64,000 nucleotides of DNA from Bryoerythrophyllum caledonicum (taxonomy: Eukaryota > Streptophyta > Bryopsida > Pottiales > Pottiaceae), in NCBI GenBank assembly GCA_963971425.1, contig OZ020525.1, positions 17,552,187 to 17,616,186 on the forward strand, written 5' to 3'. This document shows, in pieces, positions 1 to 64,000 of the stretch (position 1 is the stretch's first letter; each line of letters opens with the position of its first letter). The notes beneath the pieces were generated by a model. It ran no database searches. It was given only the letters and a program-made list of their open reading frames with translations, and had not been told where the DNA came from. The position numbers were made by a program, and so were the translations under genes.

Positions 1-118
1 GGTGGCCCGCCACTGCAGGGCGGTGTTTTTTTGCCACGTGCCATCTATTTCATTACCCGGGCCCCGCCACTGCAGGGTGATGTTTTTTGACACGTGCCAT
101 CTCTTTCATTACCCGGAC
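1..118. repeat. Imperfect tandem duplication, about 58 bp unit
   Basis: Two head-to-tail copies of a GC-rich unit lie side by side. Both contain CCGCCACTGCAGGG, a T-run, CACGTGCCATCT and TTTCATTACCCGG. The copies differ by a few bases and one short indel. A G-box-like CACGTG core occurs in each. No gene is attached and the window starts inside the array, so its full length is unknown. Confidence 0.8.
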
Positions 119-1221
119 CCCGCCGCAGCCCCTACCATGTGCCACTTGCCTTGAGCTGCCGGGCCCGCCACAAGGCACTTTTTGCTATTTTTTAGAAATT
201 TCTATTTATCCCTTTTCATGGAATTCGCGGGATCTTCCCTTCCACCATTCTTCCCCTTGATTTGGGCTGCCCCACCCTCCCTCCACCCTTTGTGCGGCGC
301 GGACGGGACGTCCCCCACGCTCGGACTTACCCGAGGTAGGCCCCCATCTTAATTGCATGGGTTCATTTTTCTGGCCCTCCCATTTTGGGGGGGTCAAAGG
401 CTTTTTTTGGCTTTTTATTTTGCAAAATTGGGGCCTACGGCCCCAATTTAGTCCGTAAATCCCCCTTTGGCTAAATTTAGGCCCCCATTCAAAAACAAAA
501 TAGAGGCCTGGTTTTGGCCCCACCACCTCATCCCCCACCCGGTAAGTCCAAGCGTGGGGGATGTCCTGTCAAATCGCCTTTGTGCCCCTACTTACTACCC
601 CTCTTTCACACATGTGTTTCATTGGTTCCCAGGGGTGCCCAGGCTGCCCAACGTCCTCATTTTTGAAAACAAGTGGTACTAACTTTCAAACAGTAAATCC
701 AATTTAAAAAAAAAAAATACTTCCACGAAGCTCTTATCAAGGGCGATCTAAAATAGTTTTTTTTTAAAAAAAAGGAGTTTTTTTCGAATTTTAGGAACCT
801 GCCCAAAATCAGAAATCCCCCCGAAGGAGACTCTGGTCCTTTAGGGTTTAACATAAGCATGCTGTTGTAATTCATGGGTGGAAAAGATAGTGAGTGGGAA
901 GTTGTTTGTTTCACAGGACATGTTTCACGGTGGAACGGTCGAGTGAGACGTTAGTCGTCAACTGCAGTTATTCTTCTTCATCAACTGTATAATAGATATC
1001 CTTCCAAAAAGGATAGATAAGATATCCACAACGGCAAGTTCTAAGCGAGACAAACTCAAGAACATGGCTTCCACAAAACTGTAAGTGATTATCTTGGACA
1101 GGAAAGCTCCGCTCAACTGGGTCTTGCAAAAGCGGAAGGAGACAGACTACACCAACAAAAGCAGCATCAGATATGCACTAGATCAATATAGACAGTGTAT
1201 TTACCATCGCATGCATGGATT
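119..1221. other. Non-coding stretch downstream of the small plastid-type gene
   Basis: No coding exon could be supported. The stretch holds a perfect hairpin at 425-449 (11-base arms AAATTGGGGCC / GGCCCCAATTT, 3-base loop) and several homopolymer runs. At 660-851 there is a degraded copy of the TTAA-element family seen again at 11.1, 11.4 and 13.3 kb, ending CCTTTAGGG then TTAA. The 900-1220 part probably includes the 3' UTR of the minus-strand gene. Confidence 0.5.
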
Positions 1222-2167
1222 CTACAGCTCGGAGGAGTCGAAGCTCTCCTTGGTCACTTCCCGAAGCTGCTCCCGCATTCTCTCTTTTATGTTCTTGAAG
1301 TCCACCGCCTCGCCCGCACCTCTCGCTTGCACTATGCGAGTGAACTTCCGGCGCCTAACATAAAAAAAACAACACCAAAAATGATGTCAAACAACGTACC
1401 AACCTCTGGTGAGAGGTCTTTCCGACATGAAAACATCCTAGGAACACACAGACACTGAACATGGTGAGAGGTCATCCGCTTCAGCGGCACCTTAACCTTG
1501 ACTAAAGATGCGTGAAACGCTATCCAAAAGCATCCACGGAACACATAGAAACTGAGCATACCCTCAAACTGACCATGGTGCGAGATGATCTATGCCTCGA
1601 TTGAACATTTGTCAAAAAACCAACTACGGCAACACTGAAACTGAACATGGCGCGAACTGGACATAGCGCGAGGTGATCCGTTTCGAGGCGTGACACGATT
1701 CAGCAGCACCATGACCCTCGACTAGAAACGCGCTAAACGCTTCCTAACGTGCGGAGAACATTCGGGGATTACAAAAAATCTTACCTCCGAAGCGTAGGTT
1801 GTTGAGGATCAGGCTGGAAGTGAGGCCCCTCGTCCCACCCCTCACACACAAGATCGCCGTTCTTGTCGTAGTAGCAGATGATCTCGTTCTGGTCATCCTT
1901 GAAGACCTGTGCAAACTCACACAACGGCCGTCAAACCAAAAACACCCCGAAGATCGCTACTATAAAGTACAAGACATCGACACGCACCATGCGGCGTTCC
2001 GGGCCAGCCTCCTCCACGGACCCGCCCTCCGACGAAGCGCGGCAGATCGACTTCGGTGCGACGCGAACACGGACGGCGCGGAGAGGAAAAGATCCGGTTG
2101 CACGAGACGCAACCATCGATGGACGAGCCATCGGCACACATCGGTGCAGCACCAACAGCCCCGCCAT
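1222..2167 (-). CDS. Small conserved protein with plastid-type leader (3 exons)
   Basis: Three exons on the minus strand join cleanly: 2167-1988, 1906-1785 and 1354-1222, all with GT-AG introns of 81 and 430 bp. The product is about 144 aa. Residues 1-60 are rich in Ser, Arg, Ala and Val and poor in acidic residues until about 47, which looks like a plastid transit peptide. Exon 2 carries a distinctive core with VFKDDQNEIICYYD and GDLVCEGWDEGPHF. Exon 3 gives a basic patch (RRRRKF) and an amphipathic, helix-prone C-terminus ending in SSEL. There is no membrane segment or catalytic motif I can name. The phase at both junctions (0 and 2) and the unbroken frame argue that the gene is real. I do not recognise the family with certainty; plastid location is inferred from the leader. 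Intron 2 contains an old internal duplication. The start at 2167 is the first ATG before the leader. The gene faces away from the lipase gene. Confidence 0.75.
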
Positions 2168-2773
2168 CGCAAACCCTCGCAGGCAAACAAAAACGTGATC
2201 GCCCTTCAAACCCTTGAAGAAATGTAGGTATGCAAGCGCACCGTCCAATGTGTCCTCGGAAATGGCAACGGAATCCTCAAAGAATTTGGCCCTAATATTA
2301 GGAAAAGATATTTTCCTTCGGGTGTCAGTCATGATGTCACCGATCTGCAGTGACTTGGCACTCTTTTTCTGAAGTTCGGTGTTGTTCTTTGCGGCGATGG
2401 CGGAGCGACGGCGCTGCACTGAGGTTCTGAGTTGGTGATGGCGAGGAGGATTCTTTTGCAAAGGCTTGGTTCGTGAGCTCGCTCGCTCGCTCGTGCAACG
2501 ATGTTCTTGTATGCGAATCGGCTCGCACCATTGCCGAGTGAGTGTTGCAGTGGTTTTCAGATGAGATTTGGTTCTGCGAATTGTGATTGGAGTTGTGATT
2601 GGGTTGGTTGTGTGTGGTAGGGCGAGTGGGGTTGCGGAGGTGGGTAAAGTGCTGGTTTGCGGCGTCGCAGGTGCGAGATGCCAGGGCACTTGGCGAGGAA
2701 CGAGGTCCATGTCCTGCTTTGTTTCTGAAGCTCCAGAGCCAGCCATAGATTTGTATGGGGTCTTGTGCTATCG
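2168..2773. promoter_or_regulatory. Shared upstream region between two divergent genes
   Basis: About 600 bp separate the start codons of the minus-strand plastid-type gene and the plus-strand lipase gene. The region should hold both promoters and 5' UTRs. It contains a run of CTCG repeats near 2478-2494 and a GT/GA-rich stretch at 2560-2660. No convincing TATA box was found on either side. The role is inferred only from gene arrangement. Confidence 0.4.
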
Positions 2774-5598
2774 ATGGCTGTTGTTGGGTTTTACGATGTT
2801 GGTTGGATTCTTTTGCGGAGTGAAGGTTTTGATGACTGTTTTCCTTTTTTGATTGATGGCAGAGGTGGAGAAAGAGAGGGAGTTGGAGGAGCAGAAGAAT
2901 GGGCGGCACATGACTTGGTTGAATGGGTTGCTGGAGCCAGCGATGAAGCTCTACAGACGAGCATTGCCCGCAGGCATGCATGTTCGTCTCTCCCCATCAT
3001 TGATGCCGCCTTTAGTGAGTGTCTTGCTCTGGTTTTGCTTTCGTTGCAATCAGGTTCATGTATTAGGAATTCAATTGCATTAAGGAAAGGTCTGTTATTG
3101 ACTCCCTCCTTTCACTGAATACCACAACTAAGTTGTCAGAGTATGTGGATTAGTTGGTTTGGGTGCTTCTTTGTTTGACTGATAAGGATACCTGCTTATA
3201 TGCAATCTCAAGTGTTTTATGATAAGAAGCATGATTGTTCAGGCAGTGTTCCAAGTACCATTCCGAGAGTGTGATTAAGTTTGATTTTTTGGGTAGCATG
3301 TGACTGGAAGTTTTGTAGCTTTTGTGATTCGAAGTGTGAGGTTCTTTAGTGGGATACTGAATTTATCTGAATGCGATTTCATCAGATGCGAGTGCTGCGA
3401 TGGCGAGTACAGCGTCGTTGGTGGATATTGCGGCCAGCATTCGGAGGAGCACTTCTGGGATGCAGAAGCGGGCGACACCTTTTGCGGCGACTTAGTTCAA
3501 TCAGACACATTCGTGAGTGTCAGCCACCTCGTTCCATGTATGATTTCTCATTGTTACTGTACTTGTTTCTGACTCGTTTGCAGTGTTTTTTTTTTTTTTG
3601 AGTTTTTTTTTTGACTCTGTCAATTTTTCAGGTTGGAGATTTGATCTATTATGTTGAACAAGCACGAGGCTCTTACCAGAAGGACGCGGCGGGGCTGGCT
3701 CGTGTGAGCATGATCCAGGAGTCGAAGGTTGTCAAGTTTGAGGACACGTCCAATGTGATGCGCCCTGGGTACTACGTTCTGTCGACCATCGCCACAAGCT
3801 TGTGATATTATGTATACGAGGAACCCATACCGTGCACGACATCGTCACCGACCTTGCCTCAAATAGCGAAGGCTCCTCTGCTTTGGATGGCGAAGACGTG
3901 CATTATGGTAGTGTGGAGGCTGCACGTTGGTTCATGGAGAAAGAAATGAGCACCCTCAAAAACTGCCTGGAGGAGCATCAGGTATCTTTCTTTTCGATCA
4001 GTGTATTCCAGATGCTATATGACAAGTGCTATCTGACAAGATTGTTGACATCGTTGCTTGACTCTCCGCAGGGCTATGAGCTACGGCTCGTGGGCCACTC
4101 TTTGGGCGGCTCAACTGCAGCGTTGTTGGCCCTGTTGCTCAGGAGAAGTGGAAAAGAGAAGCTTGGGATTCCCGCCTCATCCATCAGAGCTGTTACTCTG
4201 GCGACTCCTCCTTGCGTTTCGAAAAAGCTAGCATCAGAGTGTGTAGATTATATCACCACGTTGGACTTACAGGTAATCATTTGGCTCTTTGATATTTGCA
4301 CATGCTGAAACAATTTGACGTTGAATCATTTTGTATCCATGTCAAATTAATTTGTAACGTTTTGTACAAAGGATGACGTTATTCCTCGAATGAACACGGC
4401 AGCTTTGATTCAACTTCGGAATGAAATACTGTTCACGAATTGGTACGTCTTGAAATTTGATAGTCTCTCAGAGCTTTTACTATCCACCTTTTCCATATTT
4501 GTAAATTCTTCAAACACCGTCACTTATTCCTTTGATCTTTGACCCTTGATTTCTTTGTTTTTGGTTTCCATTGATGGTTGTAGGTCCTCATTAGGACTCC
4601 TCTGTTCCTGTTGTTTTCTATCATCTCAAAGGGATAGGATGCCTCCTGTCTTTGTTCATTAACGATTCAGGTCAGTTAGTGGCAGCAATTACACCAGTAG
4701 CATTGGTATGACACAGGTATATTCTGCAGGACTTTGTTGAAGGAAAGTGAAGACCACAAGGGCCTCGGCGAGCTGGTGGAAACCATCAAGAAGTTCTCGT
4801 CTGTACAGGACGTCGCACGCCGATACGCTTCCCTCGTCAATCTCAGCTCTCCAGGTAAAAATCTCCTCCTCACCCACACCCTCATAAAGCACCTCTCAAG
4901 TCTCAGTAACAAAATGTGGGTGTCAATCCAGATTCACCCTTTTCAAACGATCCAGGTCAAACCTCCTCTCAATGTTTCAGTGACAAAACTTAACCCCTAA
5001 GCGTCCATACCAAAATAGAGATATGCATGCTATATACCTAATACTATAATTTAAGTTGAATAATACTGAAAATAGACAATACTAGATATATTTGAATGTC
5101 TAATACGAAAAAAGGTTGAATCTTCTCCACATGAAAGTTGCAACAAATGGATGAATGAAACTAATATTGGTTGAGAAGAAATTAAGCATGAAAGAGTCAT
5201 CTCCAGATTCTGGAGGAGAAGGGGAGAAACTGGAGAAGAACGTGGAAGAAGTTGCGCAAAAGGTGCTGGAGAAGAAAAACAAGCCACCTGAGGTACCTCT
5301 TTCCAAAGCGCCATCAAAAGAGGAGGTGAAAGCGGATTCAGGCGAGGTTCATCCGGAGCTTTGGGTTCCAGGCCTGCTGCTGCTCATCGAGTCTGGAGGC
5401 CGGGCTCCCACCAACACCAAGTCCGAAGGCAGGGAAGGCCACGTCTTGCTGAGAGGTCAAGAGGGGACTCAGTTCGGGCGCATTGTGTTGTCTAGCACAA
5501 TGCTTTCTGATCACAAATGCATTAGCATATACTACGCTTTGCGAGATGTCCTCAAGGGACTTCCTAAGACCGGCGGCTCTGATAAACTGTCGCTTTAA
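2774..5598 (+). CDS. Class 3 lipase (sn-1 diacylglycerol lipase-like), frameshifted as read
   Basis: Supported exons are 3632-3981, 4072-4272, 4372-4442, 4730-4854 and 5207-5598, plus likely N-terminal exons near 2774-3014 and 3386-3512. The product is an alpha/beta-hydrolase of the Lipase_3 family, which would cleave acyl chains from glycerolipids. Exon 4072-4272 carries the nucleophile elbow GHSLGGS. DDVIPR at the next exon and SDHKC near the C-terminus are probable sites for the catalytic Asp and His. VRRYASL-like text and the C-terminal ALRDVLKGLP tail match the plant branch. The frame breaks at about 3778: one base seems to be missing after YYV, because the text then continues in another frame as DHRHKLVILCIRGTHTVHD. 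The exon at 3386-3512 also has its best reading (MASTASLVDIAASIRR) ending in a stop just before a good GTGAGT donor. The gene is therefore either decaying or the assembly has indel errors. The start codon is uncertain; ATG 2774 and ATG 2856 are both possible. Confidence 0.75.
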
Positions 5599-8286
5599 CC
5601 GCTTTAGTGCAATGGTCTGTGGTTGCTTTTCCAGGTGTTGAAGCTCTCAGGCGATGACTTTTCAGAGTTAAGGGTTTGAAGCAGAAAAGAAAAGTCAGGG
5701 TCAAGAAATTACCGACAAATTGAGAAGGTACGAGTTTATCTGGTCAGTGCAATTCCTGAAAACTTGGAAAACTGGTTTCGTTGTTTGATGAATAGCTTTG
5801 TGTTGGTCAAAGTTGTGGCTATTTGTTTCTAGAAACACGTAATGAGCAGATTGGACAGAGGGTAAATAACTCTAGCTTCTTTGATGGCGGCTGACGTGAA
5901 GGTTGAATTTTTGCACAAACCTTCGAGGGATGCCATTTAATACTAACTAGTATACTGACTAGACAATGCAATGCACGCCAACCCTTTGGAATGAAGGAAC
6001 ATGAGAGTTGCGGTACTCGTGAAGTGAGGCGAAGAGTCCAAGAGTTTTGGCATGTTTCTTACTTAAAATATTTTAAAATCAGCCCTGAATGGCTTCGAGT
6101 TTCTATAATCAGCTGAAAGAGGCTAAGATTCATGGTACAACAAGGTCTAAATCCATTACCATCTTGTTAAGCGTGATGTTAGTTCCTCATGCACCAATTT
6201 TTAGAGGTAGAGGATTGGTGTAGCATATTCAGAACAATTGCGTAAGGAGTGGAGGTTCAAAATTTGTTAATTCACACTTTAATTTTTTGTGAACTTAATA
6301 TGTTTTAGATTGATAATCCAAATGGTCAATAAAAAGGTTTATACCACATATTGTTGTGGAAAAAATAAAAAGTGAAAAATAAAAAGAGACCTAGGTTTTA
6401 TGTGGAATTGAAGAAGTTTTTTGATACCTTGCCCGACAATGAGTGACAATGTGTGAAAATGTTTGACTTGGGTATGCTATTTTTCATTAAAGACAAGAAT
6501 TTTTTTTGACAATAGGAAGGGAAATAATGTTACTTGCGAGTATTGAAAATCTCACATTTAATAGAGTGTCCTAGCAAAAGTTTTTGGAGGTGCCCAAGGT
6601 GCCCGAAGTGCCCGCTCTCCCCATTTGAAATTTAAAATCTTATAACTTTTTCATCGAATGTCCAATTTAGGGAAAAAAAATGTTTTGGCACTAAGGTCTT
6701 GGTAATGCCTTTCTATAGTAAGAATTTTTAAGAGAAATGTTGGAAGTTGATGCCATAGGGACCTGACCAAACTTTCAAAAAGCCCATTTTTGATACTTAG
6801 TCCTTTACGACCACTCAGGAGCTTGTCTCCGTGGTGCCATTGCCTATCATCCTCCCCCTTCACCTCAACGCAAGGTTGTAACCAGTGTGGCACCGAGGAG
6901 GCAAGTTAGTTAATTTTGGTGAAATCTCCCAAAATTGGATGATGCAAAAGGCAAAAATTGTGGTCGAGCATTGTGATTATTAGCGTTATTAGGAAACCAA
7001 GGCAAATCCAGGTTTCCCCCTTGATGCTCATATGTGTACCAACCCTTTCACTTGACAGTATGATATGATCACATAGAAACCCTCCAAAAATGCTTCCAAT
7101 AACCCTCACTACTCATGTAGGAAAACTAATTTTATTTTATAAGAAAACTAATGGCTTACCATGTACCAGAAAAAAAAACATTTTATGATTCAAGGTATGA
7201 TTATGAATAAGAATTATCATCACACAGATTGTATATGGAGAAGTCTACACGAAAATACCAAGTCCCAAAATACATTCCATGATAAAATTCATATCAGTTA
7301 GCACAATATTTTCCTGTTATATTGCTATCCATGCCAAATAAAGTCCCTAAAGTTGGTCAACCATCCAATTTTATTTCAATTCAAGATACACTCTCCAAAA
7401 TACAAATACTCAACCGTACCCCATTTGTGGATAGTATCAAAATAAGCCAAAAGCCAACAAAGTCACGCATCTCCTTAAAAAAAAACTAGAAGTTTGGCCG
7501 GTATGTTAGAGATTCAAAAAGCCAGCAAAGTCACTTGACGTCTCCTAATGTTGAAAAACTTCGGTAACTTAGAAGTCCCAACCAACAAAGTCAGGCGTAT
7601 TCTTTTAAAAGGGCGAAAAAACAACCCACTGAAGTCCTTGAAATCCCTTGAAATTTGGTAACTGAGAAGTCCACAAAGCTGGAAGCTTTTACAGGTCAAC
7701 TAAGCGACAGACTCTCACTCTCACTCTCGCTCCAGAATGACTACTTCGCATATCAATGATGATGATGACTGCAGCACCTCGCTCATGTGGGAATCATCAC
7801 ACCGCAGAACACACCTTAATGAAACAGTTCGCACTCCTGTAGCACCTTAATCATCTCTCTCTCACTTAACCATAAGTCAATCATGTAGTGCCCACCAGTT
7901 AGTTGATACTCGCAACAACGACATCCAAACATGGTCTGCTGCACCTTCAACTCACTGCCCGCCATAGCCACGGATAACATTCTAGACAGGTAGTTGTTCA
8001 TCCCCTCCTTTTCCTTCTGCACCTCCAATTCTCACATCTAGTAACCACTAGAGGTACTGCTACTAAGTAGGCCACCAGATAGTGCGCGCTGCAGAAGGAG
8101 AAGCGCGGCCACCGAAATCTAGACAGTGTGTTTGAAGAAGTAGTGTGTGTGCGCTGAAAAGTGGTGGAGAGAGTGTCAAGATGGGATTTTTAGGATGACT
8201 CCAGTTTAGTGGGATGGCCCAATTGGGATTGTAGGGTTGAGGAGGGAGAGGATGTGGGGTTGGTGAGGTGGGGTTGGTCGGGTAGC
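5599..8286. other. Intergenic, AT-rich, no gene seen
   Basis: This runs from the lipase stop codon to the VAP-like start. The first few hundred bases are probably lipase 3' UTR. Around 6550-6760 there is text resembling the TTAA-element family found elsewhere. The last 150 bases (about 8140-8286) are the probable 5' UTR of the next gene, preceded by a CT-rich stretch at 7710-7735 that is common near plant transcription starts. No reading frame here looks like protein. Confidence 0.5.
7445..7690. repeat. Degenerate tandem repeat with CAACAAAGTCA-type core
   Basis: Three to four diverged copies about 64 bp apart share a core like GCCAACAAAGTCA followed by a short C/T-rich segment and an AAAA run. 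The copies differ by many substitutions, so the duplication is old. No coding potential. Confidence 0.5.
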
Positions 8287-10022
8287 ATGGCGCCGGAGGA
8301 GATGGAGGCGGCGGAGGAGAAGAAGCGGTCGCCGCAGGCGTGGAAGCTGCGGCTGCCGTGGGAGCAGCAGAAGCAGGCGGAGATTCAGAGGAGCGCGTTT
8401 CTGCAGCAGCAGCGTCAGGAGGGGGGGGCCAGCACCTCCAGCAGCTCCATGTCCACCTTGGCCCGGGCCTTCATGATCAGCCGGCGGCGCCTCCGCCTGG
8501 ACCCGGACAAGAAACTGCACTTCCTCTGTAAGCTTTGGATCTCTGATGGAAAACAACCTCAGGTGCTAGAATCAGCAGAAAATTAGGATTCACCTTTCAC
8601 TATCTGTGCTTGTTTTTTTTTGGTGTCAAGGAAGTTCTAGTTTTCGTCGAGAAAGCCATGTCTAGTTTTTTTTTTGTGTGGGACTTCTTTTTAGTGATGG
8701 TTTTTGATGTGGTACAGATGAGCCAGGAAAGCAGGTCTCAAGTGCAATCAAGATCAAGAATGTTAGTCGGTCACATGTTGCTTTTAAGGTGAGCATATGT
8801 TTCCTTTCTCAAGGGCAGAGAGAAAGATCACAAAGATGATGGCCTTGTGTTTTATTGATTGTAATCGGTTGACTGTCGAAAGAAGTTCACGCTGCTTGTG
8901 TTTATGAAGAACTGACCGAGAAGAGAAGTCATCTATGTCTGGTTATCTGTTGGTTGCAGTTTCAAACCACAGCTCCCAAGAGCTGCTTCATGCGCCCACC
9001 TAGTGGCGTGCTCGCACCAAATGAGAATATCATTGCAACAGGTACTGTAGTGCACTATACTTGGTCATTGAGGATTGTGGAAGTAGGATCAATTAACATG
9101 TGGTGAAATCTGACGCTGCAGTGGTGAAGTTTTTGGAGCCGCCTGAGCGGCCAACGGACAAAAGGCCCAAAGACAAATTCAAAATAGTCAGCTTATCAGT
9201 GCAAGCAGGAGTCGAATTCACCCCAGAACTGGTAAGAAAGACTGTTTTTTAAACACAAAGTTCATGCTAGTTGATCTCGCTGATCTGCTCAGAAATTGGC
9301 TGCCGAGACTTAACTGATTGGTCATCTGTTTGTTCCAGTTTGAGGATCAAAAGGAACTGGTAACTGTGGAGCGTATCCTCGAAGTGGTTTTCATCGACCC
9401 ACAGAAAGCATCTCCAGTGAGTGTTGTTCTCATCCTGAAAGTTATCATGAAAGTTATGCACTTTACACGTTACAGTTGGAGGTCCCAGAGTGGCGTGAAA
9501 GTCAAACTACCAGTGTCTGTATTTCCAGGATACATGCACCTAGAAAAGGAAGCACCAGTTATTATAACGTGCAGCTAATGACATCCCTGCGCAGGCGGAG
9601 TTGGCAAGGTTGCAGAAGCGTCTCGCCGAAGCGGATGCAGCTGAGGAAGCTCGGAAAAAGCCGCCTGCGGAAATGATCCCAAAAGGCACCATGGTTGTGG
9701 ATGGCCTTGTGATTGACGAGTGGGTAAGTCAAGAGCTGATCTCGGCTGATGATTGTTTTGAAGCAAAGCTGATCTAGCTACAACTGTTAGGTCAGATACT
9801 TCATGAGTTGATGATCAGGCTTCCTCTTGTGTAAGTCAAGTATCCAAGGCTCCGATTATGTTAGTTTTCACTACTTGATAGTTTCAATGAGCACGATTGT
9901 GAGGTCAAGCATCTAAAGAGATGATGAGCTGATGGTCGGGCTTCCTTTCTCTGGCCTTGCAGAAACAGCGCAGAGGGGATTACCTTGCTCGGCAACAGGG
10001 CGAAGGTGGAGAGTCCTTGTGA
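8287..10022 (+). CDS. VAP-like protein with MSP (PapD-like) domain, 256 aa
   Basis: Seven exons join with correct phase: 8287-8527, 8718-8788, 8960-9041, 9122-9231, 9339-9416, 9595-9723 and 9963-10022. Residues 1-60 are a charged, glutamine- and serine-rich leader. Residues about 66-175 form the MSP domain (LRLDPDKKLHFLYEPGK, IKNVSRSHVAFK, FQTTAPKSCFMRPPSGVL), the fold that in VAP proteins binds FFAT-type motifs at ER contact sites. The C-terminal part is a short coiled coil (LARLQKRLAEADAAEEARKK) ending in VIDEWKQRRGDYLARQQ. There is no C-terminal membrane anchor, which fits the soluble plant PVA4-type branch rather than classical VAP27. The start is the ATG that opens the acidic leader. All splice sites look intact. 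I considered an extra exon at 9476 and rejected it, because exon 5 joins 9595 in frame to give SPAELARLQ, like relatives. Confidence 0.9.
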
Positions 10023-11383
10023 GATCTGTGCAGTAGTTATGGAAGGGTCACATGACAACCCTGGTTCTGGACAGGTTCTCTAGTAGGGTCATTTACAGAG
10101 TCTTACATCCGACTGCTCCTATACAAGTATAACCGCCCTTAAGTTGAAGACAAACTAGGGCAATTAAGGACTGATGTACCGACAAGTAGCGGTAACTAGC
10201 TACGTGAGCTTGTGACAATCCTCCTACTACAGTAGTATATTTGCTCGTGTGTGACAGCGTTAGGAAATGGTTCAAATCACGCATTTGGTTGGAATCCTGG
10301 ATGGATTTGTGTAAAAGATTTTTTCAAGTATGAACTGTTATAATTTCTCTTCCCAAATGAGGCTGATAGACCTCTTATGGTACAAAAACAAACAACTGGA
10401 ATCATTAGACACACTGTACTCTTCAACTGAATCTATCATGTTTCAAAAGTAGGGTTGCAGTTGACTGCATGTGTGTTTTAACTCATAAGAGTGGATGCTC
10501 TTACTGTGCATGTCTTTAGATTTTTAAAGACAGGCAGGATTCCAAATGCCAGTGCATGAGACAAGTCAATACAGGATTTTTAGAAAGAGCATATCCAGCT
10601 TGCACCACAGAAAGGGTGAAAACCTCTGGAACTCCAACCTTTTGTTTTTCCTTCACATAACATTCCACAACCGATGCAAGGCAACCTACCTTGTATTAGG
10701 TCATTACATGCCAAAAATCACTAGCGATGTACATGTTTAGGATAATAAAAATGGGTTTGCGATGAGTATGGGTGTGGGAAGTAGTCATTTCCAGAGGAAA
10801 GTAGTTTTATTTTCTACTCAAAGAAATAATTTGATGGATCTACAATCCAAAGGGTGGATAGTATTACTATGCCTTATTCTAATAATACCATTTTTAAAAT
10901 AAAAAGGACGTAAAGTACGTTTTGAAGTAAGAATAATGAGGGTTGCCAAGAACTTTCCTTTAGTGCTACCCACCTAAAAAAAGTGTTACAGTCAATCCTA
11001 CAACAATACTATTCATCTGTGTAGCACCCTATCCAGCTGCTTGAAACTCAAGGTTTTGATGGTTGAAGCAACATAACTTTTTCTCTGTAAGTGGAAAAAA
11101 GAAAAAAGAAACTATTTCCACAAAGATAACCCGTATTCCTATTCACTAAAATTTTCAAAAAGTTATCTTCAAAATTATATTTTTAGGAACCTGCCTAGAA
11201 TCAAATTGTACCTTGTAGGTACAAAGTGTCCTTTAGAGGTTAATTTGATGTAAGAGCAATTTTAAGCTCAACAATTCTCAAACAAAAAGCTTCTCTGACA
11301 GTGAATTTAGAATGTTGTGTAGAGTCTAACTTTGATAATATGACCCTTGATATTACCACACCTTGATATTATCACTCAAATCC
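10023..11383. other. Intergenic with a TTAA-family relic
   Basis: The first 200-300 bases are probably the VAP-like 3' UTR. No coding exon is visible. At about 11000-11243 lies a diverged member of the TTAA-flanked family: it contains TTAGGAACCTGCC near its end and stops at TCCTTTAGAGG followed by TTAA. Its left end is not clear. Confidence 0.45.
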
Positions 11384-11387
11384 TTAA

Positions 11388-12151
11388 CCCTTTAGTGCCT
11401 AGGAGACCCAAAATGGGACTCTAGAGGTGTTAAAACAAAATTTGCATGAAGTCCATGACAAATTAGGTTGTGAACTGTGAAGGCGAGATTTGCACACACA
11501 TTACATGAACACTCTACTAAAATCAAATTATGATTTAGAGTTATAGAACTCATGGAAAAGCCATGAATACAACACATAATACATCAAATACACTAAAATA
11601 TAGTGAATACCATGCCGCATACTATATGGTGTTTCATATACATGCAAAATTATTTTGGTATTAAATTTTGGTTGAAATTTGTCTTTAAAAGATTCTTCAT
11701 TGTTTTGTGATTGTAGATCTCTCTCATTGCATACAAAACTTGTGTTTTAATTTGCATAGTTTTGGAACACTTTTGTATAAAATCATGTATAAATGTTTTC
11801 TTCACAAATGATATGCCAATGCAAAGCTATCAACCTAGTGCACTTGTTAACCTCTTTTATGCAAAGTAAGATATTCCTGCAAGAATCTATTGGTGGACAA
11901 ATCATAAAATAGTATACCTTCCTAAGTCCACACTTATCCTTACCAGTATACGGTAACTTTAAACACTATAATCTAATCCATCAATTGTTGGATGTTATGC
12001 AAATTTTCCCTAAAGTTGAGATCATGGTTTGAGTTCAATTTTGTAAGGTTGGATACTAAAAATAGGCATACTATTTCCATCAAAGTTAGTTCAAAGAAAA
12101 AAACTAGCACATTTCTTAGTTTTGAAGGAACATGACTTGGGCGCTAAAGGG
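11388..12151. mobile_element. TTAA-flanked terminal-inverted-repeat element, 764 bp
   Basis: The left end reads CCCTTTAGTGCCTAGG directly after TTAA (11384-11387). The right end, read on the other strand, is CCCTTTAGCGCCCAAG, again next to TTAA (12152-12155). Thirteen of sixteen terminal bases match. TTAA target duplications with CCC-starting ends are typical of piggyBac-type transposons, so a non-autonomous relative is a reasonable guess. No transposase frame is present inside. Confidence 0.55.
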
Positions 12152-12524
12152 TTAAAATCGATGTCCCTTGTTCAAAACTCACTTGTTAATATTCCCATCA
12201 CCTTTGATGATATCACTTTCTTCTCAAAAGTTGTAGTATAAGTGTGACAATAATAAGAGGTGGACGGATGAAAAAGCTCTCTAAGACGGAAAATCCAAAT
12301 TTTTCCAAGAATCCATAATTCCTCTTTGTTTGTTTCCAATGAAAGATTATGTTGAGAAACCATTGTTATTCAAGCTTTTACATTTAGTCTAGATGAAGCT
12401 TTCCGTTTCTACCTTTATTTTTGTTTTCACTTCTATCTTTTATTTTTATCTTGACTTTTATTCACTATTGTTTCTCTATGTACCTTGATAATATCACATC
12501 TCTCTTTTCTCTTCTCTATATTTA

Positions 12525-13295
12525 TCTACTCTATATAGTAAAGGAGAAAGGAATTCACCCAGTTATAGAACTTGGAAATACTTACTAGGTGATACATGTC
12601 ATGGGAGGCAGCAACATGTGGCATTTACTTTTATTCATTTTACTTTGATTTTTACAATTTTAGTTGCTTACATAAACTTACATTACCGGTTGGACACAAT
12701 AGGTCGGTGTACTAGTACTAGTCTATTTCTCTCTATATAATAAATGGCCGAGGCCGATAACCGGACCAATACCTAGGCATCTCAAAATGCGCCATGTGGC
12801 AATATCCGAGTCACTTGTACTTTATATACGTACGAAATCGGGTATCTAAATAATGGGCATATGTTTACTTTATTGAGGATTACATTGAACCTTGGGTCCA
12901 CTAGTCTCTCTATACAATAAATGGCCGAAGGTTAATACCCGGACCGATACCTAGGCATCTCAAAATGTGCCACTTGGCAATATCCGGGTCACTTTTACTT
13001 TATATACATACAAAATCCGGGTATCTAAATAATGGGCATATGTTTACTTTATTGAGGATTATAATTGATTCGTTGAGGACAACAAGGGGTCCACCAATAT
13101 ATTATAAAAGCCCTACAAGTATCATGTGACATCAAGTTTGTATACTAGTCTCTCTATCTAATATACAAGCACAAGAAGAAAGGAGATACCCAGTGATGGA
13201 ACTTGTGGATACTAAGGTGATACCCGCCATAGGAGACAATGACATGTAGCATTTCTTTTTATTACTTTTATTTCTACTTTTCCAATTTTATTTAA
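12525..13295 (+). mobile_element. Head-to-tail array of short elements with Helitron-like ends
   Basis: Successive units start TCTCTCTAT (12728, 12905, 13149; TCTACTCTAT at 12525) and the preceding unit ends in CTAG (12718-12721, 12901-12904, 13145-13148). Units 12728-12904 and 12905-13148 are about 85% alike over 170 bp, sharing AATAAATGGCCGA and GGGTATCTAAATAATGGG. Units 12525 and 13149 are a second related pair (AGAAAGG...CCCAG). TC at the start, CTAG at the end and no target duplication match plant Helitrons, as does stacking at the 3' end. I could not find a clear 3' hairpin, so the assignment is tentative. Confidence 0.45.
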
Positions 13296-14198
13296 CTCCT
13301 AAAGGCCCGCGACATTTTAGCATCCAAACTCACTGAAAACTACTCGCTTCAATGCATTCAATGCATTCAACACAAAGTGAAAATAAACACAATTTTTACA
13401 TATCTAACCATAGGATCTTGTACTAGGATTGTACAAGTGTATGTGGTAAATTTTTTTTGAGTTTGATTGCACGGATGGAAAGATATCAGCCTTTGAAGTG
13501 AGACCTAAACTCTTCTTGAGGTCATACAAAACACCTTCAACAAACTTTGACCACCCTTCTACATAAAGTTTTTGCGCTACACTATGTGATTTTCTAAGAA
13601 CGAACAGACACTTTATTCACGCCGGCCTCCTTCGGAGACCGGCGTTCTTCTTCTTCTGTGATTTTCTAATTTAAACTTAAAAGAATCATGTCAAGCACAT
13701 GTGCACCAAATTTTAGAAGTAGAAGAGTGGTAGAAGATGTCCTTGAAAATCTTGCAATGCAACCATGTGATGGGAATTAACAATACACTTCAAGTTTTGC
13801 ATATATCAAATCCTTTTTATATTTTTGAAATTTGAAAATCTGTACAAAAGATGCAAAGATTTTCATTTTCTTTCCAAAAAGTTTTTTTCTTCTAAAAATG
13901 GACAAAAGCTATAATTTCTATTGCATTTAGAATTATTTCTATTGAATTTAGGATTAAAGTTTTGCTACCCTATTTTGTTATATGTCATACTTAATCGCTG
14001 CACTATTTGTATATGTTCTCAAAAAAATTGTAACTTTTGAACAATAAGCCGGATTTCTACAAAAATTATGCCTATGGGAAGCTAATAAAAATTTGCCCAT
14101 TCAATAAAAAAATCTTAGAAAATCATGCCTAAGTTTGAGATTGTGGGACCTTACCCAAACTCAAAATGTCCCTTGAGGGGACATTGGACCTTTAGTTG
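13296..14198. mobile_element. Second TTAA-flanked inverted-repeat element, about 900 bp
   Basis: TTAA lies on both sides (13292-13295 and 14199-14202). The ends are CTCCTAAAGGCCC on the left and, on the other strand, CAACTAAAGGTCC on the right (10 of 13 match). The right part (14030-14198) shares text with the relics at 660-851 and 11.1-11.24 kb. It inserted within or beside the Helitron-like array, and it carries a LINE-tail fragment itself. Confidence 0.5.
13598..13656 (-). mobile_element. 59-bp LINE/SINE 3'-tail fragment with 13-bp target duplication
   Basis: The exact 13-mer TGTGATTTTCTAA flanks the fragment at 13585-13597 and 13657-13669. Read on the minus strand, the insert contains a GC-rich hairpin (12-base arms at 13619-13630 and 13634-13645, TTC loop, one mismatch), then GAATAAAGTGTCTGTTCGTTC-like text at the 3' end. 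A long target duplication, a 3'-end stem-loop and extreme shortness fit a severely 5'-truncated target-primed insertion. The source element is not in this window. Confidence 0.65.
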
Positions 14199-14202
14199 TT
14201 AA

Positions 14203-14455
14203 CTTACCTAAACTTACATGTGACACCCATTGAGCACAAGGAGACTGTATATTTGTTATACAAATGAATTTGTAGACCCCTTGTTGTCCCCAACCAGCCA
14301 ATGATAATCATCAATAAAGTAAACATATGCCAATTATTTAGATACCCGGGTTTCCCAAGTATGGAAAGTAAAAGTGACCCGGATACCGCCATGTGATGCA
14401 TTTTGAGATGCCTAAGTGCCGGTCCCGTTATTGGCCTTGGCCATTTATTATGTAG
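14203..14455 (-). mobile_element. Inverted copy of the Helitron-like unit
   Basis: On the minus strand this stretch matches the 12905-13148 unit: AATAAATGGCCAAGG near 14440-14455, CATCTCAAAATGC, GGGTATCTAAATAAT and GGACAACAAGGGGTC occur in the same order. The copy is more diverged than the array units and its ends are not sharp. Confidence 0.5.
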
Positions 14456-14707
14456 AAAAATCCTCTAAATGTGATATTATGAAATATGTCATACCTTGTT
14501 CATATCACGCTTTTCAGTAAATCAGAGTGTGATATTATCAAGGTCAGATTGTAACCACTAATTTCTTTTCCTTCTTAACATGGTAACCTCTCGTACGTAG
14601 AAGTTGCAAATTTCTCACTGATGCCTACATCCTGGTCACCAAAACAACGGTCACCCACACCGGCAATTTCCAATTTACCGGTGTTTCTCATAACCAACAC
14701 CATCTAA

Positions 14708-15069
14708 GAGCATCTCCATCAGGGCACAAGGCCCCGGGAGAAATGCCGTTGTGCAGCCCAAAACGTGGGATATCTTCACACCGCGGGGCCTTGGCCGACG
14801 TCCCGGCCCACTCGGCTAGTGGAGCCAGCTCATGGAAACAGGGACAACTACAAAAGTAAAGGGGGACCCGTTCTCATTGTCTTATCATACAGTACCACGA
14901 GGCAACAGTTCACAACATCTTCCGATTGTTGACTGTCAATGACTGTTCCTACACCGTTTACTTCCCGGCGCGGTGTGCTCCATTCAACATTGTGTACCAA
15001 CCAACCCCACCTTTGACAGGGATATCCCAATTTGCAGGGGAAATTTCCCCGTCAAGGGTGGTGATGCTT
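14708..15069. mobile_element. Harbinger/Tourist-like MITE candidate, 362 bp
   Basis: The left end starts GAGCATCTCCATCAGGG after TAA (14705-14707). The right end on the other strand reads AAGCATCACCACCC and is followed by TAA (15070-15072). GAGCATCTCCA-type ends with TWA target duplications are common in plant PIF/Harbinger MITEs. The right arm is diverged. No coding potential inside. Confidence 0.4.
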
Positions 15070-15072
15070 TAA

Positions 15073-16556
15073 GTACACAACCAATTGCTCACCATGGAAA
15101 TCTTGACAAAAGTGATCCCAAAGTACTACTAAGGTAAGCCCCCCCATAACCAACAAAAACCCATAGCCAACACCTACAAAATTGGGGTATATCCAACCCT
15201 CTTCCATCCCATTACCACCAACTCACCTCCAAATGGAGGTTTGCTATTCGTCAAGACCCTCACTTTTGGTCGTTGGTTATGGAGGTACCTACTGCTGGCC
15301 ACCCACGAAACATGACTGCACACTTTGAAAATTCATAACTAATTCAGTTTTCATCGAAAAAATATGAAATCACTTGGGTTGGAATTGTAATTCTATTGGC
15401 TATCACTGAAAATTAATAGTACAATTATCGCCACCTCTCCATACATGCACATTCCTTAACTTGTCGGTTGTAGAAGGGCTTACCTTAGTTTTGCATCAAG
15501 ACGTCACAGACACCACCAAACCTGCAACTGTTTGAGTCCACCTACCGACACCGCGTTGTGCAATACGATTTATATGTGTACAGTTTTCGTGATTGCTGCT
15601 TCCAGGTTGTGTGGCCGAAATGATACATGTTGACCACTACCGAAATAATAGATACGACCTAGTCAACACACAGACACGGAATCACCGTAGGAACGAGGAC
15701 AGTGCTGGCTTCCTTCACCAGCTTCCGAGACCCTGCTAGTGTAAGATCTCTTCTCTGTGTCTGCAGCGTTGGAGGTGAATCTTCTTGGCGCTTGTCTAGG
15801 TTCTTGAACGCGTCCCGGAAGGCGCTGTGGTGGGATCTAGAAGCCTGAGGTGGTGATCGTGTTGCATCTGTAGCGAGCTTCTGCTCTTTGGTTGTTTGAA
15901 TTTCTGGGGGAGTATGAGGCTTGTCTAGGGGTTGAATCCCTCTTTGGTGGGAGACAGAGTTTTTTAATTTTTTTTCAAATTTAATTTTTTTAAACCTAGA
16001 TTGTGTTTTGGGGCTTTCGTTTCGTAGGTAGAGACGAGGTTGTGGTTAGGGACGAGATTAGATCGCTCCATTCTGGACGTCTTGTTAGTTGGCGTAGAAA
16101 CAGGGGCCCGGGGTTGTACTTTTTTTTTTTTTTTTTTTGGTTGTTCGCTTGAATTGTTTTAGATTCTTGAGCTTTATGAAGCTTAGATGTCGCGTTGCAA
16201 TTGAAGTAGATGAGCTTTGTTTGTATGCAACGTTTTCGTTGCGTACCGTTGAGTTTCCCTCCTTCAACTGCAAACAGTTGAGAATTCACAGTTCCTCTTG
16301 ATTGTGAGTTTAACAAACTGGCCAGAAGAGATACATTCCGACCTTGATAGGGCTAGAAGAGGACGTTCTTCGGAATTGTAGCTGCTCCTGGGACCCAATT
16401 TTTTTTACGATACATCATAGATACTCATTTCCTCTCACAACTGATATTTACATCTCATCTGCTGCAGATTGAAATCAGATCGCTCAGAACTTGAACATAG
16501 TTTGACAGAGCACCAAACAGAGTGCTTTATGCATATATAGCCTTTAGTTGCATGGT
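15073..16556 (+). promoter_or_regulatory. PLD: Upstream region and probable 5' UTR of the phospholipase D gene
   Basis: No coding exon was found. From about 15700 the text changes from AT-rich to mixed and looks like a transcribed leader. A strong 3' splice site (CATCTGCTGCAG) ends at 16467, about 90 bases before the start codon, so an intron in the 5' UTR is likely; its donor could be one of several GT sites between 15740 and 15960. A 20-base T-run lies near 16120. An out-of-frame ATG at 16552 lies five bases before the chosen start. Confidence 0.45.
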
Positions 16557-19500
16557 ATGGCAGGAGACGCCAAGCGCAATGGAGGTGGTCTGTTCGGAAT
16601 GGGCAAATGGTTCACGTCCATCAAACCGCTCGTCTTAGACGGCTCCACGACGCCTGCTGCGCCTCCCGGCCTCAGCCCTTCCTTCCGTTCTCCCAATCCT
16701 TCCTCCCACAATCCCTACGTTCAGAGCTACTCGATCGGCGGCTCTCCGCTCCTTTCTCCTCCAGATGGTGCAAACAATCCTTACTTCAGCCACTCCCCTC
16801 AAGGATCTCTCAGACCAGACCGACCATATCCTCCTCCACAACCTCAAAGCCCTTCACCCTATGGCCCAGGTGGGCATTCCTTTCATCAAGTTGCTGATCC
16901 TACAGCTCCCTACACCTCTGAGCAGCCTCCATATCCATCGAATCAAGAGTGCTCAGGTGCGTTATTTGCAAATTGATTTCAATAATATCAATAGAAGAGC
17001 TTGCTGGTCTATCCTTCATCCAGTCAATGGAAGAGTGTTGTAGGACTCTTCCAGCCATAATTCTTCAATTGATCATGGAAGAGTTTTGTGGTCTCTAAAC
17101 TCATGTCAAAGTAGCTTTGGGAGTGAAGAAGTAGTTTGCATGATAAGGTATTTTACTGAAACTTGGAGTGACTTTACAAATAACATCAGAACATCAATTA
17201 CGTTTTCGCTTTTACTGTCTAAAATTCCTTCTCCCTTTGCAGGTCGTATAACGGATGAGCTTGATGACGCGCCGTCGGAGCCCGGGAACAACGAGATCCA
17301 GGTATACAAAGCGCAGCTCCCATCGTCGCAGCAAACCTGCTTGCTGCACGGAACGCTCGAGGTCCGGATTTTCCAGGCGAAGAACCTGCCGAACATGGAC
17401 ATTTTCTCCGAGAAGGTGCTACAGGTCACGTCCAAGCTGAGGGAGGTGACCGGGATAGGCGCTCCAACGAAGATGACCAGCGACCCCTACACAACCGTGG
17501 TGCTTGGCACTGCGAGAGTCGCGCACACACGCGTGATCAGCAACAACGTCAACCCGGTCTGGAACGAGCACTTCCAGATCCCTGTGGCCCACTACGTGAA
17601 GGACATCGTTCTGGAAGTCAAGGACCAGGACGTCGTGGGCTCCCAGTTCATCGGGAAAGTGAGGTTCCAGGCGGCGATGGTGCTCAACGGCGGCGTGGTG
17701 GAGGGCTGGCACGACCTCGTGGGGAGCGCGTGCAAGCCGGGAGCGCAGCTGCAATTCTCCGCGCGCTACGTGCCAGTGGAGCAGAATCCTATCTACACTC
17801 AAGGCGTGGGAGCCGACGCCCACGGCGTCCCCCACACTTACTTTCCCCTCAGAATGGGATGCCGGTTGACGCTCTACCAGGACGCGCATATCTATGATAA
17901 CACGCTCCCTCCGATTCCGCTCGAGGGTGGCAGGACTTTCGTGCAAGCGCGGTGCTGGGAGGAGATGTGCTCTGCTATCAACGACGCCAAGGTGCTGGTG
18001 TACATCGCGGGGTGGTCGGTGTTCGATAAGATCACGCTGGTCCGGGACGTCAACCGGCCGGTGGTGGAAGGAGGAAGCTTGACGTTGGGAGAGCTCTTGA
18101 AGAAGAAAGCCAACCAGGGAGTTCGTGTGCTGATGCTCGTCTGGGACGACAAAACATCGCACGACATCCTGTTTGTGAAAACGGTGAGAAATTATCTAGT
18201 TTCAGTAAGATAACCCCTCTTTGGAATAATAATAATCACCTCTTCATAGTTCTCATCTCAACGGAGAGAGTCGGCTAGGACGCATGGTTGATCTCTTGCC
18301 AACTCCTTACACTTCGCCTTCAAAGACAGCTAAAACTACTCAAAGACTTGAAGCTCTTCTACTGATCTAGTAACTGTTCAAAGAAAAAAATCGTCAGAAG
18401 AAGGGGTATCTGATAGAAACTTCACGTGTTGGTTTTTCATGCACCTCCTCACCTTATGTGTCTGACTTGTAATATGCTCTGCGTAGGCTGGCGTTATGAA
18501 CACACATGACGAAGAAACGAAGAAGTTTTTCAAGCATACAGGAGTGAGGTGCGTCCTGGCTCCACGATACGGCGCAAACAAAACGACTTGGATCCGACAA
18601 AAGGTACGGCAGCTGGGTGAAGCTAAGTTGATTGGAGTATAATAATCTCCAAGACTGATTGACGGAATGGAATTCCAGGTAGTTGGAACACTGTACTCGC
18701 ATCATCAGAAGATCGCAATCGTGGACACTGGAGGACCGTCCGGACCGAGAAGATTGACCTCGTTTATCGGCGGCCTGGACCTGACTGGAGGCCGATGGGA
18801 CACCCCCTCCCACACTCTTTTTGCATCGTTACACAAAGAGCATAAAAATGACTTCCGCAACAAGTCATGGGAGGTGAGTGTATTCGTTTTCCATGACCAT
18901 TATTTTCTAGACAGTTTTTAGTGATTTTAGCAGAGTTTGATATGGCTTCTCTGGTTTTGTGACAGTATAAACCTGAGAGTGGTGGGCCTAGGGAGCCTTG
19001 GCACGACTGGCACTGCAGAATTGAAGGCCATGCTTCGTATGATGTTGTCAAGAATTTCGAGCAGCGGTGGAGGAAAGCTTCCAAAAGGTACGACGATGAG
19101 CTGGTTGATATCGACAGACGTGATGGATTGTTAGGCCCCTCCAACCAAGCTCCTCTTAGTGGGGACCGCTCTCTTTTCGTGAGTGATGAAAATGATCCGG
19201 AAACATGGCATGTGCAGGTACTTGAAGTACTCTCAATTTTGTTTCCTGCAGCTTCTTTTTTATTCTTTCTAATTGTGCTTATTTTGAGGTTTGAATGACC
19301 TTATTAACATAGAGAGAAGGTCGACTTTTGAATTTTGGCCACCTTTAATACTTATGTTATGAGGGCCTCTATTTTTTATGCAGGTTTTTAGATCCATTGA
19401 CTCAGGATCTGTGAAGGGCTTTCCAACCACCGTTGAAGAGGTTCAGAAAGAGGTCAGATACCGATCCTTACCCGGCCAACTGTCGTTGCTTTTCCTAGCT

Positions 19501-21152
19501 TAAAATTTGTGTCTTGTTCGTTCTTTTAGCTCAGAAAGGTGTTCGGACATGCGTTTCGGATTGTCCTCAATTATATTTGATCAATCTCCAACTTCGGATG
19601 GGATGATCTGCATCGCAATGATGGACTTTTATCAAACCGGTGTGGTTTTAATTGTGATGTTGTAGAACCTCGTGTGGGGGAAAAGTGTAGCTATAGACAT
19701 CAGCATTCAGATGGCGTACGTGAAGGCGATCCGTTCTGCTCAGCATTTTGTATATATTGAGAACCAGTATTTTTTGGGATCTTCGTACAATTGGCCGAAG
19801 TACAATAAAGCTGGTAATGACCCTCTCCTTTCCCGCACACATATGCCTAATTCCATCTGGCTAACGTCTGTCATGTACAAAACTGTCACGTTTTATTTGG
19901 ATATTCGAACACTGTAATCTGTCAATTAATGGACGCGGTCTGCAACAGGTGCTAATCACATCATTCCAATGGAGCTGACTCTGAAGATCTGCAGCAAGAT
20001 TCGAGAGGGCAAGAGGTTTGCGGTGTATGTGGTAATTCCGATGTGGCCAGAGGGTATCGCAGACAGTGCTCCGGTGCAAGAGATCCTGTATTTTCAGGTA
20101 ACGCTCAATCTTAACGCACAATTACCTTCCCCTTTCTTCTATCACATGATATCATGTCAATCCTTTTTTGTTCACCATTGTCTCTTGAGTGATATTGATG
20201 GTATGCACTTCCCTGTTGATTTGTAACACTTCTTCATGCGGCGTTGCTTCAGTCACAAACAATGCAGATGATGTATTCAAGAATTGCAGAAACGCTGCGA
20301 GAAACGGGTCAGATTGCGCATTCGAGGCCCACAGACTACTTGAACTTCTACTGCCTTGGGAACAGAGAGACGATAAAACATGGCGAACCTGCACCTCTCA
20401 ATCCCCCGGACAAGATCACCCCGCATGTAAGCGAGGGGTACTCTCAGCTAACATTGGCTTGAATAACTGACTGAGCTGTAGCTGATCAAAATTGCATGAA
20501 ATGCAGGGACGTTCACAAGCGAGCAGACGAATGATGATATATGTGCATGCCAAGGGCATGATTGTGGACGATGAGCTGGTGATCATGGGATCGGCCAACA
20601 TCAATCAGCGCTCAATGGATGGCTCCCGAGACACCGAGATTGCCATGGGTGGATATCAACCACAACACACTTGGGCTTGCAAAAAAGGACATCCTAGGGG
20701 CCAGGTGCCTGTCCACTTCCATGCCTAGTTGTTGTTTCATTGTCCTACCAATGGCAAATGCTTCTCAGTTTGAATCATCAGAACATGTCAGAAAGAACGT
20801 CTTGAGATTAATTGAATAGATCGTGATGGTCCTTACTGGGCATTTTTGGTTGCAGGTTTTTGGCTACCGGATGTCTCTGTGGGCGGAGCATCTGGCATGT
20901 TTGGAACCTGTGTTTGAGCAGCCTCAGAGCTTGGAGTGCGTGCAGAGGGTGAATGCCATGGCGGACAGGAACTGGGAGCTGTATGCAGCTCCGGAGGTAA
21001 CTGATATGGAGGGTCATCTCATCCGCTACCCTCTCAAGGTGGAAGATGACGGCACTTTGACGTACTTGCCAGGGTTTCAGACCTTTCCTGACGTGGGAGG
21101 GAAGATCAAGGGCTCCAATCAGCAAGGCATCCCAGACGACTTAACCGCCTAG
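16557..21152 (+). CDS. PLD: C2-type phospholipase D (beta/gamma-like), 979 aa
   Basis: Eleven exons join in frame: 16557-16956, 17243-18183, 18487-18603, 18679-18873, 18966-19217, 19384-19452, 19666-19813, 19949-20097, 20253-20426, 20507-20704 and 20856-21152. The enzyme hydrolyses membrane phospholipids to phosphatidic acid. Residues 1-133 are Pro/Ser/Tyr-rich, as in plant PLD-beta. A C2 domain (about 169-320) starts [18 protein letters not shown] and would bind calcium and membrane lipid. The two HKD motifs are complete: H495-K497-D502 in HHQKIAIVD and H829-K831-D836 in [21 protein letters not shown] between them is a basic patch like the PIP2-binding region. IENQYF and GSANINQRS are conserved family blocks. 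The C-terminus [10 protein letters not shown]...LTA is typical. All splice sites are intact, so the gene looks functional. The start at 16557 gives [11 protein letters not shown]. Its 3' half, from inside intron 5, is repeated twice more downstream. Confidence 0.95.
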
Positions 21153-21654
21153 GTTGCTACATGTTGTGAGGTCTTAAACATGCCTAAGAAGACACCCAGT
21201 GATAAAACTTGGATTCGTGGGAGAATCTATAGGAAATATGGTACATCGCCATCAATGTTCACATATTGAACAACTTGATCATGTCTATGCCTCAAAGAGT
21301 TATTGATGTTTATCAAACAAAAAGTGGCTATGCAGGGTAGTAGTCATTAAGAGTGTTTGGTGATTGTGCCTCCAAACTATGAACTTGCTTTTGTAGTGCA
21401 TGCTTTTTTTTCCTGAATAGTTAAAATTTGAATAATTTTGCATATAGAATTGTACACCCGTATCACATGTTTCACTTTTGGTTTATTCTTTGGTTAATCA
21501 TGTAGCACACTTCTATGAGGTGAAAGTTGCCAACTTTGTCCCACTTTATGCATTCTCAAATCATGATACCTCCTCTCCCAAATTTGATTATAGGTTGTGC
21601 ATCAACCAAAAGATGCCCTTCAGAACTTCCCCGATAATATTGCCAGTGCCAATT
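21153..21654 (+). other. PLD 3' flank
   Basis: This stretch begins after the PLD stop codon and probably contains the 3' UTR. It is repeated almost unchanged at 34500-35001 and, more diverged, at 52680-53229. No gene was seen. Confidence 0.6.
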
Positions 21655-23460
21655 TTAGCCAAATAAATGGGGTTTTCGATCATCCCAAGAAAATGACACA
21701 CAATCAACTCCCTTGATAATGACATCTTTTACAACCACCATTCTCTTCATAATAGTCAGCTTGTTCAGGTTATTTATACGTTTCCACACTGAATCTCTAT
21801 TATGTAAAGAAAAATCGATTACCACAATACATCGAGAATACTTACCAACATCAAATAAACGAAATACATACACTAGAACAAGTATATGTAGTACATCCTC
21901 AAGTTGCCATAAGTTAGCAACGTCAATGTCTCCTACTGTCAATGCCATAGAAGTGGTGTCTTGGAAAATATATAAGGCGTTGCTTATATCTATGTTGCCT
22001 TTTGCAATGACTTGATGGTTCTTGAAGATCCAACAATGGGCACTATCAAAGATGACAATGTGTCCGGAGTCTGCAATTGAACCAACAAATAGAAGATTTT
22101 TCTTTATACTCGGGAGGTAACAAACATTATCCAATTTTATTTCACATGTATTGGTGTGAATGGTGGAGGTGCCGGTTTCCTCAACAAAATAAGATTCACC
22201 TCCTTTTTCCACAACACGATTGTAGCTAGAAGAGCTGGGTGGATGATCAAGTTTGTCAATGTCTGACACTACGTGCACAGTTGCGTGGCCACTATCAACA
22301 TACCATGGGTTGTGATCCATCTGATAATAGGGATCATAGTAGTGGTAGCTTGGATCATAGTAGCTAGGATCATACTCATCAAGCATTTCTGCAGAATTGA
22401 CATATTCAGTACCTTGTTGGTTGTGTGGTGGCTGTCTGCAGTTGCGCATGATGTGTCCTAGTTTGCCGCAACCATAACAGATGGGTGACGGTGCACCTGT
22501 CTGTGTCGACTGGAACGCGAGTCCTTGCTGATATCTGCGTTCTCTTGGTTGCTATCCGTATGCTCCTGGTGCTGCTGAATGATACCCTCCTGTCCAGAAT
22601 GGTGGTCGGGGACCGAACGGCGCCCTCCCTCCAATCCATCTGCCGTGGTCTCGTCCCGGTTGTCCTCGCCCGTAGGAGGGGGCAAGTGCTTCGTCGTCTC
22701 CATGAGCTGATCTTGGCTAATTAGTCTTGTCTGCTCCGCCCTGAGTTTGGTGTAGAGCTCCTGAAGGTCAATGTCGACAAGTTCAGTATTGTGCTGTCAT
22801 ACGAGCCTGGCAATCCATTGAGTATGATTTGATTCAGGTGTGTGTCGTCCATTTTCTGGCCCATAATGATCAAACGGTTGCGTAATTCTCTGGCTTTCTT
22901 CACGTACTTGTCCACAAATCCGCCTTCTGTCATCTTGAGTGTTGCAATGAGGCCCATCAGGTTTAGCACTTGGGTCTTGTCACCTGCTGAATACTGTTCC
23001 TTCAACACTACCCACACTTTCGCTGGATATGTGAGATCTACAATGGTGTCAACAAGTCGTCAGCAACAGACATCGGAATTACTTTACAAGCTAGATCTTT
23101 CCTTCTCCGAAACTGCACTTTGATCAATCTTGGAAGCTTGCTGGATTTGTCTCCTCTTTGGTGATGGTCCACATCCCCTCGCCTCTGAGGATGATCTGCA
23201 TCTTGGGACTCCAAATGTAGTAGTTCTTGTCGCCTCGTAACTTGTCTTCTCTCTTTCTCGGCAAAAGTTTCTGCCATCCTTCTCTCTCGAAATACTAACT
23301 GCGGGACTTCTCTCAATTCCTCTCGATCTCCTGCAACTCTAGCTGCATCATAATCTCCTTGCTCTCTCCAGGTTTTACCTCACCCAGTTTCGGTGGCATT
23401 GCCGTCCATTCCCCTCTTTCTCAATACGTCAGTTCTAAAAACCCATGCGCTCTGATACCA
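21655..23460 (-). mobile_element. Old Copia element fragment A, unit 1 (broken)
   Basis: On the minus strand this holds remains of a Ty1/Copia gag-type region and the start of the pol region. Recognisable pieces include a gag stretch at 22721-23017 and a protease / pre-integrase stretch at 21655-22449. A primer-binding-site-like sequence (TGGTATCAGAGCGCATGG on the minus strand) ends at 23460, so LTR sequence should follow from 23461. The copy is broken in several places and lacks the rest of pol. It is a fossil, older than the unit duplication because unit 2 has the same fragment. Confidence 0.8.
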
Positions 23461-23850
23461 TGTTGAAACTAAGACTAAAAGAAAAACTCTAGAGTTGGGC
23501 AAGTGCGCTCACAGATCAAAGGACACGAAGGTGTCAATATACACATGAGCTGTCAAGGTTGACAGACATGACGAATGAGAACAAAGCAGGATGAATGAGT
23601 CTAGTGCAGATGAACTTCAACAAGGTTGACTGTCAACAAGGTCGAGAGCAGATGAATGTCAACAACAGTTTCAATCATTCTTCGAGTGATGCCTACTCCG
23701 ACTCATCTCTCTCTTCTGATTCTGTATGAATAGCTGAGTCGGAGGCGAGCGAGCATATGACTGACAAACGGAGATGGTTCACGGGTTTTAAGGAGCTCCC
23801 TCAGTTTTGCTGGTCTGTAACTACAGCAAAGCTGCAAATGATCATCAACT

Positions 23851-26770
23851 TTGAGTGAGAGGCACTGGTGATGTCATTGTTCACTCAACTGTGAATAGTG
23901 TTACCTCTTCCCTGCAATTCAAGAATGTGCTGTATGTTCTGGAGTTGCGGCGGAACCTGATCTCAGTGTCTCAACTTACTGCAAATAAGGTAGCCATAGT
24001 TCTTATCAGGGATGGCTGCAAACGTTATTCTGACCATGGCTATGGCGAGCTCATTATGACAGGAGCAAAGTGTGATAACCTTTGGCACCTTCACATCAGC
24101 CCTCAGTAGTGCTCAATATCTCACTGCTACAACATGGGATGATTCCAACCGACTGAGCAAGGAAACCATTCTTCTCCAACGATGGCATGAGAGGCTCGGG
24201 CATGTGCCTTTTGACACTATGCGTCGCATGGCTACTCAAGACATGGTTACTGGCATTGCTCCGTTATCGAAAGCAACTGCTCCAATGTGTCGTGGCTGTG
24301 CCTATGGCAAGAGCCAGTGTGTCCCTTTCCCGAAGCGCCATGGAGATCGTTAGTGTGCACGAAGATCTGCTGAAATTTTCCACACTGTTGTATCCGGACC
24401 AATGCAGATTGGATCCATTACTGGTTATCGGTTTTCTGTCACCTTCAAGGAAGGCTATCGCAGCTTCAGAATTGTTTACTTTCGATATCACAAGAATAAC
24501 GTCTTTGCATGCTTTCTCAAGCTTGTAAAGTATGCGACCAATACCACTGGTTGCAAGCTACGTCGACTTCGTAGCAACAATGGTACAGAATACCTATCGG
24601 GAGGTTTTCAAAAGTATTTGGAGGATGAAGGGATTCGCAATGATCTCACCTGAACAAAACCCTGTTGCTGAGAGAGACAACATGACGATTACACTATAAG
24701 AAAACTGGGTGTTTAGCAACGTTTTGGAAAATTCCTAAGCAATGCCTAGGGCCATGCTTTGTACATAAAACCACGCTAGAGCTGTTGCTTCTTTAAAAAG
24801 CAAGTCCCTTGGTGTTGCTTAGGAATTTTTCAAAACGTTGCTAAACAACCTGTTTTCTTGTAGAGTTATGGTGTGCCCTCGCAGCATGTTACATCACCGA
24901 TAGGTTCCTCTTCAATTCTGGGCTGAAGCGGTTAATACTGCTGTCTATGTTCTCAATCGAGTTGCCACCAAAGGAATTCATGGCCGGACACCTTGTCACC
25001 TGTGGTCACGTGATATCCCAGATGTCTCTCACTTTTGAGAGATTGGCTGTCCGGCATGTGCCCATGTTCCGAAGCAAACTAGAAGAAAGTTGGATCGCAA
25101 GGCTTATGAGTGCATGTTCATTGGCTACTTTGCTACAAGCAAAACATATCGCCACAGGAATCACGACAAAAGAAAACTGATCACTTGTCGTGATGTTCTA
25201 CCTTCTGAGCCTAGGACCTATGTTGCTCCCTTGAAATCTGATGCTGTAGATAGCTAGCAGCTTGAAATGGAAGAGGAGATCATTTCCCTTCATCAAAACA
25301 GTATCTGGATCGTAGCTAACCTCCCTCCAGGATCGGAACTGTGGCCAGTAAATGGGTTTTCAAGCTAACTTGATTGAAGGCAGATGGTACTGTGGACATA
25401 TTGTTCAAGGCACGTTTGGTTGACAAGGGTTACTCACAATCCTATGGTCTTGATTACAAAGAGACTTATGCTCCCACAGCCAAGGCTGATAGCATCCATT
25501 CTGTTCTTGCCATTGCTGCAACTGAGAAAATTTGTGACATGATACAGTTCGGCATAAAAACGGCGTTCCTTCATGGTGACCTCGATGAGAATATTTTTAT
25601 GGACTTATCAGAGGGTGTTGAAACTTGATCTTCCTAATAGCACTGGCAAGGTATGCCATCTTTAGAAATGCTTGTATGGTCTCACACAGGCCAATTGCTA
25701 GTGGAATACCTAGTTCACAATGTTTCTCAAAAAATACGATTTGGTACAATCCTCAGCTGATCCGTGCGTCTTCTATTCGACCACTCAGCCTCTCATGGCT
25801 ACATCGATCATTGAAGAGGATGGGCTCGGCATCTGTGTTAATGCTTCCCGGCTTCAGCACATGATCAAGTATCTGAAAGACCACTTTGCGATCACGGTTA
25901 GAGTTGCCAATGTATACATTGGATTATACATAACTCGTAACAGGTTCTCTCATACAATTTATGTGGACCAGATGCGCTTCATTGAGACCTTATTGGCTAA
26001 GTATGGCTACTCTGATGTAAATCCAATTTCCAAGCCTGCTGATCGAAATGAACGGCTTCAGAGACCACTTCCGCAAGATGAACCTGCAGCCTCGACATTT
26101 CCATATTAGAGCTGTGTCGGGAGTCTTCTTAATCTCCACTCGTGATCTTGTCCGGACGTCTCGTTGGCTGTTTCAATTGTATCACAGTACACAAGTTGCT
26201 ACCCGGCCATACATTGTTCGCATTCTCAAGTACCGTCGTGGGACGACAACGTATGCAATGTGTTATGGCAGGTCGAAGATTCCACGTCAACCCACTTTGT
26301 ACGTAGAGTCCAAAGGCTACGCTGGAGATGTGGAGATTGCTAGAGCCGTAGCGGTGTTGTCATTCTTCTGAGTGGTGCTCTGGTCATCTGGTTAAGTCGA
26401 AAACAGAGGTGCGTTGCGACATCCACCACAGAGGCAGAATAGATTGCTGCTTCGACGAGGAGCAAGGAAGTGAAATAGCTTCGACAGCTGATCTTGGTAT
26501 GTTATCTCCTGGACCTTCACCCGTGTTTTGTGATAATCAGGACGCAATGCATCTTGTTTGCAACCCTGAGTACCATAAATCTACTAAAAACACAGACATT
26601 TGTTACCATTGTATCTGAGAGCATCGAGACAAAGGAGTCATTGATGTGTCTTATGTCCCGACTGTTCAGCAAGTAGCTTATCTATTCACGAAACCATTAC
26701 CGGGCTGAAAACTTGTTACCTTTCGCAATGCACTTCATGTTGTACAACTCAATGTATTGTAAGTGGGAGA
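23851..26770 (+). mobile_element. Old Copia element fragment B, unit 1 (broken)
   Basis: On the plus strand this shows remains of Copia pre-integrase, integrase, reverse transcriptase and RNase H regions in the usual order, ending at a purine-rich tract near 26765. It lies head-to-head with fragment A and is a different element. It is broken many times. A CACTA-type MITE is inserted in it. The homologous fragment in unit 2 shows that it was in place before the duplication. Confidence 0.8.
24692..24865. mobile_element. CACTA-type MITE, 174 bp, with TTA target duplication
   Basis: The element begins CACTATAAGAAAAC and, on the other strand, its right end reads CTCTACAAGAAAAC. The arms stay inverted for about 50 bases (GTTTAGCAACGTTTT, ATTCCTAAGCAA on each side), so it folds back on itself. 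TTA flanks it at 24689-24691 and 24866-24868. Unit 2 has the empty site with a single TTA (GACGATTATGG near 38040). Ends and 3-bp duplication match plant CACTA (En/Spm) transposons. No coding capacity. Confidence 0.9.
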
Positions 26771-28040
26771 CTAAGTCTTATGGGTACGAGTACGAGTAGT
26801 ACAATCCACACTATGAGTGGGAGTATTGGTGGATATTAGGAGTATCGGTAGATGTTGGTAGATATAGCATAGTTGCAGATTGCCAGCTCTCTCTTGTGGT
26901 CGCAACATATTGCTGGGCACTCGTAGATCCAGCTTTGGTAGATTTTGTGTAGGTGTACAATTGAGTTCAGATGAGGATGTAGCATATGGGTACAGTCACA
27001 CATGTCGTGTCTCTCCTGTGAGGACGAGGACATAAGTGTTGTCGTGCACTTGCCTGTCACTTTGTCTGTTTGTGTGTTGTAGTGAATTATAGAGAGACTT
27101 GACCAGAGCTTCCGTGGGGTGGCGTCTATAAATTGATCGTACACATGAGCATGTGAGTGTGTAAGAGGGGAGTCTGGCACTTTTATAGTTCAATAGTTTA
27201 GCAAACTCACCGTAAACCGAAGCGTTGTCACCCAGAGGGCCATACTCGGCTAGAGAAGGACTCTTCCATGAAATTTCTCAAATGCTAACGGAGACCACTG
27301 TGATCTAGAGAAGGTCTAACCCTTTATTTTTTATCTAGTACACATCACTGGTCAATCAGTATTACCCCTTAGAGCACTCACTCAAAGGGCTAACACAACA
27401 TGCAGAAGACCAGGCTATTTCCACTCAAAGCGAGCCTCAATGTTCTAAACAGTGACGTCTAGAGCCAAATTGCTTACCATATACTCACACACAGACAGAG
27501 GGAGGGGACTCACCTTGGAATTCCAAATCTCTGTAACCACAAGCGAAGAAAACAGACAAAGCCGTCTAACCCTTCCTCTCTGTACGTGTGCCGCTAAGAC
27601 CTCGATTGAACCATGATATAACAACAAACCTGCAGAAATCAGCAAACAACAGCATCCAACAAGAAGCGTTATCACATTGAGAATAGTTCTCAGTTATCAG
27701 AGTAACGCTAACAAAATGACAGAGCATGCATCGTGGCGCAGTTGAGTGATCTACAAAGTGTAGAACAATTTACAGGAAATGAACCTGAAACGTATGAGAG
27801 CTCTAGAGTGGAGGTGCTGGCTCTGGAGAGGACGCAGCAACTTCCTCTCTTGAAGTGGACTCGTTCCAACACGACGTACAAGGCGCGATGTGCTTGAGCA
27901 CAGAACCGAAGGCGTTCTCGATCATTTATGCAGAGGTTTAATCGATCATGATGTTCAATGAGCCTTCTTGGCATGAATGACAGCTTCTTGTCATTGAAGT
28001 ACACCAGATGTTGCGACCGGAAACTTAAATTCTTGAGTGA
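26771..28040. other. Duplicated non-coding segment, first part (unit 1)
   Basis: The segment matches 40545-40862 and 46036-47010 in unit 2, where the young Copia element has split it. No reading frame looks like a protein and no splice pattern was convincing. The site matching the Copia insertion is near 27080 and is empty here. Confidence 0.5.
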
Positions 28041-28049
28041 AGGGTTTCA

Positions 28050-28203
28050 AATCCAAGATCGGGGGCGTTCGTCAAGAGATTTTGCCCACTGGAGGGCTGG
28101 GAAGCTGCCGGAGGGCACCACAGCAATCCTGAAACTGTACGTGCACTTGAAACTTCACAGGAACCCACGACCAGTGGCCTTACCCAACTGTACGTGCACC
28201 TGA
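28050..28203 (+). pseudogene. KNOX homeobox relic, unit 1 (one piece only)
   Basis: A plus-strand frame reads WRAGKLPEGTTAILK, which resembles the ELK-to-homeodomain junction of plant KNOX proteins (RRAGKLPGDTT...LK), class II style. The following residues have drifted from the usual WW...WPYP pattern. The partner exon with the homeodomain recognition helix, present in unit 2, is missing here: the text runs straight from ATCAG to ATGAAT near 28522. It is a decayed host gene fragment. Confidence 0.55.
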
Positions 28204-30837
28204 TACTTCTTGTGCATACATCCAAGCACGCGGTCTTTTTGAATTTGATAATTCTTGGTGGTTCACAAAAATGCATGTACCTGGTCAGCAAGCATGATAC
28301 TAGTTTGGATGGCCAGTTACTGAAACAAGTAGATATACCGGTTCAAATTACTACATACATCGCGCGATTTACGATAGAATTCGCAATTTGAATAACGTTT
28401 TAGAGCTGCATGAGCCACTGTATATGATTATCCTGTTAGACTGCTATCTGATGAGAGGTGCGCTTCCTTGCTGAATAACAGAGTATACCATGTATTGGAT
28501 CACGTACAATATGGCAATCAGATGAATAATTATGTTACTGGGAGATCAAAAGAGTTTAATCTTTGTCTGTGTCTGACTTTGTACGCAGTTTGTGAATACT
28601 CACATACTCACGAACCTGCCACCACCAAAGTATGTGAGGACGCATGAGCTCAGAAGACTCGAGAAGCCTGTAAATCTCTGATCTGAGCTCAGATTAGCAA
28701 AAATGTGCTTTCTATGGTCCCCACTCCCGAGGTGGCCTCTACCTCATGTCTTTGGAAATAGATGGGGAAATAAATCCCTCATTGGAATGTTTGATCTCTC
28801 GCACATGTACGATGAACAAGGAACACTCATTAAACTTTCACTGGGTAGTGGTGCCTCTTCAAAAAGTAATCATATAGATAATGCTTACAGTATTTTCACT
28901 TAAGTTACTCTTGTTATCTAGATTGAGATGTTCCCTTTTCTTTAAAATTCACTCAGTATCTTATATATATATAACTGTGATTACGTAAACCATGAATCTA
29001 ATCAGGATTGGACTCATGGTGAGGATTCAACTGAGGAAGAGATCTAAAGGCGAGTGACGACAATGTGTGTGGCGATTTGAAGCCCAAGCCAATACGCTTC
29101 TGAACGAGTACTGATGCCCACGGCATGGTGAAAAAAATCGAGCAGGAAGGGGTAAGGTTCATGTCCCATCGCTCACAGCTGGTGTAACTTGCCCTTTGGC
29201 ACAACCTTTGGTACCCGGACCAGGTCAGGGGCCTTCGTTTTCTGATTGTGACGTCCGGCCTACCTCTGGGCTCTGGTGATTGCAGCGCTGTCCTGCTCTT
29301 AAATGTGCCACCACATGCCAAGTTCTTTGATCTTATCGCCTTCAAGCCTTGGTGTAAACGTTAATTATTACTTGGCTTTTCACCACATTCATCGGTGGAA
29401 TGTCCACAGTTCCTAGATGATCTGCGGAATGTCTAGGTGACTGGGTTTGCACATGTTCTGAGTTTTTCTTCTTCTTTCGTGTGTGAAAATGGCGAAGAGA
29501 AAAGGCTGGTTGAGTGGGTGGGGGGTCGCTCGGCGCTTCATTACTGCAGTCAAGTGGAAAAGTACCTCGAGGCTCGTTCATTGGTCCGGTGTGTGATTTC
29601 AATCTGGTGGAATTTAAGAATTGCATGAGCTTGGAGGTTGTGGAATGGTAGATCTAGAAATCTAGAAAACACAAAATAAATGGTGATGAAGATAATATTC
29701 CAGTACTTATACGATAAGTTTATTTGGAATGCTAGTACTCATTTTTTATTTTTCATATCCAAGGAAGGAAGAGCTTCGTGGTTTCTAGAATCAAGTGAAG
29801 TTTTTTGACTCGCTATGTAAATGAAAGAGAGGTCATGAATCTTGGCCACCTTTTGCCCATATATGCCGATCATAGATATTTAGAGTTATTTTCAGCTCAT
29901 CAATGCGTATTGAGCTGACAAATATCGCTAGGGCGAACAGTGACGTGTAATATCCATGATTTACACTTACCAAAGTTTACGAATGCCACTAAAGTTATCA
30001 AGATATTCAAGATGACTAGATTCATGACATTTGCGATTTTTGTGGAAAACAGGTCTCTCTGGACAGCAACAACAGGACTAGCTCCAAGCCTCCACGTTGA
30101 GGGTAGCTCAGAAGTTGGTGAATTATTGAAGAAGTGGTCCACAAAGTTAACCCATGGATGTGACCACTGTAATCACCACTAATAATGAAGCTGCACACAC
30201 AAGTACACCATTCAAACACCATTACAAAGCATACCCAAGTACTACCTGTCAACAGTCATGATCATTAGCTAAACTACCGCTTATACTAAACCTAGGGTTG
30301 TGGAAACTCACCCGAGATTGAGGAAAAGTTACCAATAGAACCAGCACTCGACCAAAGTCAATGAAAAACGGTACCAGGAGCAGTGAAAGATGATCAAGTT
30401 TGGTATCAAAGATTACATGGATTATAATCAGGCGGGATTATTCGGATCTTGTGGGATCAATTACAGAAAGGTCAGTAAGTAGTAACCATGGTTGGTGGTG
30501 AAGGACAATGAATCTCGGTCGTATTCTAACGCTTGTTGAGTGGAGTGGAGTGAAAGCCTTGTCACAGTTGCATCTTGAGTGGGGAATCGATACATTAAAC
30601 TAGATTAGGACTCATTAGTGAGAAGTTAATAACTCGTAACCAAGGTTAGTGAAAGCGGGTGGAGGGCATTGATGATGGCCTTTGTTGGGGTCAAAAGGGG
30701 GGGCTTGTGGAGCAAGAGCAGCTCTTTCCTCTCGCTCAAGGGGACCTTCTTCCTCCCTCTCGCTCACTCTTTCCACATGAGGTCGTTGGCCTGCATGTTG
30801 GTTCCCAGTCTCTCAACTTGATAGTGTGTGCACACCT
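28204..30837. other. Duplicated non-coding segment, middle part (unit 1)
   Basis: The segment is collinear with 47178-50175 of unit 2 at roughly 90-95% identity by eye, with several indels, for example an extra 60 bp near 29655-29717 here. No coding exon could be supported. Confidence 0.5.
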
Positions 30838-30868
30838 GCTGTTCGAGTGGTGCTGTTCGAGTGGTGGG
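30838..30868 (+). repeat. 15-bp minisatellite, two copies (unit 1)
   Basis: The motif GTTCGAGTGGTGCT is repeated twice. The same place in unit 2 (50176-50231) has four copies, so the array changed length after the duplication. Confidence 0.75.
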
Positions 30869-30999
30869 AGACAACTTGTGGCCGTAGTTGAAGTGCCGAG
30901 GCTCCCTTCGAGGTAAGATACAGAACTATTACTTGTTTTTTTGCATGTTCTGATGCTATGATGCTAGTGAAAGGTTGGCTTTTTTTATTCTGTCTGGGA

Positions 31000-31620
31000 G
31001 AGGATGGTTCATAAACTGTGTAGAACCCTTACCTGAGTTTGGGCTCCGATTAGGATGATAATCAGTGTCGTGGAGGTTGTTTCTCTTGTGTAATGGTGGT
31101 GAGTAACATCCTTTTCCTGTGTGGCTTGATGTTGTGGTTGATTTAATACTGATATGGTGGTGAGTTCTCTTATCTGATCGATTTGTGGATGCTAGATCTG
31201 TTTGATTAGAGATAGATCTTAACTTTGTTATATCCTTCTCAAGATCGATGCTTTCAAGTTATAGATTGTGTAGAAAATATGCTTGTGATGCGGAATAGGT
31301 ATCCTTCAGATCAAATCAAGAGAGCAATCATGCGTAAGATGTCGATCTTAGATTGCATCAATAAAGCTGGCTTTCGTCATACCCTTCATGATATTAACGA
31401 GCTCTAAGTTCGCATATACTATTCAGAAGTTTGTAGCAAAGTTCATGATCTTCGAGAGCCTGCATGCTAGTTTGTCTCAGTTTCTGTGATCTAAGAGATA
31501 ACTATTCTTTAACTGACATGGTTCCTTGTGGTTACAGCGCTCTACCCAGAGCAACGGTATGCTGCTGTCTTCTACCTACCTTCTAGAAATCCGGCAGGAC
31601 GATGTAAATGGTGAGTGCAG
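31000..31620 (+). other. Near-identical patch with exon-like signals (unit 1)
   Basis: About 600 bases match 50361-50980 of unit 2 with about one difference, while the flanks differ every 15-30 bases. Inside are a frame from 31255 to 31407 (QDRCFQVIDCVENMLVMRN ... HTLHDINEL, preceded by TTCTCAAG like a splice acceptor) and an exon-like block at 31539-31610 between GGTTACAG and GTGAGT reading LYPEQRYAAVFYLPSRNP. I do not recognise the protein. It could be conserved exons of an unknown gene, or a gene-conversion tract. Confidence 0.35.
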
Positions 31621-31839
31621 TCGGAATCCAATTTATTTTATTGTTTCCATTATTTTGTAATATATATGCCGGTGAAGCAGTAGTTTCTATAGATTGACAT
31701 TGTGAGTGACCATGTTTGAGAAAGCGAAATTTCTTGTAGAGTATAATTTAGGTGCACGTAAAACGTGTACCTTAAAACTCTGTTTAGTTTCTTTAACCAC
31801 GTTCAGCTAAAGAAGTGGTTGTAATGGTGATGCAGATAT

Positions 31840-32560
31840 ATATGAGAACCAGTCTCCAGATGATGTATAGAAAATTGCACACAAGTTATATTTCAAGTTC
31901 AACACTTTCCCCAGATCCTTTGTGAGGTGCTCTGAGAATGGGAAATGCTCAACCCGCCACCCTTCATGAATCATGTCCTCAAGGCAGGCAAGGACGAGAT
32001 ACAGGTCTATTAAGTGGCGAGGATCGGTGAAACACGCTCAACCCATCTTTTTTTCACCCGCACTATCTTGACACGTGCCGCGGCCTGGCCCACTAGCAAA
32101 GGATGTCTTCGTCGTGACCTGCACGGACGATATCTCCCCTGCAGTGTGGAGGCTTGAACGGTCTCATGGGTGGCATGAGCTCAATCTCCTCCCACGGCAC
32201 ATGAGATCGAGCTAGCTTTCACACTGTTGGGCAGCGATCGCTGGTGCAGGTGACCGCATAAACCTCGTTCTTTGAGTGGCCGAGGCCCCAAGTGTCGACC
32301 GGATGTGGGTGGCGGAGAGGCGGGTCTAGCGTGCTCCACCAATCCTTCATCACTGAGTAGACCTGGATCTCGTCCATGTCTACCTAGATGTACACCTTGT
32401 CGTGGCAAATGATGCATGACGTACAAGTGTAAGTGAATGTTTCGGATCATGTGGGACGGGTGGGTCTCCCACGCCCTGGTTTGGAGTCAAGAATCAGGAT
32501 GCTTGCGTTCGGCGTCCCGACAATGAGGTTGATGGCGTGGGCCTCTGTGGACGTAACCAG
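31840..32560 (-). pseudogene. Kelch/F-box-like relic, unit 1
   Basis: This is the minus-strand counterpart of the better-preserved relic at 51170-51935. Frames are interrupted, but pieces matching EIQVYSV..WWSTLDPPL and TWGLGHSKNEVYAVT can be followed. It ends a few bases before the breakpoint at which the PLD copy restarts. Confidence 0.45.
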
Positions 32561-32731
32561 CATCCTTCCTTGAAGTATTCTCTTTTTTATGTCCTGCAGC
32601 TTCTTTGTTATGTTTTCTAATCGCGCATATTTGAACGTTTGATTGACCTTATTAACACAGAGAGAATGTCGACTTTAGAATTTTGGCCACCTTTAAAACT
32701 TATGTTATGAGGGCCCCTGTTTTGTATGCAG

Positions 32732-34499
32732 GTTTCCAGATCCATTGACTCAGGATCCGTGAAGGGCTTTCCAACCACCGTTGAAGAGGTTCAGAAAGAG
32801 GTCAGATACTGATCCTTACCCGGCCAACTGTCGTTGCTATTCTAAGTTTGCGTGTTGTTCGTACATTTAGCTGCTTCTTGTCCAGGTAGGTGTTTGGACA
32901 TGCGTTTCGGATTGTCCTCAATTATATTTGATCAATCTCCAACTCCGGATGGGATGATCTGCATCGCGATGATGGACTTTTATTAAACCGGTGTGGTTTT
33001 AATTGTGATGTTGTAGAACCTCGTGTGGGGGAAAAGTGTAGCTATAGACATCAGCATTCAGATGGCGTACGTGAAGGCGATCCGTTCTGCTCAGCATTTT
33101 GTATATATCGAGAACCAGTATTTTTTGGGATCTTCGTACAATTGGCCAAAGTACAATAAAGCTGGTAATGACCCTCTCCTTTCCCGCACACATATGCCTA
33201 ATTCCATCTGGCTAACGTCTGTCATATACATAACTGTCACGTTTTATTTGGACATATGAACACTGTAATCTGTCAATTAATGGACGCGGTCTGCAACAGG
33301 TGCTAATCACATCATTCCAATGGAGCTGACTCTGAAGATCTGCAGCAAGATTCGAGAGGGCAAGAGGTTTGCGGTGTATGTGGTAATTCCGATGTGGCCC
33401 GAGGGTATCGCAGACAGTGCTCCGGTGCAAGAGATCCTGTATTTTCAGGTAACGCTCAATCTTAACGCACAATTACCTTCCCCTTTCTTCTATCACATGA
33501 TATCATGTCAATCCTTTTTTGTTCACCGTTGTCTCTTGAATGATATTGATGGTATGCACTTCCCTGTTGATTTGTAACGCTTCTTCATGCGGCGTTGCTT
33601 CAGTCACAAACAATGCAGATGATGTATTCAAGAATTGCAGAAACGCTGCGAGAAACGGGTCAGATTGCGCATTCGAGGCCCACAGACTACTTGAACTTCT
33701 ACTGCCTTGGGAACAGAGAGACGATAAAACATGGCGAACCTGCACCTCTCAATCCCCCGGACAAGATCACCCCGCATGTAAGCGAGGGGTACTCTCAGCT
33801 AACATTGGCTTAAACAATTGATTGAGCTGTAGCTGATCAAAATTGCATGAAATGCAGGGACGTTCACAAGCGAGCAGACGAATGATGATATATGTGCATG
33901 CCAAGGGCATGATTGTGGACGATGAGCTGGTGATCATGGGCTCGGCCAACATCAATCAGCGCTCAATGGATGGCTCCCGAGACACCGAGATTGCCATGGG
34001 TGGATATCAACCACAACACACTTGGGCTTGCAAAAAAGGACATCCTAGGGGCCAGGTGCCTGTCCACTTCCATGCCTAGTTGTTGTTTCATTGTCCTACC
34101 AATGGCAAACGCTTCTCAGTTTGAATCATCCGAACATGTCAGAAAGAACGTCTTGAGATTGAATAGATCGTGATGGTCCTTACTGGGCATTTTTGGTTGC
34201 AGGTTTTTGGCTACCGGATGTCTCTGTGGGCGGAGCATCTGGCATGTTTGGAACCTGTGTTTGAGCAGCCTCAGAGCTTGGAGTGCGTGCAGAGGGTGAA
34301 TGCCATGGCGGACAGGAACTGGGAGCTGTATGCAGCTCCGGAGGTAACTGATATGGAGGGTCATCTCATCCGCTACCCTCTCAAGGTGGAAGATGACGGC
34401 ACTTTGACGTACTTGCCAGGGTTTCAGACCTTTCCTGACGTGGGAGGGAAGATCAAGGGCTCCAATCAGCAAGGCATCCCAGACGACTTAACCGCCTAG
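32732..34499 (+). pseudogene. PLD: Partial PLD copy, exons 6-11 (unit 2)
   Basis: Exons lie at 32732-32800, 33017-33164, 33300-33448, 33604-33777, 33858-34055 and 34203-34499, all the same lengths as in the complete gene and with intact splice sites. Only a few bases differ in the coding parts (for example Phe to Ser at the start of exon 6). The piece keeps the second HKD motif and the C-terminus but lacks the proline-rich leader, the C2 domain and the first HKD motif. It cannot form a complete PLD active site alone. There is no PLD promoter; the sequence before exon 6 is the kelch-relic segment of unit 1. Confidence 0.9.
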
Positions 34500-35001
34500 G
34501 TTGCTACATGTTGTGAGGTCTTAAACATGCCTAAGAAGACACCCAGTAATAAAACTTGGATTCGTGGGAGAATCTATAGGAAGTATGGTACATCGTCATC
34601 AATGTTCATATAATGAACAAGTTGATCATGTTTATGCCTCAAAGAGTTATTGATATTTATCAAACAAAAAGTGGCTATGCATTGTAGTAGTCATTAAGAG
34701 TGTTTGGTGATTGTGCCTCCAAACTATGAACTTGCTTTTGTAGTGCATGCTTTTTTTTCCTGAATAGTTAAAATTTGAATAATTTTGCATATAGAATTGT
34801 ACACCCGTATCACATGTTTCACTTTTGGTTTATTCTTTGGTTAATCATGTAGCACACTTCTATGAGGTGAAAGTTGCCAACTTTGTCCCACTTTATGCAT
34901 TCTCAAATCATGATACCTCCTCTCCCAAATTTGATTATAGGTTGCGCATCAACCAAAAGACGCCCTTCAGAACTTCCCTGATAATATTGCTAGTGCCGAT
35001 T
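34500..35001 (+). other. Copy of the PLD 3' flank (unit 2)
   Basis: This is collinear with 21153-21654 with about 2-3% differences by eye. No gene was seen. Confidence 0.6.
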
Positions 35002-36814
35002 TTAGCCAAATAAATTGGGTTTCAACTCATTCAAAGAAAATGACATACAATCAACTCCCTTGATAATGACATCTTTTACAACCACCATTCTCTTCATAAT
35101 AGTCGGCTTGTTCAGGTTATTTATACGTTTCCACACTGAATCACTATTATGTAAAGAAAAATCGATTACCACAATAGATCGAGAATACTTACCAACATCA
35201 AATAAACGAAATACATACACTAGAACAAGTATATGTAGTACATCCTCAAGTTGCCATAAGAACTTAGCAACGTCAATGTCTCCTACTGTCAATGCCATAG
35301 AAGTGGTGTCTTGGAAAATATATAAGGCGTGGCTTATATCTATGTTGCCTTTTGCAATGACTTGATGGTTCTTGAAGATCCAACAAAGGGCACTATCAAA
35401 GATGACAATGTGTCCGGAGTTTGCAATTGAACCAACAAATAGAAGATTTTTCTTTATACTTGGGAGGTAACAAACATTATCCAATTTTATTTCACATCGA
35501 TTGGTGTGAATGGTGGAGGTGCTGGTTTCCTCAACAAAATGAGATTCACCTCCTACTTTCACAACACGATTGTAGCTAGAAGAGCTGGGTGGATGATCAA
35601 GTTTGTCAATGTCTAACACTACGTGCACAATTGCGTGGCCACTATCAACATACCACGGGTTGTGATCCATCTGATAATATGGATCATAGTAGTGGTAGCT
35701 AGGATCATACTCATCAAGCATTTCTGCAGAATTGACATATTCAGTACCTTGCTGGTTGTGTGGTGGCTGTCTGTAGCTGCACATGATGTGTCCTAGTTTG
35801 CCGCAGCCATAACAGATGGGCGACGGTGCGCCTATCTGTGTCGACTGGATTGCGAGTCCTTGCTGATATCTGCGTTCTCTTGGTTGCTATCCGTATGCTC
35901 CTAGTGTTGCTGAATGATACCCTCCTGTCCAGAATGGTGGTCGGGGACCGAACGGCGCCCTCCCTCCAATCCATCTGCCGTTGGCTCGTCCCGGTTGTCC
36001 TCGCCTGTAGGAGGGGGCGAGTGCTTCGTCGTCTCCATGAGCTGATCTTGGCTAATCAGTCTTGTCTGCTCCGCCCTGAGTTTGGTGCAGAGCTTCTGAA
36101 GGTCAATGTCGTCTCTGTGTTCCACAAGTTCAATGTATTGTGCTGTCATACGAGCGCGGCAATCCATTGAGTATGATTTGATTCAGGTGTTTGTCGTCCA
36201 TTTTCTGGCCCATAATGATCAAACGGTTGCGTAATTCTCTGGCTTTCTTCACGTACTTGTCCACAAATCCGCCTTCTGTCATCTTGAGTGTTGCAATCAA
36301 GCCCATCAGGTTTAGCACTTGGGTCATGTCACCTGTTGAATACTGTTCCTTCAACACTACCCACACTTTCGCTGGATATGTGAGATCTACAATGGTGTCA
36401 ACAAGTCGTCAGCAACAGACATCGGAATTACTTTACAAGCTAGATCTTTCCTTCTCCAGAACTGCACTTTGATCAATCTTGACTGGGAAGCTTGCTGGAT
36501 TTGTCTCCTCTTTGGTGATGGTCCACATCCCCTCGCCTCTGAGGATGATCTGCATCTTGGGACTCCAAATGTAGTAGTTCTTGTCGCCTCGTAACTTGTC
36601 TTCTCTCTTTCTCGGCAAAAGTTTCTGCCATCCTTCTCTCCCGAAATACTAACTGCGGGACTTCTCTCAATTCCTCTCGATCTCCTGCAACTCTAGCTGC
36701 ATCATAATCTCCTTGCTCTCTCCAGGTTTTACCTCACCCAGTTTCGGTGGCATTGCCGTCCATTCCCCTCTTTCTCAATACGTCAGTTCTAAAAACCCAT
36801 GCGCTCTGATACCA
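35002..36814 (-). mobile_element. Old Copia element fragment A, unit 2 (broken)
   Basis: This is the duplicate of the fragment at 21655-23460, with gag-type and protease / pre-integrase remains on the minus strand and the same primer-binding-site-like end at 36814. It is broken in several places. The two copies are very similar to each other, since they come from the segment duplication rather than from separate insertions. Confidence 0.8.
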
Positions 36815-37204
36815 TGTTGAAACTAAGACTAAAAGAAAAACTCTAGAGTTGGGCAAGTGCGCTCACAGATCAAAGGACACGAAGGTGTCAATATACACAG
36901 GAGCTATCAAGGTTGACAGACATGACGAATGAGAACAAAGCAGGATGAATGAGTCTAGTGCAGATGAACTTCAACAAGGTTGACTGTCAACAAGGTCGAG
37001 AGCAGATGAATGTCAACAACAGTTTCAATCATTCTTCGAGTGATGCCTACTCCGACTCATCTCTCTCTTCTGATTCTGTATGAATAGCTGAGTGGGGGGC
37101 GAGCGAGCATATGATTGACAAACGGTTATGGTTCACGGATTTTAAGGAGCTCCCTCAGTTTTGCTGGTCTGTAGCTACAGCAAAGCTGCAAATGATCATC
37201 AACT

Positions 37205-40200
37205 TTGAGTGAGAGGCACTGGTGATGTCATTGTTCACTCAACTGTGAATAGTGTTACCTCTTCCCTGCAATTCAAGAATGTGCTGTATGTTCTGGAGTT
37301 GCGGCGGAACCTGATCTCAGTGTCTCAACTTACTGCAAATAAGGTAGCCATAGTTCTTATCAGGGATGACTGCAAACGTTATTCTGACCATGGCTATGGC
37401 GAGCTCATTATGACAGGATCAAAGTGTGATATCCTTTGGCACCTTCACATCAGCCCTCAGTAGTGCTCAATATCTCACTGCTACAACATGGGATGATTCC
37501 AACCGACTGAGCAAGGAAACCATTCTTCTCCAACGATGGCATGAGAGGCTCGGGCATGTGCCTTTTGACACTATGCGTCGCATGGCTACTCAAGACATGG
37601 TTACTGGCATTGCTCCGTTATCGAAAGCAACTGCTCCAATGTGTCGTGGCTGTGCCTATGGCAAGAGCCAGTGTGTCCCTTTCCCGAAGCGCCATGGAGA
37701 TCGTTAGTGTGCACGAAGATCTGCTGAAATTTTCCACACTGTTGTATCCGGACCAATGCAGATTGGATCCATTACTGGTTATCGGTTTTTAGTCACCTTC
37801 AAGGAAGGCTATCGCAGCTTCAGAATTGTTTACTTTCGATATCACAAGAATGACGTCTTTGCATGCTTTCTCAAGCTTGTAAAGTATGCGACCAATACCA
37901 CTGGTTGCAAGCTACGTCGACTTCGTAGCAACAATGGTACAGAATACCTATCGGGAGGTTTTCAAAAGTATTTGGAGGATGAAGGGATTCGCAATGATCT
38001 CACCTGAACAAAACCCTGTTGCTGAGAGAGACAACATGACGATTATGGTGTGCCCTCGCAGCATGTTACATCACCGATAGGTTCCTCTTCAATTCTGGGC
38101 TGAAGCGGTTAATACTGCTGTCTATGTTCTCAATCGAGTTGCCACCAAAGGAATTCATGGCCGGACACCTTGTCACCTGTGGTCACGTGATATCCCAGAT
38201 GTCTCTCACTTTTGAGAGTTTGGTTGTCCGGCATACCGCATATGCCCATGTTCCGAAGCAAACTCGAAGAAAGTTGGATCGCAAGGCTTACGAGTGCATG
38301 TTCCTTAGATACTTTGCTACAAGCAAAGCATATCGCCACAGGAATCATGACAAATGAAACTGATCACTTGTCGTGAAGTTATCAAGTTTGATGAGGATGA
38401 TTTTTCTCTGCACTCTGATCCTCAGAATTTTATCTCATTAGATAACCTTTATCCTTCTATGCCTATCTTGACTGCACCAGCCTTAGCTTCTACATCTTCT
38501 ATTTCTAACACAGCTGTTTGTTCTACACATCCAATTGTTGATGTTCACCCTTCTAGTTCATCAGATCCCTTGGCTAGAATTCCTCTGCCCCATCGTACTG
38601 TGGAGGACACAAACTCTACTGGTTTCATTCCTACGCCAGTGACAATGCCAGTTCTGATGGCATCGATGGGAATCTCAGAGCCACACAACTCAGTGGGAGT
38701 GCGAGTGATAAACGAGGCAGTGGGAGCAATTCATCACCACCTGCTACAATGACACCTCCTCGACGCAGTGTTCGGCTTGCCAACCTAAATTCTTACTCAA
38801 TTGTTGATTCAGTTTCTATTTCAAGTTCCTTGGACTCAACTGATTCTTGTGATTCGGACAAAAAACCTGTTTATCGAGATCTCTCTCTGATCTTTATGCT
38901 TCAACATCAGCTTTGGTTGCTCGCTCACGACGTGCAAATCCTAGGATTGATATTTTACCTTCTGAGCCTAGGACCTATGTTGCTGCATTTAAATCTGATG
39001 CTGTAGATAGCTAGCGGCTTGCAATGGAAGAGGAGATCAATGCCCTTCATCCGAACACTACCAGCTGGATCTTAGCTGACCTCCCTCCAGGACCGAAAAC
39101 TGTGGCCAATAAATGGGTTTTCAAGGCTATATAATAGCTAGGCAGATATATAGGCAGATGGTACTGCGGACATGTACCAGGCACGTTTGCTTTTCAAAGG
39201 TTACTCACAATCCTATGGTCTTGATTACAAAGAGACTTATGCTCCCACAGCCAAGGCTGATAGCATCCGTTCTGTTCTTGCCATTGCTGCAACTGAAGAA
39301 AATTTGTGACATGATACAGTTCGGCATAAAAACGGCGTTCCTTCATGGTGACCTCGATGAAAATATTTTTATGGACTTATCAGAAGATGTTGATCTTCCT
39401 GATAGCACTGGCAAGGAATGCCATCTTTAGAAAAGCTTATATGGTCTCACACAGGCCAATTGCTAGTGGAATACCAAGTTCACAATGATTCTCAAACAAT
39501 ATGACTTGGTACAATTCTCAGGTGATCCGTGCGTCTTCTATTCGACCACTCAGCCTCTCATGGCTACATCGATCATTGAAGAGGATGGGCTCGGCATCTG
39601 TGTTAATGCTTCCCGGCTTCAGCACAAGATCAAGTATCTGAAAGACCACTTTGCGATCACGGTTAGAGTTGCCGATGTATGCATTGGATTATACATAACT
39701 CGTAACAGGTTCTCTCATACAATTTATGTGGACCAGATGCGCTTCATTGAGACCTTATTGGCTAAGTATGGCTACTCTGATGTAAATCCAACTTCCAAGC
39801 CTGCTGATCCAAATGTACGGCTTCAGACCACTTCCGCATGATCAACCTGCAGCCTCGACATTTCCATATTAGAGCTGTGTCGGGAGTCTTCTTAATCTCC
39901 GCACGTGATCTTGCCCCGACATCTCGTTGGCTGTTTCAACTGTATCACAGTACACAAGTTGCTACCCGGCCACACATTGCCCAGCAGTTGATCGCATTCT
40001 CAAGTACCTTCGTGGGACGACAACGTATGCGATGTGTTATGGCAGGTCGAAGATTCCACATCAACCCACTGTGTACGTAGAGTCCGCTGGCTACGCTGGA
40101 GATGTGGAGATTGCTAGAGCCGTAGCAGTGTAGTTATTCTCTTGAGTGGTGCTCCGGTCATCTGGTTAAGTCGAAAACAGAGGTGCGTTGCGACATCCAC

Positions 40201-40544
40201 CACAGAGGCAGAATAGATTGCTGCTTCGACGAGGAGCAAGGAAGTGAAATAGCTTTGACAGCTGATCTTGGTATGTTATCTCCTGGACCTTCACTCGTGT
40301 TTTATGATAATCAGGCCGCAATGCATCTTGTTTGCAACCCTGAGTACCATAAATGTCCTAAAAACACAGACATTTGTTACCATTGTATCTGAGAGCATCG
40401 AGACAAAGGAGTCATTGATGTGTCTTATGTCCCGACTGTTCAGCAAGTAGCTTATCTATTCACGAAACCATTACCGGGCTGAAAACTTGTTACCTTTCGC
40501 AATGCACTTCATGTTGTACAACTCAATGTATTGTAAGTGGGAGA
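37205..40544 (+). mobile_element. Old Copia element fragment B, unit 2 (broken)
   Basis: This is the duplicate of the fragment at 23851-26770, with pre-integrase, integrase, reverse transcriptase and RNase H remains in order. It is broken many times. It lacks the CACTA-type MITE and preserves more of the middle region than the unit 1 copy. Confidence 0.8.
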
Positions 40545-40862
40545 CTAAGTCTTATGGGTACGAGTACGAGTAGTACAATCCACACTATGAGTGGGAGTAT
40601 TGGTGGATATTAGGAGTATCGGTAGATGTTGGTAGATATAGCATAGTTGCAGTTTGACAGCTCACTCTTGTGATCACAACACATTGCTGGCCACTCGTAG
40701 ATCCAGCTTTGGTACATTTAGTGTAGGTGTATATTTGAGTTCAGATGAGGATGTAGCATATGGGTACAGTCACATACTGTATGTCGTGTCTTTCTTGTGA
40801 GGACGAGGACATAAGTGTTGTCGTGCACTTGCCTGTCACTTTGTCTGTTTGTGTGTTGCAGT

Positions 40863-41143
40863 TGTTGAGATAGCCTAAAATAGCCTAGCTACTCTTACTT
40901 AAACTCCCGGGTCCACTGTAGTTAGGCGGTATTTATGAGAACTACCTACCTAATTAGGGTAGGTAAGTAAACTTACCTACCTAATTATGGCAGTCTTGAT
41001 TACATCGCCCACTACTGAATTAGGTGGCTGATTGGCTATTAATGCCACCTAACCACCTCTTAAGTATATAAGAGCTGACCTCACCCGGTCAGAGCTCTCT
41101 TTCATGTGGACATGGTGGTGTTGTATATTGTCCTCTCCTAACA
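40863..41143 (+). repeat. Left LTR of the young Copia element
   Basis: 281 bp, TG...CA ends, same sequence by eye as 45750-46030. It contains a TATA-like box about 80 bp before its right end. Confidence 0.95.
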
Positions 41144-41334
41144 CGTTATCAGCACTGTATAGCTCATATTCCTAGAAAGCACAATTCGTTTCACTGTTCA
41201 TTTTTCTGACACACTCCGAATCTGCACTACAGTTGTTTAGACAGAAGACTTTATTACCAAGAGATTGAGCGGCCGGAGTGACGTCAGCTTTTTAGGAATC
41301 CCCCACTAGAGCCATAGGCACACACCACCTCGCG

Positions 41335-44300
41335 ATGGCGACGGTGATAAAACCAAGAGAGACACGAACCACCCCACTTTTCTTCGACCCACTTGAGGCA
41401 GACGGCTCGAATTACCTTAATTGGTACGTCGATATGAAGACCTACTTGAGCGCGGAGGAGCTGATCGTCACGCTGGAGGGAGAGCCCGAGGCGGAGATAC
41501 CAGCCACCTACAAGTGGCAGACGCTTCTCATCATCCGGCGACACATCGATGCGTCCCTGCGTCAACAATACATACAGGTTGAAGATCCGGCGGTACTCTG
41601 GTCAGCATTGGAAGCGCGCTTCAAGCATGAAGAAACGATTTTCCTCCCCCAAGCCCGCAGCGACTGGCTCAGTCTGCACGTACTGGATTTTCCGAATTTC
41701 ATCGCGTTCAACTCCGAACTACACCGCATCGTCGCGCAGCTTCGCCTCTGTGGCGACACGGTTACCGACGTCGACTTAATCGATAAGACCCTCTCAACTT
41801 TTCCCCCCGCATGTGCTATTCTAGCTCAGCAGTACCGTAACATGCGATTTACACAACATTCGGAGCTTATGTCATATTTGCTTTTAGTTGAAAAACAGCA
41901 GCAGATGCTCCTTAAAAACGCCGAGGCGCGACCTGCGAAGGAGGTTCACACAAGCGAAGTAAAGGAGAGCCGCAAGCAGCCCAACTCAACGACGCCGTCG
42001 AAGTCGACAAACCCCAGGCGAGAAACCCACAGCGCGGAGGCTCCCAGGCGACGATCCCGAGGCGATTGGCGCCCCCCACGTCGTGATCAACAGCAATCAG
42101 ACAAGAACCCGAGGTACACACATCGACCCGATAAGTCGACAAGTACATCAGGGAGTGGATCGCGAGGGTCATGTCACAAGTGTGGTCGTCCAGGGCACTT
42201 TCTTAAGGATTGTCGAGCGTCACAATATATCGTCGACATGTATAGAGAGTTAAAGTCCTTCAGGGAAGGAAAGAGAGAAACCCATACTCTCGATGCCCCC
42301 TCCCTTACGCTAAACGATGTCGACCCAGAAAACTATATGGTACAGTTTGGGTCACAACCTAGCAAAGCGAGAGTTGCTTTGTTAGACAGTGCGTCCACTC
42401 ACACCATTCTCCAAGACCCGGCGTTCTTTGAGTTCAAAACTAGGAACGAGCCGTGGCAAACTTGTGATATAATCACCATCGCAGGCAAGCGGACCTTTAA
42501 ATTCCGCGAGGGCCGGGCAAACATAGTCTTGCCCGGGGGAGCCCCCCTCACCTGCAAGAGGGCAATGTATGTCCCGGATGCCCCCCGGAGTCTGATCAGC
42601 TACCGGGATTTACGGGCCAATCAAATCCACGTTTCTACCGCGGTAGGAATTGATGATGAGGTCCTCGAGCTACGGCAAGGCGAGAGACTCCTTGCCACCG
42701 CATACGCGGGAGCCACCGGCCTATACGAGTTGCCCCTTGTTGGCGCTGTACCTAGCCCCGCTCGTAAGAGTGAGGAAGAGGATGGCGGACGTAGATCCCC
42801 ATGCCTACCCCTGAAAGGGGTGCCGATGTCCTTTTTGACAACCAGCACGAAGGCTGATGTTTGGCATCGCCGGCTGGGGCACCCTGGGACGACCATGATG
42901 AGAAAAATGGTCTTGACCTTAGTCGGTCACGACCTCTGCACACGGGACGCGGAGCGCGTAGAGGAGTGTGCGGCGTGTATACAAGGCAAGCTCATCCGCC
43001 AGCCGTCGCGATGGACGCTCCCGACAGAAATGCCCGCCCCGCTGCATCGGCTCCACGGTGACATATGTGGGCCGATCAACCCAAAATCAGGTCAGTTCCA
43101 GTACTTCTTTGTCTTGGTCGACGCATCGGGTAGACATGCTGAGGTTTCCCTGCTCACAACTCGTAACATGGTTTTTCCTAAAACCCTAGCTATGATTATC
43201 CGGTTTAGAACCCATTTTCCCGATAATCAGATTTGTTTTCTTAGGATGGACAACGCCTTAGAGTTCAAATCACAAGCTTTTGAGGATTTTTGCACCGCAA
43301 CTGGTATATCACTCACATATTCAGCCCCTTACGAGCACTCACAAAACGGACTAGCAGAAGCCTATATCAAAAAGATCCAACTGATCGTTAGGCCCCTCCT
43401 AATACACGCTAGCTTAGCACCTGAGTTCTGGGGTCACGCCGTCTTACACGCGGCCGTCCTGCTGCGCCTAAGACCCACACTATTACTCACACAGTCACCC
43501 CTCGAGATGGCGTCCGGTCGGACACCGAACGTAGCCCACCTCCGCACCTTTGGCTGCGAAGTGTGGATCCCAGCCCCCGAACCCCAACAGAAAACCATCA
43601 CCCCTCATAGAAATCGAGGGATTTACCTTGGTTATGATTCCCCCAGTGTTATTAGATATAAACTGATCAATAGAGATGATATTCACAAAGCTCGGTTCCA
43701 GAATTGTAAGTTCATAGAAACTAGATTCCCGAGTGCCCAAACCAAAACCAAACATAGCAATCTAAACTTTAGATCACCAGAAACCTTGACCCTGAATCCA
43801 GATCCTCGTACGGCGTTAACCGACTCAGAAGTTAGAAAGATTTTAAATCTCCAGAACCTCGCCGAGAAGATCCCAGATGGCTTCTACTCCGGTCCCCGGA
43901 TAGTTCGTAGCCCGGTCCCCGGATCAGGAAATCCCGCATCAGAACCCGTTAAGAAACGGAAACTAAACCATACACCCCGTTCCCGGGCACCTACAGTATT
44001 AAACACCGAACTAGAACAGCCCTGGGACGACGTAGAAATGTTTTTGTCAAGTCTTGCGACCCTGGACTCAGATCCCCTTACATTAAAACAGGCCCAAAAG
44101 AGTGACAAATGGCCCCAGTGGGAAAAAGCCATAGAAGCAGAATATAGTTCCCTTAGAAAACGAGGAGTTTTCGGACCACTAGTGACCAATCTGCTAGATA
44201 AACCAATTGGACACAAGCTAATATTTACACGCAAACGAAACGACCTAGGGGAAGTCATCAGATTTAAAGTAAGATTAGTCGCCCAGGGTTTCACCCAAAA

Positions 44301-45681
44301 ACCCGGCATAGACTTCGAACAAACTTACTCCCCCGTTATGGATAGTACATCCTTCCGCTACCTTCTAAGCTTAGCCGTCCAGCTTTCTTTAGAAACCCGC
44401 TTGCTCGACGTGGTGACAGCATACTTATACGGCGACCTAGACGCCGAAATCCATATCCAGCCCCCTCCCGGATTTCTCCCCGATCAGACCAAGCCTATCC
44501 CTGGAAAATATTCTGGTCTCAAGATCAGAAAGGCACTTTATGGCTTGAAACAAGCCGGCCGAGCTTGGTATCACCATCTCAAAACCTACCTACTGTCGCA
44601 GGGATTTACAAATGACCCCGCACTTCCGTGCATATTTGTCCTCAGAGACACGACGGGTTTTGTAATTCTTGCAGTTTATGTGGATGATTTAAATTCAATA
44701 GGCACCGTAGCGCTTAGCGCACGAGTTGAAAAGTTACTCACAGACAAATTTGAGATGAAAGTGCTAGGCCGTACTTCATTTTGTCTTGGCCTGCAAATTC
44801 AACACTATCCAGATGGAAGCATCCTTCTACATCAGCAGACCTACGTGAAGAAGCTTTTGCTGCTCTTCAACATGGCCGACGCCAACGCGCTGTCCGCCCC
44901 AATGATCGGGAAAAGTCGCACCGACGAGGACCCTTATCGGCCAGCAGAAGAGGAGGAAGAGGAAGTGGATCGGCCCAAGTATTTAGCAGTTGTTGGAGCG
45001 CTACTCTATTTGGCGACCAACACCAGACCCGATATCTCCTTCGCCGTCAGCGTGCTTGCTCGCCACAATCAAAAGCCAACCGATAGACACTGGCGAGGAG
45101 TTAAGCATCTCCTACGGTATCTGCGAGGGACGACAGACCTCGGCCTCCACTTCCACAAAACCAAGTCCAGCGCCATCACCGGCTATGCCGACGCCGGATT
45201 CAAGACGGATCCAGCCACGGGCAAATCTCAGACAGGCTACGTATTCATCAAGAACGGAGCGCCGATATCCTGGCGATCAACCAAACAGACGATCACGGCC
45301 ACATCAACCAACCACGCAGAGTTAGTCGCATTTCACGAAGCATCCTGCGAAGCGGTTTGGATCCGCACAATGCACTACACCATCTTCAAGATGAGCGGTA
45401 TTTCACACCAGGAGGAGCCGATCACTTTATTTGAAGACAATGCAGCTTGTATTGAACAGGTTTCTTCTGGATTTATTAAGGCCGACCGTGTCAAGCATAT
45501 CAGCCCTCATCTATTCAGTTACACACAAGATCTAATCGAAACACGGCAAATTCAAGCAAAGAAGATTGCTTCAGCAGAAAATATTGCGGACGTACTTACG
45601 AAGGCTCTACCCGCACATCAACACCGCAAGCTGATCAAAGCAGCTGGCATGCGGACCCTCACGGAGTTAGCAAGCGAATAA
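41335..45681 (+). CDS. Copia Gag-Pol polyprotein, 1448 aa, looks whole
   Basis: A single frame carries the parts in Copia order: Gag (about residues 1-270), a CCHC zinc knuckle (CHKCGRPGHFLKDC, about 281), an aspartic protease (LLDSAST), a pre-integrase / integrase region (WHRRLGH, then the catalytic core), reverse transcriptase (YVDDL near 1120) and RNase H at the C-terminus. Integrase before reverse transcriptase identifies Ty1/Copia rather than Gypsy. The frame is open from end to end. No envelope-like frame follows. Confidence 0.95.
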   Translation: MATVIKPRETRTTPLFFDPLEADGSNYLNWYVDMKTYLSAEELIVTLEGEPEAEIPATYKWQTLLIIRRHIDASLRQQYIQVEDPAVLWSALEARFKHEETIFLPQARSDWLSLHVLDFPNFIAFNSELHRIVAQLRLCGDTVTDVDLIDKTLSTFPPACAILAQQYRNMRFTQHSELMSYLLLVEKQQQMLLKNAEARPAKEVHTSEVKESRKQPNSTTPSKSTNPRRETHSAEAPRRRSRGDWRPPRRDQQQSDKNPRYTHRPDKSTSTSGSGSRGSCHKCGRPGHFLKDCRASQYIVDMYRELKSFREGKRETHTLDAPSLTLNDVDPENYMVQFGSQPSKARVALLDSASTHTILQDPAFFEFKTRNEPWQTCDIITIAGKRTFKFREGRANIVLPGGAPLTCKRAMYVPDAPRSLISYRDLRANQIHVSTAVGIDDEVLELRQGERLLATAYAGATGLYELPLVGAVPSPARKSEEEDGGRRSPCLPLKGVPMSFLTTSTKADVWHRRLGHPGTTMMRKMVLTLVGHDLCTRDAERVEECAACIQGKLIRQPSRWTLPTEMPAPLHRLHGDICGPINPKSGQFQYFFVLVDASGRHAEVSLLTTRNMVFPKTLAMIIRFRTHFPDNQICFLRMDNALEFKSQAFEDFCTATGISLTYSAPYEHSQNGLAEAYIKKIQLIVRPLLIHASLAPEFWGHAVLHAAVLLRLRPTLLLTQSPLEMASGRTPNVAHLRTFGCEVWIPAPEPQQKTITPHRNRGIYLGYDSPSVIRYKLINRDDIHKARFQNCKFIETRFPSAQTKTKHSNLNFRSPETLTLNPDPRTALTDSEVRKILNLQNLAEKIPDGFYSGPRIVRSPVPGSGNPASEPVKKRKLNHTPRSRAPTVLNTELEQPWDDVEMFLSSLATLDSDPLTLKQAQKSDKWPQWEKAIEAEYSSLRKRGVFGPLVTNLLDKPIGHKLIFTRKRNDLGEVIRFKVRLVAQGFTQKPGIDFEQTYSPVMDSTSFRYLLSLAVQLSLETRLLDVVTAYLYGDLDAEIHIQPPPGFLPDQTKPIPGKYSGLKIRKALYGLKQAGRAWYHHLKTYLLSQGFTNDPALPCIFVLRDTTGFVILAVYVDDLNSIGTVALSARVEKLLTDKFEMKVLGRTSFCLGLQIQHYPDGSILLHQQTYVKKLLLLFNMADANALSAPMIGKSRTDEDPYRPAEEEEEEVDRPKYLAVVGALLYLATNTRPDISFAVSVLARHNQKPTDRHWRGVKHLLRYLRGTTDLGLHFHKTKSSAITGYADAGFKTDPATGKSQTGYVFIKNGAPISWRSTKQTITATSTNHAELVAFHEASCEAVWIRTMHYTIFKMSGISHQEEPITLFEDNAACIEQVSSGFIKADRVKHISPHLFSYTQDLIETRQIQAKKIASAENIADVLTKALPAHQHRKLIKAAGMRTLTELASE

Positions 45682-45749
45682 AGATTTTACTCTTTTTCTG
45701 CATTTTTACCGCAGTTTTTTAACGAGAAAATCATTTATTCGAGGAGGAG

Positions 45750-46030
45750 TGTTGAGATAGCCTAAAATAGCCTAGCTACTCTTACTTAAACTCCCGGGTC
45801 CACTGTAGTTAGGCGGTATTTATGAGAACTACCTACCTAATTAGGGTAGGTAAGTAAACTTACCTACCTAATTATGGCAGTCTTGATTACATCGCCCACT
45901 ACTGAATTAGGTGGCTGATTGGCTATTAATGCCACCTAACCACCTCTTAAGTATATAAGAGCTGACCTCACCCGGTCAGAGCTCTCTTTCATGTGGACAT
46001 GGTGGTGTTGTATATTGTCCTCTCCTAACA
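45750..46030 (+). repeat. Right LTR of the young Copia element
   Basis: 281 bp, same length and sequence by eye as the left LTR, followed by the GCAGT target duplication. Confidence 0.95.
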
Positions 46031-46035
46031 GCAGT

Positions 46036-47020
46036 GATCTGTATAGAGACGAGACCAGAGCTTCCGTGGGGTGGCGTCTATAAGTTGATGGTACACATGA
46101 GCATGTGAGTGTGTAAGAGGGGAGTCTGGCACTTTTATAGTTCAATAGTTTAGCAAACTCACCGTAAACCGAAGCGTTGTCACCCAGAGGGACATACTCG
46201 GCTAGAGAAGGACTCTGCCAAGAATCTCCTCAAATGCTAACGGAGACCACTGTGATCTAGAGAAGGTCTAACCCTTTATTTTCTCTCTAATACACATCCC
46301 TGGTCAATCAGTATTACCCCTCAGAGCACTCACTCAAAGGGCTAACACAACATGCAGAAGACCAGGATATTTCCACTCAAAGCTAGCCTCACTGTTCTAA
46401 ACAGAGACGTATAGAGCCAAATTGGTTACCATATACTCACACACAGACAGAGGGAGGGGACTCACCTTCGAACCCCAAATCTCTGTAACCGCAAGCGGAG
46501 AAGACAGACAAAGAAGACAGACAAAGACGTCTAACCCTTCCTCTCTGTACGTGTGCCGCTAAGACCTCGATTGAACCATGATAAAACAACAAACCTACAG
46601 AAATCAGCAAACAGCAGCATCCAACAAGAAGCGTTATCACATTGAGACTAGTTCTCCGCACTCTCTACGAGCAGAGTAACGCTAACAAAATGACAGAGCA
46701 TGCATCGTAGCGCAGTTGAGTGATCTACAAAGTGTAGAACAATTTACAGGAAATGAACCTGAAACGTATGAGAGCTCTAGAGTGGAGGCGCTGGCTCTGG
46801 AGAGGACGCAGCAACTTCCTCTCTTGAAGTGGACTCGTTCCAACACGACGTACAAGGCGCGATGTGCTTGAGCACAGAACCGAAGGCGTTCTCGAACATT
46901 TAAGCAGAGGCTTAGTCGATCATGATGTTTAATGAGCCTTCTTGGCATGAATGACAGCTTCTTGTCATTGAAGTACACCAGATGTTGCGACAGGAAACTT
47001 GAATTCTTGAGTGCAGGGTT
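46036..47020. other. Duplicated non-coding segment, first part (unit 2)
   Basis: This continues unit 2 after the Copia insertion and is collinear with 27090-28040. No gene was seen. Confidence 0.5.
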
Positions 47021-47039
47021 TCAAATCCAAGATCGGGGA

Positions 47040-47648
47040 CGTTCGTCAAGAGATTTTGCCCACCGGAGGGCTGGGAAGCTGCCGGAGGGCACCACAGCAA
47101 TCCTGAAACTGTACGTGCACCTGAAACTTCACAGGAACCCACGCCAAGTGGCCTTTCCCAACTATACGTGCACCTGATACTTCTTGTGCATACATCCAAG
47201 CACGCGGTCTTTTTGAATTTGATAATTCTTGGTGGTTCACAAAAATACATGAACCAGGTCAGCAAGCATGATACTAGATTGGATGGCCAGTTACTAGAAC
47301 AAGTAGATATACCGGTTCAAATTACTACATAGATCGCGCGATTTACTATAGCATTTGCAAATTGAATAACGTTTTGGAGCTGCATGGGCCACCATATATG
47401 ATTATCCTGTTAGACTGCTATCTGATGAGAGGTGGGCTTCCATGATGAATAACAACGTATACCATGTCTTGGAACACTTACAATATGGCAATCAGGAGGA
47501 GAAGGAGATCTCGGTTCAGCGGACAGGGTTGGAGATGACGCAAGTGAACAACTGGTTTATCAACCGACGTAAGCGAAAATGGCATAGCAATCCCATAATT
47601 CCTACCGGGCAAGCGGTCGATCTGAAGGGCAAAGTGCGAAAGAGGTGA
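47040..47648 (+). pseudogene. KNOX homeobox relic, unit 2 (two pieces)
   Basis: Piece one (about 47064-47145) reads RRAGKLPEGTTAILK, like the ELK/homeodomain junction of class II KNOX proteins. Piece two (47496-47648), after an acceptor-like ATCAG, reads [20 protein letters not shown] then WHSNP, which is the third helix of a TALE homeodomain (usual text QINNWFINQRKRNWHSN). The invariant W-F-N-R pattern is kept. The stretch between the pieces and the text after RNP have drifted. The MEINOX domain is absent. This is a broken host-gene fragment, and unit 1 lacks piece two. Confidence 0.7.
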
Positions 47649-50175
47649 GATAAGTAGACACTTGCATGGATCTTCATACTAGTGTCTTCAGGGTATCTAA
47701 ACCTCCTCACTAATACTGCGATACCAACGACCTTCACTAGTTTAAAATAAGAATATATCGTCTTCGATTAATTAGATTACTCATGGCTGTTCATATCCTT
47801 CTGCCAAGAGTTTGAAAATCGCATTTAGTTACAGTCTAGCTAATATGAAGTATTTCTCTTCATAACTTATCTGGTTTCATGAACATAATAGAATCTTGTG
47901 AAACTGGAAATCTTGTGAATGCACTTTCCACCATTTTCAATTTTTCATGCAGATGAATGATTATGTTACTGGGAGATCAAAAGAGTTTAACCTTTGTCTG
48001 TGTCTGCTTTTGTACGCAGTTTGTGAATACTCACATCTCACGAACATGCCACCACCAAAGTACGTGAGGACGCATGAGCTCAGAAAACTCGAGAAGCCTG
48101 TAAATCTCTAATCTGAGCTAAAATTAGCAAAAATGTACTTTCTATGGTTTCGACTCCCAAGGTGGCCTCTACCCTTGTCTTTGAAAATAGATGGGAAACA
48201 AATCCCTCATTGGAATGTTTGAACGCTCGCACATGTACGATGAACAACGAACACTCATTAAACTTTCACTGGGTAGTGGTGACTCCTCAAAAAGTAATCA
48301 TATAGATAATGCTTACAGTATTTTCACTTAAGTTACTCCTGTTATCTAGATTGAGATGTATCATGTTTACTTATCTTTAAAATTCACCCAGTATCTTATA
48401 TATATAACTGTGATTACGTAAACCATGAATCTAATCAAGACTGGACTCATGGTGAGGATTCAACTGAGGATGAGATCTAAAGGCGAGTGATGACAACGTG
48501 TGTGGCAAGTTGAAGCCCTGGCCAATACGCTTCTGAACGAGTAATGATGCCCACGGCATGGAAAAAAATCGAGCAGGAAGAGGTAAGGCTCATGTCCCAT
48601 CGCTCACAGCTGGTGTAACTTGCCCTTTGGCACAACCTATGGTACCGGGACCAGGTCAGGGGCCTTCATTTTCTGATTGTGACTCCCGGCCTACCTCTGG
48701 GCTCTGGTCATTGCAGCGCTGTCCTGCTCTTAAATGTGCCACCACGTCATGCCAAGTTCTTTGATCTTATGGCCTCCAAGCCTTGGTGTGAACGTTAATT
48801 ATTACTTGGCTTTTCACCACATTCATCGGTGGAATGTCCAACGTTCCTAGATGATCTGCGGAATGTCTAGGTGCCTGGGTTTGCACATGTTCTGAGTTTT
48901 TCTTCTTATCCAAGTCTGGAAATGGCGAAGAGAAAAGGCTGGTTGAGTGGGTGGGGAGTTGCTTCGACGCTTCATTCCTGCAGTCAAGTGGAATATTACC
49001 TCGTACATTGGTCCGGTGTGTGATTTCAGTCTGGTGGAATGTAAGAATTGCATGAGCTTGGAGGTTGTGGAATGGTAGATAAGTTTATTTGGAATGCTAG
49101 TACTCATTTTTTATTTTTCATATCCAAGGAAGGAAGAGCTTCGTGGTTTCTAGAATCAAGTGTGAAGTATTTTGACTCGCTATGTAAATGAAAGAGAGGT
49201 CATGAATTTTGGCCACCTTTTGCCTATACATGCCGATCATAGATATTTAGAGTTATTTTCAGCTCATTAATGTATAATGAGAAAAGCGGTCAAAACCTAT
49301 GATTCCATTGCCTCACTTGACAAATAATGCTATGGCAAACAGTGATGTGTAATAACCATGATTTACACTGACCAAAGTTTACGAATGCCACTAAAGTTAT
49401 CAAGATATTCAAGATGACTAGATTCATGACATTTGCGATTTTGGTGGAAAACAGGTCTGTCTAGACAGCAACAACAGGACTACCTCCAAGCCTCCACGTT
49501 GAGGGTAGCTCAGAAGCTGGTGAATTATTGAAGAAGTGGTCCACAAAGTTAACCCATGGATGTGACCACTGTAAAACACCACTCATAATGAAGCTGCACA
49601 CACAAGTACACCATTCAAACACCATTACAAAGTATACCCAAGTACTACCTGTTAACAGTCATGATTATTAGCTAAACTCCCGCTCAAACCAAACCTAGGG
49701 TTGTGGAAACTCACCCCAGATTAAGGAAAAATTAACCTGCACTCGACCAAAGTCAGTGAAAAACGGTACCAGGATCAGTGAAAGATTATCAAGGTTGGTA
49801 TCAATGATTACATGGATTATACTTGGTGGTGAAGGACATTGAATCTCGGTCGTATTCTAAAGCTTGTGGAGTGGAGTGGAGTGAAAGCCTTGTCACAGTT
49901 GCATCTTGAGTGGGGAATCGATACATTAAACTAGATTAGGACTCATTAGTAAGAAGTTATTAACTCGTAACCAAGGTTAGTGAAAGCGGGTGGAGGGCAT
50001 TGATGATGGCCTTTGTTGGGGTCAAAAGGGGGGGCTTGTGGAGCAAGAGCAGCTCTTTCCTCTCGCTCAAGGGGACCTTCTTCCTCCCTCTCTCTCGCTT
50101 ACTCTCTCCACATGAGGTCGTTTGTCTGCATGTTGGTTCCCAATCTCCCACCTTGTTAGTATGTGCACACTTGCT
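47649..50175. other. Duplicated non-coding segment, middle part (unit 2)
   Basis: From 47953 this is collinear with 28523-30837 of unit 1. The 457 bases from about 47496 to 47952 have no partner in unit 1. No coding exon was seen after the homeodomain piece. Confidence 0.5.
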
Positions 50176-50231
50176 GTTCGAGTGGTGATGTTCGAGTGGT
50201 GATGTTCGAGTGGTGCTGTTCGAGTGGTGGG
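50176..50231 (+). repeat. 15-bp minisatellite, four copies (unit 2)
   Basis: GTTCGAGTGGTG(A/C)T is repeated four times; unit 1 has two copies at the same place. Confidence 0.8.
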
Positions 50232-50360
50232 AGACAACTTGTGGCCGTAGTTGAAGTGCCGAGGCTCCCTTCGACGTAAGATACAGAACTATTACTTGTT
50301 TCTAGCATGTTCTGATGCTATGATGCTAGAGAAAGGCTGGCTGTTCTTATTCTGTCTGGA

Positions 50361-50980
50361 GAGGATGGTTCATAAACTGTGTAGAACCCTTACCTGAGTT
50401 TGGGCTCCGATTAGGATGATAATCAGTGTCGTGGAGGTTGTTTCTCTTGTGTAATGGTGGTGAGTAACATCCTTTTCCTGTGTGGCTTGATGTTGTGGTT
50501 GATTTAATACTGATATGGTGGTGAGTTCTCTTATCTGATCGATTTGTGGATGCTAGATCTGTTTGATTAGAGATAGATCTTAACTTTGTTATATCCTTCT
50601 CAAGATCGATGCTTTCAAGTTATAGATTGTGTAGAAAATATGCTTGTGATGCGGAATAGGTATCCTTCAGATCAAATCAAGAGAGCAATCATGCGTAAGA
50701 TGTCGATCTTAGATTGCATCAATAAAGCTGGCTTTCGTCATACCCTTCATGATATTAACGAGCTCTAAGTTCGCATATACTATTCAGAAGTTTGTAGCAA
50801 AGTTCATGATCTTCGAGAGCCTGCATGCTAGTTTGTCTCAGTTTCTGTGATCTAAGAGATAACTATTCTTTAACTGACATGGTTCCTTGTGGTTACAGCG
50901 CTCTACCCAGAGCAACGGTATGCTGCTGTCTTCTACCTACCTTCTAGAAATCCGGCAGGACAATGTAAATGGTGAGTGCA
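50361..50980 (+). other. Near-identical patch with exon-like signals (unit 2)
   Basis: This is the partner of 31000-31620. The 60-residue frame at 50586-50768 is identical to the unit 1 frame. The exon-like block near 50899-50971 is kept between GGTTACAG and GTGAGT. The protein is not recognised. Confidence 0.35.
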
Positions 50981-51169
50981 GTCGGAATCCAATTTATTTT
51001 ATTGTTTCCATTATTTTATAGAATATATGCCGGTGAAGCAGCAGTTTCTATAGATTGACATTGTGAGTGACCATGTCTAACATTTCGAAATTTCTTGTAG
51101 AGTATAATTAAGGTGCTTATAAAATGTGTACCTTGAGAACTCTGTTTAGTTTCTTTAACCACGTTTAGC

Positions 51170-51935
51170 TAAAGAAGTGGTTGTAATGGTGATGCAGATA
51201 TATATGAGAACCAGTCTCCAGATGATGTGTAGGAAATTGCACACAAGTTATATTTCAAGTTCAACACTTTCCCCAGATCCTTTGTGAGGTGCTCTGAGAA
51301 TGGGAAATGCTCAACCCGCCACCCTTCATGAATCATGTCCTCAAGGCAGGCAAGGACGAGATACAGGTCTATTAAGTGGCCAGGATTGGTGAAACACGCT
51401 CGACCCATCTCTTTGCCACCCGCACTATCTCGACACGTGCTGCGGCTTGGGCCACTATCAAAAGATGTCTACGTCGTGACCTGCACCGAGGATCTCTCCC
51501 CAAAAGTGTGGAGGCTTGAACGGTCTCATGGGTGGCATGAGCTCAATCTCCTCCCACGGCACATGAGATCGAGCGAGCTTTCACACTGTTCGGGAGAGAT
51601 TGTTCGTGCCGGTGACGGCATAGACCTCGTTCTTTGAGTGGCCGAGGCCCCAAGTGTCGACCGCGTGATGCAGGTGGCGGAGAGGCGGGTCTAGCGTGCT
51701 CCACCAATCCCTGATCACTGAGTAGACCTGGATCTCGTCCATGTCTACCTAGATGTACACCTTGTCGTCCCAAGAGATGCATAACTTACAAGTGTAAGTG
51801 ACCGGTTTGGATCATGTGGGACGGGTGAGTCTCCCACGCCCTGGTTTGGAGTCAAAGATCAGGGTGCTCGAGTTTGGCGTCCCCACCATGAGCTTGACGG
51901 CGTGCGGCTTTGTGGACGTGTCCACCATCCTTCCT
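51170..51935 (-). pseudogene. Kelch/F-box-like relic, unit 2
   Basis: On the minus strand from about 51930 one can follow KPHAVKLMVGTPNSSTLIFD, ISWDDKVYI, MDEIQVYSVIRDWWSTLDPP, DTWGLGHSKNEVYAVTGTNN and WEEIELMPPMRPF. The repeated pattern of a beta-strand, VY and a W about twelve residues later resembles kelch repeats of plant F-box proteins. Several stops interrupt the frame (for example directly after VYI), so it is a decayed host-gene fragment. The plus-strand reading (VWRLERSHGWHELNLL) is open but shows no repeat pattern. It ends just before PLD text restarts. Confidence 0.5.
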
Positions 51936-53229
51936 TGAAGTGTTCTTATTTTTGTTTTCTGCAGCTTTATTTTTATGTTTTCTAATCGTGCATATTTGAA
52001 CGTCTGAATGACCTTTTTAACACAGAGAGAATGTCGACTTTTGAATTTTGGCCACCTTTAATGCTTATGTTATGAGGGCCCCTGTTTTGTATGCAGGTTT
52101 TCAGATCCATTGACTCAGGATCTGTGAAGGGCTTTCCAACCACCGTTGAAGAGGTTCACAAAGAGGTCAGATACCGATCCTTACCCGGCCAACTGTCGTT
52201 GCTATTCTAGCTTTAAGTTTGCGTGTTGTTCGTCCTTTTAGCTGCTTCTTGTCCAGGTAGGTGTTTGGACATGCGTTTCGGATTGTCCTCAATTATATTT
52301 GATCATCGACAGAACATGTCAGAAAGAACGTCTTGAGATTGAATAGATCGTGATGGTCCTTACTGGGCATTTTTGGTTGCAGGTTTTTGGCTACCGGATG
52401 TCTCTGTGGGCGGAGCATCTGGCATGTTTGGAACCTGTGTTTGAGCAGCCTCAGAGCTTGGAGTGCGTGCAGAGGGTGAATGCCATGGCGGACAGGAACT
52501 GGGAGCTGTATGCAGCTCCGGAGGTAACTGATATGGAGGGTCATCTCATCCGCTACCCTCTCAAGGTGGAAGGTGACGGCACTTTGACGTACTTGCCAGG
52601 GTTTCAGACCTTTCCTGACGTGGGAGGGAAGATCAAGGGCTCCAATCAGCAAGGCATCCAAGACGACTTAACCGCCTAGGCTGCTACATGTTCTGAGGAT
52701 TTAAACATGTCTAAGAAGACACCCACTAATAAAAACTTGGATTCGTGGGAGAATCTATAGGAAATATGGTACATCGTCATCAATGTTCATATAATGAACA
52801 AGTTGATCATGTCTATGCCTCAAAGAGTTATTGATATTTATCAAACAAAAAGTGGCTATGCAGGGTAGTAGTCATTAAGAGTGCTTGGTGATTGTGCCTC
52901 CAAACTATGAAATTGATTTTGTAGCGCATGGTTTTATTTCCAAAACAGATAAATGAATAATTTTGCATACAAAATTGCACACCCGTATCACATGTTTCAC
53001 TTTTGGTTTATTCTTTGGTTGATCATGTAGCACACTTCTATGAGGTGAAAGTTGCCAACTTTGTCCCACCTTATGCATTCTCAAATCATGATACCTCCTC
53101 TCCCAAATTTGATTATAGGTTGCACATCAACCAAATGACGCCCTTTAGGACTTCCCCGATTACATTGCAGCTTGTTACCTATTGTAGCCAAAAAAAATCG
53201 GTTTCGGCTCATTTAAAGAAAATGACATA
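51934..53229 (+). repeat. Large tandem duplication, unit 3 (partial)
   Basis: The third copy starts at the same intron 5 text (CTTGAAGTG), runs through PLD exons 6 and 11 and the PLD 3' flank, and stops matching at about 53229, close to where Copia fragment A begins in units 1 and 2. Confidence 0.85.
52097..52679 (+). pseudogene. PLD: Partial PLD copy, exons 6 and 11 only (unit 3)
   Basis: Exon 6 (52097-52165) and exon 11 (52383-52679) are preserved with their splice sites. An internal deletion joins intron 6 to intron 10 at about 52304 (TTTGATCA to CAGAACATGTCAG), removing exons 7-10 with the second HKD motif. Exon 11 differs from the complete gene by a few codons (Asp to Gly, Pro to Gln). 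It cannot encode an active enzyme. Confidence 0.9.
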
Positions 53230-54529
53230 GGGTACGGGTCCGGTTAGAGTGTCGAAAAGGACTGTCTCCGTGTGTTTACAGCAATGTTGCAAACTATCCC
53301 CCTTCCCCACCGCCGTCTACAATTCATTTAGCCCCGGCAAACACAAAACTTTGTTCACTTATCCTATGATTAACCTATAGAAACTAATTTTAACAAAATT
53401 GAAGATGTTTTGGGTTTCCTTTCATGTCCTTGATTCCAAAATCTGGAATCTGTCTTAATTCTGGGTTTTGGGTAAAAGGAACCATCCGGACAATTAAATT
53501 GTACTATATTCTTCTAAATTTTGGTATGGTCGTATGAATATGTTTGAGTAGTATAGATGTGAATTTGAAAACTGTAGAGGAGTAATACATTATGCAATAT
53601 ACCAAATAAAAAGCCCAATTTTGGATTTTTTTGATTTTTTACCATAAAAGTCAATTACCAATGTTGATTAAGAAATCAATGTAATATTTTGTTTCTTACT
53701 AGAATATGTGAATATGATTATGGCATTAATTTAGTCAAAATTGTCATATTTCACATGATGTAGTATGGGTGTGTAAAAAGTCCTTAAAAGGACTTTTTAA
53801 GGACATGTTATTTCTAAACGGTTTGAGGAAGTGTGAAAAGGGTTTTATATGTCATCATTTTCATGTAAATAGAAGGAATGGAGGGAAAGGGAAATTGAAG
53901 AGCCAAAGAAAAGAAAGAAGCTCATCATGATATTTAAGAGGGGAGCCTCTAAGAGGGAGTGTAGTTTTAAAGAAATGAAGGATGATGGTGGGAAAGGAAG
54001 TGGGAGGAGAAAATGGTGGGAAAGGATGTGGTGGCCAATGAAATGGCCACAAGTGCATGTCCACTTGAGTGCACTTCCACTTGTGACTTGAGTGCTTGTT
54101 GTGCATATACCCTTGAAGGCACGTCCATTTGAAACCTTTAATTAGCCATTTTAAGAGAAAAAATATTCATATTATCAAAAATAAAGAAACTATAAATTAG
54201 AGAATAAAAAAACATATAAATTATAACCACGAATTGAAAAGTGGATCAGATTTTTTAAATAAAAATAGACTTCAAATAATAAAATTTAACTATTATGGTT
54301 TCTCAAACGAATGAAAAAATAATAATAAGATAGAATATCAATTAAAATGGAAAGTAAATGATTTAAAATCATTTTTTAAAAAGGGGGATTTTAAATGGAG
54401 TAAAAAATAAAATAAAATAAAAAATCAGTACCTCGTCATAGTGAAAAATTAAAACTTGCTAGAATACAAATATAACAATGTCAACAAATACATGAGTAGA
54501 AAAAAAGGTCAATGATGGACTACAAATCC
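53230..54529. other. AT-rich single-copy DNA, no gene seen
   Basis: This starts where unit 3 ends. It holds a near-perfect foldback at 53775-53798 (11-base arms AAAAAGTCCTT / AAGGACTTTTT, 2-base loop) and long A/T-rich stretches from 54120 on. No reading frame looks like protein. Confidence 0.5.
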
Positions 54530-54672
54530 TTGAGCCTAGATCCTAGACCCTATACCCTAGACCCTATGCCCTAGACCTTAGATCCTATACCCTATACACT
54601 AGACCCTAGACCTTATACCCTAGATCCTAGACCCTAGACCCAATACCCTAGACCCAATACCCAATATCCTAT
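54530..54672. repeat. Degenerate telomere-like tract (CCCTAGA / CCCTATA heptamers)
   Basis: About twenty heptamers of the form ACCCTAG or ACCCTAT, with a few CCTTAGA and CCCAATA variants, run head to tail. They differ from the plant telomere unit CCCTAAA at the sixth base. No open frame. It may be an interstitial telomeric relic or a satellite that looks like one. Confidence 0.7.
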
Positions 54673-54673
54673 A

Positions 54674-55040
54674 CCGTAGGTGAACCTCTAGTTCGGCTTA
54701 AAATAATTAGAAAAGTCTATGCCAAATTAAGTGGAAAATAATTTTTTGAAAATGTCAAATTTATTGGAAATATATATTTACAGATTTTGTCGCATTCAGA
54801 GACATCAAAGGGGATTAAGGCTTGGAAAGGTCTTTATTCATGACCTCTTATGCATGAATTATTGGGTTTGGAATCACAAGGTCTTGAATTCAATCCCCAC
54901 AGACATCAAAGTAGGTAAAATGCAGTAGTCTATGACTTCTTGCCGAAAATTACATTATTATTATTTTGAATGCCGAATGTCATTTTTCACTTTAATTAAT
55001 TATTCGGCATCAAGGTGCTGAACTAGAGGTTCACCTACGG
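54674..55040. mobile_element. TA-flanked MITE, 367 bp, 24-bp inverted ends
   Basis: The left end CCGTAGGTGAACCTCTAG...C (54674-54697) and the right end (55017-55040) are inverted repeats with one mismatch in 24 bases. TA flanks both sides (54672-54673, 55041-55042). Taking out the element and one TA joins CCTATA to CCCTAT, restoring the telomere-like heptamer rhythm, so it inserted into that tract. A TA target points to the Tc1/mariner (Stowaway-like) group. No coding capacity. Confidence 0.85.
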
Positions 55041-55104
55041 TACCCTATCTCATTTTGCATATATTTTAATCATGTTCCAATATCATTAATTTCTCATGGA
55101 GTCA

Positions 55105-55262
55105 ATGTCTTCTACATCTTTAATTAAATTGAATTTACATTCAAATCCACCTTTAACTTCTATTTCATTTAATTTAATTTAATGTCTTCTACATCTTTAA
55201 TTAAATTGAATTTACATTCAAATCCACTTTTAACTTCTATTTAATTTAATTTAATTTAATGT
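55105..55262. repeat. Tandem duplication, about 78 bp unit
   Basis: Two copies of a unit starting AATGTCTTCTACATC and ending in TTTAATTTAATTTAATT lie head to tail with about three differences. Non-coding. Confidence 0.85.
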
Positions 55263-56660
55263 CTTCTGAAGGCCATTTACATTAAAAATATTTTTTTCTT
55301 TCATGCATTTCATTTATGTTGATGTTTTGGAGCAATAGTAATTTCAAATTCTTAAGCCATGGATATCATCATTCACTTATTCTTCATTTTCTTTTCTTCT
55401 ATAAATAATCAACCACACAAAGAATACAATAAAATTGATTCACTTGATTCACTTACTCTCCATTGAATTCTATTTTTTTATCATATGACTAGCAATTGGC
55501 GCTTGTTTTGCAACGCATTAGTCCAACCATTTTAATGTAGTTTTAATACTACAAACTATATTAAAAAAAAAGGTATCATCATTCACTGCGCAATTAACTG
55601 CGCGGTTGGCTGCAGCCTTTCTATGATTCACTGCACGATTGACTGCGTGGTTGATCGCTCCGTGGTTCACTGCGTAAATTATAATTTTAGTAGTACGATG
55701 AACCATGCAAAAAATAAAAATAAATTTGATTCCTCTGCTTTAAATTAATCCAATTGCATTTATACAAAGATTAGGAAAAGAAAAATGGAATATAAACATT
55801 TTTAGAATATTTTTTATGCAATTATTCAATACATCAAATAAATTTTATTGATGTATTTTGTCTAAGCACTGTGGAATATGATACAAATGAATTAAACATT
55901 TTTGTATTTTGATGTCATTTGTAAAACAGTGCTACGATACCAAGATCAATTCATTTAATATCTTTCATGTGGCATTTTCCAAGTCCGTCAAGGACTTCAA
56001 ACTGTCATTATAAAGAATTAGATCGGACTCTAGAATGTACGGTTGTTGAACAACAGATATTGACGCATTTGGGTTGTACATGGCACACAACAAAGGATGA
56101 CGTGCAATGAGCGCGCTCTGGGCCATTGGATGGGCGTCGGGAATCAACGACGACGTTTCACTCCAGATCATCAATGGCCAGATGTGCGCATGAGGAGAGG
56201 TGGACGGCTGCGATTCCGTCTCTCTCATGTTGTAGGGTTTATCTTTGGAGTTCCGTTGTTCTGCATGCAGCGGAATTCATGTTGTTCTGTTGTTCCAAAT
56301 TGCTTCCATGGCGTTTACGGCATTGATATGCGGAATGTGAAGTATCACATGTTGACAGTCCCGAGATAGAATAGTTCAAAGAAAATGTCTGGAAGCGTCG
56401 GTTATGTTTGAGCTTCTGTTCTTAGTTGTTAAGTGCTCAAATGGGTTATCTTGTCGCCCAGCTCAGCCTCTCGTCCTGTCTTCACCATAGCCCATCGATG
56501 CCCTACTCAAGCCCAGATCTCCCTCAAGTAAACTCCATAGTAAGCGTGTGAAAGATTGGATGATGAGTATTCAGGCTCGAGATAGAATAGTTCTTGGAAC
56601 TTTAGTGTTATTAGAGGTCTGCGTTTGATTTTTGTAGTTTGTTAGGATAACCATTGCTAT
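55263..56660. other. AT-rich intergenic DNA with a small ACTGCG-type repeat
   Basis: At 55580-55675 a motif like ACTGCGCGGTTG occurs five to six times with drift. No coding exon could be supported; the open stretch at 56097-56369 has no recognisable protein pattern. Confidence 0.4.
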
Positions 56661-56667
56661 ATGCGCC

Positions 56668-57429
56668 ATGACTTCGTCAAGCATGACAGCTAAGCAGAGG
56701 GAGGCGATAGTCAATGCCCTGAAGATTTCTGCAGCGAGGCAAAAGAACACCGAGTGTAGGCGCAAGAATAGGGTCTTGGAGAGAATTCGCCGAAATGCGG
56801 CTCAATTAGTTGTGGCATCTGTTGACAATTCAGAATGTTTGCGCCTGAGGCTATTGCATAGAGCTGCTGCCGCCCATGCCAAAAAATTAGCCATTAGTAT
56901 CTGTGAGGAAATAGGGGCAAGGGGAGAAGAATACCAACAAATCTTGGTTCAGAAATTACTTGAGTAGCCAGTTCTTGAAAATGTCGTTCCGGAGTACGTT
57001 TCGCGGAGACAAGACCTATAGCTCTGCCGAGTCGTCTGTGATGGGCTTGCACAGGCCTGGTCTCGGTTAAAGTATGGAATTGGAAAAGATAGGACGTTAG
57101 CACGGAACGTTATAGAGGCAGCCGTTATATCAATCGGTGATGACAGGTGCATGAGAGCCGCTGCCACTTGTGTTGGAATGAACAAGAGAACCGTGCGTCG
57201 TGCACTTCAACGTAGAGCTCTCCTTAACGAGTCTTGCGTTGAGGAGGTTTGGGCTAAGCTTTACAAGCGGAAGCGGAAGGATGCTTTGGAACAGTGCGTT
57301 GTAGATCAAGTAGTGACGTGGTGGATGGAGGGGACTAGAGTAAGCCCCTGCAAAAAAGATGTGAGGAAGAAAAGGATTGGGTTCAAGACAACCGTCTCAC
57401 ATGCAACGCACTGGCTTGAGGAGAGTCAA
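56668..57429 (+). pseudogene. Transposase-like reading frame, interrupted
   Basis: One frame runs from ATG 56668 to a GTAAGC donor at 57430 but is interrupted twice. The N-terminal part is Lys/Arg/Ala-rich and helical (REAIVNALKISAARQKN). The second part contains a helix-turn-helix-like stretch (CMRAAATCVGMNKRTVRRAL) and a conserved-looking block TWWMEGTRVSPCKKDVRKKR then HATHWLEESQ. The pattern is typical of the DNA-binding front of some eukaryotic DNA transposases, but I cannot name the superfamily and no DDE triad is visible. A donor at the end suggests at least one more exon. Confidence 0.4.
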
Positions 57430-57700
57430 GTAAGCAACCTTCCACACGGACATTTCACTTCCTTTGTTACACGCTGATCTTTCTATTTTGGTTTAGGTTG
57501 ATAGTTGCTTTGTCAATCTATGATTCCATGAAGTAGAAACGTCCTCATTAGAGCCTCTACATTCAGATTAGGTCCTGTCTAGGGTATAGATTGAACACAA
57601 CCCTATTTAAGGTCAGGATTGAAAGTTCCTATTCGAACTTCGATGTGGTGCATGTACAGCGGCGTTTTGGCTGGAATATGTATAGTTCGGTAAAGTAGAC

Positions 57701-58416
57701 TTAGAATCGGGTTTCCTTGTCCCCAAGATCTGTCTCTTTCACTGCGGCACCAAAAACTAGAAAAAGCAATGGACGTGCGTCTGACTTCTGCGCAACAGAA
57801 CCCCATCTTAATATTTGTTTCATCCACAACGGGCATTTATCTAGACTGGAAATGCACTTGAAGCAGCTGCCGTGTCCACAAGCCTGCAGAGGAGTATATT
57901 ATGGAATCAAAATTATATAATTGAAACACAAACTGGAATTATAAGCTGTGATCAGTACATACACTTGAAATTGAAAACAAAATCAACTGAAAAGCATGAG
58001 CACTAGATAGGGATTTACCGTGAGAGTAAACGCCAAAGGTTTGTTTTTGCACACAACGCACACCAAGTCACCCCTGCATTTTGAAGCACCGAGATTCCCA
58101 CATAATATGTCATTGGTCACACTAAATTGGGACGGAATGACAGCATTCTGCAAAGTCAAGTCGGGCTCGTCAGAAGAGAAGGGTCTGCTACTGTCGATGC
58201 CTCCTGCATTTGACGTTTGGTCCAATGTAGAGGATCTCTTTCTTATAGCTCCGACATTCACCGTACATTCAGTTCTTTGCGGAGACTCGCCGATTGGCTC
58301 TGAACTCCTGGCCGTTGAAGCTGCGGTAGTAGGGGATGCAAATCCTTCCTCATGAGCGGGACGAGGAACATGTGCCTCATGCTCTATTGGCGGTGAACTT
58401 GGCTTCGTTCCAAACA
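57701..58416 (-). pseudogene. 3' exons of a RING-finger protein, last ligand Cys reads as Trp
   Basis: Two minus-strand exons join in phase: 58416-58019 (preceded by a TTGGTTGCAG acceptor) and 57883-57701 (ends TAA). The first gives a Ser/Pro-rich linker, then CVVCKNKPLAFTLT. The second continues ACGHGSCFKCISSLDKCPLW. Together they form a C3HC4 RING: C-x2-C, an 11-residue loop, C-G-H-x2-C-x2-C, then C-P-L-W where a cysteine is expected. RING domains bind E2 enzymes in ubiquitin ligases. The missing eighth ligand suggests loss of function or a sequence error. About 40 residues follow the RING. Upstream exons were not found; repeats start right above 58440. Confidence 0.6.
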
Positions 58417-58539
58417 CTGCAACCAAAAACAAAACGAAAGTAAGATGCAAAGCCTATGTACTCGAAAGTTTGTATTTGAAGAGTCCGGAAAGACACATAG
58501 TCTATAAGGACACATGAGAACTTGAGTCTGTAAAGATAT

Positions 58540-58740
58540 ATAGCCCCGGCTCCGGAAAGAGACAAGACTCCTGAAACAAGAGTTTCTGCCGACACATAGT
58601 ACCGACTCCGGAAGAGATAGGACTCCTGAAACAAGAATCCGTTCCGGCACATAGTCCCAGCTCCGGAAAGAGACAGGACTACTGAAACAAGAGTCCGTGC
58701 CGACACATAGTCCCGACTCCAAAAGGCACATGACTCTTAA
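58540..58740. repeat. Tandem repeat, about 60 bp unit, three to four copies
   Basis: Units share CTCCGGAAAGAGA, AGGACT(C/A)CTGAAACAAGA and GCCGACACATAGT. The copies differ by 10-15%. Non-coding; the surrounding 58440-59100 is built of looser versions of the same motifs (CAAGGCACGGACTAC occurs twice at 58920 and 59034). Confidence 0.75.
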
Positions 58741-59405
58741 GTCCGGAACCACAAAAACTCTCGTAGTCTATATCTGTGAAAGTCATAGTTCCGTAATGAC
58801 GGACATGTCTAGCCAAGGTACCAGAATTCAAAATCTGGAATTAAATGTCCGGAATTTTCACAGTTAGAACGGAGAGATGATTTTCCGGGTTCCCCACCGG
58901 AATGGAGTCGGACTTGCACTCAAGGCACGGACTACAAATTCTTAGTCAAAGACACGCACTTGGAATCAAGACTGAAGACTCAAACTCACAGACTCTGAAT
59001 TTTTTTGGCAAGGCACTAACTCTGAGGTTGCAATCAAGGCACGGACTACGATGCTTCACTTTTGGCATGAACTCAGTAGCAATTTAGGACAAGAGAATGT
59101 CAATCAGAGCAAGACTAAGTTATTGTATAAAGGACCTGTATGTAGAATTGACAAACCCTAAATCACAGGCTAGGTTTTGGATTCCAGGTGCTTGGAAGTT
59201 GGAAGATCTTGATCCACGAACGAGTCAAGACTCCAAACTTGGATTAAATCAAGAAGCATTCTTTGTAACTTAAAATTCAATGGACTCTTGCTCTTATTGG
59301 CAATTTCCATCTAAGTTTCCTTTCCAGCCGCTCTCAAGGACCTGACTCTTGGAATTCAAAAGCAAGAATTATAGACCCTGAATCCTAGAATTGAAAATAT
59401 CCCTA
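58741..59405. other. Intergenic with scattered short repeats, no gene seen
   Basis: Short repeated phrases such as CAAGGCACGGACTAC occur, but no reading frame looks like protein. Confidence 0.4.
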
Positions 59406-59409
59406 CTTC

Positions 59410-59530
59410 TAGGATTGTTCGGTCGTCCGTCCGTCCGGTAGTGTCCGTCCGTCCGATAGTGTCGGTCCGTTTGGTAGTGTCCGTCCGTCCGAATGTCCAT
59501 CCGGTAGAGGCTGTTGTCCGTCCGATAAGG
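59410..59530. repeat. GTCC-rich minisatellite
   Basis: About six units of GTCCGTCCGTCCGGTAGT type, with units of 17-20 bp that vary in the number of GTCC blocks. Non-coding. Confidence 0.8.
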
Positions 59531-59619
59531 ATCAACCCTAGTTTGACCATGACTCGAGGTAAATCAATTTACCCACTGCCACGAAGGCGACTACGTGGTT
59601 GACACGTCGTCAACAGGGT

Positions 59620-60010
59620 CGCGCGCGTGCAGACAGGGGGGCGGGCACGTGAAGGGGTCGGGCGCGTACGGAGATGGGCCGGGCGTGCACTGAAGGGGCC
59701 GGGCGCATACAGAGGAGGACCGGGCGCGTACCGTGTTGGGCCGGGCGCGTACAGGGGTGGACCGGGCGCGTACCGTGAGGGGCTGGGCGCGTGCAGGGAG
59801 GACCGCGCGCGTACCGCAAGTGGCCGGGCGTGCGCGGTGAAGGGCCGGGCGCATACTTGGAGGGGCTGGCGCGTCCGGCCAAGGTCGCGCGCGTTCGTAG
59901 AGGGGCTGCGCGCGTTTGTGGGGGAGGACTGGGCGCGTTCGTGGAGGGGGTTGGGCCTGGCACGTGGTCTTTGGGGTCGCGCGCATACGGGTATTGAATT
60001 TAGGGGTTGC
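59620..60010. repeat. GC-rich minisatellite, about 29-30 bp unit
   Basis: Roughly thirteen units of the form GGGCCGGGCGCGTACNGNG follow one another, each with a conserved GGGCGCGTAC core and a variable 8-10 base tail. Base composition is far above the neighbourhood. It is open on both strands, but only because of the repeat, so it should not be called a gene. Confidence 0.9.
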
Positions 60011-60215
60011 GCGCGCTCTCTTACTTTTTAACATGCATGAGCTTCATGTCGCAATGTGTATGAAAAATGTTAATCTTTTATTTATCACGAGATGGGCAAA
60101 AAGCACCGTTACATCACAATGCTAGTACGTATTGCAAAATGATCAACAATTGAAACCTTCACTCTCAATACGCTAAGTCAAAATATCTATATCTCATAGC
60201 GGAAGCAAGCTTCCG

Positions 60216-60415
60216 NNNNNNNNNNNNNNNNNNNNNNNNNNNNNNNNNNNNNNNNNNNNNNNNNNNNNNNNNNNNNNNNNNNNNNNNNNNNNNNNNNNNN
60301 NNNNNNNNNNNNNNNNNNNNNNNNNNNNNNNNNNNNNNNNNNNNNNNNNNNNNNNNNNNNNNNNNNNNNNNNNNNNNNNNNNNNNNNNNNNNNNNNNNNN
60401 NNNNNNNNNNNNNNN
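60216..60415. other. Assembly gap (200 N)
   Basis: An exact run of 200 N, which usually means a gap of unknown size. It removes the front of the reading frame that resumes at 60416. Confidence 1.
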
Positions 60416-61080
60416 ATTCAAAGAACGGTGCATCCAAGCGTAGCAGCACATCTACAACACGGCAAAGGTTCACCGGAACGAGGTGAATCTATCCATTTTA
60501 CGTATGGTGTATGCTGAGATTATACTCGGAGTAGTAGTCGATTGGAGGATGATGGAAATACAACCAAACTCCAAGATGACACCAGTATCCACGGCGTCAC
60601 TACCAATAGAGCGCAAGTTTCCCGGCAAAGCTCTAGGAAAAAAGGCAAAGGAAGTTGAAGTTCCAAACAAGGATGTCGTGTGGTCTGACACTTCCAGTGA
60701 CGGCTCGGACACTAGATGCGACCCATCTATTCGCAAGGAGATTGAGGGCTTTATTAAATGCCATTGGCTAGATTCTATCCTCCAAGAAACACCGACAATT
60801 GGAGAAGATTCCGGCAAGGAAGAAGATCAAACTGAGATAGACGCGGTTGCATATGAGAACATCAATGAAAACCTAGAGTCTTCTAATGATGTTCCAATTG
60901 GACGAGAGGCTCATCTTCAACTTCTTGCTAAATATCAGTAGAGTTTACACGAAAACAAGAATCTGGTAGAAGAAGCCAACCGCAACAAAGAAGAACTTCA
61001 AAAATTACGCGCTGTACTCCAAGAAAAGGACAATCAAATCCAGGAATACGCGAAGTTGGTGTTTATTTTAAAGTCGTAGA
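60416..61080 (+). pseudogene. Unrecognised repeat-family reading frame, copy 1 (front lost in gap)
   Basis: The frame begins FKERCIQA, is interrupted early, then runs ILRMVYAEIILGVVVDWRMM, an acidic Ser/Thr-rich stretch and, after a second interruption at 60939, a coiled coil (LVEEANRNKEELQKLRAVLQ). The first 50 residues match the frame at 62226-62888 (FKERCIQAYQHIY, ILRMVYEEVVLG, DWRTMEIQ). The DNA identity is about 75% by eye. A coding sequence present twice with decay suggests part of a dispersed element or gene family. The function is unknown. Confidence 0.5.
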
Positions 61081-61944
61081 ATTTGATAGCAATGGAAGTA
61101 GTGCCATGAATGATAAACGGGCAATTTTGTAACATTTTGAAATCATAGACCTTGTGAATTTTGTAAATTGCACTTCATTTGTAAATGGCTTTAGTTCAAA
61201 ACAATATTGTTTATCTCTGACGTTAATCAAGTTTGTATGGTTCAGCATGTTTTATAATTTGGCTAGATGTAATAAAGTGAATGTTTTATACAGTCTTGTA
61301 TACGTTTAAATTATATATTTGATGAATTTGTTATAATCTTCCATGATTGTACAACTTTATGCACCCCAGTCAATAAATTAAATTCACTTTTGTCTAATAT
61401 TTGATAACCGACTACAATAGTCTATAGTATCATCGAGAATTTTTTTGTAGTGGAATTTATATCATGTGTTGAAAAATAAAACTTAAATTTTTGTCTCAAA
61501 CATGTCAATCATAAGACTAAACAATAAAAATCATGTTACTTTCTTGCATAATAAATGATTTGGGAGGTAACAAAATCCCCAATATTAATGCAACATTATT
61601 ATTCTTGGTTGAATTATATGTAACTAATTGCAACGGCCTTCCAAATGATAAGAGATGGCATTCCACCATACATATTATCCATATTATATCTTAATATGAG
61701 TATAAGTTTGCGGAACAAATCATTGAGCATGCTAATTGAAGGTACTAACTCTCCCCAAAAAATCATTAAGTAAGCATAAGTATTGTGTGCCTAAGTAAGT
61801 ATCAGTATTGTATAAGTAAGTATAAGTATAAAGTATTGTATGTGAAAGTATAAGTATTGTATAAGTAAGTGTAAATTCAAGGCACTAAATTATAAGTAAG
61901 TAGAAGTATTGTATGTCAAGTTCAAGGCACAAGTTCAAGGCACA
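61081..61944. other. AT-rich stretch with TAAGTATAAGTATTGTA repeats
   Basis: At 61770-61915 the motif TAAGTATAAGTATTGTA recurs five to six times with spacing changes. No gene was seen. Confidence 0.5.
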
Positions 61945-62036
61945 CCCCTCTCGTGTACGCGCGTAGCCCTCCAGCGTTCACGCGTAGCCTTCCAGCGTAC
62001 ACGCGCAGCCCTCCAGCATACACGTGCCTCTTGGTC
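61945..62036. repeat. Short GC-rich repeat, CAGCGTACACGCG type
   Basis: Four units of about 22 bp share CGCGYAGCCCTCCAGCRT. A GCGCGTAC-like core links it in style to the 59620 minisatellite, and each lies upstream of one copy of the unrecognised coding repeat. Confidence 0.65.
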
Positions 62037-62225
62037 GTATGCGCCCGCCATAGGTCACTAATTACTATAAATATGAGATTTCAAAGTTACGGACCCCACT
62101 TCCTAGGCGCTTTGGCCTGCAACTGCCACATGGCGGCTGCTTGCTTGGCACTTTTGGGAAGTTTTTTATGGTGTCTATTGACACCTTTGTATTTTGCCAC
62201 CTTCGTATTCCTCCACCTCGTCACC

Positions 62226-62888
62226 ATGGATTCTGGACAACCATCTACCACTAGCAGTCCCCACGGAAAGCGACAACGTGATTTTCGTCACGTATGCTCA
62301 AAGCAAAAGAAGCGCCTTCACGTCTTGATGGATGAGAAGATGAAGGCATTTTGTGGTTGGGAGTCAGTTCCCACTCCATGGACATTTGCACAATGTGCAA
62401 AATACATTGGATGGTGTCATTTAGGGCACCTCTGGCCATACTCGCGGTATTCTCTAATGCGACGTACAAACAGGGCCAACTTGGGGTACTGCACCAATGA
62501 GTTCTTCAAGGAACGTTGTATCCAAGCGTACCAGCACATTTACGACGAGGCGAAGTTGAGCCGCAACTCGGTAAATATTTCAATTTTACGGATGGTTTAC
62601 GAGGAGGTGGTACTTGGCGTACCGATTGATTGGAGGACAATGGAAATCCAAACACACTCTAAGATGGCGCTAGTCATTGGATTAACAATACCGTTTGTAA
62701 GCCCAAAAATAAACCCCCTAAGAGAATCCATTTTTAAACCTACGAGGTCCTATTGTTACACCACTTACCATTCCTTATGCTTAACTGTAAACCCTAATTT
62801 CTACTGGATTTGGATCTTGGCATATCCATTTATATATTTAGAAATCAATAGTACTATTATCTTAATCCAGTTAAGTGAACTCGATTAA
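62226..62888 (+). CDS. Unrecognised repeat-family reading frame, copy 2, 220 aa
   Basis: From ATG 62226 the protein opens with a polar Ser/Lys/Arg-rich segment (GQPSTTSSPHGKRQRDFRH), then a helical segment with many Trp and Tyr residues (CGWESVPTPWTFAQCAKYIG, WCHLGHLWPYSRYS) and FKERCIQAYQHIYDEAKLSR. Residues about 95-145 match copy 1 at 60416. The homology stops near residue 146 (HSKM), and the tail to 62888 looks like read-through into non-coding DNA, so the true 3' part may be missing or beyond an intron. No family was recognised. The frame is open for about 90 codons before the ATG, but that part overlaps the repeat. Confidence 0.45.
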   Translation: MDSGQPSTTSSPHGKRQRDFRHVCSKQKKRLHVLMDEKMKAFCGWESVPTPWTFAQCAKYIGWCHLGHLWPYSRYSLMRRTNRANLGYCTNEFFKERCIQAYQHIYDEAKLSRNSVNISILRMVYEEVVLGVPIDWRTMEIQTHSKMALVIGLTIPFVSPKINPLRESIFKPTRSYCYTTYHSLCLTVNPNFYWIWILAYPFIYLEINSTIILIQLSELD

Positions 62889-64000
62889 CCCTCCTTGGTA
62901 TTTAAAGGCTTAACTCTGGATAAATTAGATAGGTATGAATAGTTAATTAATTAATTGTTATCTAATTATTATGGCTATTAGTTATTATGATTATTATTAC
63001 TTATTCTTTATTTATTTATTTATTTTAATTTTTTGTTGTTTTATTATTATTATTATTATTTTTTTATTATTTTTTTAGTTTAGGTCAGCTGATCAGGCCT
63101 GATCCAGACCCTGGTTGGAGCAGCAACTTCGGCAGCCTTTATCTATTGATTCGGGACTCCGAATACCAAAAAATTTCCTCTTAAAATGATCACCAGCTCA
63201 ATTCCAACTTGGTTAAAACACTAAATACCTAATTTGAGATTGATACCGGCCTCCACCAGCAGTCGCAGCAGACAGTCCCTGTGAGTCCCAGGTTTTGTCC
63301 TTTTTTTTTTAAAACATCTTAACTTCCTAGGATTAACTCCGAATTGAGCGTTTTCAACTTCTAATCTTATTAGTTTTTCGTGCTCTTGACGATGGACTCC
63401 TCAGAATGTCCAACCAGACCTTGAGGACTGCCACATACAGACGGACAGCGGCGACCCAACAACCACAACAAGTATTCACAGCTTCCTCATGAGCTCACAC
63501 ATCATTCAATTGGGAACACCATTCACCAAATTCTCAACGATTCCAGCAAGCACCAACTTACAAGCATCAGCATTCTTGCATCGGCCAGCGAGCAATCATC
63601 ACCAAGTTTTGGAACCCTAATGTCAAAAAAAATCCTCCAGCGCTTCCGCACAAGTTTAGAGATCCCACAAATTCAATCAACACAAGAAGGAAACCGCAAC
63701 GACCGCATGCAGGTAGGAATTAGGGAAGGTAGCTTCACCCAGGAAATACTCCCTGGTCCGAGCGCCGCAGCCTCTTCTCGCCTGGATCCTCCAGCTCGAG
63801 TCTTCTCAGCTCGCGGCACCTTCACACCACCGCGCGCACACACGGCTCCACGATCACCAACGCCGACCTTCAACAGCGCCTCCACACCGAAGCTCCCACC
63901 GCAGGAGCACTCCAGCGCGCTCTCTCAAAACCACAAAAAAAAAGAAAACACGGCTCTCTCTCCCGTGCTCAGAGCCAGACCTCGTGATCACAATCACGGA
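62889..64000. other. AT-rich, then mixed sequence; no gene supported
   Basis: A TTATTATTATT / TTTATTTATTT simple repeat lies at 62935-63080. From 63100 on the composition becomes balanced and, after 63690, GC- and C-rich with CT runs, like the leader or first exon of a gene that would continue past the window. No convincing reading frame or splice pattern could be fixed. Confidence 0.4.

Follow-up and report, generated by a model that had tools for sequence, protein, structure and literature searches.

A partial tandem array of the 3' half of a moss PLD gene, probably old and patched by copying between its repeats

A C2-PLD gene of the moss Bryoerythrophyllum caledonicum is followed, in the same orientation, by headless partial copies of itself, in an array of three graded repeat units that all start inside intron 5. 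We read this locus, with a probability of about 0.7, as an old partial tandem duplication that was patched by copying between its repeats, the second copy probably being a pseudogene fragment. The window analysed, 64,000 nt of contig OZ020525.1, has the character of plant DNA. The gene and the repeat units are as follows.

16557-21152, + strand: full-length C2-PLD parent gene, 11 exons, 979 aa
16557-16956, 17243-18183, 18487-18603, 18679-18873, 18966-19217, + strand: parent exons 1-5
19384-19452, 19666-19813, 19949-20097, 20253-20426, 20507-20704, 20856-21152, + strand: parent exons 6-11
19221-32568, + strand: unit A, 13,348 bp, from PLD intron 5 (position +4) to the 3' end of the gene plus 11.4 kb downstream
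32569-51933, + strand: unit B, 19,365 bp, the whole unit a second time, lacking PLD exons 1-5
32732-34499, + strand: PLD exons 6-11 in B (32732-32800, 33017-33164, 33300-33448, 33604-33777, 33858-34055, 34203-34499)
51934-53229, + strand: unit C, a partial third copy, with only PLD exon 6 (52097-52165) and exon 11 (52383-52679)

We reconstructed the parent gene manually, guided by splice sites and reading frame; its introns are GT-AG throughout, and its exons form a single open frame. Pfam matched C2, PLDc and PLD_C, with the N-terminal C2 domain at residues 170-292 (3.8e-19) and PLD_C (PF12357) at 2.6e-28. The translation and its alignment to 6kz8 reveal both HxKxxxxD motifs, HHQKIAIVD in exon 4 and HAKGMIVDD in exon 10, and the closest solved structure is that same entry, Arabidopsis PLD alpha 1 (AtPLDalpha1; E 4e-230, residues 167-978). 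A proline-rich N-terminal extension, taken together with the 11 exons, suggests a PLD of the beta/gamma/delta type. Such plant C2-PLDs share with our gene the C2 domain, the two HKD motifs and a high exon number (11 here); in a survey of moss PLDs, clade II, of this type, averages 9.6 exons (PMC9607936). The parent is the sole copy in the array capable of encoding a whole PLD. Upstream in the window lie pieces of other genes, a class 3 lipase domain (3742-4308) and a major-sperm-protein (VAP-like) domain (about 8960-9040), and at 12728-14456 a 178-bp tandem pair with an inverted copy about 1.2 kb off, possibly a terminal-repeat element.

Exon 5 ends at 19217 and is followed by GTA, and the repeat begins at 19221, which is intron 5 position +4. 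In self-BLAST, 19221-24691 matches 32569-38045 at 96.4%, with collinear blocks onward to the unit end, while 19221-19583 and 20769-21698 match 51934-53229. A sequence-only reading of the window had proposed a tandem duplication of the PLD 3' half, with three units starting at one point four bases past the exon 5 / intron 5 junction; the self-BLAST units and a shared novel junction support the duplication, and the common start is exact to the base (19221, 32569 and 51934). The A/B offset given there, about 13,347 bp, holds within 4 bp (13,348 for exon 6, 13,351 for exons 7-10 and 13,347 for exon 11). The unit contains PLD exons 6-11, which encode the second HKD and the C-terminal domain, and 11.4 kb of downstream DNA holding decayed copia pieces, a homeobox exon fragment and a palindrome. 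As had also been proposed, the extra copies are without the C2 domain and the first HKD, neither B nor C having exons 1-5; for the B product, Pfam gives only PLDc (HKD2) and PLD_C. The repeats are thus partial tandem duplicates in the usual sense, each covering part of one parent gene and adjoining it in the same orientation, across a novel junction.

In C, a deletion joins intron 6 to intron 10, removing exons 7-10, and the right end is the equivalent of A 21698. Unequal exchange had been offered as the explanation of this partial unit. Homologous exchange does account for the starting junction that C shares, but is insufficient alone: exons 7-10 must also have been deleted internally, and a separate, non-homologous event must have truncated the unit at 53229. 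B is 19.4 kb long because a young copia element (5,168 bp) and other indels lie inside it; among the latter are segments of 574 bp and 457 bp that A is without. The junctions and the elements within the units are listed here.

32565-32572, no strand: novel junction 1, where the unit end meets intron 5 (+4), ATCCTTC/CTTGAAG
51930-51937, no strand: novel junction 2, the same join as junction 1, flanks diverged
40863-46030, + strand: young Ty1/copia element in B only, 5,168 bp, 281-bp LTRs 100% identical, TG..CA ends
24692-24868, no strand: short foldback element confined to A, CACTATAAGAAAA ends, duplicated TTA; B has the empty site near 38042
47493-47949, + strand: 457-bp segment in B, absent from A, with the terminal exon of a fragmentary KNOX-type homeobox gene
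31979-32388, no strand: imperfect palindrome of about 410 bp near the right end of unit A; B carries its copy at 51341-51753

B and C are each preceded by the non-PLD sequence ATCCTTC, with which the unit before them ends. The left flanks of the two junctions (ends of A and B) are 16% different in the last 98 bp and 8-10% in the preceding 500 bp, and the right flanks (starts of B and C) are 10% different in intron 5; the overall divergence of the duplicated-junction flanks is put at 7-16%. A non-parental junction that is present twice with diverged flanks would therefore have been made once and copied long ago. This bears directly on whether the array is an assembly artefact. The window contains one scaffold gap, of 200 Ns at 60216-60415, and so comes from a scaffolded assembly, which speaks for an artefact; however, the gap sits 7 kb outside the array, there are no Ns in or near it, and misassembly would not make the same join twice in diverged sequence. 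The copies have moreover diverged, and carry different deletions and different insertions, the latter with clean target-site duplications. We consider an artefact scarcely credible.

Junction microhomology was not found on the visible side; the other side is lost, since C ends before the unit end. Nor were terminal repeats or a target-site duplication found at the unit ends, and we rejected transposition of the unit as cargo: its ends are unmarked and it sits in its natural place behind exons 1-5. Six-frame Pfam scans of 49001-52300 and 46036-49821, run to see whether the unit end had captured a gene, returned only the homeobox fragment. As far as can be seen, the start of the unit 3 bp past the exon edge is chance.

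A and B have had separate histories, as the A-only foldback element and the B-only copia element, with their clean target-site duplications, attest. The copia element is flanked by a 5-bp duplication (GCAGT) and has a 1461-aa gag-pol frame; its insertion is recent relative to the array. The foldback element has CACTATAAGAAAA ends, as is typical of CACTA-type elements. The 457-bp segment of B is an orphan homeobox fragment (Pfam Homeobox_KN, 1.6e-7) with CAG at both ends, and therefore its absence from A is probably a microhomology deletion. The palindrome, folded as RNA, is predicted to form one long hairpin in both units (-223 and -248 kcal/mol, z about -10 and -14), and resembles a gene fragment duplicated in inverted orientation, as in hairpins of the proto-miRNA or siRNA type. 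We looked for its maintenance as an RNA hairpin and rejected this: 13 of the 21 pairs changed between A and B are broken, which gives no sign of constraint. Rfam and tRNA scans of the window yielded no matches. A degenerate 7-bp repeat (CCTAGAC/CCCTATA) at 54535-54675, 1.3 kb beyond unit C, resembles an eroded interstitial telomere repeat.

A and B diverge in a patchy manner, by 0 to 16%. At 4.2% overall, the interior is too similar if the array is as old as the junction flanks indicate. The differences are clustered (dispersion index 3.3; maximum of 2000 permutations 1.42), the longest identical run is 615 bp (at most 302 in 2000 permutations), and the clustering persists with coding sequence left out. 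That longest run, 30985-31600 of A with the matching stretch of B, is non-coding; it may be a recent conversion tract or a conserved element, for instance a 5' intron. Along the sequence common to all three copies the closest pair shifts, giving a mosaic: B and C are closest at 19491-19544 (8 states shared against A) and at several sites in 21201-21335, and A and B at 21337-21597, where they are identical and C differs about 15 times (for the 207 sites in 21381-21590, A/B 0 differences, A/C 14). Compared with shuffled site orders, the 3' part shows a shortage of runs (P 0.009); the 5' part gives no signal (P 0.30). The patchiness therefore indicates that the repeats exchanged sequence by gene conversion or unequal exchange, and gene conversion or repeated unequal exchange between units would be the ordinary explanation of the mosaic.

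Exons 6-11 of B comprise 345 codons, stop codon included; no internal stop or frameshift interrupts them, and every splice site is kept. Six synonymous changes and one replacement separate them from those of A. B thus shows neither the disabling mutations nor the neutral dN/dS of a pseudogene, and in a freely decaying pseudogene such intact exons would be unlikely. The dN/dS of its PLD exons is about 0.05, where most of the unit's other open frames have values of about 0.2-2, and none of the 46 indels between A and B falls in coding sequence where 4 would be expected (P 0.019). C differs from A by three replacements and no synonymous change; truncated, with exons 7-10 deleted and with only replacements, it has the marks of a pseudogene and is presumably non-functional.

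Introns 5-10 are 5.6% different between A and B, and a tract of low divergence covers 19545-21190, with differences at 17 of 676 non-coding sites and 4 of 966 exon sites (Fisher P 0.0002), all four exon differences being synonymous. With B neutral and A constrained, 7-10 replacements are expected in exons 7-11 and none is seen (conditional binomial P about 0.0006, on the assumption that the tract differences accumulated after conversion). B's single replacement, an F to S change in exon 6 (VFRSID), lies just outside the tract, at a residue conserved in AtPLDalpha1. Sites specific to B include this TCC codon and synonymous positions in exons 7, 8 and 10.

The intact exons and splice sites, the low dN/dS, the missing replacements and the indel-free coding sequence all speak for B as a working partial gene. 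It might supply an alternative 3' half, parent exon 5 being spliced to B exon 6, or encode its own headless protein; an in-frame ATG-CAG just before exon 6, present in both A and B, makes a 346-residue product conceivable, which would carry HKD2 and the PLD C-terminal domain and would be expressed from a captured upstream promoter. There is a precedent in barley HvARM1, a conserved 3' partial duplicate (PMC6092874). Set against this, the promoter, 5' exon and transcript are hypothetical elements, a product without the first HKD is no complete PLD alone, the sole replacement strikes a conserved residue, and the low-divergence tract spans introns, as conversion predicts. We judge a working B unlikely. 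The more specific proposal, that B is a functional 3'-half PLD gene, acting as an alternative end of the parent or as an HKD2-only modulator of the full enzyme, its frame kept by selection and not conversion, strikes us as distinctly unlikely.

Alternatively, the array may join two diverged haplotypes, alleles having been set side by side by unequal crossing over between homologues or by a haplotype-mixed assembly, such that the A/B differences arose while both belonged to full genes. This would account for the purifying-type differences in the B exons and for the presence or absence of transposons in A and B; yet the twofold junction with its 7-16% diverged flanks means an old array, not a fresh fusion, C shows neutral-looking replacements, and the divergence is strongly patchy. 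As an account of the whole array we find it quite improbable, although haplotype mixing could have contributed to the tract over exons 7-11.

In our view the intact B is best explained by recent conversion, with a functional PLD allele as donor, and we prefer this to B being used, because exon 6, outside the tract, has the F to S change at a conserved residue, because the tract takes in introns, and because C, in the same upstream context, decays normally. The lack of replacements in exons 7-11 means that conversion needs an extra assumption, a different functional donor allele, or else points to function.

The history that we propose begins with a partial tandem duplication of the ancestral PLD locus. 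Its left break would have fallen in intron 5, at 3 bp from the end of exon 5, and its right break some 11.4 kb beyond the gene, so that the intact gene came to be followed by a second, headless set of exons 6-11. Later, the units would have undergone a homologous unequal exchange that copied the junction and made the third unit, which then may have shed exons 7-10 and its right part through illegitimate deletions. Subsequently the repeats would have diverged by mutation and transposon activity, while stretches including B exons 7-11 were, we suppose, repeatedly overwritten by gene conversion or unequal exchange. The donors were most likely functional PLD alleles, which would make B look intact though it is probably a pseudogene fragment; if the donor already differed from the assembly's allele, the A/B differences in the tract would be allelic.

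The locus is a fresh example of an already known kind of event, and mostly an ordinary one. In several animal data sets, 21-63% of the young duplicates are partial (PMC3449122). Like the eukaryotic partial (incomplete, internal) duplicates reviewed there, the present copies are DNA-mediated, cover only part of the parent, break inside the gene and lie beside it, and gene conversion curbs divergence of the shared part; unlike them, a second unequal exchange and later deletions would here have led to three graded copies, and a recruited 5' exon would be hypothetical. HvARM1, a functional, conserved 3' partial duplicate of HvPUB15 in Triticeae, resembles B in being headless, in keeping a coding 3' half and in its low replacement rate; however, it lies about 95 Mb from its parent on the map, is conserved across species and has had its function tested, whereas B is in tandem and any function of it would be putative (PMC6092874). 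Tandem duplicates are over-represented among plant pseudogenes, and concerted evolution is reported for proximal copies (PMC7935947); B shares with these the tandem placement and the preserved flanking homology, but carries no disabling mutation. The moss survey reports tandem PLD duplicates and PLDs without HKD2, and its text, when searched, makes no mention of truncated or pseudogene copies without the 5' half (PMC9607936); paper searches found no matching PLD case.

The array is a clear case of how conversion in a partial tandem duplication can make a headless copy resemble a functional gene. Automatic annotation would likely call B a short PLD gene, and, with A and B homogenised, dates drawn from their sequence identity would be misleading. 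Should B turn out to be in use, the locus would offer a natural division of PLD into its two halves.
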